Source: Liolophura sinensis (taxonomy: Eukaryota > Mollusca > Polyplacophora > Chitonida > Chitonidae). From it: DNA of 64,000 nt. Position numbers and translations under genes: made by a program. Shown in pieces: positions 1-64,000 of the stretch. How positions within the stretch are numbered: the first letter of the stretch is position 1; each line of letters begins with the position of its first letter. Location: assembly GCF_032854445.1 (NCBI RefSeq), contig NC_088299.1, positions 17,353,608-17,417,607 of the forward strand. The letters are read 5' to 3'. Under the pieces are notes generated by a model that saw only the letters and a list, made by a program, of their open reading frames with translations, was not told where the DNA came from and did not search any database.

Positions 1-740
1 TGTTTACGCAGAATACAGTGCTCACGTAGAATAGTGTTGATGTGGTGTTGATGTAGAATACAGTGCTTATGTAGGAGTGTTCACATAGAATGCAGTGCTC
101 CAGTAGATTAGTTTTGATGTAGAATGCAGTGCTCATGTAGAACGTGGTGCTCATGTAGAATGCAGTGCTCATGTAGAATGTGGTGCTCATGTAGAATGCA
201 GTGCTCATGTAGAATGTGGTGCTCATGTAGAATGCGGTGCTCATGTAGAATGTGGTGCTCATGTAGAATGTGGTGCTCATGTAGAATGTGGTGCTCATGT
301 AGAATAGTGTTTATGTAGAATACAGTGCTCATGTAGAATAGTGTTTATGTAGAATGTGGTGCTCATGTAGAATGTGGTGCTCATGTAGAATAGTGTTTAT
401 GTAGAATACAGTGCTCATGTAGAATAGTGTTTATGTAGAATGTGGTGCTCATGTAGAATGTGGTGCTCATGTAGAATAGTGTTTATGTAGAATACAGTGC
501 TCATGTAGAATAGTGTTTATGTAGAATGTGGTGCTCATGTAGAATGTGGTGCTCATGTAGAATAGTGTTTATGTAGAATACAGTGCTCATGTAGAATACA
601 GTGCTCATGTAGAATACAGTGCTCATGTAGAATGTGGTGCTCATGTAGAATAGTGTTTATGTAGAATACAGTGCTCATGTAGAATAGTGTTTATGTAGAA
701 TACAGTGCTCATGTAGAATACAGTGCTCATGTAGAAAAAG
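1..740. repeat. Minisatellite A, 16-18 bp unit
   Basis: Tandem array of an 18-bp unit close to GTAGAATGTGGTGCTCAT, mixed with GTAGAATACAGTGCTCAT and a 16-bp variant GTAGAATAGTGTTTAT. It begins at or before the window edge and stops abruptly near 740. The order of the variants is itself patterned: a block with one 16-bp unit followed by two or three 18-bp units recurs between about 300 and 660. Short frames on both strands are open only because the main unit is a multiple of three; I do not regard them as genes. Confidence 0.95.
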
Positions 741-852
741 GGCACACAAATAGTTACTTTTTATCTTACGTGTATGAAGAAGACCACTGGAACCTCAGGA
801 CATTTTATGCAATGTTTTACTGTAGAGGTAAATTCGAAATTGAGATATCCTT

Positions 853-1062
853 TGAAAGGAGATGTACATTGACAAGTAATGTGTGTTGACAAGAGATGGG
901 TGTTGATCAGAGATGTCGGTTAAAAAGAGATGTGTGTTGACAAGAGATGTCTGTTGACAAGAGATATCCACTGACAAGAGATGTGTGTTGACAAGATATG
1001 TTGGTGATCAAGAGATGTTGGTTGACAAGAGATGTCAGTTGACAAGAGATGTCTATTAACAG
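853..1062. repeat. Minisatellite B, about 17-bp degenerate unit
   Basis: Degenerate tandem copies of a unit near TTGACAAGAGATGTGTG, with variants such as GTTGATCAGAGATGTCG. About twelve units. It lies just upstream of an AATAAA and an A-tract on the same strand. Confidence 0.85.
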
Positions 1063-1094
1063 CAGTTTTGGCTTAGCTGAAGGCTACACAAGCA

Positions 1095-1131
1095 AATAAA
1101 TGAGATTAGTAAAAAAAAAAAAAAAAAAAAA
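1095..1131 (+). other. AATAAA followed by a 21-base A-tract
   Basis: AATAAA at 1095-1100 is followed ten bases later by 21 consecutive A (1111-1131). This is the layout of a polyadenylated transcript end copied back into DNA, so it may mark the 3' end of a retroposed sequence on the plus strand. No retroelement coding sequence is visible upstream, where minisatellite B lies. Confidence 0.45.
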
Positions 1132-2982
1132 TATTCCTTTAAGTTATTTGACAATATTTATTTATACAAGTACAAGTCTTGTTTTCGCCCTCTTCATTTA
1201 CCAGAAGGTAGATCAGCAGGTGTCTTTCTTAGATCTCTATACTGTTCTCTTCAGCATTTAACGCAGAATTCTTGCCAGACACAGACACTCTCACCGAGAG
1301 ATTGACTAATAACCATTACCTGTTTAAATTTGACCACATTTTGTACAATAAGAGACAGTAATACAGATAAAATTACAAAAATCATGGATCCAAATTGAAA
1401 ACTGTGATCTTTAACCCCTTATGATTTATTTTTATCATATCTGCTCGGTCAAAAATTAATCACAAAAAACATATCACACTCAAAACAGGTTTCATTTTTT
1501 TCAGTTCATGAAGGTTTCTGAGTTTAACAAAACATATCATACTTATACTGTAACCATAATGATACAATGTTTTCATTATTTGGGATTGCGCTTTAGGAGA
1601 TAATACAAAAGCTGGTGCTTTAAAATAGACGAGGCCTCTTAGGGTTCTGAACCACTGATCTCATGACACGGGCAACTGGCAGAAGTTATAAATGTCAGTG
1701 AGTCTACTATAACAAAAGAGTGCAATCCACAAATGCCATTATACTATCACAAAAAGTACTTTCAATGTGACTCTTGTTTCAGACTCTGGATGACTTTTAT
1801 ACTATTTTAGCTTCAGTTTGAAATGAAAAAGGACCTACCCAATCTTCCATGCATCACATGTACACATGTATGTGGGGCAGACAAATGTTCTTTACCCATA
1901 GCATATCAAAATATTCAACACGTTCATACCGTTTTTAAACAGAATAAAGTACTTGTGTGTAACAAAAAAAAACCAGAGGTTGAAGGTAGGAATACAGCAG
2001 CTATCACCTTAAGTGGGAATGTAGCTCCATAGGTAGCAGCCTAATACATAGCCTCAATCACTTGTTCCATGCCTTGTTTATCTTTTTGGGCAGTTGTGTG
2101 TGATTGTAACGTCTACTGTACAAAACTAGGAGAGGCGGGGTGGTGTGGAATATTTGATACCAAAACTCATACTGCCTGAAACTCTCATTATGTCAGGGCA
2201 TGTTATTAGGAACACTGAGATTTTGTTTCAGAAGTGCAAAGGTGTGCGAGTGTGATAGCTCACCTCAAATTTGAAGGCCTGATGTTTGTGTCTGTGAGGT
2301 ACAAGGCATTAAAGGTCAAGGCCAACAAATTTCCATTGGGTATCAGGTGTTTCCAGATCCCTTTTCCTAAACATATGACCCACCCCCGCTTCAATCAGTT
2401 TTAAATATACTTCTACATGCACTGTATGTGTCACTTCCGTTTTATTAATTAGTTGATTAACCGCTTCTATTAAAGCTGCTTTATGCGGGCTTGGGTCTTA
2501 CGTTTACGAAAAAGCATCTAGAAACAAGTCAATCCCAGTCAAAAATCGATGGTCTTGTCCTTGAATCGCAGTGTGTACCACTGGGGTACTTCTGATAGCC
2601 ACTGGGGTATATGTGTGTGGTCTGTTAAGTGGCCAGTTAGGGCTACAACGCTGTCATCCGCTGGAGTTATTCATCTTCACTAGAATGCATACCTGATTCC
2701 ACCCGATGAAAGCTGTATGTCGTATGTTATGGTTTAAGTGTCATTTCATCTCCACTCTCATGAAACTATCCAAATATGACAAGTATCACAATCATAATAT
2801 GAGAAGTGTTATAAAATATAAACTTCCTGCCTTGTGTCCTGCATCTGACTGGCAAGAATGGTGTTCACAGCCAGCACTATGCCTGAAGAGCAGGCCGATG
2901 AAGGAACTGCCTGTAGTCTGGGGTGAATGATAGAAGACCGTCCGATCGCAGGTCATGCCCCTTAGCTCTAGTCCAATCAGAA
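1132..2982. other. 3' flank and probable 3' UTR of EIF2S2; no other gene seen
   Basis: AT-rich sequence between the retroposon-like A-tract and the EIF2S2 stop codon. Short open frames at 1823-2032 and 2706-2930 have no recognisable similarity or splice context. The part nearest 2982 should be the EIF2S2 3' untranslated region. Confidence 0.5.
2443..2448 (-). terminator. EIF2S2: Candidate EIF2S2 poly(A) signal
   Basis: TTTATT on the plus strand reads AATAAA on the gene strand. It is the first canonical hexamer I find downstream of the stop codon at 2983, implying a 3' UTR of roughly 550 nt. Position-based inference only. Confidence 0.4.
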
Positions 2983-3158
2983 TTATGCGGTCTTGGCACG
3001 GATGGCCGCCCTCTTGCCAGTGACGGCCTGGAAACCAGATTTAATGCTGGCTACAGAACACCTGGAACCACATGTTTCACACTGTAAGAAGAATAACCGG
3101 GTGTCCTTCTGTAAAATGGTGTCTGGAGATCGGCATGTGTGGCATGTCACATACTCTT
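2983..3158 (-). CDS. EIF2S2: EIF2S2 coding exon 9 (zinc finger and stop)
   Basis: Encodes [20 protein letters not shown], then QCETC of the second zinc knuckle, and ends [11 protein letters not shown] before TAA at 2985-2983. Acceptor CTTTGCAG. Zinc ligands C282, C285, C303 and C306 are all present. Confidence 0.97.
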
Positions 3159-6100
3159 CTGCAAAGAAAAATGATAAAAGATCTCACATGAATCACAACT
3201 TCCCCAATAATAACCCAAGTAAGCTGCACACTGACTGAGCTCTTGGTATATGTATATAGTCCAATTATATATCTATTAAATGGATTCTGTTATTCACATA
3301 CTGTCACCGATACATGAGGCTGTGACAAGCAGTTCTATAAATGGCTCCATCTGTTAGCAAACTGCTGACATCCCATACTTTAACATGGACCATTAACATA
3401 TTACATAACATATTTGAAAAGCTGAATAGCACCAATACTTATTTGGAGACAACAAACTTCCACAACACAAACATGGTTATAAAAAAAGGGGGAGACAACT
3501 ACAATATCACAAATTATATTGCTAAGAAGTTATCTCCCATCTTGCCCATAACCAATTTGTACGTTAGTTTTCATTTTTTGTGAATGTCTACATGTGAACT
3601 AATAGTTCTATATGAACTTCACCTCTTGTCCTAAAATTGTAAGAGTCCACTTTCAGTTCAATTTTAAGTCCCCTTACAAAGCATGATGTGATATTAAAAC
3701 TCTCACTTCCTTTACCACTTGTAGCACCTGAACTTAGCCGCTTTTCAGGCTATTCTGTGCTAGTTGTCACATGAACCTTTAGGAACATCTTATTCACTGC
3801 GATCTTCAACAACAACATGCTTCAACAAGTTTCAAGGTGACAATAACTGACAGAACTTAAAGAATACTGCTCACTGTAACCTGCAATTTTGACAGTCACG
3901 TGTTCAGGTGACACAACATTGATCTAAGTTGGAGTTCCCAAATCTTTGACACATTGTTTGAGAGGTATCAGCGTAAAACATCAAAGTAAATGTAAAAAAT
4001 TATAAGCGAGTCTGACTACATACTGTATCAATGAGACACATGTACAGAAATATAGTCAGCAGGGATTGGTTTCACCCTCCTTTAGAGTTCAGTAAATTGT
4101 GTAAGCTGATAGTTTATTTGCCACCATGTATGTGCAACAGTGTTCTTCACAGCCTATGCTATACGCCACATATATTTATATAGCTTGAGTTGCCCAGCTA
4201 AGCAAAACATTCAGATTTACTTACTTATGTATCTCCTTAGAACATTTTCTATTTGTTTCTGCTGGAATCTGCCTTTAATAATTAACTGGTTATTTCCATC
4301 AACTGATCCGCTGCAAAGAGAAGACGGGAGACATTGTCAAGAGATATTAATCAATGGTGATTTTCGTTACATGCACTGAAAATTCATAAAACATTGAGTG
4401 AGTGAGTGCTTGGGGTTTAACGTCATGCTCAACAATTTTTCAGTCATATGACAACAAAGAAATCATTAGGGTGTATGTAATGTACCTCCTTGTTGCAGGA
4501 CGGATTTCCACCGCTCTTTTATCTAGTGATGCTTCACTGAGACGACTTACCGAATACAAATAAACTGCCCCACCCAAGCCATTATACTGATACAGGTCAA
4601 CCAGTCATTGCACTATCCCCTTCATGCTGAACGCCAAGCGAGGAAGTTACAACTTCCTCCTTTAAAGTCTTAGGTGTGACTCGACCCAGGATTGATCCTG
4701 GATCTACCAACTGTGCTATCCGGGCCGGTCATAAAAGACTGAAAGCACTTTGCCAGCTGGTAACTGGGAATTGTAGTGAGGCCTGGGGATACAGTTTTCT
4801 TCTGATCCTCTGTTACTGATTGCAGAAAATGCCCACCAACCTTGAAATGCTACAGCTGAACAAGGGGCCAGTCGTCAACAAAAAACGGAGGACTCTTCAG
4901 GTCACTCAGAATTATCCTTTAATTGTTGATCAACACCACTCAACAGTTCTAGTGGATTTAATGTAAAGTACTTATTATTCGCTGGAATTTATTTTCACGG
5001 ATTTTCTCAAAAACTATGTTCCCAGGAATTAATTTTCATGTATTTATGAGAATACTGAAGTACACATCTTATAATCTTAAACTTTTCCAAGATATAGCCA
5101 AAATTATTCAAGCACATAAAACAGGTATCATCATGGATGGCTATAATCCTCCTCTGTTTCTTGCGGTGTCGGTAATCCTCGTGATCTGGTTCAGAGATTA
5201 AAACAATGGGGGATGGATTATCACCACATCACCTGATTATCACCAATCAGGAAGATTACTTTCGCACCTACCATGAGCAGTACTTAAACACGTGTGACTT
5301 GTTTCTGAATCATTGATTAGCACTTAAAAACACCCAGCAAAGTGACCTGTCACCTTTCAAGCACTTCAACGCAAAACATATGAATTCACCATTATCAGCG
5401 CCAGTCACTCATTCTTTATCAAGCAACACATGAAATTTTGTTTTCAGTTTTAATCGTCCTCTGTAGTCTGTCAGAAACCGCAACCATTGCCATAGCTGTC
5501 AAACAGCCATTGTGTTGTTGTGCACACTTCACAGTTTGTTAGAAGCTCACTCATTGGACCAGACACGAGAGACACGGCCAATGGGATAGTGTGTATGACA
5601 TTCATTAGAATCCAGCACGTGCTGGTATCTACCTTTCTTTCACTTTACGGGCATAGCGAAGATTGATCAAACTAAAGATGAATGAACTCCCACTTTGTTT
5701 TATACTTACCAAGCCTTAGCACCAGAGTTTGTAAATATTTAAACCATACTTTCCTTTCCCAGCTGTTACAAAATTTAGCTGGCCCATCTGGCTTTTCTTA
5801 ACTCCCAATTCATTATTACTACTACCTGTAGTATATGATTCAATATAAGATATTTTTTTCGCTGGAATTATTTCCCTCCGGAAATCATTGACCACAAAAT
5901 CCCCCAAAATTAAGTCCACACGAAAATTAAGTACTTCACAGTACTTAAACAAACTACAGTGGAGTGCCTTTAAAATGACGTACCCCAAGCATCCATGTCA
6001 AAAGTGAAAGTTCCATCTGTGATTAATTTAACAAAACACGCCTCATAATAATGCATCACCTGCACAGGCTTCTAAGGGAGGCCAACGGATCACTTGCAAT

Positions 6101-9100
6101 GGAAGAAATGAATGTTCATCAGACTTACATATTACTTATTTTAGAGATGTTCACATTGGGAGAATCCACTGACCGAAGGATTCATATTTATTTACGTTAT
6201 TTATTCTTTTCACTGGTGTCTCATGCCGTATTCAAGTTTTGTGCCATATGACTGCATCAAGCTTTATGGCGGGTAATAACTGGCCAGTGTCTGTGGTTAA
6301 CCCACGGCCATCCGCAGGTTACTGGCAGATCTTCCTACCTGGAAGCCAGCATGAGTTGGACTTGAACTAACCACAAGCTAAAGGAGGCCTCTGCCTGATT
6401 AAGGGGCTAACACAGAGACAAAATGTTCTACAGATACGCTCAGGAAATCTACACACCATATATCACCTGCTGAAAATACCTTCTTGTAAACAGGTGAATA
6501 TGGGGATCAAACTCACCTGGTTCCCAGTTCTGCCAAGAGGAAAGCCAAGACGTGCTTAGGCTGTCTATGTAACCTGAAAGCATACATGTGTACAGGTATC
6601 ATGACATACACCTATGTATGATGAGAAAGCAACTTCAACATTAAAGGAAATGGCCAATTCATAAATTTCTCACACAGGTATGAGTGTGTCCACACATTTT
6701 AATTTAAGTGTTATGAGTTGTCATAGACTGATGGCATCTGCTAACAAAAAGAAAAACAACATAATGTCACCAGTCAGTTAATGGGTTGAAGAACATACAT
6801 GTGTACAGTACAGCCCAGACTGTCAAATGTCAAATGTTAACTGCTTGCATCGCACTCCTGGATACCACTTCCCACCTAGGACATCACCCCAACATAGACA
6901 GACAGCAGTCTTGTGTGGCCGTGCCTCGGCATGCAATAGCGCGCACTTCCCACCTAGGGCATCACCCCAACATAGGCAGACAGCAGTCTTGTATGGCCGT
7001 GCCCCTGTGTGCAATAGTGCGCACTTCCCACCTAGGACATCACCCCAACATAGGCAAACAGCAGTCTTGTATGGCCGTGCCCCTGCGTGCAATAGTGCGC
7101 ACTTCCCACCTGGGACATCACCCCAACATAGGCAAACAGCAGTCTTGTATGGCCGTGCCTCTGCATGCACTTCCCACCTAAGACATCACCCCAACATAGG
7201 CAGACAGCAGTCTTGTGTGGCCGTGCCTCTGCGGGATCGTTTTTTTTTTAAAATCTGACTGGTGTGTTTACCATGTTTTGAAGATTGGCCTATACCAATG
7301 ATTATCTACAGGCTTGCTGACCGAATTGTTTCCCAGGAAGTTACACACCAGAGGGATTTACGCAGAACCAGTGAATCCAGCCACAGCAGAAAGTTTTGTT
7401 CTTGACTGATTAGTTCTTGTTGGGTATGATTTTCAAAACCACAGAGTTTGTGTCAGTTAATACAACTTTACACTTGTAAGTATTATTTACTTACTCCAAT
7501 ACAACATGCCTATTGTTCTTCAGTTTTAGTAGCGTGACACTGCCAAACACTAAGCCTGCGTGAGTTCTTCTTCCAGGTCTCTGCATGACACTTCCGAATA
7601 TTTTAATTCAGTCTGGGATTAAGACAGGCATCTATCTTAATATGCAGATGAAGCCTACAATAATGCGCTTTAGCTGCTTTTTAAACACATGATGTTTTTT
7701 CACACTAGTAATCAAGGGTTTATTGATAAACGTATAGGCTATTCACATACATTTTGCCTCAACTTTTATTCAAGTTTACAATAAAATCTGATATCTAAAT
7801 TCATCTGGGTGTTGGTGCAAATCATGTCTTGTTAAGCACAAATTAACAGAGTGGCATAAATTCCATAAAGGCATTTTGTAGTAAGAGGGTCAAAAAAGGA
7901 AATATTTAAGGTACACTAGGCCTGGTAAGCCTCAGCCAAAAGCTCGAATAAAGTGTATTGGTGCAAATGGGAAATTATTAATTCTTTTTCCGTAAGAAAA
8001 ACCTTTCAAATGAATTGCTTTTTTTTTCCGTTCATGCATTTGCCATGCGTGTGCTTTAATTTCCTTCATGGTTTCGTACAACTACAAATTCTCCACCGTC
8101 ATATAGACAAAATTTAACTTGTCCTGTACTGTGTTTTTATTTTTTACCACTTCTGTACATGAAATATGAAATTCATATTGTAATACTGCGTTGTTGTTGT
8201 TGTTGCATTGTATGTTCGCATTAAAGCAGCAATTTGGTGTTCTAAATCATTGAGTGCCAGACAACTTTTCACTGGCACATGACTCCCACAGCCAGGAAAA
8301 CCTTTTATGCAAGAAACGAAAGACATTTATCCATCATTTAACTTCTTAATGGAGATGAAGATGACATGTAGTTTGAGCACTCATGATGATCAAATACAAA
8401 TCTCGCATGGACTCATTTGTAAATCACTACATAAAAGAAGATTTCCACTATACGATCAAAAACACACACATCAGATATTTTAGTTCAGTTTCATGTATCG
8501 TCTTAGTCCTTCAAAAATCTTCTAAATCATTCTAACAAAGAACTATATTTTCCATCGTCAACTTGCCAAAGCCAGCGAGTAGGCCTACCAATGCTCAGCC
8601 ATGAGTGTGTGATCAGTCACAATGGACGGATCACTCTGAAGGTGACTGTTGTGGAGCTCTCTACTGGCGCTTTTCAAACTACAAGATCTCTACAATCGCG
8701 CTCATCTCCTGCCTGGTTCAGACGTTTAGCCTGAGCTGTGCCGTACCAGCCTTTAAGATATACCTCTGACCTTGAACACAATAACTTACATTACAGTGCA
8801 ATCATATGAATCCATATAGATGTATATAGTACACATAGTTTTTTCACCTTTCATGTATAAACAACGTTTTTATCATTGGACTATCTAAAACCTTTCACAG
8901 AGAAATGGCTCACAGGTTTGCCAAGAGGCAGTGGTGAGAGGGGCTGCAAATAGGAATACACAGCATAAAAGGTAAGCATTACTTACATTCTACAGATTTC
9001 TGCAAAGTTTGCAAAAGATGATTTTTTGGTGCCCACCCGAAGTACTTGTGGTGGTCTCATGACGAACTTTTTCTTTTCGCCAGCCACCATGTCTGGGTTC

Positions 9101-12100
9101 TTCTCCCTCATGATGTCGAACACTCTGGTAAGCAGCTGAATTGCAAACACACAGGGGCAGTTTGTAACAGCACATGATCAAGGTCATTCAATGAAGATCA
9201 CTGATTGCAGAAAAATAATGAATAAAGTCAAACAATGACCACGTTCAAGCAATAAAGTACTGTAATTCGTCAACCTTTCCACATGTTTGCATAGCGCATA
9301 TTCAAGCATATTCCGAAGGCATCATTTTTAGATGACTGATAAAATTGTACTTTTTGTGAAGCCTTGAAACAGGCCAATTCAACCAATGTAGTTTTACCTC
9401 CTACATCAAATTAAAAATGTGCAAAATATGCACTGAAAGTTGCTTTTTCACATGTGAAAAGGGGGAGGAATTAAGGTAAGTCAAAAAATGAAGTCAGTTA
9501 CGCAACGTCTAGCGTGCATACCTCATCATATGTGTAGTCTCTGTCAGAACTGAGCCAGGCTTTGCCGCTGTTCATCATACCATCTAGTTTGTCATCCTTA
9601 GTCTGGTCCAGGCCTTCCTCTGTAACAAATACATGGTATGACTGAAGTCCAGGCATGGTGGTGTTGAACCTCAATAAATACACGGTATGACTGAAGTCCA
9701 GGCATGGTGGTGTTGAACCGCAATAAATACACGGTATGACTGAAGTCCAGGCATGGTGGTGTTGAACCGCAATAAATACACGGTATGACTGAAGTCCAGG
9801 CATGGTGGTGTTGAACCTCAATAAATACACGGTATGACTGAAGTCCAGGCATGGTGGTGTTGAACCTCAATAAATACACGGTATGACTGAAGTCCAGGCA
9901 TGGTGGTGTTGAACCTCAATAAATACATGGTATGACTGAAGTCCAGGCATGGTGGTGTTGAACCTCAATAAATACATGGTATGACTGAAGTCCAGGCATG
10001 GTGGTGTTGAACCTCAATAAATACATGGTATGACTGAAGTCCAGGCATGGTGGTGTTGAACCTCAATAAATACACGGTATGACTGAAGTCCAGGCATGGT
10101 GGTGTTGAACCGCAATAAATACACGGTATGACTGAAGTCCAGGCATGGTGGTGTTGAACCTCAACCACACATTCACATAAACGGCTGACCTCAGAGTGTA
10201 ATCTGCACAATGTATCATAGGATCAATCCTTTCAATATTAATTAATGTGCATAAACTTTAGAATATTTGACACTGGACTGCCTTACATGTACCTCCACAC
10301 ACACCTCCAGACAATCCTGATATTTATTAGTTCCCTACTACATGTAGTTTCACCCCACCTGTCTCCCCACGATCTTTCACCTCTCTCATTCAGCCTTACC
10401 TTCATCAACATCCTGATCATCAGCCTGATCTTGCAGAGCCTCTTCCACATCCTTTTTCTTCTTCCGTTTTTTCTTCTTCATCGGCAGATTCAGGTCAAAG
10501 TCTGTGCTGTCTAGAGCATCCGTCTGTTCTATTGCCCCTTCTGCCTCATCAGTGTCCTTCACCTCCTGTTGGAATGTCAGCAAAGATCACATCAGATATT
10601 AGATAAAGGCAATTTTTAAGCAACATTGCATTTTTTTAATTTCTGCTGAATAATATTCAACTTCCAAACCATCACCATCCACATGCTTCAGTACAAGAGA
10701 TGCAGTTATCTGTCTTACCACTGACACCTTGCAAGACATTTTAAGTCCTTTGGATTTTGTCATTTTGTCTCATGAATTAAACTTAAAGTGACTGACACCT
10801 GGTGTGTTTTAATATGGTTAAAATAGTGAACTGATGCAAGATCTAGACAGATCTCCATATGTATGGACATATGAATATATCTGATGAAATACTCAACCAG
10901 CAGCCAATAATCTTAAATGATCTTCCCATAAAGCCCCTATTCATCAATGGACTCTTCCACAATCACAATATACCTGCAGCAGACTAAAGGCAATACCAAG
11001 CAGCATACGAGAGGGTATGTAATTGGTCCAGTACATAGGTATAGTCTCAACTTTCAAGGGAAGTCACAGCTGGCCATACTGCTTAAATGGAAACAAACAA
11101 GTACCAGGCAAGGCCTTTAACTTTATTCTCCTTTTGACATGATGTTCAATGTGACGTAGGGTGAAAATAAATTACTAGGAAATACAACAAAATGATCCAC
11201 ATTTAAAGGAGTAAGGGTTGATATTTTACCATCTATACCTACAATCTAGATTCAAACTGGTCAGGTAACTATGTAGGAGGCGCAAATATAGCACTCTGAT
11301 CCTCCCCACAAATTCTCTCTGTGGATCACTGTACATCTGTTTAGAGACTTAGCCCGAAACATCACACTGCATGGAGAATGTTATACTTATGGCAAGCACT
11401 TGTTTGGTTCGCATGAAAACTTTGCTACTCAACCACACTCTTTTCAACGATTTTTACCCTGAAGTCTGTCAAATTTCATGGCAAGAACTGTATTCATAAT
11501 TCTGTGAAGATACTGTGTATCGCCTATTCAATAACAATGCCATCAAGACCAGAAAGATGGTAAAAAATCAAGTATTGCTTGATGACCCAGCTTTCAAAGT
11601 TAATAAGCCGCACGCTAAAAGATGGCTTAGCAACAGGAATGCTGTAGATGATGCGTATATGTGCTACACGTCTGCTGTTGCACGTTCGTCCAAAATAGGA
11701 GAAGCAGATCCAGCAGCCCAGAGGCTACACAAGTACTTTTGTGAGTCCAAGACTACATTAATGACAGCTTATATGCATGATGAACATACAAAATTAGCTA
11801 TCCTGAACAGTGAATTGCAAAAAGATTTGGTGTTTAGTGAAGTAAATCCACTCCTGGAAAACACGCTTAGCCATACGCCCAAAATTGAATACAGGCCAGG
11901 ATCCATTCAGAGAAATAAAAGAGGCTCTGGGTGACTCTGAGTTTGCATTAAAGGGGATCAATCTCGAAGAACTGAAAGGAAAAGAATCCTGTGATTTGGC
12001 TTCCATGATGGAAAAGTATATAAACAATTGTTATGAAAATATTAATTGCAGAATGCCTGAAACAAGTGATACATGTATGTTGCGTGACTTTGGCTGTATT

Positions 12101-14790
12101 CTAGAACCGTCAGTATTTTCTTAGAATGAACGAGAGGGAGACATGGCAGTAAAAAGGCTAGGTGACTTCTATTGTACAGATGAAAAGAACAAACTTGTGC
12201 GACAGTGTCACTGAGAAACAACACTGATTCCTCTTCTACATTGGAAGGAACTTCCTGACAATGAATGGCCTATATTTAGGCATGTTAAAGGGAAGTTGTA
12301 AAAAACTTGGTAGTAAAGAACTGTGTCGAAGGGTTCTGGCGATGCACTCAACTCATGCCAAATGTTGCCAAGTTATTTGAGATTGGCTTGTGTTTATGCG
12401 ACACAACTGTGGCATGTGAATGTGTCTTTCCTACACAGAATAAATCAATTACCTGTTTGAGAGCCTCTATGAAAGCAGACAGGCTAGATCTTTTGATGAA
12501 AATTTGTATCATAGGACTAAATCTCTCTCTGTGTGATCCAAGTAAAGCAATACAGGGTAGGCAATCTGTCTACGTTAGACAGTTAGGTAGGCTAGCTACA
12601 CCATACAGGTCAACTTGCCAAAGAAGAAAGAGCAAAGCACTTTTTTTTTCAAAAAGATGAATTCATCACCAAATAGTTCCATGAAAGTTTCATGGATCAG
12701 AAAATAAATGTGCTCAACTGAGGTTTACTGCTGTATGCAGTTTATTTGTTGTACTGAAATGAATAAAGATCGTGAGACACTGTGTTCAAGCTCAACTGAT
12801 TTATGGTAAATTTTGTTTAAACGTTGGTACATTGTACTGTTTTTATATCAATCAGTACTCCTCCCACTAAGATTTGTATGAGTACAATACTTCATCCATA
12901 AAACCAGAAAAATATCTTTTGTCATACAAGGACAAAACAGCCCAAACTCAAACTTGATATATATTTCAACTTTCAATTCAGAAGTTGGAAATGTCTGAAA
13001 GTCAACAACAGAGCAAAATTGTTACAATCTTGTTGAAAAGGGAAGAAAAGGCCCCAAACTCCAAGCTTGCAATGGTGAAGCCAGGTATTACAGTAAGTTT
13101 CAATTCAATAAAATGAGCCATTATTAAAAAAAAACTCCCTCCCCACCTTTAGGAAAACACAAAGAAATCAGTCTTACAGGCACAGGTTCTGAAACTTCTT
13201 CCATATCAAATGTTTTTTTCTTTTTCTTCTTCTTCTTCATTCCAAGAGAAAAGTCCATAGACAAATCTGTAGGGTGGATTATTAAAACCCAGAAAAATAA
13301 AACATAATATGTTTAATATGAGGAAATTGATAAATGATGTTCAAAAATTAACTTGTATCCTCCTCCGACCAAACTGAAGTATACCCAGATGAGCAAAGGA
13401 TCATATCCAAACTATACAAGTCAAAACACTGTTGCTGAATCATGAATGTTACCCAATATCTATGAATCACCAAAACAGAATGTGCATTGATTTGCACAGA
13501 TAGGGCTTTTGACTCTCCACATTTGGTTACAAATTCGCTATATACAAATATTTACCCTAATTCTTCAACGTTTTCAACCGCCTCTGCAATTAATCTTTTG
13601 AAACATTTTGAGAGACTATGGGCTGTAGAGAATAATTTGCACAATTTAACTATTGTGCAGCTTGAATCTTGACACAAATCATTTTTAGCTTCATTTTCAT
13701 AATAATTATATGCATAAATTCCACTGAAAAAAGTGTTTCAGTGGTTGAACAGAATTAGTGTACACTTTGAACTACAGAACAATGGGAATTAACTAAAGCT
13801 GTGTTAGATGAGTCAATAGTAATTGTAATTGACTGATGTTTATGATATTTACAAATATGACTTGCCATCATCAATTTTGTCTGTGGACTGAGCCGTTGGT
13901 TCAGATGTCTGTTCAGTGGTTTCCTCTTCATCTTCCTTTGGTGGCTCTTCTACACCAAATGTCGCCCCTTCTGCATCAAATGGGGTCTTCTTTTTCTTCT
14001 TCTTTTTCTTTAGAGATGGATCGAATGACAACTGAAACGCGACACATGGATTCAAGTTAAGTCACAAACAAATGCTTGCTTAAGTTCTATACATGTGTAT
14101 GTAGGACTACTTAATTTTTTTAAGATTATGACCATTTTAATTGGCTCTTTTCACTCCTGTATTCAAGGTTTAGGTAAGAAGACACTTGTATAAGGCATTG
14201 CTTAGGTAGCCATCAAACACTTTGAAGCCTTTATCAGACATTGTTTTGGTACCTATCAAACACCTGGCCAAAGTTTTAGCCAAACTTCCTTAAGACATAA
14301 GGCTAGAAGCTACAGAGCTCTTCTATACACCACACATCACATGCATTCATGTACACAAGTAGTCACACTGAAAGCAGTAATACTGTATATTAAGAACTGT
14401 TTGTAAATTAACAAATTAGCAGTATATAATATGTCTATGTTTTTTCACCATCTTACTACATATTGCAGCTCTACATACATTGTAAATGTGACTGTCAACA
14501 TGAAAATTAGGGCATCTGTCTGGGATATGGTCCTCACAAAAATAAATCTGGTGGATGCGTGGATGCCAAATAGCCTCACCGCCAGTTTATTGTTATTCAT
14601 TCCATGGATTAGTTAAGTTGACCAGCTTCGTACTGTAGTGCTATGCTAAATCTAGTGCCAGTTTCATTCGTGGTGCTGGCATACCAAGAACGTTGTTGTT
14701 GTACAGCCCCTTGAGACATCAAGTTTGCGCCACCTTTCAATCCACAAACAAAACATTGGATTTTTCTCTTACCAGATCGTCGTCTGCCAT
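2983..14790 (-). CDS. EIF2S2: Eukaryotic translation initiation factor 2 subunit beta (nine coding exons)
   Basis: Beta subunit of the cytosolic eIF2 heterotrimer, which delivers initiator Met-tRNA to the 40S ribosome; in the family this subunit contacts eIF5 and eIF2B through lysine boxes. Exons in transcript order: 14790-14773, 14031-13866, 13266-13178, 10565-10400, 9619-9522, 9135-8987, 6573-6517, 4310-4225, 3158-2983. Together 1005 nt, 334 residues, close to the 333 I recall for the human protein. Seen: three polylysine boxes (residues 14-21, 72-79, 121-129), an acidic linker, the central domain with [15 protein letters not shown] and LRRYIKEYV, and a zinc finger with C282, C285, C303, C306. 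All junctions keep phase; acceptors are AG and donors GT except intron 2, which uses GC. The start is the only ATG giving the MADDD-type N-terminus and lies in a short first exon. Identity is secure; expression is not shown. Confidence 0.97.
3159..4224 (-). other. EIF2S2: EIF2S2 intron 8
   Basis: Donor GTAAGT at the 4224 side, acceptor at 3159. AT-rich; I see no repeat or gene in it. Confidence 0.85.
4225..4310 (-). CDS. EIF2S2: EIF2S2 coding exon 8
   Basis: Encodes [16 protein letters not shown] and [13 protein letters not shown], the end of the winged-helix core. Acceptor CTCTTTGCAG, donor GTAAGT. Confidence 0.95.
4396..4730 (-). mobile_element. tRNA-derived SINE, family 1, with deleted tRNA head
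   Basis: On the minus strand it starts with a tRNA-like head (GACCGGCCCGGATAGCACAG) and ends with the tail that reads GAGTGAGTGAGTGCTTGG on the plus strand. Compared with the copy at 49179-49507 it lacks about 23 bp between two CTAC repeats, which removes the anticodon-arm region between the A and B boxes. A TCATAAAA direct repeat on both sides may be its target-site duplication. Confidence 0.85.
6270..6412 (-). mobile_element. SINE family 2 fragment
   Basis: Shares ACCCACGGCCATCCGCAGGT, then a GGCAGATCTTCC-like and a CAGCATGAGTTGGACTTGAA segment with the copy at 26578-26842, but lacks both ends. Old and truncated. Confidence 0.75.
6517..6573 (-). CDS. EIF2S2: EIF2S2 coding exon 7
   Basis: 57-nt exon encoding [18 protein letters not shown]. 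Acceptor TGCTTTCAG, donor GTGAGT; phases fit exons 6 and 8. Confidence 0.95.
6574..8986 (-). other. EIF2S2: EIF2S2 intron 6
   Basis: Holds the 78-bp minisatellite C (6866-7238). The remaining 1.7 kb is AT-rich with no gene recognised; a weak resemblance near 8700-8770 to the eIF2-beta C-terminus was considered and rejected. Confidence 0.85.
6866..7238. repeat. Minisatellite C, 78-bp unit
   Basis: CACTTCCCACCT recurs at 6866, 6944, 7022, 7100 and 7168, giving four 78-bp steps with the last shortened by 10 bp. GC-rich compared with the intron. 78 is a multiple of three, so overlapping 115-143-codon frames stay open on both strands; these are by-products of the repeat. Confidence 0.95.
8987..9135 (-). 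CDS. EIF2S2: EIF2S2 coding exon 6
   Basis: Encodes [31 protein letters not shown] and [14 protein letters not shown], the most conserved part of the eIF2-beta core. Acceptor GCAATTCAG, donor GTAAGT. Confidence 0.96.
9136..9521 (-). other. EIF2S2: EIF2S2 intron 5, with a dispersed repeat
   Basis: Most of 9280-9480 matches, with divergence, the segment at 40345-40555 on the same strand: a core with CATGTTTGCA, TTCAAGCAT, GACTGATAAA, then AAATTAAAAATGT and TGCACTGAAAG. An interspersed repeat of unknown class. Confidence 0.7.
9280..9480. repeat. Dispersed repeat, copy 1
   Basis: Aligns by eye with 40345-40555. Both end in a TGCACTGAAAG...TTCA(C/T)ATG segment followed by a G-rich GGAATTA(A/G)GGTAAG. 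A short piece of the same end is seen at 26440-26490. No open frame or clear terminal repeat. Confidence 0.65.
9522..9619 (-). CDS. EIF2S2: EIF2S2 coding exon 5
   Basis: Encodes [13 protein letters not shown] and [14 protein letters not shown], matching the family's aromatic Y-TYEE motif at the start of the conserved core. Its acceptor (TTTGTTACAG) directly abuts the 49-bp minisatellite; donor GTATGC. Confidence 0.94.
9620..10399 (-). other. EIF2S2: EIF2S2 intron 4, largely minisatellite D
   Basis: Starts with GTAAGG at 10399 and ends in TTTGTTACAG at 9620. About 540 of its 780 bp are the 49-bp array, which reaches to the acceptor itself. Confidence 0.9.
9628..10168. repeat. Minisatellite D, 49-bp unit, abutting an exon
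   Basis: Eleven near-identical 49-bp units containing GGTATGACTGAAGTCCAGGC and ATGGTGGTGTTGAACC. Variation is confined mostly to two sites (TACACGG/TACATGG and ACCTCAA/ACCGCAA). In gene orientation the unit contains GTATTTATTGAGG, which resembles the true acceptor GTATTTGTTACAGAGG at its edge. Confidence 0.95.
10400..10565 (-). CDS. EIF2S2: EIF2S2 coding exon 4 (lysine box 3)
   Basis: Acceptor CCAACAG, donor GTAAGG. Encodes [10 protein letters not shown], then DFDLNLPM and KKKKRKKKK (121-129), then an acidic stretch ending DQDVDE. The final G joins exon 5 to make Glu. Confidence 0.93.
10566..13177 (-). other. EIF2S2: EIF2S2 intron 3, hosting a hAT remnant
   Basis: 2.6-kb intron. The central part is a decayed hAT-type transposase in antisense orientation; the rest is AT-rich with nothing recognised. 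Confidence 0.85.
11515..12657 (+). pseudogene. Decayed hAT-superfamily transposase, antisense within EIF2S2 intron 3
   Basis: Two coding remnants in different frames. 11515-11934 encodes a segment with [30 protein letters not shown] and [20 protein letters not shown], which resembles the middle of animal hAT-like proteins of the ZNF862/ZMYM6 type. 12307-12657 encodes [20 protein letters not shown], then [12 protein letters not shown] and [12 protein letters not shown], the C-terminal hAT dimerisation region, with an expected Arg of the CER motif replaced by Cys. Frame changes near 11930 and stops between 12124 and 12306 show that it is dead. I see no terminal inverted repeats, so the element's limits are uncertain. 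Family assignment rests on remembered motifs. Confidence 0.75.
13178..13266 (-). CDS. EIF2S2: EIF2S2 coding exon 3 (lysine box 2)
   Basis: Acceptor CCCTACAG, donor GTAAGA. Encodes LSMDFSLGM, eight lysines (72-79), then [12 protein letters not shown]. Its leading AT completes an Asp codon begun in exon 2. Confidence 0.93.
13267..13865 (-). other. EIF2S2: EIF2S2 intron 2 (GC-AG)
   Basis: Begins GCAAGT after exon 2 and ends CCCTACAG. The only donor that keeps the reading frame is this GC site. Contains one copy of a dispersed repeat (13556-13690). Confidence 0.8.
13556..13690. repeat. Dispersed repeat 2, copy within EIF2S2 intron 2
   Basis: ACCCTAATTCTTCAAC, TTTTGA(A/G)ACATT(T/C)TGAG and GAATAATTTGCACAATTTA match the segment at 48640-48780 in order. 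A reverse-complement piece is at 49545-49610. Unknown class. Confidence 0.7.
13866..14031 (-). CDS. EIF2S2: EIF2S2 coding exon 2 (lysine box 1)
   Basis: Residues 7-61 plus one base. Acceptor CGCGTTTCAG. Carries LSFDPSL followed by eight lysines (14-21), then an acidic, Thr/Glu-rich linker ending TDKIDD. The phase-compatible donor is GCAAGT, not GT. Confidence 0.93.
14032..14772 (-). other. EIF2S2: EIF2S2 intron 1
   Basis: Donor GTAAGA, acceptor CGCGTTTCAG. AT-rich; small open frames at 14431-14616 and 14609-14806 have no support. Confidence 0.85.
14773..14790 (-). CDS. EIF2S2: EIF2S2 coding exon 1
   Basis: Six codons, MADDDL, followed by a GTAAGA donor. Very short coding part of the first exon, joined in phase 0 to exon 2, whose first residues LSFDP match the conserved IFDP motif before lysine box 1. 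Confidence 0.9.
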
Positions 14791-14860
14791 ATTTGGTTAG
14801 AATCACAAATGACTTTCAATATTTCTTTATTCGGAATATCCTTGCTGTTGCCTCTTGTTT

Positions 14861-14869
14861 CCTTTTATA
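14861..14869 (-). promoter_or_regulatory. EIF2S2: TATA box, EIF2S2
   Basis: TATAAAAGG on the gene strand, 71 bp upstream of the EIF2S2 ATG. The usual spacing would place transcription start near 14838 and give a 5' UTR of about 50 nt. Confidence 0.55.
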
Positions 14870-14892
14870 GTCCACACCACGTTTTTCTTCTC

Positions 14893-14901
14893 GTTGCATC
14901 A
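14893..14901 (-). promoter_or_regulatory. CARE-like (ATF4/C-EBP) element
   Basis: TGATGCAAC on the EIF2S2 strand fits the TGATGXAAX consensus of C/EBP-ATF response elements used by ATF4. It lies about 25 bp upstream of the EIF2S2 TATA box and inside the shared promoter. A nine-base match alone is weak; position and gene identity make it notable. Confidence 0.4.
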
Positions 14902-14911
14902 GCTAACCTCT

Positions 14912-14919
14912 ACTTCCGG
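14912..14919. promoter_or_regulatory. ETS/GABP-type site ACTTCCGG
   Basis: Reads CCGGAAGT on the minus strand, the core of ETS-family sites that are common in animal bidirectional housekeeping promoters. It overlaps a GTAAGG that could serve as a 5' splice site for ZFAND1. Confidence 0.5.
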
Positions 14920-14939
14920 TAAGGATGCCGGAGAATAGA

Positions 14940-14947
14940 TATAAAAT
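14940..14947 (+). promoter_or_regulatory. ZFAND1: TATA-like box, ZFAND1 side
   Basis: TATAAAAT on the plus strand, 222 bp upstream of the ZFAND1 ATG. It would suit a start near 14970; competing TATA-like sequence lies at 15093-15103. Confidence 0.35.
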
Positions 14948-15168
14948 ACGCATCGACGGCAGTGGACTAATAAACAGAAATATCTTTTCAGCTAATTCTA
15001 AAGGTTTATCGCTTCAAATATTCATATCCTAGCTATTTGATTTTGAATCATTTGGTTAATGGCTTACTTTTAAATTTTGTTCTCCTCTGGTCTATATATA
15101 TAAAAAAAATCCGTTTTCATATTTAATGTATTTAATGTGTGCTCATTTCCAGTGGCGGGAACTGGACG

Positions 15169-15223
15169 ATGGCTGAAGTTCTTGCTGGACAACACTGCTC
15201 TGTCAAAATTTGTAAACAGCTAG
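15169..15223 (+). CDS. ZFAND1: ZFAND1 coding exon 1
   Basis: MAEVLAGQHCSVKICKQL plus one base; carries the first two Cys of AN1-1. Context ACGATGG around the ATG is acceptable. Donor GTCAGT. Confidence 0.9.
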
Positions 15224-18200
15224 GTCAGTGGGATAACAAAAAAAACCTCTGGAAACAAACATACACTTACTACTGAAGAGAATTAACCCCAAATCCAAGT
15301 ATTTAATTCCTCATGGTGTTGCCAACTAGCCCGCCATCTGAGGCGAGCAGATGTACAACAACAACGACCATCATGCAAAATCATGCAAATTGACTAGGTC
15401 TATAAAACTATGTTAGTTTTTACATCGCCCTCGAATGAAAAGAACTAATGTATCCACAAGAGTCTCTTCTCAGTTATCATATTTTGAAAATAAAATATGC
15501 CTAGCAGCCTTCTGACATTCCAATGGATACATGTTGGCCCTTGGATCCGTCGATTGCCTTATAAATTAGACGTTTCAAGCAAGTGATATATCTAACAGAG
15601 GTCCCTTCCTAAAACACGGGATATAAGTAAACACTGGTGGCTATTTTAACTCCTCTCTATGTATTGGGTTGGCGAAATATTATAGCCACAGGGGCAACCT
15701 ATGATGAACCCTACACCAATTCACGTCTTGTCCGATAAGTCCTTTAGAAATGATGACTGCAGTCCAAAACAGCTGTGAACTCGTCACACACAGCTGTCAA
15801 GCCGTCGCACACAACATCCCAGATATATTCCAGTCGGTAAAGGCACACCGGCCCCGTATTTACGACATGGCAGATCATTTCTAACCAAGGTGGCAGTTAG
15901 GCTAATCTTTTTAGGTTTAACATGCTTGCACCATCAAAGAACAGTAACATTTTTAAGACCCGTCACTGTGGTGAGGGCAAGATAGCTGCTCCTTTAGCGG
16001 TGACCATGAGGTGAATTTGGGTCTCGTGTGTCCGTCATAAGTGAAATATATGTGTTATTTTGCGTGTGTGTTAACATTTGTTTTGGACTGCTGAGATCAT
16101 TTAGAAAAACATCATCTGACTCGATATGAAATGGTGTATGGTGTACCATAGGCTGCTGCTGTGGCTATGACACTCCACCAGATCTGTATAGAGAGAGGAG
16201 TTGAAATAGCCAACTGTGGTTAGGATATAAGCTGAGCTGGCATTTCAGAAGTCTGGCAAGTTCTCAGTGTTATTAGTAGCTCCTGTAAAGTCAAGTCTTT
16301 TAACCACATCATGTTGTGAAAGCCCACCACGTTGTCTTGTCCAGACATATGTGAACTCACCAGTGTTTTAAAATGCCAACTCATCTTACTTTCCTATCTG
16401 CACTTAGAACCTCTGTAGTGTTTCTACCGGACGTTTTTTCAATCTCGGCACTCCATAGCAGGGGGAATCAGACTTTTGTAGGACCAAAATGGGCTTCTGT
16501 CCTGCTGAAATTGGTTATTTATAGACCGAAAATATGCTAAATTTTTAACAGGCAGGTATGTTTGGCTCCTCAAAGCTTAGCCAAGTATTCTTTTTGGTGG
16601 AGACTTTCCCCATGCTGATTACTATTCTTCTTCCACTATGAAGACAGACGTGCAAAATAGTCTGCCTGGCACGGTGCTTATGCACTCTAAAGTTAATTAT
16701 AGTGAACATGGTTACCAGTTTGAAGTTTGTTGGGTAGTGGACTAGAAATGAATGGTATAAGCCTAGCAGGATACAACTGTGGTCCAACAAATGCTTGATC
16801 CCCTCGGCTAGTGATTGTTGATTGAGAGAATGTGAGGAAGGAAACACTATGGAGCGATTAAGTGTGGACAGAAAAAATGCTTTTGTGAAGTGACGTCAAA
16901 TGTTGGTGTACAGCGTCTAATTGATTAGGCTAATCTGTTGTGCTGTTTCAAAATTCATAATTTATTTAACATTAATTTAAGTTATTTTCATTAAAGTAAA
17001 CTGCGATTTAACAATCTGATAGTGGGCGATCCCATTCACCTTTAATGAAATAACTTTCAAATGTGGTTGAATTTTTCAGTGGATAGGCAGAGGAAAGAAT
17101 CTAATGAATATCAATTCAAAATCACATCTGCGCAAGCTTCTTAGCTGTTTCTGATAAATTTGCAACTCTGCTCTTTGCTTCCGATGATTTATCCCACATG
17201 CGCTACATGTAATGCACAGTTTTGCTCAGTCATCTGATTGGGCTCAGATGATGATAGGGAAACAAGGAATTAAGAATTATGATTAATTAAGTATGCCTAA
17301 AGCATAATAAGTAAAGTTTTTGTAAATATTTCATTCTCTTGTTACATGTGTGACAGTTTCTGTTGCTTTAATTGCTAGAAACACAATGGCTGATTTTTAT
17401 ACTTGTTTCTGCAGATTTTCTACCATTTACCTGTGATGGATGTGGTCAGATATTCTGGTAAGTTTATGTATATGTATATGTGTTTAAAAGGGCATACAGA
17501 TTTGCACCTGGTGTCCGTGGCAACACATAATGAAGAGATATGTCACCATGGTAAATGTGTGTAACATAGTAGAGTTGTTTGCGACAGCTTTGTAAAATAG
17601 TGCCCTGTGTTAAGTTGATATCATATGCAACGACACGACATTCTCTGCCCTGTTCTGTTTGTGCATTATGATGTCACAATAGCCAAAAAGCGTCTGAAAT
17701 TAGGACATCCAAATGGATCCAAAGTCTTGCCCATGCTCTGTGCCAATTTGCAAGGGGAGAGAACTGATGAAGGTGCTCTGTTCACACTACCATTTATTGA
17801 AAACGACCTACAGCTATGTCACAATATCCTAAGTTACTGGTACCTTCCTTTTTCTACTGCACAAAAAAATCATGATGTGGCTTTTCGGAATCTAATATGG
17901 CTGTCACTACGTCAGTACATGTACTATTGTGTCTCATTGGGCAGTTTCATTAAATTTGCATTACAACTCTTAAAATGGTCTTCCACCTGCACTGCATTAC
18001 TTTTATACAAGAGCATGCCTTTTAGAACTTTTTATTACCTTTTTTCAGTTTGGATCACAGAAGCAAAGACGCTCACAGCTGCTCCATGGTTTGTATTTCT
18101 GGGCCAGTTTATAGTTTCATCTGTAAGGTCAGAGCCATATCTAGAGCCTGTTTAGCTGTTTAGCTCAGGAAAATATTTTGGGCATAAAACTAATCAAGCT

Positions 18201-21200
18201 GTAATAAAACTAACATGTGGACAGAAAAAAAAAATGTGATTGTTTACGAACATTTTTTTATACAAGTTTCCTTCATTGATAAACTTCAAAGCTCTCAGAA
18301 ATCATCTTTTCTGTTGCATTTGATAACATTTTTTTAGGCACCATCTTAGTATGTAACATATTTCAACCAGTGAAAAGTGAAGGAGATGTTGTTAGCAGTA
18401 AGACTATCCTTTTTAAATGTGAACCAGATATAACTGCAGGATTGTGCTCTGAGATTTAATTGGATGACCTATTTAAGTTTAAACTGTAACTGAGTCAAAC
18501 TATCCGTAGTGTCCATTTCACTCATTCAGTCATCTTGCGAAGTGAAAGTGAAGTGTTGAGATTGTGAGTGGATGCTATAGACCTGATTCCAGTTGGTTAT
18601 ATAGTGGTTAAATTCTTGTTTTTAGGTACTCGTAGACAAGACCCTACCAGATTATGAGGGACCAAAGTCCTACCCATGCTCCATGCCAGACTGTAAGGGG
18701 AGAGAACTGATGGAAGTGATCTGTCCACACTGCCAGTTGAATTTCTGCCTGAGGTACCTGGATAAGTCTGTGTTGAACTGTTCCTGTTTACGTGCTACAT
18801 CTGACTAATGCATATTCATGAACTGAAATATTACTTGTGGCACTGAAATTCAAGTAGGATATTATCTCACCTTCTAAAGAAGCCTTAAAACACTTTTCAA
18901 AGATCAAAATCTGACTCTCAGAATTGGGCAGAATGAGTAAACTTAGTCATGGACCAAATTAAATTCAAGCATAGTTCGATCCATTGATTGGATAAAGGCA
19001 GATCTGATTGAAAATACAGCTGGGTTGTTTTATCCATTATGGTCATTGTGGACCCTGACATAACTATTACTCTGGTACAGCTCAAAACAGTGGCCAGCAT
19101 ATACATGTATTGCAAAAGTAAATCTTTTAGAATGCCCGTTTCTTTAGTTGACTTTGAAGAAAGTACACCTGTGCTGCCGAGGTCTATGTATAAAGTTATG
19201 ACTTCCTGTTAAGTGGCTATGTATGATCATAGATTTAGCCAGAAGTGGAAATCAGGCCATCTCATTTTCAATTTTCTGCTATTTTCCCTATCTCTCCCAT
19301 GTTAATATTGTCAGAATAGGCTATCTATCCCACCCTCACCCCAACCTCCCGGCTAAACCTATACATACAGTATGCCTTCACATGGTGATGATTCTGGTCA
19401 GGTGCTAACCAATAGCTGTGATGTCTGTTCCATAGGTTATTCAGTACAACATGAAAACCTATGGAAAAAAACCCAGCATTAAGGAACTGTCTTGACATTA
19501 CAAATGTACATTTCAGCCATCGACATCAGGTAGAACATGACTGTGAAAAGTTAAACAGGGGCCCTCCTCCTGTGTCAAAAACTGCCGAACACGTGAAGCA
19601 AATCTTAGGTAAGTAAACCACACCTTTATTTCTTTTTTTTTTTCAGTTTACGCTGTAAATTCCTCAGCTGCGTACTACACTCTTGGAGTTATTTTCTTCC
19701 CCTGGCCTGAATGCTGGATTTGTTCTGATCCAGGCTTCTGAGGGGTGTTGCACTTGTAAAGTTTGCAGGAGTGGGACATGAGTCTGGCATTAACAGACAT
19801 GTGGCACTACTTTGCACTTGCATGTTGGTACTTTACTTCTGCCTTTATTCTCATAAATTCTAGCATTTTGACATTGTTTCTAGTGCAGAATATTTGGTAC
19901 TTAAATGGTGCAGGTCATTTGTAGACTAGTCATTTATTTGAGTGGATTTTTGCATTGTACTGAACAACACTTCATTTATACAACGGTCGCCAGCTTGGTG
20001 GTGGGAGGAAACTGGGCAGAGACCTGGGGAAGCTATCTGCTGGCTACTGGAAGACCTTGGAAGAACGTGGAATTTAGCTGACAGTGAATGCATTGTTAAA
20101 GGCTCCTGGGTTATTGTTGTACATTTTTAAGTGTTGATCTTTACTGTTACATCATTGACAGAAGCCAAACAGAACCAGCCTCCAAAAGCCAGGAAAGGTC
20201 GGGGGCCAAAATCCAGTAAGACAGCTGCCAAAGTGGCTCTGATGAAACTAAAAAATGAAAGCTTGTGGAGACAAGGGGCTACCTGAGACGGAGAAGGTGT
20301 ACTTTAATGTGGCTCTTCCGCTAGATGGACCTGTCAGACATAAGGCCATGTTTTTCTCCAAGGTTAGACAATAGTTTTAATTGCTATTTAAGTACTTTTA
20401 GTTCATTTTGTTCGGTGCTGAATATTTTTTTCTGCAGTGTGTTATGTATACAGAAAAAGGCACGACTGCGATCTGCAAGTAACATGTTTGCCTTATATGA
20501 AATTATTGTTATTTACTTATTTGATTGGTGTTTTACGCCGTACTCAAGAATATTTTACTTATGCCATGGCAGCTATCATTATGGTGGCAGGAAACCAGCC
20601 AGAGCCCGGGGAAACCCACCACCATTCAGAGGTTGCTGGCAGATCTTCCCACGTAAGGCCGGAGAGGAAGCCAGGGAGAGCTGGATTCACAACAGCCACA
20701 TTAGTGGGAAGCTCGTGGGTCATTACGGAAATTGTGGATCAGATATTGTACTCTAAGGAGAAATAAGACAAAGAAAATGTTGCTTTCTGGCAATATGGCG
20801 TAATAACTTTTATGATTATGTGTATTTATTTGCAGACATGGAGCATTGGTCGCATTATTGACAACATTGCGACTTTGTGTGACCTGCGTAACGACAACAA
20901 CACAGCAGCTCTCAAGGTGAGGTGGTCACTGAATTACATGTCCTTCCCTGTGTTCTCAAATAACTTGACAGATATATGTGTCAGATGCCACTGAAATGAA
21001 GCCTGTTAGAATAATATCTGTAACAAAGGATGCTTGGTTGATTTACAAAGCTTGATCAGGGAATTTATGGCTTCCTTTGCTGTCACTGCGTGCAGGGCCT
21101 CGGTGACGATGACGCTTGTGTGGCATTTGTGGAGTCTGGCATTTTTTGTAGACCACTTGTTTTCCACCAATATTGTGTGCATATTTCTGTGTGTTGCATG

Positions 21201-21840
21201 TGGGAAATTTGTTAGTAATTTGCCAATGGTTGGTGCTTTCCGCAGGGCACTCTGGTAAGTAAAAAATTTTTCATTATGGTGTTAAAGAACAGTGAAATAA
21301 AAAAAAACAATCAATCAATTTACAAAGAAATTGTTATTCTGCAAATATCCTGTCATAATAATAATAATTCTTCACAACATAAAGTGAAACCTGCCGTATG
21401 TGGCCAGTGAAGGGAAATAGAAAAAAATCATTACAACTTAAACTTTTCAGAAACTACGCTGACGTCTAACCGCGTAGTGATATCACGTATAGAAGTCAAG
21501 TCAAGCGTCATCAGTAATTGGGAAGTACATGGCAGAGTATAATATAGTACAGACTATATTTATATAACAACTTTTTTGTACCATGGACATGTCAAAAGTT
21601 GGCTTTATACAGTATATTGTTCAGTATGTTAATATTTGTTACAAGCGTATTACAATTTTAACGATATCTCCTGGTCGAAAGTCGGCCATGTTGACATTCG
21701 CAGATGACAAGACAAAGTTGTAAAAAAAAGTAGTGCCTGTACAGCTGAGTTGTAACTTGTCGGAATGTCGGAAAATGTCGGAATTTTTATTACACTTGGT
21801 GCATATCAAAACGATATGTCATGGAAAAGTGAACTTTTAT

Positions 21841-21876
<36 letters not shown>

Positions 21877-22121
21877 TATCATGTGTGAGGTCTTTTTCGG
21901 CAGTAGTTTTATTGTATTAACACTCTCTTTTAATGTGATCATATGTTTTTATTTTCCAGAAGCTGCGACTATTTGATGGAGACAGTGGAAGGTTGTTGTT
22001 AACAAGTGAGTGCGTGGACAGTTTTCTCAACAAAGAGGAACTTTTTAGTGGCTCAACAGTAATATTGGAGTATGTGAACGAGGGCATAGATGTAATAGAC
22101 AATACAGATGTTTACAGGTAA
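15169..22121 (+). CDS. ZFAND1: AN1-type zinc finger protein ZFAND1 (eight coding exons; one frame-breaking base)
   Basis: Double AN1 zinc-finger protein; in mammals ZFAND1 recruits p97/VCP and the proteasome to arsenite-induced stress granules and aids their clearance. Exons: 15169-15223, 17415-17457, 18049-18088, 18626-18753, 19517-19608, 20162-20362, 20836-20916, 21960-22121. With one surplus base removed from exon 6 they total 801 nt, 266 residues, near the 268 I recall for human. Two AN1 fingers keep the exact CX4CX9CX2CX4CX2HX5HXC spacing: C10, C15, C25, C28, C33, H36, H42, C44 and C64, C69, C79, C82, C87, H90, H96, C98. Next come KTAAKVALMKLK and a ubiquitin-like C-terminal half with WSIGRIIDNIA, LRNDNN and VILEYVN. 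The start gives the family's short MAE...GQHC N-terminus. Odd points: a frameshift at 20250-20255 and a tail that runs into a tandem repeat. Confidence 0.94.
15224..17414 (+). other. ZFAND1: ZFAND1 intron 1
   Basis: 2.2 kb, AT-rich; I see no gene, SINE or tandem repeat. The minus-strand open frame at 16545-16847 has no recognisable similarity. Confidence 0.8.
17415..17457 (+). CDS. ZFAND1: ZFAND1 coding exon 2
   Basis: 43 nt, FLPFTCDGCGQIF plus split codons at both ends (Asp and Cys). Acceptor TTTCTGCAG, donor GTAAGT. Confidence 0.94.
17458..18048 (+). other. ZFAND1: ZFAND1 intron 2, containing an exon-4 ghost
   Basis: Donor GTAAGT, acceptor CTTTTTTCAG. Holds the decayed exon-4 copy and nothing else recognised. 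A 176-codon open frame crosses it in a non-homologous frame. Confidence 0.85.
17712..17800 (+). pseudogene. ZFAND1: Decayed duplicate of ZFAND1 exon 4
   Basis: About 82 bp align without gaps to 18657-18740, with roughly four fifths of positions identical by eye; the shared core is AAGGGGAGAGAACTGATG. In the homologous frame it reads DPKSCPCSVPICKGRELMKV and then CSHY where the real exon has CPHC, so a zinc-binding Cys is lost. No acceptor immediately precedes it and in-frame stops lie just upstream. It sits before exon 3, out of order. Confidence 0.85.
18049..18088 (+). CDS. ZFAND1: ZFAND1 coding exon 3
   Basis: 40 nt, completes Cys33 and encodes LDHRSKDAHSCSM, the His/Cys end of AN1-1. Acceptor CTTTTTTCAG, donor GTTTGT. 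Confidence 0.92.
18089..18625 (+). other. ZFAND1: ZFAND1 intron 3
   Basis: Donor GTTTGT, acceptor TTTTTAG. No internal feature seen. Confidence 0.85.
18626..18753 (+). CDS. ZFAND1: ZFAND1 coding exon 4 (AN1-2)
   Basis: Encodes VLVDKTLPDYEGPKSYPCSM, then PDCKGRELMEVICPHCQLNF, with five of the eight ligands of AN1-2. Acceptor TTGTTTTTAG, donor GTACCT. A decayed copy lies upstream at 17712-17800. Confidence 0.95.
18754..19516 (+). other. ZFAND1: ZFAND1 intron 4
   Basis: Contains at 18880-18960 a piece of a dispersed motif (AAAACACTTTTCAAAGATCA, then CTCTCAGAAT) that recurs at 43975-44040 and, inverted, at 39800-39850 and 43640-43690. Otherwise nothing seen. Confidence 0.75.
19517..19608 (+). 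CDS. ZFAND1: ZFAND1 coding exon 5
   Basis: Encodes HRHQVEHDCEKL, closing AN1-2, and a Pro-rich linker RGPPPVSKTAEHVKQIL. Acceptor CATTTCAG, donor GTAAGT. Confidence 0.95.
19609..20161 (+). other. ZFAND1: ZFAND1 intron 5, with SINE fragment
   Basis: 19984-20078 carries a strongly diverged minus-strand piece of SINE family 2 (GGTGGGAGGAAACTGGGCAG and a GGAAGACCTT-like stretch). No gene. Confidence 0.7.
20162..20362 (+). CDS. ZFAND1: ZFAND1 coding exon 6, with +1 base frame disruption
   Basis: Encodes a basic linker (KARKGRGPKSSKTAAKVALM, then KLK), then in the next frame MKACGDKGLPETEKVYFNVA and LPLDGPVRHKAMFFSK. The switch falls in a run of six A at 20250-20255, where five would keep the frame. 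Read as it stands, the frame ends at TGA (20284-20286). Acceptor CATTGACAG, donor GTTAGA. Length 201 nt, 200 expected from the phases. Confidence 0.9.
20363..20835 (+). other. ZFAND1: ZFAND1 intron 6, about half SINE
   Basis: Donor GTTAGA, acceptor TTATTTGCAG. Contains the SINE copy at 20510-20742. Open frames of 109-143 codons here run through the SINE and are not genes. Confidence 0.85.
20510..20742 (-). mobile_element. SINE family 2 copy in ZFAND1 intron 6
   Basis: Plus strand begins TTTGATTGGTGTTTTACGCC and continues through the TACTCAAGAATATTTTACTT tail region to GGGTCATTACGG of the tRNA-like head. The head is diverged and the A-box end is missing. Confidence 0.85.
20836..20916 (+). CDS. 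ZFAND1: ZFAND1 coding exon 7
   Basis: 27 codons: TWSIGRIIDNIATLCDLRND and NNTAALK. Acceptor TTATTTGCAG, donor GTGAGG. Matches the conserved WSIGKAID/LRNDNN region. Confidence 0.96.
20917..21959 (+). other. ZFAND1: ZFAND1 intron 7
   Basis: Holds an (AT)n microsatellite at 21845-21873. The 74-codon open frame at 21034-21258 has no recognisable similarity. A stretch at 21450-21560 is CpG-richer than its surroundings but carries no motif I can name. Confidence 0.8.
21845..21873. repeat. (AT)n microsatellite
   Basis: About 14 uninterrupted AT dinucleotides in ZFAND1 intron 7. Confidence 0.95.
21960..22121 (+). CDS. ZFAND1: ZFAND1 coding exon 8 and stop
   Basis: Encodes KLRLFDGDSGRLLL, then FSGSTVILEYVNEG, and a lineage-specific tail IDVIDNTDVYR before TAA at 22119-22121. 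The tail coincides with the first unit of a degenerate tandem repeat. Acceptor TATTTTCCAG. Confidence 0.94.
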   Translation, partial: KLRLFDGDSGRLLLTSECVDSFLNKEELFSGSTVILEYVNEGIDVIDNTDVYR

Positions 22122-22830
22122 CACAGGTGTGATGGACAATTCAGATGTCTACAGATGACTTGACATAATGAGCAATATAAATGCTTACATCTGAAGCAGA
22201 TATGACAAGCAAAGCAGAGGCCAGTGTTAGACAGATCAGATAGACCATCCAGATGTCTACAGCTGACAGATGTTATAGATAACCCAGATGACACAGATGT
22301 GGTAGACAATGCAGATATCTGAATGTGACACGTGATAGGCAGTACAGATGCTTAAAGCAGGTACAGATATGGTGAGCAAAATATATGCTTTTATTTTACA
22401 TGTGATAGACAATAGAGATGTCTACAGATCAGATACATGTGATTCACAATCCAGATGTCAACAGATAACACAGATGTAATAGACAGTGCAAATGTCTACA
22501 GAAGTTATGGATTTGGTAGGCAATATTGATGTCTACAAATTACCCAGACGACATTACACATGTCCACGGATGGCAGATACGATAGGCAATACAAGTGCCT
22601 AGAGTTCACATGTGTGTAGGCACTACAGTTGATTCATATGTGATAGACAATACAGTTGCCTACGAATGGCACAGATTTGGTAAACAATTCAGATATCTAC
22701 AGTTGTCTCGTGCTAGACAATACAGATGTCTGCAGATGGTACATATTTGGTAGACAATCCAGATGACTACAGTTGATCCATATGTGATAGACAATACAGA
22801 CGTTATTGACTACACCATCTGTAGTTGAAA
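22086..22830. repeat. Degenerate tandem repeat starting inside ZFAND1 exon 8
   Basis: Irregular units of about 38-46 bp built from GATAGACAATACAGATGTCT plus an ACAGATG(A/G)CACAGATGTG-like part, decaying towards 23060. The first unit lies in frame in ZFAND1 and supplies its last residues, stop codon and presumably the start of the 3' UTR. Confidence 0.85.
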
Positions 22831-23098
22831 CTGAGATATATAGACAAGTACATGTACATATATGTAATGATGCTATATATCACATGTGCACATTGGACAT
22901 TTAGTTGGCAAAGGAGATAGACAACAGGGATGTCTGCAGATCACACAGAAGTTGAACAATGCATCCTTCTGATGACAGATAGAATCAACATTAATATTGA
23001 CACCATCTTAAATGGCATAAGAGACAACACGTTAGCAGTCATTTCAGATGTCAAGTGACACAGATGCGGATTATATCTAAAATGGCTACTTAAAACTC

Positions 23099-23232
23099 GA
23101 TGGGACCTCTGTGGCTGAAGGGGTTAACATGCCAGCATTACGTAATGACCCAGGAGCCTCCCACTAATGCGGTCGCTATGAATTTAAGTCCAGTTAATCC
23201 TGGCTCCCTCTCCTGTCGTACCTGGAAAGCTG
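23099..23232 (+). mobile_element. SINE family 2 head fragment
   Basis: Carries GACCTCTGTGGCTGAAGGGG, then TACGTAATGACCCAGGAG and AATGCGGTCGCTATGAATTT, the tRNA-derived head, but no tail; the B box is mutated. Confidence 0.75.
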
Positions 23233-23647
23233 ACTTTTCAAAGGTTTTTGAGAGCTCTTAAAAGTTGTTAATGTAAAAAAAGCTAAAATATGAAGGTTCA
23301 TCTTGAAGACAGCTGAAAACTGTGCGGAACAATACTTTCATTTATTTCTTCAGATTTTTTTAAGAGTGTTAAAAGCCATTCAAATATTTGATTGCTGTGG
23401 TGGGCTTTCTGTGCCATACTGACGGTATCTAGGAACTCTGACGTCACATCACCTTTCTTCCTGATGTTTACCTGACGAAAGGAGTTTTTGGGAACATTTT
23501 TGTAGTAATCTTTTACTGATAAGTAAAAAGAGTTATTCTAACATTCAGAGTTGTGAAGAGTTGGATAAGCTTCCTGTGACGTCAGAGTTATTAACATATG
23601 AATTCAAATGTTGAGCGCTTTTAACTCTTTACACAAAAATCTTCAAA

Positions 23648-23653
23648 AATAAA
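23648..23653 (+). terminator. ZFAND1: Possible distal poly(A) signal for ZFAND1
   Basis: First AATAAA I find downstream of the stop codon, 1.5 kb away and beyond the degenerate repeat. A nearer non-canonical signal may be used instead. Confidence 0.2.
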
Positions 23654-24387
23654 TATTTATGCATAGTTTTAAGTGGTCTATTTAGTCATGCATATTTCGA
23701 TTTTTAGAGGCTTTTTCCTTTAAATACGTTTGTCTCTCAGTCTGTCTGTCCATCCGCATTCGTGTCCGAGTTATGGCTCAAACAGTTTTCCACATGGAGT
23801 TTTAATTTTTGGTGGATACATGGATACACAGATGACGATGTGTCGCGACCCACATTTGTCCATTTTCGAGGCTGTCATGGTAACCAGATAGCCATTTTCC
23901 TTATGTGTACAGTATAAATAGAAATGATTTCATGTCCAGACAACTGCAACTGTTTTCTGCAGAAAATTTTTGTTTGTGTGGATACATTTTTCCATTTGCG
24001 CAGTTGTCATGGTATCAACATACTTATCATCAACACCCATGATTCCCATCAGGGGCTATACTCCCCACAGTGCTGCTGGTATTCCTATATATGTTTCAAA
24101 TAATTGCATTTGTTGGTGCCTGTATTGTGTTCACCTGAACTCTTGTTTATGTTATTTTGACCGTTCTTGAAATTCTTGAATTTAATGGGAGTTAAGTTGA
24201 ACCCAGATCATTTGAGCTATGTGCTATTAGTCAACATAAAGTGAAATCCTTAAGTGTGCAAGTCTTTTTATTTCCTTAACACTTGGTTACATGTACTAGT
24301 CCTGCAATTCAGTCCCCTGCTAATACATACGTCAGCCATTAGATATGCCTAGGCGAATCCTCAGATATCTTCACAATGGCACCATTG

Positions 24388-24522
24388 GGTGTGTGTGTGT
24401 GTGTGTGTTGGGGGGGGGGGGGGTGCGCCACCTGATCGGTGATCAGGTGAGAAACACTTGGCCAATCATTTCGTGTTCTATTCCTATTTTTTTGTGGGGG
24501 GGGGGGGGGGGGGGGGAGGGGT
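24388..24522. repeat. (TG)n and two long G-runs flanking a palindrome
   Basis: A (TG)n run passes into 14 G (24410-24423). A second run of about 21 G is at 24496-24516. Between them CACCTGATC-GGT-GATCAGGTG (24429-24449) forms a perfect 9-bp-arm hairpin. Confidence 0.9.
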
Positions 24523-25598
24523 GATGGGCTTAATATCCATCTGGGGCTAATGAATCCTTGTCTGATAAAAGGGTTTTGTCCTCAGGGTGAAATGATGTAA
24601 CCTCTGACATGAGGGGATGTCATTGATGACCAGCTCATGGAAAGTTGTTCACAAGTGAAAGTTCAAATTGATTGTCACCTTTCTCCGCCTACCACTAGCT
24701 CACTAAGAGTATAATACTTGAGTGACGAATGCTGCAAGCTGGCACATGTTGTGCTGATGACAAAGGAGTGTGCGTGCATACGGTGAAAAAATGTGGCTCT
24801 GAAATTCAAGTAGTGTTTACCTTAATAACCAGAAGTTCTAGCTGCTGCTTCGTCTCACCATGCCTGAGGAGTGTCAGGTGTAACCGGAGAACATCGCTTT
24901 CAAGCTTTGAATGAAAAGTGGAATGACATCAAGATATGCTGTTATCAGTGATATGCGTGAAACAGCAGGTCAAATGCAGCGGTTTCTGTTGCCCAGTTGG
25001 TTTGGAGAAGAACTTGAAAACCCTTGGAGCAGTTGTGAGGAACAAACATCAGAGGACAGCCTGGTTTTGTTTTTATACAGCAATGTGTGAAAAAGTACGA
25101 ATCCGTAACAGTGACATGGTGAAAATACCAACACAGATCAATTCCAATCTGTTTAAAAACACTCTCAGCTGCCATGCTTCAGTGCCTGTGAACTTCATAT
25201 ATATGTGTACCACTTTGCATGGTGAGCATGACCAGATCTATGCAGAAACAGTGGCTGATTGAAAGAATGAAGAGTGCACCGCTTTAGACCGACTTGTTGT
25301 GGGCGGGCAATGCATTTCCCTATACCACCAGCTTATTTATTAAAACAGCTTTCAAAGATACATATATGGACTAAATAAAAATAAAATTCAGAGCGCATTC
25401 ATAAGCTTTAATCTTATCGTACTATTTGGTTGAAAGTTCACTTTATTAATAACAATCCCAGATTGTTGGAGGTTATACTATAAAGTGTGTTGGCTTTCCT
25501 CGTCTAAGAGGACATTTTTGGACTGAGAAAGTATAATTTGCAAAAGCGTAATGGCACTGATGACCAGGCATATATGTAGATGAGACTATATCGTAACC

Positions 25599-25855
25599 CT
25601 TATGATTGGGGCCTCGACTTGTAAACTTGGGGCCTTGACTTGTAACTTGGGGCCCTGACTTGTAAACTTGGGGCCCTGACTTGTAAACTTGGGGCCCTGA
25701 CTTGTAACTTGGGGCCCTGACTTGTAAACTTGGGGCCTTGACTTGTAACTTGGGGCCCTGACTTGTAAACTTGGGGCCTTGACTTGTAACTTGGGGCCTT
25801 GACTTGTAACTTGGGGCCCTGACTTGAAAACTTGGGGCCCTGACTTGTAAACTCT
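25599..25855. repeat. Minisatellite E, about 20-22 bp unit
   Basis: Tandem copies of GGGGCC(C/T)TGACTTGTAA(A)CTT, twelve or so, with alternate units of 20 and 22 bp. Sharp borders. Confidence 0.95.
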
Positions 25856-26197
25856 CTGCTCTGACTTCAAAAGACGGGGATTAAAACAATTTTCTCTTCC
25901 AAAAGAATTTTTTTTCACCATGCAATTTTTCAAAATGTCACTTTTACAGCTCCTTTGGAAAACAGTCTCTTCAATCCCACCATCTTCCCGGGTCGTAATC
26001 TTTTGCTGAGCTCAAGAGTGCTGTGACTGTTTGCCTTCAATCTTGGGTAGTAGTAGGACTTCGCTGAAAGTTGTAAATGTGTAAAACAATATAACTGTTA
26101 ATCTTGTCCATACAAAACAAATTTATTAACTTAAGTATATTCGAAGGGTAGTATTCTGTGTAGGCTGATAAAACTATACCTAATGTGAAGTCCTTAA

Positions 26198-26410
26198 ATT
26201 TGTCATCACAACCAGTGTGGTGGTGTCATCACAACCAGTGTGGTGTTGTCATCACAACCAGTGGGCTGTTGCCATCACAACCAATGTGTTGTTGTCATCA
26301 CAACCAGTGTGGTGTTCTCATCACAACCAATGTGGTGTTGTCATCACAACCAGTGTGGTGTTCTCATCACAATCAATGCCGTGTTGTCATCACAACCAAT
26401 GTGGTGTTAT
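26198..26410. repeat. Minisatellite F, 23-24 bp unit
   Basis: Nine copies of a unit near TCATCACAACCAGTGTGGTG. Three short overlapping frames are open through it only by chance. Confidence 0.95.
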
Positions 26411-26577
26411 CTTCAGACTCAAACTAAACTGGTGTATTTCTGTAAATCACACTGAAAGTTGCTCTGTTTATGTGCGAAAAAGGTAGGTATCCTTATGCAT
26501 AGCCGTACAATAATATAAAATGATAAAATACCTGACCTCGTGCTGCATACTAAGTTATATCTTTTCTGGCCTTTTGA

Positions 26578-26842
26578 TTTATTTATTTATTTATTTATTT
26601 GATTGGTGCTTTATGCCGTACTTAAGAATATTTCACTTATGCCACGGTGGCCAGCATTGTGATGGGTGGAAACCAGGCACAGCCCGGGGGAAACCCACGA
26701 CCATCCGCAGGTTTTTGCCAGACCTTCCCACATACAGCCGGAGAGGAAGCCAGCATGAGTTGGACTTGAACTCACAGCGACCGCATTGGTGAGAGACTCC
26801 TAGGTCATTACGCTGCCTTAGCGTACTAACCAACTGAGCCAA
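26578..26842 (-). mobile_element. SINE family 2, nearly complete, with target-site duplication
   Basis: Minus strand: tRNA-like head (CTCAGTTGGTTAGTACGC), GACCTAGGAGTCTCTCACCA, B box GAGTTCAAGTCC, body CATCACAATGCTGGCCACCG, tail ending in an (AAAT)n run. Flanked by GCCTTTTGA at 26569-26577 and 26843-26851, a perfect 9-bp duplication. Confidence 0.92.
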
Positions 26843-26982
26843 GCCTTTTGAATGATGTATTCAAGGACAAATAAAGTAGATAACAATGTATTTCTTTTTC
26901 CACGAGTTGTACATGTATGTGTGTGCTTTCATACAAATATCATATTGAACCATCACGGACCCATCATCGGGCAGTTTTTGCT

Positions 26983-29900
26983 CTCCGTTTTCCTCTGTGG
27001 TTATACACCAGTCACTGGTTTACAAAATGCTCTCCATTTTCCTCTGTGGTTATACACCAGACACTGTGGTTTACAGAATGCTCTCTGTTTTCCTCTGTGG
27101 TTATACACCAGACACTGTGGTTTACAGAATGCTCTCTGTTTTCCTCTGTGGTTATACACCAGACACTGTGGTTTACAGAATGCTCTCTGTTTTCCTCTGT
27201 GGTTATACACCAGACACTGTGGGTTACAGAATGCTCTCCGTTTTCCTCTGTGGTTATACACCAGACACTGTGGTTTACAGAATGCTCTCCGTTTTCCTCT
27301 GTGGTTATACACCAGACACTGTGGTTTACAGAATGCTCTCCGTTTTCCTCTGTGGTTATACACCAGACACTGTGGTTTACAGAATGCTCTCCGTTTTCCT
27401 CTGTGGTTATACACCAGTCACTGTGGGTTACAGAATGCTCTCCGTTTTCCTCTGTGATTATACACCAGACACTGTGGTTTACAGAATGCTCTCCGTTTTC
27501 CTCTGTGGTTATACACCAGACACTGTGGTTTACAGAATGCTCTCTCTTTTCCTCTGTGGTTATACACCAGTCACTGTGATTTACAAAATGCTCTCTGTTT
27601 TCCTCTGTGGTTATACACCAGACACTGTGGTTTACAGAATGCTGTCCGTTTTCCTCTGTGGTTATACACCAGACACTGTGGTTTACAGAATGCTCTCTGT
27701 TTTCCTCTGTGGTTATACACCAGTCACTGTGATTTACAAAATGCTCTCTGTTTTCCTCTGTGGTTATACACCAGACACTGTGGTTTACAGAATGCTCTCT
27801 GTTTTCCTCTGTGGTTATATACCAGACACTGTGGTTTACAGAATGCTTTCTGTTTTCCTCTGTGGTTATACACCAGCTACTGTGGTTTACAGAATGCTCT
27901 CTGTTTTCCTCTGTGGTTATACACCAGACACTGTGGTTTACAAAATGCTGTCCGTTTTTCTCTGCGGTTATACACCAGACACTGTGGTTTACAGAATGCT
28001 CTCTCTTTTCCTCTGTGGTTATACACCAGTCACTGTGATTTACAAAATGCTCTCTGTTTTCCTCTGTGGTTATACACCAGACACTGTGGTTTACAGAATG
28101 CTGTCCGTTTTCCTCTGTGGTTATACACCAGACACTGTGGTTTACAGAATGCTCTCTGTTTTCCTCTGTGGTTATACACCAGTCACTGTGATTTACAAAA
28201 TGCTCTCTGTTTTCCTCTGTGGTTATACACCAGACACTGTGGTTTACAGAATGCTCTCTGTTTTCCTCTGTGGTTATATACCAGACACTGTGGTTTACAG
28301 AATGCTTTCTGTTTTCCTCTGTGGTTATACACCAGCTACTGTGGTTTACAGAATGCTCTCTGTTTTCCTCTGTGGTTATACACCAGACACTGTGGTTTAC
28401 AAAATGCTGTCCGTTTTTCTCTGCGGTTATACACCAGACACTGTGGTTTACAGAATGCTCTCCATTTTCCTCTGTGGTTATACACCAGTCACTGTGGTTT
28501 ACAAAATGTTCTCTGTTTTCCTCTGTGTTATACACCAGTCACTGTGGTTTACAAAATGCTTTCTGTTTTCCTCTGTGGTTATACACCAGACACTGGTTTA
28601 CAAAATGCTCTCTGTTTTCCTCTGTGATTATACACCAGACACTGTGGTTTACAGAATGCTGTCTGTTTTCCTCTGTGGTTATACACCATTCACTGTGATT
28701 TACAAAATGTTCTCTGTTTTCCTCTGTGGTTATACACCAGTCACTGTGATTTACAAAATGCTCTCTGTTTTCCTCTGTGGTTATACACCAGACACTGTGG
28801 TTTACAGAATGCTCTTCGTTTTCCTCTGTGGTTATACACCAGACACTGTGATTTACAAAATGTTCTCTGTTTTCCTCTGTCATTATACACCAGACACTGT
28901 GGTTTACAGAATGCTCTCTGTTTTTCTCTGTGGTTATACACCAGTCACTCTGGTTTACAAAATGCTCTCTGTTTTCCTCTGTCATTATACACCAGACACT
29001 GTGGTTTACAGAATGCTCTCTGTTTTCCTCTGTGGTTATACACCAGTCACTGTGATTTACAAAATGTTCTCTGTTTTCCTCTGTGATTATACACCAGTCA
29101 CTGTGATTTACAAAATGTTCTCCGTTTTCCTCTGTGGTTATACACCAGGCACTGTGATTTACAAAATGCTCTCCATTTTCCTCTGTGGTTATACACCAGT
29201 CACTGTGGTTTACAAAATGCTCTCTGTTTTCCTCTGTGGTTATACACCAGACACTGTGGTTTACAGAATGCTCTCTGTTTTCCTCTGTGGTTATACACCA
29301 GTCACTGTGGTTTACAAAATGTTCTCTGTTTTCCTCTGTGGTTATACACCAGGCACTGTGGTTTACAGAATGCTCTCTGTTTTCCTCTGTGCTTATACAC
29401 CAGACACTGTGATTTACAAAATGTTCTCTGTTTTCCTCTGTGGTTATACACCAGACACTGTGGTTTACAGAATGCTCTCTGTTTTCCTCTGTGGTTATAC
29501 ACCAGGCACTGTGATTTACAAAATGCTCTCTGTTTTCCTCTGTGGTTATACACCAGACACTGTGATTTACAGAATGCTCTCTTTTTTCCTCTGTGGTTAT
29601 ACACCAGACACTGTGGTTTACAGAATGCTCTCTGTTTTCCTCTGTGGTTATACACCAGGCACTGTGGTTTACAGAATGCTCTCTGTTTTCCTCTGTGGTT
29701 ATACACCAGTCACTGTGGTTTACAGAATGCTCTCTGTTTTCCTCTGTGGTTATACACCAGTCACTGTGGTTTACAGAATGCTCTCTGTTTTCCTCTGTGG
29801 TTATACACCAGTCACTGTGATTTACAAAATGCTGTCCATTTTCCTCTGTGGTTATACACCAGGCACTGTGATTTACGAAATGCTGTCCATTTTCCTCTGT

Positions 29901-32735
29901 GGCTATACACCAGTCGCTGTGGTTTACAAAATGCTCTCTGTTTTCCTCTGTGTTTATACACCAGGCTCTGTGATGTACAAAATGCTCTCTGTTTTCCTCT
30001 GTGGTTATACACCAGCTTATACACCAGGCACTGTGATTTACAAAATGCTGTCCGTTTTCCACTGTGGTTATACACCAGTCACTGTCGTTTACAAAATGCT
30101 CTCTGTTTTCCTCTGTGATTATTCACAAGGCACTGTGATTTACAAACTGCTCTCCGTTTTCCTCTGTGGTTATACACCAGTCACTGTGGTTTACAAAACG
30201 CTCTTTGTTTTCCTCTGTGGTTATACACCAGGCACTGTGATTTACAAAATGCTGTCCATTTTCCTCTGTGATTATACACCAGACACTGTGGTTTACAAAA
30301 TGCTTTCTGTTTTCCTCCGTGGTTATACACCAGTCACTGTGATTTACAAAATGCTCTCTGTTTTCCTCTGTGATTATACACCATGCACTCTGTGATTTAC
30401 AAAATGCTTTCTGTTTTCCTCTGTGATTATACACCATGCACTCTGTGATTTACAAAATGCTCTCTGTTTTCCTCTGTGGTTATGCACCAGTCACTGTGGT
30501 TTACAAAATGCTCTCCGTTTTCCTCTGTGATTATACACCAGTCACTGGTTTACAAAATACTCTCTGTTTTCCTCTGTGATTATACACCAGGCACTGTGAT
30601 TTACAAAATACTCTCCGTTTTCCTCAGTGATTAAACACCAGGCACTGTTGTTTGCAAAATGTTCTCTGTTTTCCTCTGTGGTTATACACCAGGCACAGTG
30701 GTTTACAAAATACTCTCTGTTTTCCTCTGTGCTTATACACCAGTCACTGTGGTTTACAAAATGCTGTCCATTTTCCTCTGTGGTTATACACCAGACACTG
30801 TGGTTTACAGAATGCTCTCTGTTTTCCTCTGTGGTTATACACCAGTCACTGTGGTTTACAGAATGCTCTCTGTTTTCCTCTGTGGTTATACACCAGTCAC
30901 TGTGATTTACAAAATGTTCTCTGTTTTCCTCTGTGGTTATACACCAGTCACTGTGATTTACAAAATGCTCTCTGTTTTCCTCTGTGTTATACACCAGGCA
31001 CTGTGATTTACAAAATGCTGTCCGTTTTCCTCTGTGGTTATACACCAGTCACTGTGGTTTACAAAATGCTCTCTGTTTTTCTCTGTGGTTATACACCAGG
31101 CTTTGTGATGTACAAAATGCTCTCTTTTTTCCTCTGTGGTTATACACCAGCTAGTGTGGTTTACAAAATGCTCTCCGTTTTCCTCTGTGGTTATACACCA
31201 GGCACTGTGATTTACAAAATGCTGTCCGTTTTCCGCTGTGGTTATACACCAGTCACTGTCGTTTACAAAATGCTCTCTGTTTTCCTCTGTGATTATTCAC
31301 AAGGCACTGTGATTTACAAAATGCTCTCTGTTTTCCTCTGTGGTTATACACCAGACACTGTGGTTTACAGAATGCTCTCTGTTTTCCTCTGTGGTTATAC
31401 ACCAGTCACTGTGGTTTACAAAATGCTCTCTGTTTTCCTCTGTGGTTATACACCAGTCACTGTGGTTTACAAAATGCTGTCCGTTTTCCTCTGTGGTTAT
31501 ACACCAGCTACTGTGATTTACAAAATGCTCTCTGTTTTCCTCTGTGGTTATACACCAGGCACTGGTTTACAAAATGCTCTCTGTTTTCCTCTGTGGTTAT
31601 ACACCAGGCATTGTGATTTACAAAGTGCTCTCTGTTTTCTTCTGTGATTATTCACAAGGCACTGTGATTTACAAAGTGCTCTCTGTTTTCCTCTGTGGTT
31701 ATACACCAGTCACTGTGGTTTACAAAATGCTCTTTGTTTTTCTCTGTGGTTATACACCAGTCACTGTGATTTACAAAATGCTCTCTGTTTTCCTCTGTGG
31801 TTATACACCAGTCGCTGTGGTTTACAAAATGCTGTCCATTTTCCTCTGTGGTTATACACCATGCACTCTGTGATTTACAAAATGCTCTCCGTTTTCCTCT
31901 GTGATTATACACCAGACACTGTGGTTTACAGAATGCTGTCTGTTTTCCTCTGTGGTTACACACCAGGCACTGTGATTTACAAAATGCTCTCTGTTTTCCT
32001 CTGTGGTTATGCACCAGTCACTGTGGTTTACAAAATGCTCTCCGTTTTCCTCTGTGGTTATACACCAGGCACTGGTTTACAAAATACTCTCTGTTTTCCT
32101 CTGTGCTTATACACCAGGCCCTGTGGTTTACAAAATGCTGTCCATTTTCCTCTGTGGTTATACACCAGTCACTGTGATTTACAAAATGCTGTCCGTTTTT
32201 CTCTTTGGTAATACACCAGTCACTGTGGTTTACAAAATGCTCTCCATTTTCCTCTGTGGTTATACACCAGGCACTGTGGTTTACAAAATGCTCTCTGTTT
32301 TCCTCTGTGCTTATGCACCAGGCCCTGTGGTTTACAAAATGCTCTCTGTTTTCCTCTGTGGTTATACACCAGTCACTGTGATTTACAAAATGCTGTCCGT
32401 TTTTCTCTGTGGTTATACACCAGTCGCTGTGGTTTACAAAATGCTCTCCATTTTCCTCTGTGGTTATACACCAGGCACTGTGGTTTACAAAATGTTCTCT
32501 GTTTTCCTCTGTGGTTATACACCAGGCACAGTGGTTTACAAAATACTCTGTTTTCCTCTGTGATTATACACCAGGCAGTGTGGTTTACAAAATACTCTCT
32601 GTTTTCCTCAGTGATTAAACACCATGCAGTCTGTGGTTTACAAAATGCTCTCCGTTTTCCTCTGTGGTTGTACACCAGGCACAGTGGTTTACAAAATACT
32701 CTCTGTTTTCCTCTGTGGTTATACACCATGTCAGT
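26983..32735. repeat. 51-bp satellite array, about 110 copies
   Basis: Unit period 51 bp, e.g. consecutive copies at 27071 and 27122. Core: CTCTGTTTTCCTCTGTGGTT, ATACACCAGACACTGTGG, TTTACAGAATGCT. Because 51 is 17 codons, the plus strand stays open for 1,132 codons from 26997 with the period MLSVFLCGYTPDTVVYR, and the minus strand for 507 codons twice. Variants cluster (GAC/GTC/GGC before ACTG; GG/GA before TTTAC). Higher-order duplications are listed among the findings. I treat this as satellite DNA and not as a gene: no splice context, no non-repetitive domain, all frames similarly open. Confidence 0.95.
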
Positions 32736-33115
32736 CTGTGGTTCCCTTCAGGCATTATGATTTCCCTGAAGGTTAACACCTGGCTCTCTCATTTACACCA
32801 GACACTTTAGTTTCCTCTGTGGACTTTCCAGGGACTTGTTTCTTATGTTTTACATCGGGCACTGTGGTTTGCTCTATTGTTTACACCTAACACTTAAGTT
32901 TCCTCCGTGGTTTACACTAGGCAGCCTTGTTTGCTTTGCGTTTTACACCATGCTCTCTGCTTTTCCCAATGATTTACACCAGTCACTCTGGTTTCTGTTG
33001 TGGTTTACACCAGGCACTCTAGTTTCCTTTGTTTTACACTAAGCACTCTGGTTTCCTCTGTTTTACACTAAGCACGCTTGTTTCCCTTATGGTTTACAAC
33101 AGGCCTTCTGGTTCC
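32736..33115. repeat. Decayed border of the 51-bp satellite
   Basis: Units become short and irregular: TTTACACC(A/T)GGCACTCTGGT and TTTCCTCTG recur with variable spacing until about 33115, a typical array edge. Confidence 0.8.
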
Positions 33116-35018
33116 CTACAACCATTGTCATGGGTGCTCTTTAGTAGATGGAAATGTTATGAAATTAATACAGAAATGAATAAGGAAATCTTTGAATGCT
33201 ACAATCAGGCTGCATACCTTGTGATGTCCAGTAGACATCAATTCTGTTCTTCAAGGAGGACAAAAAAGAAGATCTGGTTCAAATCACATCCTTATTAAGA
33301 TGCATTTAATAATGCCAGGGCAGCTTGTAGTTCATCAGTGAATTAATTGTCCTTGAGCACTCCTGGATCTATAATACTGATTTCCATTGTATACGGGACA
33401 AGCTTTTGTTTACGCGACTTATTGAACAAACAAATAGTGACATGATCTTATAGTGACATGATCATCAAAGCTCACTAATGCTGAAGCCTACTACTGATTG
33501 TCACTCAGAAGGATTGTAAATTGCCCTAGGGCTAAAAGAGGCTGGGATGACTGCAGGAGTTTTGTCTACATTAAGAACTCCCTCATGAACAGGTAAGTCA
33601 GTAATAATATGTAGAATATCAAGTGATCTTTAAAGGGTAAAAAACATGAAATGTGAAGTAAGCATCAGTAGAAATGCAATTAAAAACTCTGAAAATACAG
33701 CTACCTGTTTATATTTGTTTTCTTTAAAATTATTTGCACTTCAAATGTTTGGATTGTGAGAGGGTCTTTATGGAATTTATGGATAATGATCTTAAGCCTG
33801 TAAGGATAAGAATGCCTCTGTTTTGTTGAAATTAGACTAGTGTGAAAATGTGTATAAACTGAAAGTAGTTGTGCATCATTAGTGATCAAGAAATGTGTAG
33901 AAATTGAAAGTTCTGCATCTTTAGTGATCAAGAAACACATTGCAGTGTCTCCTGCTGTTAATTGATGTATAACATATATGTATGCCAGTCGTGTCTATGG
34001 CATCTAATGCAGCTAAATCAGCTTATTCAAGCTGCCAGGTCATGCAGTTAACCCAACAATAATTTATGGAGACAGGCGCAATCATTATGTATGTGGTTAA
34101 TTTTAATCTGAATATTAAAAAAGCCCTGCACATTGTTGCCATTTCTTAAGAGCATATCTTGATGGGGTGTTAGGTAAGGCTGTGTGGATGGAGGGAATAT
34201 TTTTGTGGCAGTTACGGTGATGTGTGGTGTACAGAGCTAACTAAACTGTGAAAAGGTTACATTGTACTGCTATATAGGGCAGGTATGGTCTGTTGTATAC
34301 ACCAACAAAGCAGATCAAAATAGGTGGAGGGAAAATTTCCAAGGAAACAGGAAGTTAAAGAACACAAGTTGTAGGGTCAGAGATAGGTATTATGGGGTGA
34401 GTAGATTTTGGTACGTGAAGGGGAAATGAACTCAGGCATAGCAAGCTACACTCAGGTAAATTATTGATCATTTTTGTCATTAGCTGCTTCCTGCTGGATT
34501 GAAGAATGTGCCCTGATTAGGCCCTGTGAGTGCAAGCTCTATCGTGTGGCGGGGGAGGTCACAATAAGCGCTCATTAATCTGTTATACAACTCCAACATC
34601 TGTCATATACACATCAACTGAATCCTCAAGCAACATCTTCATATACTCCTATAATATGTCTATTACCCTCCTATTTTTAGTTGATGTTTTCTAGATTTTG
34701 TAGGGCTATGTGTTTAGCCGTTAGTAATCACATGTACTGTAATGATACTGGTACACAAATCACTCTGAGTATCTGGCAGTAAAGCCTGGGAAGGCTGGGC
34801 ATGTTTACTGAGAACCATAAAGTGGGCATAGTTAGAAGCTTAATTTAGAGTCTTCACATTCTTTTCTATCCGGAACATGTTGATAGTTTTAATGTAAAAG
34901 TAGTTACATAGTACCTTTAGATGTAACTCTCAGATAAATTCCAAATTAAATAAGCAGTCAGTGATAGTGCTCCATGTACTTTGTTTGATCTGTATAAAGG
35001 CCGGGCTGCTACTCACAG

Positions 35019-35091
35019 ATTCACTGTGACCGTGCTTCAGGCCTTCAGGCAGCTCAAGAAACTTAGAGGAAAGAATCAAGACAATGAGCAG
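35019..35091 (+). CDS. Exon-like segment, unidentified
   Basis: Acceptor-like CTGCTACTCACAG, 24 open codons FTVTVLQAFRQLKKLRGKNQ-DNEQ, then a consensus donor CAG|GTAAGT. The frame is also open upstream to 34981. The peptide looks protein-like (amphipathic, basic) but I do not recognise it, and no partner exon is proven. Confidence 0.3.
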
Positions 35092-37392
35092 GTAAGTTGT
35101 TTATCAGGTTATTTAGGTGGACATATTTTGAGATTAATCTTCAGTGATACTGTGAGATGTGTATTGAGAAGTGAACAAGATTGCTTTTTAAAAAAATGGG
35201 TTAATTTCATCTGAAAATCACTCTTTTTTTTATTGTACTTAACTGTATTGTTTGGAATTTGTATTTTCACGTATTGCGACATGGCTACAGTATTTAATTG
35301 TGAAATGTGCGTTTGTGAGCCAGTTATGCGCTGTCTAATGCTCGCTGAAAACCACTTGTCAAGTTCCACCAGTGTACTGTGCATATTCACATATATAATG
35401 GTTTAGTCTGCATGGGCACCCATAACGCTGATCACCATCATAAAGAGAAAATTTGTTGAGTAAGGTAACAAACAAATAAGTAAATAAATTGTAAACTGTA
35501 TACTGCAGGGTATATCAGTACTGAGTACTGCACACACTCAGCGTGTACATCTGCTTTCTGTGGTACATGTCTATGTTTTCCTACTGAGGCTAACTTAGCC
35601 ACATTGTTGTGGCTGCCCTTGGGGTACATGCATTTACAGGATGATGCTGTGATAGGTGTGTATTTGTGAGCTTGTTTTAATACAGCTCTGGTACTTTTAC
35701 ATGTATTTCTCCTCACCCAGGGATATACTCATTGTTGTGATTTGCCTTGGGGCTGTTTTGAAGGTAATTAATGCAGAAAGTGGCAGTTTATGTGTAAACA
35801 GCCATTCCACATACACCATGTTTGCTAGTTAACCACAACCTGGTTTATGTCATGCCGCAACACATTACACCTACCATCTTAGTGCCATTTAATTCTACGT
35901 GCATAAGTTTATCAGACCTGTTAGTACAAAACGTGAGCAAAATTATAGATGTATGTTGTGCGCAATCAGATTGTGTTGCAGTGATCTCTGTCATGTCTAT
36001 TGGCGACATGTGTATATTTGATAGTAAATGATTGAAATGATCTTGAGCTTCGTGTGGGTCACAATGGATATGAATTATTATGTTCATGTTAACTCGAATT
36101 ATTATTCCCCTACTGGTACCCAGGTGGTGCTGCAAGTTTGCACCCTGTCTTGCAGACTGTCATGCAGTTTCCCATAAAAATGATTCATCGCATGGAATTG
36201 AAACTTGGCACATGGCTCCACCATGGCAAGTTTGAGATCAAGTGTGAGTTTCGGGCCTTGTCATTTTGTTCATTTTGGACAAAACTGTGGTCATTGTTGT
36301 TAACTTTTGGACTTTCACAATTTGCTGGATTTTGTTACAAAATGTTTAATTGAATCTTGGTATGTGTATTATTTTAACGGACTGGAAATTTGGAAATAAC
36401 TATCCTCTTGTCTGATTCTCTGTTGAATTGTAAGCACTCTGTGATGTGTGTGTGTGAACGTAGCCATCCATGTTCACTAGTTCCTAATTCACTTGACCAT
36501 GCAGTGATAATGCTGCAGGGGCCTCCTTAGCACTCTGAGCTCCAGGCCAGTATGTGTCACGTCAACACCTTTATACACTGCTTGTGCATGTACCTGTAGT
36601 GAAGGGTCTGTTTTTAAGATATCCATGTAACCATGCGTGTTAAGTGCTTTGTTTCTAGGGAGTCTGGGATCACACTTAACTGTTACATGTGTACCAGATC
36701 ACCAGTATGGTAATCATGTGGTAATTTGGTAGGGTGCATGCTGATTTTCACTGTTTATCTGTTGTATAAAAATGAGCGGATTACAACTGTTTATTCAGCA
36801 AGGAAAATGGGATATTGCATGCATGTATTCCAGATGAAATGTAATTGAGGTGAACATCGTGGGTTAAAACTGGCTCTAATTACATGTATTTACCGTACCA
36901 TGCTATTTGACATGCATCGCCATATGCATGTGCTGGTAAGTTTAGTGATCTTTGAAAAGAGTGTTTGATACACATGTGCGAAAGACTTGTACATGTCCAG
37001 ACACACTGTACATGGATAATGGTGGATGTGATTTTCAGCACTTTCTGAGAACATTGCTGTTAGGGACACTCTAGGTAGCATTCGTAAGACCTGCTGTGTT
37101 TTTCCCCCACAGTAAGTAAAAGCTTAATTATGCGTGCAATCGTTTGTTTGGTGTTATGTGTCCCAAGCTTTTTCTGCAACAGTGTGAAGAAATGGGAATG
37201 TATGTGGATTTCACTCATGCCGTAGTCTGCTTTTGATACGAACTAAAGCCACCAGAAAGCTTAAAGGAGAAGAAAACTTAAAAACATGACACTATAGGCT
37301 GAAAAGAGCACATTTTTTCTTATCTGGTGGTGCCTGCTGCAAAATTTTGCGAGTTTTCCTCACTAAACACGTGAAGCCTGAATATGGCAAAG

Positions 37393-37715
37393 CTAGCATA
37401 AATCGCTGAGTCCATTGCGTCTTCCAGCTTTAACACCCTGTAATTTGTGCTCTGCGTGTGGTGCCTCTCGGCCAATACGAGTTGTTAAAACTGCTGGCTT
37501 GTTCGTGTAAACTCGGAACCTATGTCCAACATTCGGGTTTCCCCGATCGTCAAGCTGAAAACGAACTGTGCTGTTAGCTTCTGGGAAGAAGAGTTCTGCC
37601 ATAAATGTATGAACTGCACTTCGGCGTGTTTCTGCGGCAATTCTCCTCCTAACATAGAAGACTTCAGGACTAGTTCTTAGGCAAAACGGAGTCGCCCACG
37701 GCAGATTTTGGCCCT
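37393..37715 (-). other. Unidentified open segment, more GC-rich than flanks
   Basis: On the minus strand the frame is open for about 105 codons, including MAELFFPEANSTVRFQLDDR and VGHRFRVYTNKPAVLTTRIG. Base composition is clearly richer in G+C and CpG than the surroundings. It could be an exon, or a piece of a transposon gene; I do not recognise the family. Confidence 0.3.
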
Positions 37716-40344
37716 GGCTTTATTGATAATTTATCAACTTGAAGTACATATTAGAATTTTTTTTTGGCATGCGCCTGCGAGGAAATGCATACTCTTTTCA
37801 ATGATATTTGATATTTAAATTTTTTTCTCCTTTAATCTTTAATTGCTATTAATTAGCCACTTTAAGGATATTACAGACATTTGAAACCTAGTTTCCACAA
37901 TTTTGAAAACAGGATCTACATTGTTAATTGATGGTTTTGCTAGGAATGTTAATGAGGTTAAACCATAGACAGATGGATGTAGACGCATGGGCTCAGAACA
38001 GTCTGAATACCCTCTGGTATTGTGATACATAAAACACAGGGATAAAAATATTTATTTAATTCTACAACAAAGGCCATTGGGTTACCTGCTTGAAATAAAA
38101 AAAACATTATGTATTTCAGAGTTATGTAAGCATGGATAAAAGTCTAATGACTGACTACAGTTTCAAAAGAGGTTAAGATAACAGACTTCAAGAGAGGATT
38201 AAAATGTTACGTTCACTTTTTAATAGCCACCGTGAAATACATATGTACGTCTATGTCAAGGTCATTAGTCTGCTCCTGAAGCTGATACTGCTTTATAGTG
38301 ATCATAAGATGTGTGTCTCTTTTATATGTAGCTCTTATCTTTGATCAAAATAGCGTACAGGAATACATGTATGAAAAGACAGGTGAAATCTTCATTTCAA
38401 AGTTTTGCTTTCAGTCCGTAACTGCATGTGTATTGTCTGTGAGATTAGACTAGACAGGATGTAGGGGGTATTGTGTAAGTGAGCACATGTATTAATTTAA
38501 TATTCAGTATTTTTATAGTAGTTAAGATATAGTTGAACACAATGACACTGAGGCATCTGAAGAAGTAAACCACATATGGACAATGGACAAATGTTTATTG
38601 TTGTGAATGATTAAACATAAATGCAGTATAGGAAAACTGATGGTCAAGTTTGAATGCAAGTTCCAAAATACACTGCAATGACATGTTGGAAACAGCGGCT
38701 GTCAGTTTTTTCTCAGTAGTATATTATATAAACTAAAACATGAGATATACAATGTATGCCCTTGGCACAGGTGTATAACAGAATCTAATTTTGTCCAGAG
38801 TGGGGAACTTCCTTTATACATGTACAATTGCTCTCTTAATGGTTAGACTAATGCACTGCCTAGGCCATAAATAACAAAACGTGTTGGGCATAACATCACT
38901 ATGCATAAAAAGTAGGATAGGGTGGCAGGGAATTCTTGTATTATTCTGGCTGATAAAGATTGTTATAGGGATTTTGAAAACATTACCATTTACAGAAAAC
39001 AAAAAACACAAAATAAAAAAATTCCATCAAAATTAAAAAACAAAACCCTTAATGTACCTAATTCGGAAGATCAGTCAGCTTATTCCAAACAAACATGTTG
39101 ATACTGCTGGCCCATTTGCTGGCATATTTGCTGGCCCATTTCCACCCATCGGTCTGGATTCCCAGTCTCGTGCAGACATGGATGGGTTTGAAAGCTTGTT
39201 TAGGCAGATCATTTCAAAACCTGAGCAGTGTCCCACAGCGCCTGATAATGGTTTTATTCAGTGAGGTTATGAGGTGTGAGCTGAATTAATTTCACTGTGG
39301 AGGACGGGATAGGGGGTGGGGGTGGTGATGTTATTACTGGAAGATGAATTGCTACAGTAATATGAGAGGATCAGTAGCTCTCACCCCACCCAGCCCTGGC
39401 AGCGCTCAATAAATGAGTGAATGGAGTCTTTGAAATGCATGAAAATAATGAAGTGTCAGTCTTTGTAAGAGTGATGTATTGGGGCAGTGGGTGTACCCTG
39501 TTGTGGATGTTTCTGTGTATGTGCTCAGACAGAGGGTGGTAAAATGAGTATAGTCTGTCTATGATGCAATCAAGGAGAGGCAGATAATACATCACGTTAT
39601 ACAGGATGCCTTAGGTGAAGCATACAGGAACCTTGGCCTTGCGTGTATTGATATTTGCATTTATGCTGCATCATGGACAAAACTGAGAAAAGAATAAGGG
39701 CAGTAATGCAGAACTTGAAGTTGTGGTTTTTCCACATGGTTTTAGTGACTTACCCTAAATAACCACACATTTTGTCTATTGACTAACTTGCCCATTTTCC
39801 CTGATTCTGAGAGTTCTATTGATTTCAGAAAGGTGTTTTGATATTAGCTGGGAACATGGGATGATTTTCTACCAGAAAAAGTGTCAGCACCAAAAATAAA
39901 ATCTTGTGGCATTTATTGCGTGTAAAAATGCACTTTTTGTGGGCGAAATTTTAGGTCATTTAGGGTATAGAAATATGAGTACATATTATGGTATATGAAG
40001 AACTAGTATATACAAATAGTTTACAGTGTTATTTGTGAAGCTGACTCATATTGTAACTTAATATATTAGAAAAGAGCTTTCCAAACCAAAAGTGAATCTA
40101 ACTTGTCCGTGACGCTGTGTTATGACAAGTTACTTTTGTTTTGGACAGATAACTGTCGTAACTGTTTATTGGTGTGTAATGCATTAAGCTGTCATTCTGA
40201 TCGTGTGAGCGCATACATGTATGGTTTATGAATAAGACGAAAATGATCAAAGTCTTTTTTATTGTCACAATATTCTCTTTTCACATGTTTAAATTACTGG
40301 CGGCAAAAAGTAGAAAATGAATATACCTAATGTGATTCCACAAC

Positions 40345-40555
40345 TTTTTTGCATGTTTGCAAGGTGATTATTCAAGCATGTTCTGAAAGCATTATTCTGT
40401 GTTGACTGATAAACTTTTTTTTGTGACACCCTGAAACTGACAAATCAAACCAATGTTGATTTATCTCGAAAATCAAATTAAAAATGTACATAAAGTGCAC
40501 TGAAAGCGGCTCTTTCATATGCATAAAGGTTGGGGAATTAGGGTAAGGTTGTACC
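40345..40555. repeat. Dispersed repeat, copy 2
   Basis: Second copy of the element in EIF2S2 intron 5 (9280-9480), same strand, with the same order of conserved blocks and several small indels. Confidence 0.65.
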
Positions 40556-41251
40556 GATGACATTTATGCTAGCTATGGACAAACTGCCTTGTCCAAAAAG
40601 CCTTACTGAGTGGTTGGCTACCCTACCATGGGAAAGCTGACCTCCAAGATGTGCCCCATAAATAGTAGTGTTTATATGTATCTACATTGGACTCTGTCTT
40701 CATTAGCCTTTTCCTAAGGGCTAAATAAAATTAAAGATTAATTATTAATTAATTTTTTTGATGATTGTGTGAAGCGAATGTTATCATAAATATCAGAAAT
40801 GTTTTTACTTGTGAAAGGTGGAAAATCATTTTCACCTTTAAATTCACAAGAAAAAATATTTATAATATTCAACCTTCAAGGTGCAGTATTTTATTTCTTA
40901 TTTATATTTTACCAATATCATGATTTGTGTATTTGAACAAGTTTAAGCAATATTGTTAATAAGCATGACGTTGTGACATGATGACATTGTGCTAAGCTAG
41001 GATTGCTCCCCATCTGGATAATATCACATCCGAGAGGTTCAGCATTTCATTGTGTTGCATGCTGTGACATCATTAGAGAAACAAATCCAACGCAGCACAC
41101 TAAACCTCTCCCCTTTGTGTTATATTATGTCACATCTGCTGTCTGCTTTGAATGTCGCTGTTTTGACAGTTCCTACTTCCCTACCCTAACCCATTTGCAT
41201 ATGGAAATGTAAATAATGTCTTGAGCGATCCGGTATAATGAATTAATTATT

Positions 41252-41379
41252 GCATGTTTCAGAGTAGAACATCTCGATTTGTGGGCTCTCGTCAGCTGAT
41301 GTAGAACTTGTGCTCCACGCTCGTTGTACATCACCTGTCTCGAGCCGACAAATCACGATGTTCCACTCTGAAACATTCA
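41252..41379. repeat. 128-bp foldback palindrome
   Basis: ATGTTTCAGAGTAGAACATC on the left pairs with GATGTTCCACTCTGAAACAT on the right, and the similarity continues inward (GATTTGTGGGCTC with GAGCCGACAAATC, then GATGTAGA with TGTACATC) to a small loop near 41315. Likely a MITE-like foldback or a long hairpin. Confidence 0.85.
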
Positions 41380-42481
41380 ACAATTGTATAGTGTTCATTT
41401 GTGACGTCACCTCATCAGAGTGTGTAATAACAAAACTGATGTTTAACTCTAGCCAATGAGATATCACTTTTATCAGTGAAGGAAAACCTGACATTTCACC
41501 TGAATACAAATAATAAATGTACACATTTATTTGTTATAGCTTGAATACACAATAATTGTTTTGTACACCACGGCAAAAGAAAAAAAAAAGCTGAAATATG
41601 ATTACATATATATGTAGGAGTCTTTTGTGCTTTTACTTCCTTTTCTGGTAACAAACAATTCTGAATCATTCCCATATATGAATTAATTTTCATGTTTATA
41701 AGTTTTGTTTTTTAGTATATTTGCAGAGAAAAATGCCCCAAAAAAATAAAGGTCATGAAATATTACTTTTTGGTGCCCAAACATACATTTTTCAAGTAGG
41801 TTCCCAGTAAAACCTCAAAATGCTTTTCACAAAGATCAATATAATTTTTTTGGCCTAGCAGCTCAACACTAGTGTGGCTGCAGTTTAAGTTAGCACTGCA
41901 CTGCCTTATATGTGACTGACACGCAGGGATATTGACAGCTCCCTTTTAGTGCAATGTAAATTGTCATATTTAAATGTATTGATTGTCATCAAAGTTTTTC
42001 TGATTTATTTGTTATAGTGGCATTGTACAGGAAGCACAGCTGATGCATGCTGTCAGGCTGAGTTTGTACTTAAAGTTTAAGTCGAGTGTATAAAAGTGCA
42101 CTTTCAGCTGGAAGCACATGAAGGCCTTAAAATGACACTTTGGATTCCAACATGTAAGTTTTTATGATGAAAAATTAATCAGAGGTCACAAAAACTTTGA
42201 AGTGGATGCTATAAGGGGGATAAATCAAACACAACATGGGAGACTGTGTCATCTGAGAATGCCAAACTTGAGGTGTAATCCAGAAAGTGATTTGACTCGA
42301 AAAACAAATGAAACTGATCCATTCATCATGTTGATGGGCCTTGGGATCTGTCGTGTCTCAGTTCCTGTCTTATATTTGGCCTGTCAGATTGGTGCAGTTT
42401 TTTTCACGCCCTTTGTGTCAGCTGAGGTCAGCTGTGTCCAGTGTTGTTGGTATCTGACAGGAACCATTTTGTTTTACTCAG

Positions 42482-42537
42482 AGGATAATTATGTGGAGAG
42501 CTCCCGCCTGTCTGTGACAACCCACATCCAGTCGCAG
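42482..42537 (+). CDS. Exon-like segment, unidentified
   Basis: Acceptor CATTTTGTTTTACTCAG with a good pyrimidine tract, 18 codons DNYVESSRLSVTTHIQSQ, donor CAG|GTAGCT. Plausible as an internal exon; identity unknown, and phase does not link it directly to 35019-35091. Confidence 0.3.
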
Positions 42538-45231
42538 GTAGCTCACAGAATAGACCTCGCTTGTGACACATGTATTTTCTGATATGCGATTGTTAGCTTC
42601 GTCTTTACATGTATCTTTTTTGTAAATCTTTATATATTTCCTTTAACGGAGTGCTCCAGTTGGTAAGTGTTGTACTTTGATAGAAAAGGACAATTTTTCA
42701 TTCTTGAATTTCCAAAAAAAATAGTGTTTACAAAATATCAATAGTGTTTGATATTATAGGAATTATTGATATGTTCCGATACTTGTCGATGAATGACTTA
42801 TTTCCTCCTTTGTGGATAGGTATGACATTTGCTGTTTATTTCAGTACTGGTATAGGAACTTGTTGTTATGCACTTGTTTGATATTGAAGTCAAAGATTGT
42901 GTTACGACTGATGTAGACCGTTTTAAAACTTTAGCATTTATACATTGAAGACCACAGGCTTTTTCCTCATCTTCTGGACATAATTTTTCGCAAACATTCT
43001 TTTCGGTAACAGTAGGAATAGAGAAAGTATAATCTTTTGGTACTTTTTCACTGATAACACATTTTAATTTGCTAAGGTTTGGCTTTACTGTGAAAGATCT
43101 CGATTGTGAAATACTTCTGGTACAAAATTTCCAATTCTGGAAGAAGTTCTTAAATAAATTGGAGATCTGTTCCGAATCATCAGTTCCCTGTAAATCCTTC
43201 TTGTTGTTCTACTTCATAACAAATACATGTTACTAACATGTATAGCGGCATTGTGTTTTGGAACTCTCGTTTTAATGTGTTCTTTCCGTTCAGAAACTTG
43301 CAGAAATAGTACTGAATTTAATTGCTCTGCAGCTAATTGCATGTCTTAAAAAGGGCTGGAATGAATGACTGGAGCTTATAATCTACCTTGGCAATGTTTA
43401 TATATATCATGGAGACGAAAGGGCTGGAGAACGAGACAATTCATTCCGCAATCAATTAAGAATTAAGTCAGGCTTTGTACACTGGTTTAATGAGAGACTA
43501 TTTTCTCTTGACATTGGTAGTTCACTACCTTGAGGGATAAAAAACTGATATCTGTGAGGTAATTTTCACAATTGTATTTTTAAGTGTAATTATGATAAAT
43601 AACCTAAAATTTCACCTTTGATTTTAAGTTGCACATTTTATGTGATTCTGAGAGCTCAGTTCATCTTAGTGAGGTGTTTTGAGGTTCCCTTGTAAGGTAG
43701 GATATGATATCCGACTGGAAAATTGTGAATTTCAGCTTGAAAAATAATCCGTATGTTTGATGACATGACTGTTAGCCTCTAAAAATGAACGTTTTGCAGC
43801 AAAATATTTGGTTGTTTGTTGCAGATGCTACATGTAAACTTCTCTAAGTCATATTAAAAACATTCCTGAAAATTCCTGCATTTTTAGATGCTAACAAAGG
43901 TCAGAAACAATTTCATGTACTTTTAGTGTTGATACTTCCTCACTCGTGTATCACCTTACCTTTGAAGCAAACCTCAAAACACCTTTCAAGATCAATGGAA
44001 CTCTCAGAATCAGGTATAATCAGTAACCTGTCTGTGAACAGAATTTGAGGTTAAATGCGGCATTCAGTGGGAGCCTCACCACTTCCCGTTTCGGATGATG
44101 TATGGTTGTTGTCAAACAACACCAGGGAAGCATCCACTTTCTACAAGGTTATAACATGTTAGACCGCTCCATCATTTGTAATGTAAACCTGAGCCAGGTG
44201 TATGATTTATGCAATACAACAGTTTCTCAGGGGAGAGCAGATATATAATTAAAGTACCATAAAAATATAATTAAATAACCGATAAAGAAAAACTATATGG
44301 GCTTAATCCTAGATATATCTTATGGGCTTTCCAAATTAGTTTTCGTACACATGACTAAACTTAGTTTTTGTAAGGAACACTTTGATGCAGAGTAAGACCA
44401 AAGTGGTTTTGTGATCAGTGGATGACACAGAGGATAGGGTTTTAATGATTGTCCCTCTCCAGATGGGATATATAGAGGCCACTCTTCCTACAAGAGGTCA
44501 TCATCGTGTTGGAACCATGTCTATCAAGAGATAAACTTTTAGTACTAGATAAGCATTAGATCCTGCACATTTCTGTGGCTCTATATTTCCACTCTGTTCT
44601 TTTGTGGCATAATCTCATAATCTTTGGCCAGTGTATAACTTAAAGACGTCTCGATAAACAGCTATCACACAGTGGTATTATTTGGTGGGGATCCAAAACA
44701 TGCACCTAGTGATCGATAGTGGTACGTGTAAAGATGATGTACGTGTAGAGTTACCCAAATTGTTCCAACTTGGGGGACTGCCATGGCAGCTGGATCATGT
44801 AAATAGGTATTTGCCATACTGATACACCAAAATAAGGACATAATTGTCTGGCAAAATAGAGATGGAACTCCAAGATTTAGAGCAACAGTTTTAATCTTTT
44901 CCTTAGTTGCACATTGCAATGTACATTTACCTGTTGTAAAACATATGGTTAAGTTGTCCAATTTGGGGTTACCATGGCAACCATATCACCACTGCAAAAT
45001 TTTCCAGGTGATGGGTGCATTCCCACTGTGGATATGTTGACTTTTTATGTTTCATAAAAAAACAAATTCTCTTTGAGCTAGTTATCTGTTTATCTGTGGC
45101 TAATTTGTACTGTCATCAGTCTTCTAGAATCTCCATGTGCTTGTTTTTCTTTTTATTCAGTTTATATTCATGTTACCCAAGTGGCTGTTTTCTCAAAATG
45201 AGAAAACAAGTATATATAGTTACAGGACACT

Positions 45232-46625
45232 CCTCTGTGGTTATACAATGTTCTTCTACATCTGTACAATGTTCTATAGCTGTACAACATGTTGTTCTGT
45301 TGCTGTACTGTCTTGTTCTATATTTGTAGGCATGTTCTATAGCAGTAAAATTTCTGTTGCTGTAGGCATGTTCTATAGTTGTACAATGTTCTATTGCTGT
45401 AAGCATGTTGTGTAACTGTATAGTGTTCTTTTGCTGTAAGCATTTTCTATAGCTGTACAATGTGCTTTTGTTGTAGGCATGTTTTATAGCTGTACAATGT
45501 TCTTTTGTTGTAGGTATGTTCTATAGTTGCACAATGTTCTATTGTTGTAGGCATGTTCTGTGGCTGTACAATGTTCTGTTGCTGTAAACATGTTCTTTAG
45601 TTGTACAATGTTCTATTGTTATAGGCATGCTCTGTAGCTGTGCAATGTTCTATCACTGTAGGCATGTTCTGTAACTGTATACTGTTCTTCTGCTGTAAGG
45701 ATTTTCTATAGCTGTACAATGTTATTTTGTTGTGGGCATGTTCTACAGCTGTACAATGTTCTATTGCTGTAGGTATGTTCTATAACTGTACAATGTTCTA
45801 TTGCTGTAGGCATGCTTTGTAGCTGTGCAATGTTCTATCACTGTAGGCATGTTCTGTAACTGTATACTGTTCTTCTGCTGTAAGCATTTTCTACAGCTGT
45901 ATAATGTTCTTTTGTTGTAGGCATGTTCTACAGCTGTACAATGTTTTATTGCTGTAGGTATGTTCTATAACTGTACAATGTTCTATTGCTGTAGGCATGT
46001 TCTATATATATAGTGTTCTTTGGCTGTAACCATTTTCTATAGCTGTCGAATGTTCTTTTGTTGTAGGAATGTTCTATAGTTGTACGATGTCCTTTTGTTG
46101 TAGGCCTGTTCCATAGCTGTACAATGTTTTTTTGTTGTAGGCATGTTTTATAGTTGTACAATGTTCTGTTGCTGTAGGCATTTTCCATAGCTGTAAAATG
46201 TTCTATTGCTGTAGGCATGTTCTATAGCTGTACAATGTTCTATTGCTGTAGGCATTTTCCATAGCTGTAAAAGGTTCTATTGCTGTAAACATGTTCTTTA
46301 GTTGTACAATGTTCTATTGCTGTAGGCATTTTCCATAGCTGTAAAATTTTCTATTGCTATAGGCATGTTCTATAGCTGTACAATTTTCTATTGCTGTAGG
46401 CATGTTCTAGAACTGTACAATGCTCTATTGCTGTAGGCATGTTCAATAGCTGTACAATGTTCTATTGCTGTGGGCATGTTCCGTAGTTGTACAATGTTGC
46501 TCTGTTGCTGTGCAGTTTTGTTCTATAGTTGTACAATGGTCTATTTCTATACAATGTTCTATTGCTCTACATTGTTGTTTTAAACATATATATTGTTCTT
46601 CCATGGTTACACAGTGCTTCAGTTT
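45232..46625. repeat. Minisatellite H, 37-bp unit
   Basis: About 36 degenerate copies of TATAGCTGTACAATGTTCTA plus TTGCTGTAGGCATGTTC. Diverged units with frequent single-base changes suggest an older array than those at 26.9 and 57.4 kb. Confidence 0.93.
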
Positions 46626-48639
46626 AATACACATATACAAAGCTGTAAATTATACAATATTTTTCAATAGTTATCTGAAGGCTTTTTGGGTTGTATAATG
46701 TGGTCTAGTGATATAATTCTAGTTACGGCAATCCTCTGTTACAATGGTTTATTTACGTAAACGATTTATATAATTACAGAGTATTCTTATTCTTTCAATG
46801 ACATTTACTACATTTTTTTCATTGGTAAATTTTGTCTTTTTAATAGCGTGTTTGTAAAATATATCCTGATGATCAGAAAATATGCCTTTTTCAATATAGC
46901 ATCAGTGTAACACATAAACTGTCTTATCAGAATACCCTCACAAAAAAAAGTGGTGAAATATAATTCTGAGTTCGTGTTAAACCTTCAAGACAGCTTCATG
47001 GTCAATCCTGAGACCTGTTATAAAAGAATGCCAGCTCGTGCCTGTTTGTGACTGGGTGTCGCTCTATACCCTCTGCTACCTGACAATGCTGCCTTTGATC
47101 TTACCTGTAAACAAACTGCTCGTTAAGCTAAGGATGGCTTCATTAGGAATTCTCTGTTAAGTGTATATATGAGGCTGGTTTACTCACTATCAAGCTCATG
47201 TCCATGTTCATAACTGTCCCTCAGGTGGGCAGCAAAACGACTTGCTCAGGTGGCGCAGTCTTCCCTACGCTCATTCATCCCACGTGTGTTTACCCATTGT
47301 CAGTTAATTATAAACTGTGTGTGGGAGCAGAATTAGGGCAATAAGATAGGCTGAAGATAAAAGAAGATTGAGAAGAGCATTGTTAGCGCGAAGTGTGCCT
47401 GTGTTGTTCTGTATATAAATGTACTACAGGTAGAGGTTACATTACCGCTGTTTTCACAAATAGCCTAAATCCGCCACAATTTCAACCACATTATAGTGCT
47501 TCTTTTGCATATATATGGGCTGTAATCTCATCTGTACTGTTTATTTTGTATTTTTTGTGAATTTCAGTAGTCTTGAAGCATGTGCAGACTGTATGAATTA
47601 TAATTTCAGTTTGCATCTGAAGTTATACTTTAGGTTGTTGATTTTGTTGAGGGTTTAAGGTAGAGGAGTTTATGTGAGTAGCCTGTGATTACTGCAAGCA
47701 CATCACTGGTACATACATGTATTTGATGTACATATAATGGTGTAGTAGATCAATATCTTATAGAGGGACAAATGTCTAACTCCTCTACTGTGTTAAAAGC
47801 AAAACCCATTATATACTTACATACAAATGTGCCAAGACTTTAGGCCTCCCTTAAAAACATGTCTGTTATGCGTACCCCAACCCTGGCTTTTTGAAAAGAT
47901 CAGCGGTCAGTCAGGAATGCTGCTTTTCTGGTCAATGATCACCACTGTGATGACTTTTAAAATCAGACAATGCTGTAGAAATTACATTCAGAACATAAAA
48001 AAACAAGACGGGCATTTCTAATCAAAAAGAAAATAGAAATTTTGCAAGAACATAAAAAAAAACGATACTACATAAGTGGCCATTAAAAACATTTGAGCAG
48101 GGTTATGCCCGCATATTTTTACGAATGGCCGTATTCACTGTTCCTTTTGAACAGTGTTGGGTGGCATGATTTGTTTTCTAGCGGTACAGGTAGTTCTGTA
48201 CCTGATGACGTAGTGGTGCTGGTGCGGATGCATTTTCTGACCATTCCGTGTTCTAAATGTGGGTAAATGAATTCAAAACTTAGCTGTGTTACAGAGGTAT
48301 GGTGTATATAAGTTACCTGTGTACTTGTCAACACCTTCACCACTTGCAGGTAAATGCATGATATTGTGGACATTACGGAATGTGTTTGACCTTCGCACCA
48401 CATTTATCTGCATGACATTTTGGACATTCGGACAAGTGTAACAGTGATGAGAGCAGATGATATGAGTTTGTGTGTGCGTGTATAGGACATGTAAGTTTAC
48501 AAGGTTAGAGGATACGAAGTGTTGATGATTACTCGTATAATAACCTCCTGAATCTCAGATCAGAACTGTACTCTTAATGGACGATGCTAAAAATATGATG
48601 CATCTGTCTGCCATTATCTAGGTGAGCATATGTCCATAG

Positions 48640-48780
48640 ACCCTAATTCTTCAACCTTTTCAACGGCTTCTGTAACCAGTGTTTTGAGACATTCTGAGTG
48701 AACTCTGGGGTGTTGCGAAATAATTTGCACAATTTATACAGCTTACATCTGGTAATAACGGCACAAAGAAATCATTTAGG
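48640..48780. repeat. Dispersed repeat 2, second copy
   Basis: Same block order as 13556-13690 (ACCCTAATTCTTCAACC, TTTTGAGACATTCTGAG, AATAATTTGCACAATTTA). Lies immediately before the (AT)n tract. Confidence 0.7.
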
Positions 48781-48792
48781 AGTGATTATAAT

Positions 48793-48798
<6 letters not shown>

Positions 48799-48831
<33 letters not shown>
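48799..48831. repeat. (AT)n microsatellite
   Basis: About 16 AT dinucleotides directly upstream of a truncated SINE. Confidence 0.95.
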
Positions 48832-48832
<1 letters not shown>

Positions 48833-48837
48833 CACTG

Positions 48838-48955
48838 CAAAGGTGGGAAGGTCTTCCAGCAACCTGGGGATGATTGTGAGTGTTCCCCTTACACCATAAT
48901 GTTGACTGCCGTTGTATAAGTGAAATATTCTTGAGTACGATGTAAGCAATTGAAT
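48838..48955 (+). mobile_element. SINE family 2, 5'-truncated 3' fragment
   Basis: GGTGGGAAGGTCTTCCAGCA, then TAAGTGAAATATTCTTGAGT and ACGATGTAAGCAATTGAATG match the body and tail of family 2. The tRNA head is absent. Confidence 0.8.
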
Positions 48956-49178
48956 GAATATATGTATAAATATAAATTCCACTTAAAAAGCACTTAAGAG
49001 GTTGAAAGGTTGAAGATTTACAGTCTGTAACTACTGTACATACACAAGTACATCTGACTTTCCTACCCATAAACTGGGCAACAGCTCTACATGTAGGTGT
49101 AAAAGGAAGCTGATAACATAATTTGCACAAGAGTTTGTGTTTATGCAGTGTTTATTTGTTTGTGTCATTAAAGATGAA

Positions 49179-49507
49179 GTGAGTGAGTGCTTGGGATTTA
49201 ATGTCGTACTGAACAATTTTTCGGTCATATGACGACGAAGGAATCTTTAGAGTGCATGTAATGTACTCTTTTATCTGGTGCTGCTTCATTGAGACGCTTT
49301 ACCAAAGCCAAGTAAGCCGCCCCGCCCGAGCCATTACACTGATACTGGTCAACCAGTCGTTGCAATATCCACTGAATGCTGAACACCAAGAGAGGAAATT
49401 ACTGCTGCCTCTTTATTAAGGTCTTAGGTGTGACGTAACCCAGAATCGACTCTGGATCTACTGTTCCCGAAGCGGACGTTCTACCAACTGTGCTATCTGG
49501 GCCGGTC
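49179..49507 (-). mobile_element. tRNA-derived SINE, family 1, complete
   Basis: Minus strand head: GACCGGCCCAGATAGCACAG (A box) and, after the anticodon-arm region, an AGTCGATTCTGGGTTACGTC B-box region. Plus strand starts GTGAGTGAGTGCTTGGGATT. Flanked by CATTAAAGA at 49166-49174 and 49508-49516, a perfect 9-bp direct repeat. Confidence 0.9.
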
Positions 49508-49815
49508 CATTAAAGAAGCTTGATGAAACTGTGCATATTTTTTCTTTACACCCCACAATTCTTTCAGAGTGTTTCAAAACATTGGTTGCAGAGGTGGTTG
49601 AACAATCAGGGTATCGAACAAGTGTCATGTTCTCTGATTTTGTCAGAAATTCATAAAATCATGGAAGGCTTTTGCATCTTTTGAATTATTGGACATATGA
49701 GACTATATCTGGTGTTCACATGCAGCATCTACATGTAGGAAGTGGAAATGCTAGGACTATAGAGGGGTTGCATGACCTACTTCGGGTAGCCATATTGGAG
49801 TACTGTGGCTACTGT

Positions 49816-49852
49816 GGGGGGTAGGAGGGGGGTGGGTAGTGGGGGCAGGGGT
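49816..49852 (+). other. G-rich block with G-quadruplex potential
   Basis: Six or more runs of three to six G within 37 bp, separated by one to four bases. Confidence 0.7.
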
Positions 49853-52133
49853 GAGTGAATTAGGACTCCAAGCTGATCCCGCACTCCCAATAGGCTCATT
49901 GATGATGTCATTTCTGAATATTTGCAGTCATTGATGGAAAATACACATAAAATAGGGGCTATTAAGACATAAAATATGCCTCAAAAATTAAAATTTTCTT
50001 CTCATTTTTATTAGCATGTAGTTTTAAATATCCCTTAAAGTCATACATTTGTTTTATAGCACCTTTCATGTATTTTTTAAGGTCACGGTTTACTTGAATT
50101 GCTAATGACCATTAATTATGTTTACGCTCTGGCTGCTCTGTTTATGCTCTGGCATCTCTGTTTATGCTCTGGCCATTCTGGATTCGTCCAGCTCATGAAA
50201 CCGACATGCATTTGTATTTTAACGTGACATATTGTTAAGTATAGCGTAAAACACAAAGACTGAAATCATATCATGTAGTGTGGAACCCCTGCCATGATTT
50301 TATCCTGGTTGATTGAACACCTAATCATATCCTGGGATTCTTTGGAAAGTACAACTGAGTTATTGCTTGGTAGGAAGACAGTATATGCTGGGGAAAGCAC
50401 AGTTATATGTAGCCAGTTAATATTTGATCAATTACATGTAATTTATGTAGTTCTGTTTCTTTATTTAATGGTATGGTGGGATGGTAGGGAAGTTCAGGAG
50501 AGCATTTAGGTACCATTAATCCATTTTTTCAAACTAAATTTGGTCATTTTTTTGTGTTTGAGTGAGTTACAGATAGAATCTGTTTCGAATCTGTTGTTGT
50601 AGACAAAATTTGTACATGCACACAGTTCCTACATGTTCTTCGTGCTGTCATTAATTTTTTTTGACATAGGCTATTTACTAGGTGAGAAGTACCAAACAGA
50701 GACTTTTTGCGAGATGTTGCAGCTATTGTAAAATTTGCTTTTGTTGAGCCCTCATGAAATGGTGAGGGTAGTGGGTGGAGGAAGCTGGAGTGCTCTGGAT
50801 AAAGCACTAGCTTCTGAAGCTTGACCCAATAGGTGACAAATCCTACTGGTTAATTAGCTCTGCCCAGAGTTGAACCAGAATTGAAGGCCCTAATGAACCA
50901 CTTCATTAGCAAGCGTTTTTGCTGATCTAGAAGTATGAGCACTTTCAATATGGAATGACTACCTGTATGTGTTAAAAACTCAGACTCAGCTGTCATTACT
51001 AATTAAAATCTTGCTGGTTTGCATTTAACCTAACTGTGTGCATGAGTCTTTTGTACTCACCTATTTAATGTACAGGTACATAGGTGTTAATCATCTCTCT
51101 ATGACGCAGGTACCAATCTCCCCCTGCTCCACACACATGGACCTGTACACATAATGCACTGTCAGGCTTAAGATATCTGTGAACAAGTACAAATCTTCAA
51201 TAACTAAGCGTCCCCCAAAAAGTTGATGTCTTCTAGCACTGACACCCATCGTTACCAAATTTAAAATAGCCAGCTGTGTGAGTTAAATGTTTAATTAGAA
51301 TGTCAAAAATTTGGTTGACTGGCCGATAGACAGTTTATCTTGTAGAGCAGCTTGTCTTAGCTACATAAATTAGCATTGAAGTTGTTAATCTATCATGCAA
51401 TTCTAAAACTCTGATTAAATAAATAAAAAAAAAACCAACGTGTACATGTTTGTTATGTCAAATTAATAACAATTAATGTAAAAAAAACATTAAAAGTAAA
51501 ACACTTGAGGCAGGGAGATGATGCTGCTTGGCTCCAGCTGTAATCAACTCTGGATGTTGAGCAGGTACCTGGTGAGGTCAAGAGCAGTGGTTGGATCATG
51601 ATTGATTGGTTTGTTCGTGACAGCTTTCCGAGATCAATGCAGCCGTTTAGACAATTTCACAAAACACTCTGAAGATCTCATTTGCCATATAACTATTTGA
51701 TACTGAATTCCAGCAGTTTGTGTGTTAATTAAGTGGCAACACACACTAGTGACTTCACAAAAGGCTGCTGCTGAACCTGCATTATTTCAAATGCATTTTT
51801 ATTACTACATGTAGTTGGTTTCATTCAAGCATTGAGATGTACCTACTGCCTCTGTTGAGATTACATCTCTGATAGATTTGTCCGCCATACTTTTTACTAC
51901 AGCGATGTCGAAGGCGAGGTTCGTGCATGACGTCACCTGATCTGAGATGACTATTTTCACGTTGTGTAAACAACTGCACATGATGGTGAACGTTTTGAAC
52001 TGTTGAGCAGTGGGTTCATGGGTATTATTATCATCTCTGTTCATGCTCAAGCTGAACCATAGCAATTTAAATATATTTACATACTTTTCACTTGATTTTG
52101 CATTTACAAAATTCACAGACGATACAACAATAG

Positions 52134-52337
52134 TTATCGTGGGTTCTTCACTGTGTCCTGGACACTGCATGATCCAAGGCTTCTTTTCTCACATGCCACA
52201 TGAAGAGCGGTGACTTGATTTGCCTTTAACTCTACACAAATGCCGCCGCTTGCCTTGGCATACATGATTACTTCTTCGGACTCTCTTTTCATGCCTTCTT
52301 TCATGGGCGCCGCCATGTTGAATAAGTTAATATTCAT
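52134..52337 (-). other. CpG-rich patch with good start-codon context
   Basis: On the minus strand AACATGGCGGCGCCC opens a frame (MAAPMKEGMKRESEEVIMYA, then KASGGICVELKANQVTALHV) ending at 52134. Locally rich in CpG, like a first coding exon; an AAG|GCAAGC and a GAA|GTAATC are the only donor-like sites. I do not recognise the peptide. The frame next to it (51805-52170) may or may not be related. Confidence 0.25.
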
Positions 52338-52398
52338 TAGCTAATATGTGAGTAAATAGTTCATTTTTATTTTGGATGTTTGTGATTAATTCACATGC

Positions 52399-52663
52399 AG
52401 GTAGTTGCTTGATTTTATATGCAGATGTAGGTATTTTGCTTGATTTTATATGCAGATGTAGGTATTTTGCTTGATTTTATATGCAGATGTAGGTATTTTG
52501 CTTGATTTTACATGCAGATGTAGGTATTTTGCTTGATTTTATATGCAGATGTAGGTAATTTGCTTGATTTTATATGCAGATGTAGGTATTTTGCTTGATT
52601 TTATATGCAGATGTAGGTATTTTGCTTGATTTTATATGCAGATGTAGGTATTTTGCTTGAATT
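52399..52663. repeat. Minisatellite I, 31-bp unit
   Basis: Eight to nine copies of TGCTTGATTTTATATGCAGA plus TGTAGGTATTT with almost no divergence: one TAC for TAT, one AATT for ATTT. Confidence 0.95.
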
Positions 52664-54828
52664 GCTTGAAAATATCTGATACTCCCTTATGAACAATTAT
52701 CCCCAAATTTGGGGGGAAATCACTGCTCTGATGTCTTGTCTCAGTACGGTAGGATCATGTGGAAAGGTTCGTGATCTTGAATGAGTTGGTTTAAGAAATT
52801 CTCAAACAATACCGCAGCCTGTTTTATGGCATTTTTGTACTTCATATCATTATGGTTTTGATTGTCTTCCAAAAACATGCATTGATTAGTAAGGCACACC
52901 AATTTAACGTTTTGTGCAGAATGAATCTCTTTTCTATGTTGTTGAAAGGTATGAAAATAAAACTGAAAAACAATCTAATTTGTGGGAAAGGTGGGCTGTG
53001 CCAGCAAATGTTTCTTGTTAAGGACTTATCAGTGTGATTGGAAATCCTTAAAAAATAGTAAGAGGGGGCACGTTACAAAAATGTGGATTTTCAGTTTTAC
53101 TTTTAGTCCATTTTGGGACTGTTTAGTGTCTACTCGCCCATAAAATACAAAATAAAATTTATGTGGCTTAAACTGTATGGATCAATTAATACCAGGTGTG
53201 TTGTTAACCAGGAAACTTGTCAACAGTTTGATTTTTTTTTTGAAAGTGAAATATACATGAACGGAACTTGAAATCAGCGAGATCCAGAATGAATTTGATC
53301 CCAACGGTGGATGCATGTTTTCGGCCACTGTGTCAGTCTCTCTGCTGACTGACAGCTTGCTATTCCGCTACATTAAGCTGGGTATGAAACTGGAGGTATA
53401 GTCATGTTTATAATCTCAATAGTGCTTTAAAGAGGCTGTACCAAAACTTTTTGGCACCAAATGCATATGCGCATTCAAATTGTCTGTATATATTTACCAA
53501 GAATTAATTATTGCAAGTTATTGCTTTTCAGTCAATATCAGACTTGTATCTGTATTATTTATTGTGTTAAAATTATTCTAAGTTTGAAATGATTCTAAGT
53601 TTGAAACAGTTATAATGTGAGCCTCTTAATAAATTTTGTGAATTCCTTTACTGATTTCGAACAGTAACACTAGTATGCACGGAAGAGGCTGATTCTCTTG
53701 ACAGGTAAATAATTGGGCTATTCCGAAATAATAGCAAAAATTTGATTTGCACGGATTGATTATTTTTCAAAAATATCCATTATGACCTCTTTACAGCATG
53801 TAAAAAAGGTCCAGCATGTGACAGTAGGCTGTGTGAGATGACCATCACTGTATCCTAGATCCTTTTGAGTTAGAGGCTATAGTCCATTTCTTTTAATCTG
53901 TTACCAGTATACCGCTCCCTGTAAAATCAGATTTATTCACTATCAAGGTTGCCTTTTGTTAGACTCGATATGTTGGACATAAATATTACTGTAAGGTGGC
54001 AATTTTGGTAACGAGTATGGCAGATTTTACAGATAGCTGAATATCGGCGAGAAATTAAAAGAAACAGACTACAGTTATTTGGCTGTATAACATGTACATG
54101 TAACTAGCAGATCAAAGATGTACTGGATTATAATCCAGCCTCTCTCTAATTAAATCACACTGTGTGTAAGATGATGATATGATTCTCGTGCCATTGTGAT
54201 TGTGCATGGCCACTGTGGTGCTACCCGGCTATCAATGACGCACACCTGTATAATATAACACCCCAGGTGGATCGCAGGGTATTGACTGTACATGTAGATG
54301 GTCGGGCATTGTGTGTCTGGCTGGTGGGTACCTTTGATCTTGGTGGCTCTTGGTGCCAAGGGTCCGAGAGCCAACCCACATTGCATTTCCATCACATTAG
54401 TGGTCAGCGACAAGAGCTGTGTCAATATGAAGGCAGGAAATTCTGAACTTTATGATGGGCGCACACTTGTACATGTTTGAAGCTGCCATTAACTGTCTCA
54501 CTATATGTATACATGTACATGTGTGGAGATCGAGTTTAGCATCCATTGTATCTCCAGGCAGATAGGATGTCTGTCCCATAATGGCATATAGATCTGTGTG
54601 AAAACTGCAGACTAACAGTACACTTATTTTATATACAGATGTACTGGACATATGTAGTGTTGCATGTCACACTCAGCGGGTGACGTTGACAGATTGAATA
54701 CAGCCAAGCTTTGGCTGGTTGGGAGGTGACTTTATTCAAGCCAAATGGCAGTAGTATTCCCCTCAGCTGTCATGATATAATCTCCAGTACCAATTTTATT
54801 ATCCACACAGCATCCATGCAGAAGAAGC
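52664..54828. other. No gene seen
   Basis: AT-rich, unique-looking sequence. The open frames at 54150-54651 show no recognisable similarity or splice context. Confidence 0.6.
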
Positions 54829-55138
54829 GGTAATATCATGTATGGGTACTACATGGGCGGTAATATCATGTATGGGTACTACATGGGCGGTAATATCATG
54901 TATGGGTACTACATGGGCGGTAAAATCATGTATGGGTACTACATGGGCGGTAATATCATGTATGGGTACTACATGGGCGGTAATATCATGTATGGGTACT
55001 ACATGGGTGGTAAAATCATGTATGGGTACTACATGGGCGGTAATATCATGTATGGGTACTACATGGGCGGTAATATCATGTATGGGTACTACATGGGTGG
55101 TAAAATCATGTATGGGTACTACATGGGTGGTGATATCA
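54829..55138. repeat. Minisatellite J, 30-bp unit with 90-bp super-repeat
   Basis: Ten copies of GTAATATCATGTATGGGTAC plus TACATGGGCG. Units follow a regular order, two with TAATATC then one with TAAAATC, three times over. 30 bp is ten codons, so three frames stay open. Confidence 0.96.
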
Positions 55139-55395
55139 AGTGACACATTTTGGCTGTGTTCTGATTGATTCATCAACTTTATGGGGACTCTAAAGAATTT
55201 TTTGGTTAAGTTTGATTAATTTATTATCAGAAAACATTTTTTGATGTGTCCACATCAAAGGTATCACATCAAGACCTTATGTGCTTCTGAGAGCGATTCT
55301 TTACACACAGAACATTTATATTGCTAATAATTAGGTGAAATGAAGCAGTCATTAATGGAACGTTATTTTGAACTTTTTGAACTTATTATTATTGC

Positions 55396-55480
55396 AGACA
55401 GACACACAGAAACACAGACAGGCAGACAGGCAGACAGACGGACAGAAACACAGGCAGACAGATAGACAGACAGACAGACT
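55396..55480. repeat. Imperfect (CAGA)n microsatellite
   Basis: Repeats of ACAGACAGGCAGACAGACGG type over about 85 bp. Confidence 0.92.
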
Positions 55481-56834
55481 GTGAATGAATGAATGGTTAT
55501 GGTTTGACTCCACAATATTTTATATTTTTGATTTGTACAGCTACACTGTAGGGAGACGGATAAGCTTAGGGTGTGAGTGAATGAATAGACAAAATGTGCA
55601 TGAAGGGTTTCCATTTAAAAGAATATCTTCATTGGGTAAACAGGAAGCTGCAGTAGCAGCGGTTCTATAGCTAATTACCAGAAGTTTACCCTAAGTGTGT
55701 ACTGATTGATTTTCTGTGAAATGTGACTGCAGAGTTCCAATGCCTGGGGCTCACCATGTATTGACTTGGCCACAACCAGTTCCCGTCTACTCATGTGGCA
55801 GATGCTAACTGCCGGTCACAAGATCCCTTAATACACCTGTACATGTTTGCACCTGAGTGTTGCCTGTGTTGTCAGGATTGATTGGATGGATAGAGCAGCC
55901 ATGGGCCATGCTCCCCCGGCAGTCTAAGAGACTTTGTGAACTGTTCGGGTTATCATGGGAGGTAGAGAGAATGCCAGATGACTAGCGGGGTTAAGTTGTG
56001 ACAGATGTGGCCCTAAGCTTACATAGCTTACCTGGCCAGAGGTGAGGTTTATGACTCCGGTAGTCTCTAGGCCTAAACTGACATGTGACAGAATCAGGTA
56101 AAGATATTTTTTTGTTTTTGTTTTTAGCATTCTGCAGAGAGTTGATATTGCTTTATTTGTGAGTTAATTTTGGGTTACAAATCCCCATGCTATGAGGTTA
56201 ACTGAACTAGCCGTGGTTTAGGTTTTTGTTTTGGATAGCAGTATAGAAAACCATGCCTGCCCATGTGTATAAAGTGCAGTACAAAACAGTGATTAGGTTA
56301 GTTAAATCATGTGACGTTACATGAAGTTTACTATATAAAGTCACGTAAAATTTCATGGGATTTTTTTTACCAGTTTAATGCAGCATCTTGGTTTAATTTG
56401 TGAAAACTTCCTTAAAATTACAGATAATTTACTGGTGTAAACCTAAAGTTAATATAAGGGATGATCTACCAGTTTCTGTCCATGGTTAATTTCTTTCCTC
56501 AACATGTCGTCTGCATGTGCAGGCTAGTTCTCCATGTCAGAACATAATATACAGTATAAAGACCAAATTTTCTATGTTACACAAATTGCAGATGTTAAAG
56601 TGCATAAGCATGACCATCTTTCAAAAGTTTGGTAATTTTGTTATTGTTGATTATTTGTTTATTGTTTATATAATTACATTTCAAAGTTCATAAATAAAAA
56701 GTCACCAGTGACAATTGAAATGGAAAGAAACAGAATTTATCGATTGACAGTGAGGTTTTAAGAACAACAGCGTGTAATAAGATCATCGAGTGGTAGTGCA
56801 AAATAGCACTAAGGTAAATAGACAAATGTTTATA

Positions 56835-57099
56835 GGGGCCTCCGTGGCTCAGTCGGTTAAAGCGCTAGCGCAGCGTAATGACCCAGGAGTCTCTCACCAA
56901 TGCGGTCGCTGTGAGTTCAAGTCCAGCTCATGCTGGCGGCCGTACGTGAGAAGGTCTGTCAGCAACCTGCGGATGGTCGTGGGTTTCCCCCGGGCTCTGC
57001 CCGGTTTCCACCCACCATAATGCTGACCGCCATCGTATGAGTGAAATATTCTTGAGTACGGCGTAAAACACCAATCAAAAAAAAAAAAAAAAAAAAAAT
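56835..57099 (+). mobile_element. SINE family 2, full-length, recent insertion
   Basis: tRNA-derived head with A box TGGCTCAGTCGG (56845-56856) and B box GAGTTCAAGTC (56913-56923), body with CAACCTGCGGATGGTCGTGG, tail TTGAGTACGGCGTAAAACAC and a pure run of over 20 A. Flanked by a perfect 12-bp target-site duplication, CAAATGTTTATA at 56823-56834 and 57100-57111. Intact boxes and the clean duplication point to a young copy; it lacks a 9-bp TTCCTCTCC block that its relatives keep. Confidence 0.95.
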
Positions 57100-57423
57100 C
57101 AAATGTTTATAATATGTTTTTGAGGTAATGCTAGCTATCTCTGTCGTGTGTTTGAATACATATACCATGTACATGTACAACTGTTCCTGAACATTATAAT
57201 GTAAGAATTCCTGACTGGGTGTTTGTATTGTGTGCTGTGAACAGGTTCATTATATGAATATGACTCACATTTATCTGCAGTGAACTGATGAGGATTGGAT
57301 GCCAGTGTCCAGTAGCATTTGTGTGTTGGTTATTCTGCATTATTGTTTGGCAGCCATGGTAATTTGTTATTCTTATTGATCTGACTGGCTTGGCAGTGCA
57401 TAATTTCTATAGAAATCTGCTGT

Positions 57424-60400
57424 GCATGGCGTTAATCATCACAAGATGAGTGGAGTATAATGTAGTGACTGAACTGATGACATAAGCACATTATAACTTG
57501 CCAAATTTTCCATGGTGTTGATCATCACAAGATGAGTGGAGTATAATATAGTGACTGAACTGATGACATAAGCACATTATAACTTACCAATTTTCCATGG
57601 TGTTGATCATCACAAGATGAGTGGAGTATAATATAGTGACTGAACTGATGACATAAGCACATTATAACTTGCCAATTTTCCATGGTGTTGATCATCACAA
57701 GATGAGTGGAGTATAATATAGTGACTGAACTGATGACATAAGCACATTATAACTTACCAATTTTTCCATGGTGTTGATCATCACAAGATGAGTGGAGTAT
57801 AATATATTGACTGAAATGATGACATAAGCACATTATAACTTGCCAATTTTTCCATGGTGTTGATCATCACAAGATGAGTGGAGTATAATATAGTGACTGA
57901 ACTGATGACATAAGCACATTATAACTTACCAATTTTCCATGGTGTTGATCATCACAAGATGAGTGGAGTATAATGTAGTGACTGAACTGATGACATAAGC
58001 ACATTATAACTTACCAATTTTTGCATGGTGTTGATCATCACAAGATGAGTGGAGTATAATATAGTGACTGAACTGATGACATAAGCACATTATAACTTGC
58101 CAATTTTTCCATGGTGTTGATCATCACAAGATGAGTGGAGTATAATGTAGTGACTGAACTGATGACATAAGCACATTATAACTTACCAATTTTTCCATGG
58201 TGTTAATCATCACAAGATGAGTGGAGTATAATATAGTGACTGAACTGATGACATAAGCACATTATAACTTACCAATTTTTCCATGGTGTTAATCATCACA
58301 AGATGAGTGGAGTATAATATAGTGACTGAACTGATGACATAAGCACATTATAACTTGCCAATTTTTCCATGGTGTTAATCATCACAAGATGAGTGGAGTA
58401 TAATATAGTGACTGAACTGATGACATAAGCACATTATAACTTGCCAATTTTCCATGGTGTTGATCATCACAAGATGAGTGGAGTATAATATAGTGACTGA
58501 ACTGATGACATAAGCACATTATAACTTGCCAATTTTTCCATGGTGTTGATCATCACAAGATGAGTGGAGTATAATGTAGTGACTGAACTGATGACATAAG
58601 CACATTATAACTTGCCAATTTTCCATGGTGTTAATCATCACAAGATGAGTGGAGTATAATGTAGTGACTGAACTGATGACATAAGCACATTATAACTTAC
58701 CAATTTTTCCATGGTGTTAATCATCACAAGATGAGTGGAGTATAATATAGTGACTGAACTGATGACATAAGCACATTATAACTTGCCAATTTTTCCATGG
58801 TGTTGATCATCACAAGATGAGTGGAGTATAATATAGTGACTGAACTGATGACATAAGCACATTATAACTTGCCAATTTTCCATGGTGTTGATCATCACAA
58901 GATGAGTGGAGTATAATGTAGTGACTGAACTGATGACATAAGCACATTATAACTTACCAATTTTTCCATGGTGTTAATCATCACAAGATGAGTGGAGTAT
59001 AATATAGTGACTGAACTGATGACATAAGCACATTATAACTTACCAATTTTTCCATGGTGTTGATCATCACAAGATGAGTGGAGTATAATGTAGTGACTGA
59101 ACTGATGACATAAGCACATTATAACTTGCCAATTTTTCCATGGTGTTAATCATCACAAGATGAGTGGAGTATAATATAGTGACTGAACTGATGACATAAG
59201 CACATTATAACTTACCAATTTTCCATGGTGTTAATCATCACAAGATGAGTGGAGTATAATATAGTGACTGAACTGATGACAATACCACATTATAACTTGC
59301 CAATTTTTGCATGGTGTTGATCATCACAAGATGAGTGGAGTATAATATAGTGACTGAACTGATGACATAAGCACATTATAACTTACCAATTTTTGCATGG
59401 TGTTGATCATCACAAGATGAGTGGAGTATAATGTAGTGACTGAACTGATGACATAAGCACATTATAACTTACCAATTTTTCCATGGTGTTGATCATCACA
59501 AGATGAGTGGAGTATAATATAGTGACTGAACTGATGACATAACCACATTATAACTTACCAATTTTCCATGGTGTTAATCATCACAAGATGAGTGGAGTAT
59601 AATATAGTGACTGAACTGATGACATAAGCACATTATAACTTGCCAATTTTTCCATGGTGTTAATCATCACAAGATGAGTGGAGTATAATGTAGTGACTGA
59701 ACTGATGACATAACCACACTATAACTTGCCAATTTTTCCATGGTGTTAATCATCACAAGATGAGTGGAGTATAATATAGTGACTGAACTGATGACATAAG
59801 CACATTATAACTTGCCAATTTTTCCATGGTGTTAATCATCACAAGATGAGTGGAGTATAATATAGTGACTGAAATGATGACATAAGCACATTATAACTTG
59901 CCAATTTTTCCATGGTGTTAATCATCACAAAATGAGTGGAGTATAATATAGTGACTGAACTGATGACATAACCACACTATAACTTGCCAATTTTCCATGG
60001 TGTTAATCATCACAAGATGAGTGGAGTATAATATAGTGACTGAACTGATGACAATACCACATTATAACTTGCCAATTTTTGCATGGTGTTGATCATCACA
60101 AGATGAGTGGAGTATAATATAGTGACTGAACTGATGACATAAGCACATTATAACTTACCAATTTTTCCATGGTGTTGATCATCACAAGATGAGTGGAGTA
60201 TAATATAGTGACTGAACTGATGACATAAGCACATTATAACTTACCAATTTTTCCATGGTGTTGATCATCACAAGATGAGTGGAGTATAATGTAGTGACTG
60301 AACTGATGACATAAGCACATTATAACTTGCCAATTTTTCCATGGTGTTAATCATCACAAGATGAGTGGAGTATAATATAGTGACTGAACTGATGACATAA

Positions 60401-62660
60401 GCACATTATAACTTGCCAATTTTCCATGGTGTTAATCATCACAAGATGAGTGGAGTATAATGTAGTGACTGAACTGATGACATAACCACATTATAACTTG
60501 CCAATTTTTGCATGGTGTTAATCATCACAAGATGAGTGGAGTATAATATAGTGACTGAACTGATGACATAAGCACATTATAACTTACCAATTTTTCCATG
60601 GTGTTGATCATCACAAGATGAGTGGAGTATAACATAGTGACTGAACTGATGACATAAGCACATTATAACTTGCCAATTTTTCCATGGTGTTGATCATCAC
60701 AAGATGAGTGGAGTATAATATAGTGACTGAACTGATGACATAAGCACATTATAACTTACCAATTTTCCATGGTGTTAATCATCACAAGATGAGTGGAGTA
60801 TAATATAGTGACTGAACTGATGACATAAGCACATTATAACTTACCAATTTTCCATGGTGTTAATCATCACAAGATGAGTGGAGTATAATATAGTGACTGA
60901 ACTGATGACATAAGCACATTATAACTTACCAATTTTTCCATGGTGTTGATCATCACAAGATGAGTGGAGTATAATATAGTGACTGAACTGATGACATAAG
61001 CACATTATAACTTGCCAATTTTTCCATGGTGTTGATCATCACAAGATGAGTGGAGTATAATGTAGTGACTGAACTGATGACAATACCACATTATAACTTG
61101 CCAATTTTTGCATGGTGTTGATCATCACAAGATGAGTGGAGTATAATGTAGTGACTGAACTGATGACATAAGCACATTATAACTTGCCAATTTTTCCATG
61201 GTGTTAATCATCACAAGATGAGTGGAGTATAATATAGTGACTGAACTGATGACATAAGCACATTATAACTTGCCAATTTTCCATGGTGTTAATCATCACA
61301 AGATGAGTGGAGTATAATGTAGTGACTGAACTGATGACATAACCACATTATAACTTGCCAATTTTTGCATGGTGTTAATCATCACAAGATGAGTGGAGTA
61401 TAATATAGTGACTGAACTGATGACATAAGCACATTATAACTTACCAATTTTTCCATGGTGTTGATCATCACAAGATGAGTGGAGTATAACATAGTGACTG
61501 AACTGATGACATAAGCACATTATAACTTGCCAATTTTTCCATGGTGTTGATCATCACAAGATGAGTGGAGTATAATATAGTGACTGAACTGATGACATAA
61601 GCACATTATAACTTACCAATTTTCCATGGTGTTAATCATCACAAGATGAGTGGAGTATAATATAGTGACTGAACTGATGACATAAGCACATTATAACTTA
61701 CCAATTTTCCATGGTGTTAATCATCACAAGATGAGTGGAGTATAATATAGTGACTGAACTGATGACATAAGCACATTATAACTTACCAATTTTTCCATGG
61801 TGTTGATCATCACAAGATGAGTGGAGTATAATATAGTGACTGAACTGATGACATAAGCACATTATAACTTGCCAATTTTTCCATGGTGTTGATCATCACA
61901 AGATGAGTGGAGTATAATGTAGTGACTGAACTGATGACAATACCACATTATAACTTGCCAATTTTTGCATGGTGTTGATCATCACAAGATGAGTGGAGTA
62001 TAATATAGTGACTGAACTGATGACATAAGCACATTATAACTTGCCAATTTTCCATGGTGTTGATCATCACAAGATGAGTGGAGTATAATATAGTGACTGA
62101 ACTGATGACATAAGCACATTATAACTTGCCAATTTTCCATGGTGTTGATCATCACAAGATGAGTGGAGTATAATATAGTGACTGAACTGATGACATAACC
62201 ACATTATAACTTGCCAATTTTCCATGGTGTTGATCATCACAAGATGAGTGGAGTATAATATAGTGACTGAACTGATGACATAAGCACATTATAACTTGCC
62301 AATTTTTCCATGGTGTTGATCATCACAAGATGAGTGGAGTATAATATAGTGACTGAACTGATGACATAAGCACATTATAACTTACCAATTTTTCCATGGT
62401 GTTAATCATCACAAGATGAGTGGAGTATAATGTAGTGACTGAACTGATGACATAAGCACATTATAACTTGCCAATTTTTCCATGGTGTTGATCATCACAA
62501 GATGAGTGGAGTATAATATAGTGACTGAACTGATGACATAAGCACATTATAACTTGCCAATTTTCCATGGTGTTGATCATCACAAGATGAGTGGAGTATA
62601 ATGTAGTGACTGAACTGATGACATAAGCACATTATAACTTACCAATTTTTCCATGGTGTT
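57424..62660. repeat. 85-86 bp satellite array, about 61 copies
   Basis: Steps between CATGGTGTT(G/A)ATCATCAC blocks are 85 or 86 bp (57511, 57596, 57681, 57767). Unit: CACAAGATGAGTGGAGTATA, ATATAGTGACTGAACTGATG, ACATAAGCACATTATAACTT, (A/G)CCAATTTTCC. Copies are very alike; differences are in a few sites (TTGATC/TTAATC, ATATAG/ATGTAG, TTACC/TTGCC, TTTTCC/TTTTTCC/TTTTTGC, ACATAAGCAC/ACAATACCAC) and define higher-order repeats. No long frame. First and last units have slightly diverged edges. Confidence 0.96.
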
Positions 62661-64000
62661 CTCTTTTGCGTTGGGGTGCAAATTGATTTGTCACAGAATG
62701 GTGTAATGTAAGACTATTTCTTTTTCAGTACTTTAAAAGTAACAACCAATGACAGCTGTAATATATTGTATAGTATATTTATTGTTTATATAAGGTCATA
62801 AATTGCCATAAAGAGCCAAAGTTTATTGCATGATCCCCAAAAGAGCCAAATTTGCATGACCCCAAAAGCTGACCCCAAAAGCTTCCCAGTTGCTGAATAC
62901 CCCAAAAAATCAAAAATCAAAATTAAGTAGCTTTTTTTCTACAAAAGTGCTTTTTTGGCAGATATATGTCATCAAATATTATATCTTCAGTGGTGAAACA
63001 TTTTTCCAGTAAGGATTTATCCTAATCCTACCTTGTAAACAAACGTGAGAACATTGTAAACAAACGTGAGAACAAATTTCCATGATCAGAGTTCTCAGAA
63101 TATAAAGGCAAAATGTGTAACTTACTCATGGGTGAACTTTGAAGTCATTTTCCTTATCTCCAGGAAGGAGGAAGGAAACATGTAATTATGTCAGCACAAT
63201 CGCCTTGCCTAAGATATTCAGAAAGTTACCAGTAGAGATGCTCTTATACACATGTATGTTGGCCACTGGTGATCCAGGGTGTGCTCTATGAGATTGTACG
63301 GTATCCCAAAACACATAGTCTGAAAGAGAGTGGTAGGCTGATGCCATGTACCATATGCAGGAGTATTGCATTTCTTAGCACAGCTTATAATCAGCAGATG
63401 TTGTCAGGTTACAGTATTGGGTTTAAAGGTAGCGGGAACTGTGGAGGCCATGTGTTAATGAATGTTACTTCATCCCTCTGAGAAAGAAGATCAACGGTCG
63501 TTTTGGCCTGTACTTGTTTATGTCGAGAAATTCAAATTCAAGTTCACCTAGGTAAATGAATAAATGTGAGCGATGTGTTTCATTTATGTTACATATGTGC
63601 CTTTGGATGATTGTCTTTAACTTTGCATGCTTTAATAACCTTATTTGGAAGTAGGATTGTCAATCAGGGACTGATTCGACACTAAGCCATTTCTGTCTAA
63701 AAAATTGTGAAGATTTAAAACCTATCACGCAATTCTTTGTTTTTGTGTTGAAAATTGAAATTTGGACGCATTTGTCTCATAATAACATTTATGAGGTGGG
63801 ACAAATGTCTAGAGATAACCTCCAGCTCGTATTTCTGATTTTGACCTCTATAATTATATTAATGTTCTGTTTACTGAATCACCCACAGCTACAGGTGTTT
63901 ACCAGGATACAGTCTCTGTGGATCTGGGGTTAAACTCAACTTCCACTTCACACATCTGACAAACACTGTAGCATACAGCTGAAAGCTTATGTTCTAGAAA
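62661..64000. other. Right end of window; no gene identified
   Basis: Has short CCCCAAAAG repeats (62830-62890) and a tandem 21-bp doublet (TTGTAAACAAACGTGAGAAC, 63034-63074). An acceptor-like CACCCACAG at about 63889 precedes a short open stretch (LQVFTRIQSLWIW), too little to call an exon. Confidence 0.55.

What the first reader, a model, noticed from the sequence alone, without database searches (positions are those of the whole stretch)
2983..22121. eIF2-beta and ZFAND1 as a head-to-head pair: possible co-regulated stress-translation unit
The two genes are complete, divergent and 378 bp apart between start codons. eIF2 is the translation factor whose phosphorylation triggers stress granules; mammalian ZFAND1 helps clear stress granules through p97 and the proteasome. 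I recall them on different chromosomes in human (20 and 8), so the pairing would be lineage-specific. A shared promoter could balance initiation-factor supply with granule clearance. The arrangement is seen; the functional link is inference.
Basis: partly seen in the sequence, partly recalled or inferred. Interest (0 to 1): 0.75.

Follow-up and report, generated by a model that had tools for sequence, protein, structure and literature searches.

The report
Housekeeping gene pair sharing a promoter
In a chiton genome a translation-factor gene and a protein-quality-control gene sit back to back over a 378-base gap that looks like an ordinary shared housekeeping promoter, with no sign of stress control, and the two may be old neighbours rather than a new mollusc pairing.

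Summary
The pair is real: eIF2-beta (9 exons, minus) and ZFAND1 (8 exons, plus), each found at one locus only, start codons 378 bp apart as stated. One detail is wrong: ZFAND1 is not complete as assembled; its frame slips by one base in an exon-6 A-run (20250-20255). The genome is Liolophura sinensis (published as L. japonica). The spacer resembles a divergent housekeeping promoter: CpG-protected, the only ACCGGAAGT (ETS-type) site in 184 kb, an E2F-like site, TATA-like boxes on both sides. Five stress-element patterns gave no match, so nothing supports a stress unit. Random placement alone predicts about 120 such gaps here. 'Lineage-specific' is doubtful: human 8q21 and 20q11, home of ZFAND1 and EIF2S2, hold several paralogous pairs, and each gene lies near a CHMP4 copy. 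In the chiton, 6 of 7 families from those regions have a member on the pair's scaffold or one other (9.3% of the genome), but only one of the six is on the pair's own scaffold, and the other scaffold was picked out after the first four searches. Old linkage is likely, not shown; co-regulation is untested.

The parts
14773..14790 (-). eIF2-beta exon 1 (start codon at 14790-14788)
13866..14031 (-). eIF2-beta exon 2, first lysine block; followed by a GC donor
13178..13266 (-). eIF2-beta exon 3, second lysine block
10400..10565 (-). eIF2-beta exon 4, third lysine block
9522..9619 (-). eIF2-beta exon 5
8987..9135 (-). eIF2-beta exon 6
6517..6573 (-). eIF2-beta exon 7
4225..4310 (-). eIF2-beta exon 8
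2983..3158 (-). eIF2-beta exon 9 with zinc ribbon and stop codon
14791..15168 (.). 378-bp spacer between start codons, probable divergent promoter; CpG o/e 1.08 against 0.33 for the window
14862..14869 (-). TATA-like box TATAAAAG on the eIF2-beta side (5% of shuffled spacers also hold one)
14912..14920 (-). ETS-type site ACCGGAAGT, the only one in 184 kb
15093..15106 (+). TATA-like stretch on the ZFAND1 side, a TA run that matches on both strands
15154..15161 (+). E2F-like site GGCGGGAA, one of two in 184 kb
15169..15223 (+). ZFAND1 exon 1
17415..17457 (+). ZFAND1 exon 2; exons 1-2 join to encode the LDFLP motif of the first AN1 finger
18049..18088 (+). ZFAND1 exon 3
18626..18753 (+). ZFAND1 exon 4, second AN1 finger
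19517..19608 (+). ZFAND1 exon 5
20162..20362 (+). ZFAND1 exon 6, holds the frame slip
20250..20255 (+). A-run at which the assembled ZFAND1 frame slips by one base
20836..20916 (+). ZFAND1 exon 7
21960..22121 (+). ZFAND1 exon 8, end of ubiquitin-like domain and stop codon

Best explanation
An ordinary divergent (head-to-head) housekeeping gene pair. A short, CpG-protected region with an ETS-type site recruits polymerase for both genes: eIF2-beta leftwards from about 30 bp downstream of the TATA-like box at 14862-14869, ZFAND1 rightwards from about 30 bp downstream of the one at 15093-15106. Both would be broadly transcribed because both products serve growing cells; shared open chromatin suffices, and no specific stress logic is needed. 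The pair is probably not a mollusc invention: both genes belong to a linkage set that in vertebrates was doubled onto 8q21 and 20q11, where each region kept one of the two. Shown: gene structures, gap, single locus, motifs, placement of syntenic families. Inferred: start sites, shared control, ancestry of the linkage and of the adjacency.
For: Gene models and gap. Spacer CpG o/e 1.08 against 0.33 in the window; 193 of 9153 windows of this size in 184 kb (windows holding N dropped) reach it with at least 10 CpG, in 11 patches, of which 9 lie in the left flank and 2 in the 64-kb window, one being the spacer. ACCGGAAGT once in 184 kb, in the spacer; GGCGGGAA twice, once in the spacer. A review gives ~23% of the housekeeping genes analysed with divergent TSS within 300 bp and names GABPA, E2F1 and E2F4 motifs as enriched in bidirectional promoters (PMC10887517, passages). 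Ancestry: CHMP4, AHCY, TP53INP, an E2F-4-like and a WWP/ITCH-type gene on C9, CBFA2T on C5, TPD52 on C3; vertebrate gene lists.
Against: Bidirectional promoters typically lack TATA boxes (PMC11676430, passage), while here both sides have TATA-like strings. The spacer is AT-rich (GC 0.34). The ETS-type site ends in A where the strict GABP string of the review, CCGGAAGTG, has G. No transcript data: a pyrimidine tract and AG just upstream of the ZFAND1 start codon would allow a 5' UTR intron and a more distant start. The ZFAND1 frame is broken as assembled. For ancestry: of the 7 chosen families only CBFA2T lies on the pair's own scaffold, 5 have a member on C9 and 1 lies on C3; C9 was added after the first four searches. 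No other lophotrochozoan was examined.
Confidence: 0.72

Rival explanations
1. Stress-translation unit: the shared promoter co-regulates eIF2-beta supply and stress-granule clearance.
For: Head-to-head arrangement; ZFAND1 recruits p97 and the proteasome to arsenite-induced granules in mammals (PMC8999021, passage).
Against: 0 matches to 5 stress-element patterns in the spacer (weak negative); the phosphorylated subunit is alpha, not beta; housekeeping-type features explain the promoter.
Confidence: 0.06
2. Chance neighbours with two independent promoters that happen to lie 378 bp apart, without shared elements or conserved adjacency.
For: About 121 such gaps expected by random placement in this genome; each side has its own TATA-like string.
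Against: One CpG-protected stretch with one ETS-type site spans the gap; both genes map to vertebrate regions with paralogous content, near CHMP4 genes.
Confidence: 0.2
3. ZFAND1 here is a decaying pseudogene, and the arrangement has lost its meaning on that side.
For: Frame slip in exon 6; no second locus found in the assembly.
Against: Both sides of the slip are open and conserved, splice borders are intact, domains score well; a one-base change in an A-run of an assembly from 14X HiFi data is more simply an assembly error or an allele.
Confidence: 0.07

Closest known systems
Bidirectional (head-to-head) housekeeping promoters, as reviewed in PMC10887517 (passages seen)
   Same: Divergent genes, start codons under 1 kb apart, CpG-protected spacer, ETS-type and E2F-like sites, both genes broadly needed
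   Different: Spacer is AT-rich (GC 0.34) with TATA-like strings on both sides; the ETS-type site is one base off the strict GABP string; start sites and expression not measured
Vertebrate 8q21 / 20q11.2 regions with paralogous genes (ZFAND1 near CHMP4C; CHMP4B-RALY-EIF2S2)
   Same: Both genes of the chiton pair lie there, each near a CHMP4 paralogue
   Different: In vertebrates they are on two chromosomes, and in the chiton CHMP4 is on C9, not beside the pair on C5
Yeast Cuz1 / mammalian ZFAND1 and AIRAP group of AN1 proteins (PMC5035049, passages seen)
   Same: DFLP motif in the first AN1 finger and a C-terminal ubiquitin-like domain as in ZFAND1 and Cuz1
   Different: Human ZFAND1 has RDFLP; the chiton protein has the LDFLP of Cuz1 and AIRAP

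Membership tests
eIF2-beta (EIF2S2) | eIF5/eIF2B-type domain | tested here: met
   PF01873 1.3e-41
eIF2-beta (EIF2S2) | Full-length match to EIF2S2 with lysine blocks and C-terminal zinc ribbon | tested here: met
   PDB chain residues 4-332 of 333 aligned, 1.6e-117; three lysine blocks read
ZFAND1 | Two AN1 zinc fingers | tested here: met
   PF01428 7.8e-26, 2 stretches; PDB ZFAND1 fingers
ZFAND1 | ZFAND1-type ubiquitin-like domain | tested here: met
   PF25327 1.4e-21
ZFAND1 | Uninterrupted reading frame | tested here: not met
   Frame slip in exon 6 as assembled; assembly error or allele not excluded
Bidirectional promoter | Divergent genes with transcription starts under 1 kb apart | tested here: inconclusive
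   Start codons 378 bp apart; transcription starts not mapped
Bidirectional promoter | CpG-rich or CpG-protected spacer | tested here: met
   CpG o/e 1.08 against 0.33; but GC is only 0.34
Bidirectional promoter | ETS/GABP-type site | tested here: met
   ACCGGAAGT at 14912-14920, only copy in 184 kb; next base A, so not the strict CCGGAAGTG
Bidirectional promoter | Lack of TATA boxes (usual, not strict) | tested here: not met
   TATA-like strings on both sides; a tendency only (PMC11676430)
Bidirectional promoter | Co-expression of the two genes | not testable with these tools
   No expression data held
Stress-responsive co-regulated unit | Stress-response elements in the shared region | tested here: not met
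   0 hits for 5 patterns (HSE, CRE, CARE, MRE, ARE); patterns recalled, weak negative
Ancient 8q21/20q11 linkage set | Families of those regions concentrated on the pair's scaffold or a partner scaffold | tested here: inconclusive
   6 of 7 families with a member on C5 or C9 (1 on C5, 5 on C9), 1 on C3; C9 singled out after the first four searches
Ancient 8q21/20q11 linkage set | The two genes adjacent in other lophotrochozoans or in amphioxus | not testable with these tools
   No other animal genome was available to me

The most novel reading that the evidence does not exclude
EIF2S2-ZFAND1 is an ancestral bilaterian head-to-head pair, kept together by a shared ETS-driven promoter for over 500 million years in lineages such as chitons and split in vertebrates only because genome duplication let each daughter region keep one gene.
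Probability: 0.3. Interest if true: 0.5.

Novelty: new member of a known kind. Interest (0 to 1): 0.28.

Why it matters
As a single pair it is ordinary. If the adjacency proves ancient, it would be a clean case of a bidirectional promoter resolved by reciprocal loss after whole-genome duplication, and so a direct test of whether shared promoters hold gene order together. It also illustrates that 'on different human chromosomes' is weak evidence for a recent pairing.

Tried and rejected
Rejected: a stress-response promoter (no elements found). A second ZFAND1 or eIF2-beta locus: none found at E <= 0.001. The C6 match to PF01873 is not among the matches of the eIF2-beta protein; I take it as eIF5 (inference, not tested). 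PF01428 alone gave 4 matches, none in the window; its ZFAND1 exons are short, and the protein search found them. My first exon borders for ZFAND1 were off by a base in places and were corrected. Of 15 promoter patterns, a TOP-like pattern was found once with 1.1 expected, and NRF1, YY1, CCAAT and DRE were not found.

The first form of my synteny idea, that neighbour families would lie on C5, failed in its first four searches: Snf7, AdoHcyase, E2F and HECT had no match on C5; C9 stood out instead. The next three were TAFH (C5 and C9), TPD52 (C3) and DOR (C9). HECT gave 62 matches on many contigs, so a member on C9 is weak evidence. The binomial value of 4e-6 for 6 of 7 therefore overstates the case. 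The ORF listing of the 60-kb flanks was cut in the output, so flank genes may have been missed.

Literature on the pair: EIF2S2 with ZFAND1 gave 2 papers, EIF2S2 with 'bidirectional promoter' 2 papers. In PMC2851616 and PMC4975395 I read passages and saw no report of the pair; PMC8967306 and PMC2647550 were not opened. Of 116 papers naming ZFAND1, 25 were listed. For the 8q/20q paralogy, one search found 0 papers and one search listed 10 of 101, none opened; that these are genome-duplication regions is recalled, supported by gene lists only. ARAGORN and Rfam (gathering scores) found nothing in the window.
Full report
Source. The window lies at C5:17353608-17417607 of a genome of 609,464,459 bases in 632 contigs. 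The published assembly of the chiton Liolophura japonica has 609.5 Mb in 632 scaffolds; its scaffold_13 is 19,479,325 bp and scaffold_5 37,343,639 bp (PMC11068029, passages), exactly the lengths of C5 and C9. A correction renames the species Liolophura sinensis (PMC12441733, whole text). The window is therefore from a chiton, on the smallest of 13 pseudomolecules.

Genes. eIF2-beta runs leftwards from 14790 to 2983 in 9 exons and encodes 334 residues without a stop. Pfam and PDB comparisons identify it. One intron has a GC donor. ZFAND1 runs rightwards from 15169 to 22121 in 8 exons with two AN1 fingers and the ZFAND1 ubiquitin-like domain. Its first finger carries LDFLP, the motif proposed to define the Cuz1/AIRAP/ZFAND1 group; human ZFAND1 has RDFLP (PMC5035049, passages). 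As assembled, the frame slips by one base in an A-run of exon 6; the first 150 codons are open in one frame and the last 116 in another. Because the gene is otherwise intact and no other locus was found in the assembly, an assembly error or an allele is more likely than a pseudogene; no reads were available.

Spacer. 378 bp separate the start codons. CpG o/e is 1.08 against 0.33 for the window; 193 of 9153 same-size windows in 184 kb (windows with N dropped) reach that value with at least 10 CpG, in 11 patches: 9 in the left flank, 2 in the 64-kb window, one of these the spacer. So such patches are not rare in the region, but within the window the spacer stands out. ACCGGAAGT occurs once in 184 kb, in the spacer; GGCGGGAA twice, once there. 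The ETS-type site is followed by A, so it is one base off the strict GABP string CCGGAAGTG. TATAAAAG faces eIF2-beta (5% of shuffled spacers hold one) and a TA run faces ZFAND1. Patterns for heat-shock, CRE, ATF4, metal and antioxidant elements gave 0 hits each, as did NRF1, YY1, CCAAT and DRE. All patterns are consensus strings from recall, so negatives are weak. E2F and GABPA motifs are among those enriched in bidirectional promoters (PMC10887517, passages); TATA boxes are not typical there (PMC11676430, passages).

Is the gap surprising? No. Random placement of 28,010 genes gives about 121 divergent gaps of this size or less, and in human ~23% of the housekeeping genes analysed had divergent TSS within 300 bp (PMC10887517, passage).

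Is the pairing lineage-specific? Printed gene lists argue otherwise. A human deletion of 181 kb on chromosome 8 lists CHMP4C, IMPA1, SLC10A5, SNX16 and ZFAND1 (PMC6110470, passage); a cattle list runs SNX16, CHMP4C, RF00015, ZFAND1 (PMC6895209, passage); another runs CBFA2T2, NECAB3..., E2F1, PXMP4, ZNF341, CHMP4B, RALY, EIF2S2, ASIP, AHCY, ITCH..., TP53INP2 (PMC4975395, passage). Human chromosome 8 between 80 and 99 Mb holds CHMP4C and ZFAND1, E2F5, WWP1, RUNX1T1 and TP53INP1 (PMC2851616, passage). So five pairs of related genes (CHMP4B/C, E2F1/5, ITCH/WWP1, CBFA2T2/RUNX1T1, TP53INP2/1) link the two regions; that they stem from genome duplication is recalled. By the printed orders, each gene of the chiton pair lies within two genes of a CHMP4 copy.

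Test in the chiton. I searched 7 families from those regions in G000. Snf7: 8 matches at 4 places, one on C9 at 10.91 Mb, CHMP4 type. AdoHcyase: 5 matches, all at C9, 12.31 Mb. E2F: 5 matches at 4 places, one on C9 at 0.59 Mb, closest to E2F-4 of two PDB chains matched. HECT: 62 matches, one gene on C9 at 27.92 Mb, closest to WWP2, WWP1 and Itch, none on C5. TAFH: 5 matches, on C5 at 16.33 Mb and C9 at 20.45 Mb, which I read as CBFA2T and TAF4 by eye. TPD52: 2 matches, both C3, a miss. DOR (TP53INP): 1 match, C9 at 12.89 Mb. So 6 of 7 families have a member on C5 or C9, which are 9.3% of the genome, but only CBFA2T is on the pair's own scaffold, and C9 was singled out after the first four searches; the binomial value of 4e-6 is thus too favourable. 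An OSGIN-like gene (name by eye; Pfam says pyridine-nucleotide oxidoreductase) lies 31 kb left of the eIF2-beta stop codon; OSGIN2 is listed at 8q21.3-q22.1 (PMC2702084, passage). A published analysis reports large-scale duplication of two molluscan linkage groups, MLG11 and MLG17, on separate pseudochromosomes in this species, and argues for duplication against fission (PMC12005716, passages). That might be C5 and C9, but the passages do not name the chromosomes.

Conclusion. A real divergent housekeeping pair with a likely shared promoter; the stress unit is unsupported; recency is doubtful; ancient linkage is likely and ancient adjacency possible.

Noticed in passing
window 17715-17792 (+): A decayed extra copy of ZFAND1 exon 4 (82% identical over 78 bp) lies in intron 2, upstream of exon 3.
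   Followed up: partly
window 9627-10164: An 11-copy, 49-bp minisatellite fills the end of eIF2-beta intron 4 and stops 7 bp short of exon 5; the acceptor may have arisen from the repeat (inference).
   Followed up: partly
window 12289-12660 (+): Remnant of a hAT transposase dimerisation domain inside eIF2-beta intron 3 (PF05699 2.3e-6).
   Followed up: partly
window 26979-32728 and 57425-62660: Two very long minisatellites (51 bp x about 113; 86 bp x about 61) in a stretch where I recognised no gene among the ORFs listed.
   Followed up: no
L001-L002, C5:17301480-17312296 (-): Two long single-frame receptor-like ORFs left of the window that resemble Toll-like receptors (by eye), one with a TIR domain.
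   Followed up: partly
L009-L011, C5:17442826-17462567 (+): Pieces of an adenylate cyclase right of the window (one piece tested: PF00211; the rest by eye).
   Followed up: no
C5 and C9 of G000: Genes of one vertebrate-like linkage set are shared out between two scaffolds; eIF2-beta, ZFAND1, AHCY and TP53INP each matched at one place only. This looks more like a split than the partial duplication that PMC12005716 argues for, but four genes are few.
   Followed up: partly
window 21401-22019: Second CpG-rich patch of the window, in the last intron and the start of the last exon of ZFAND1.
   Followed up: no
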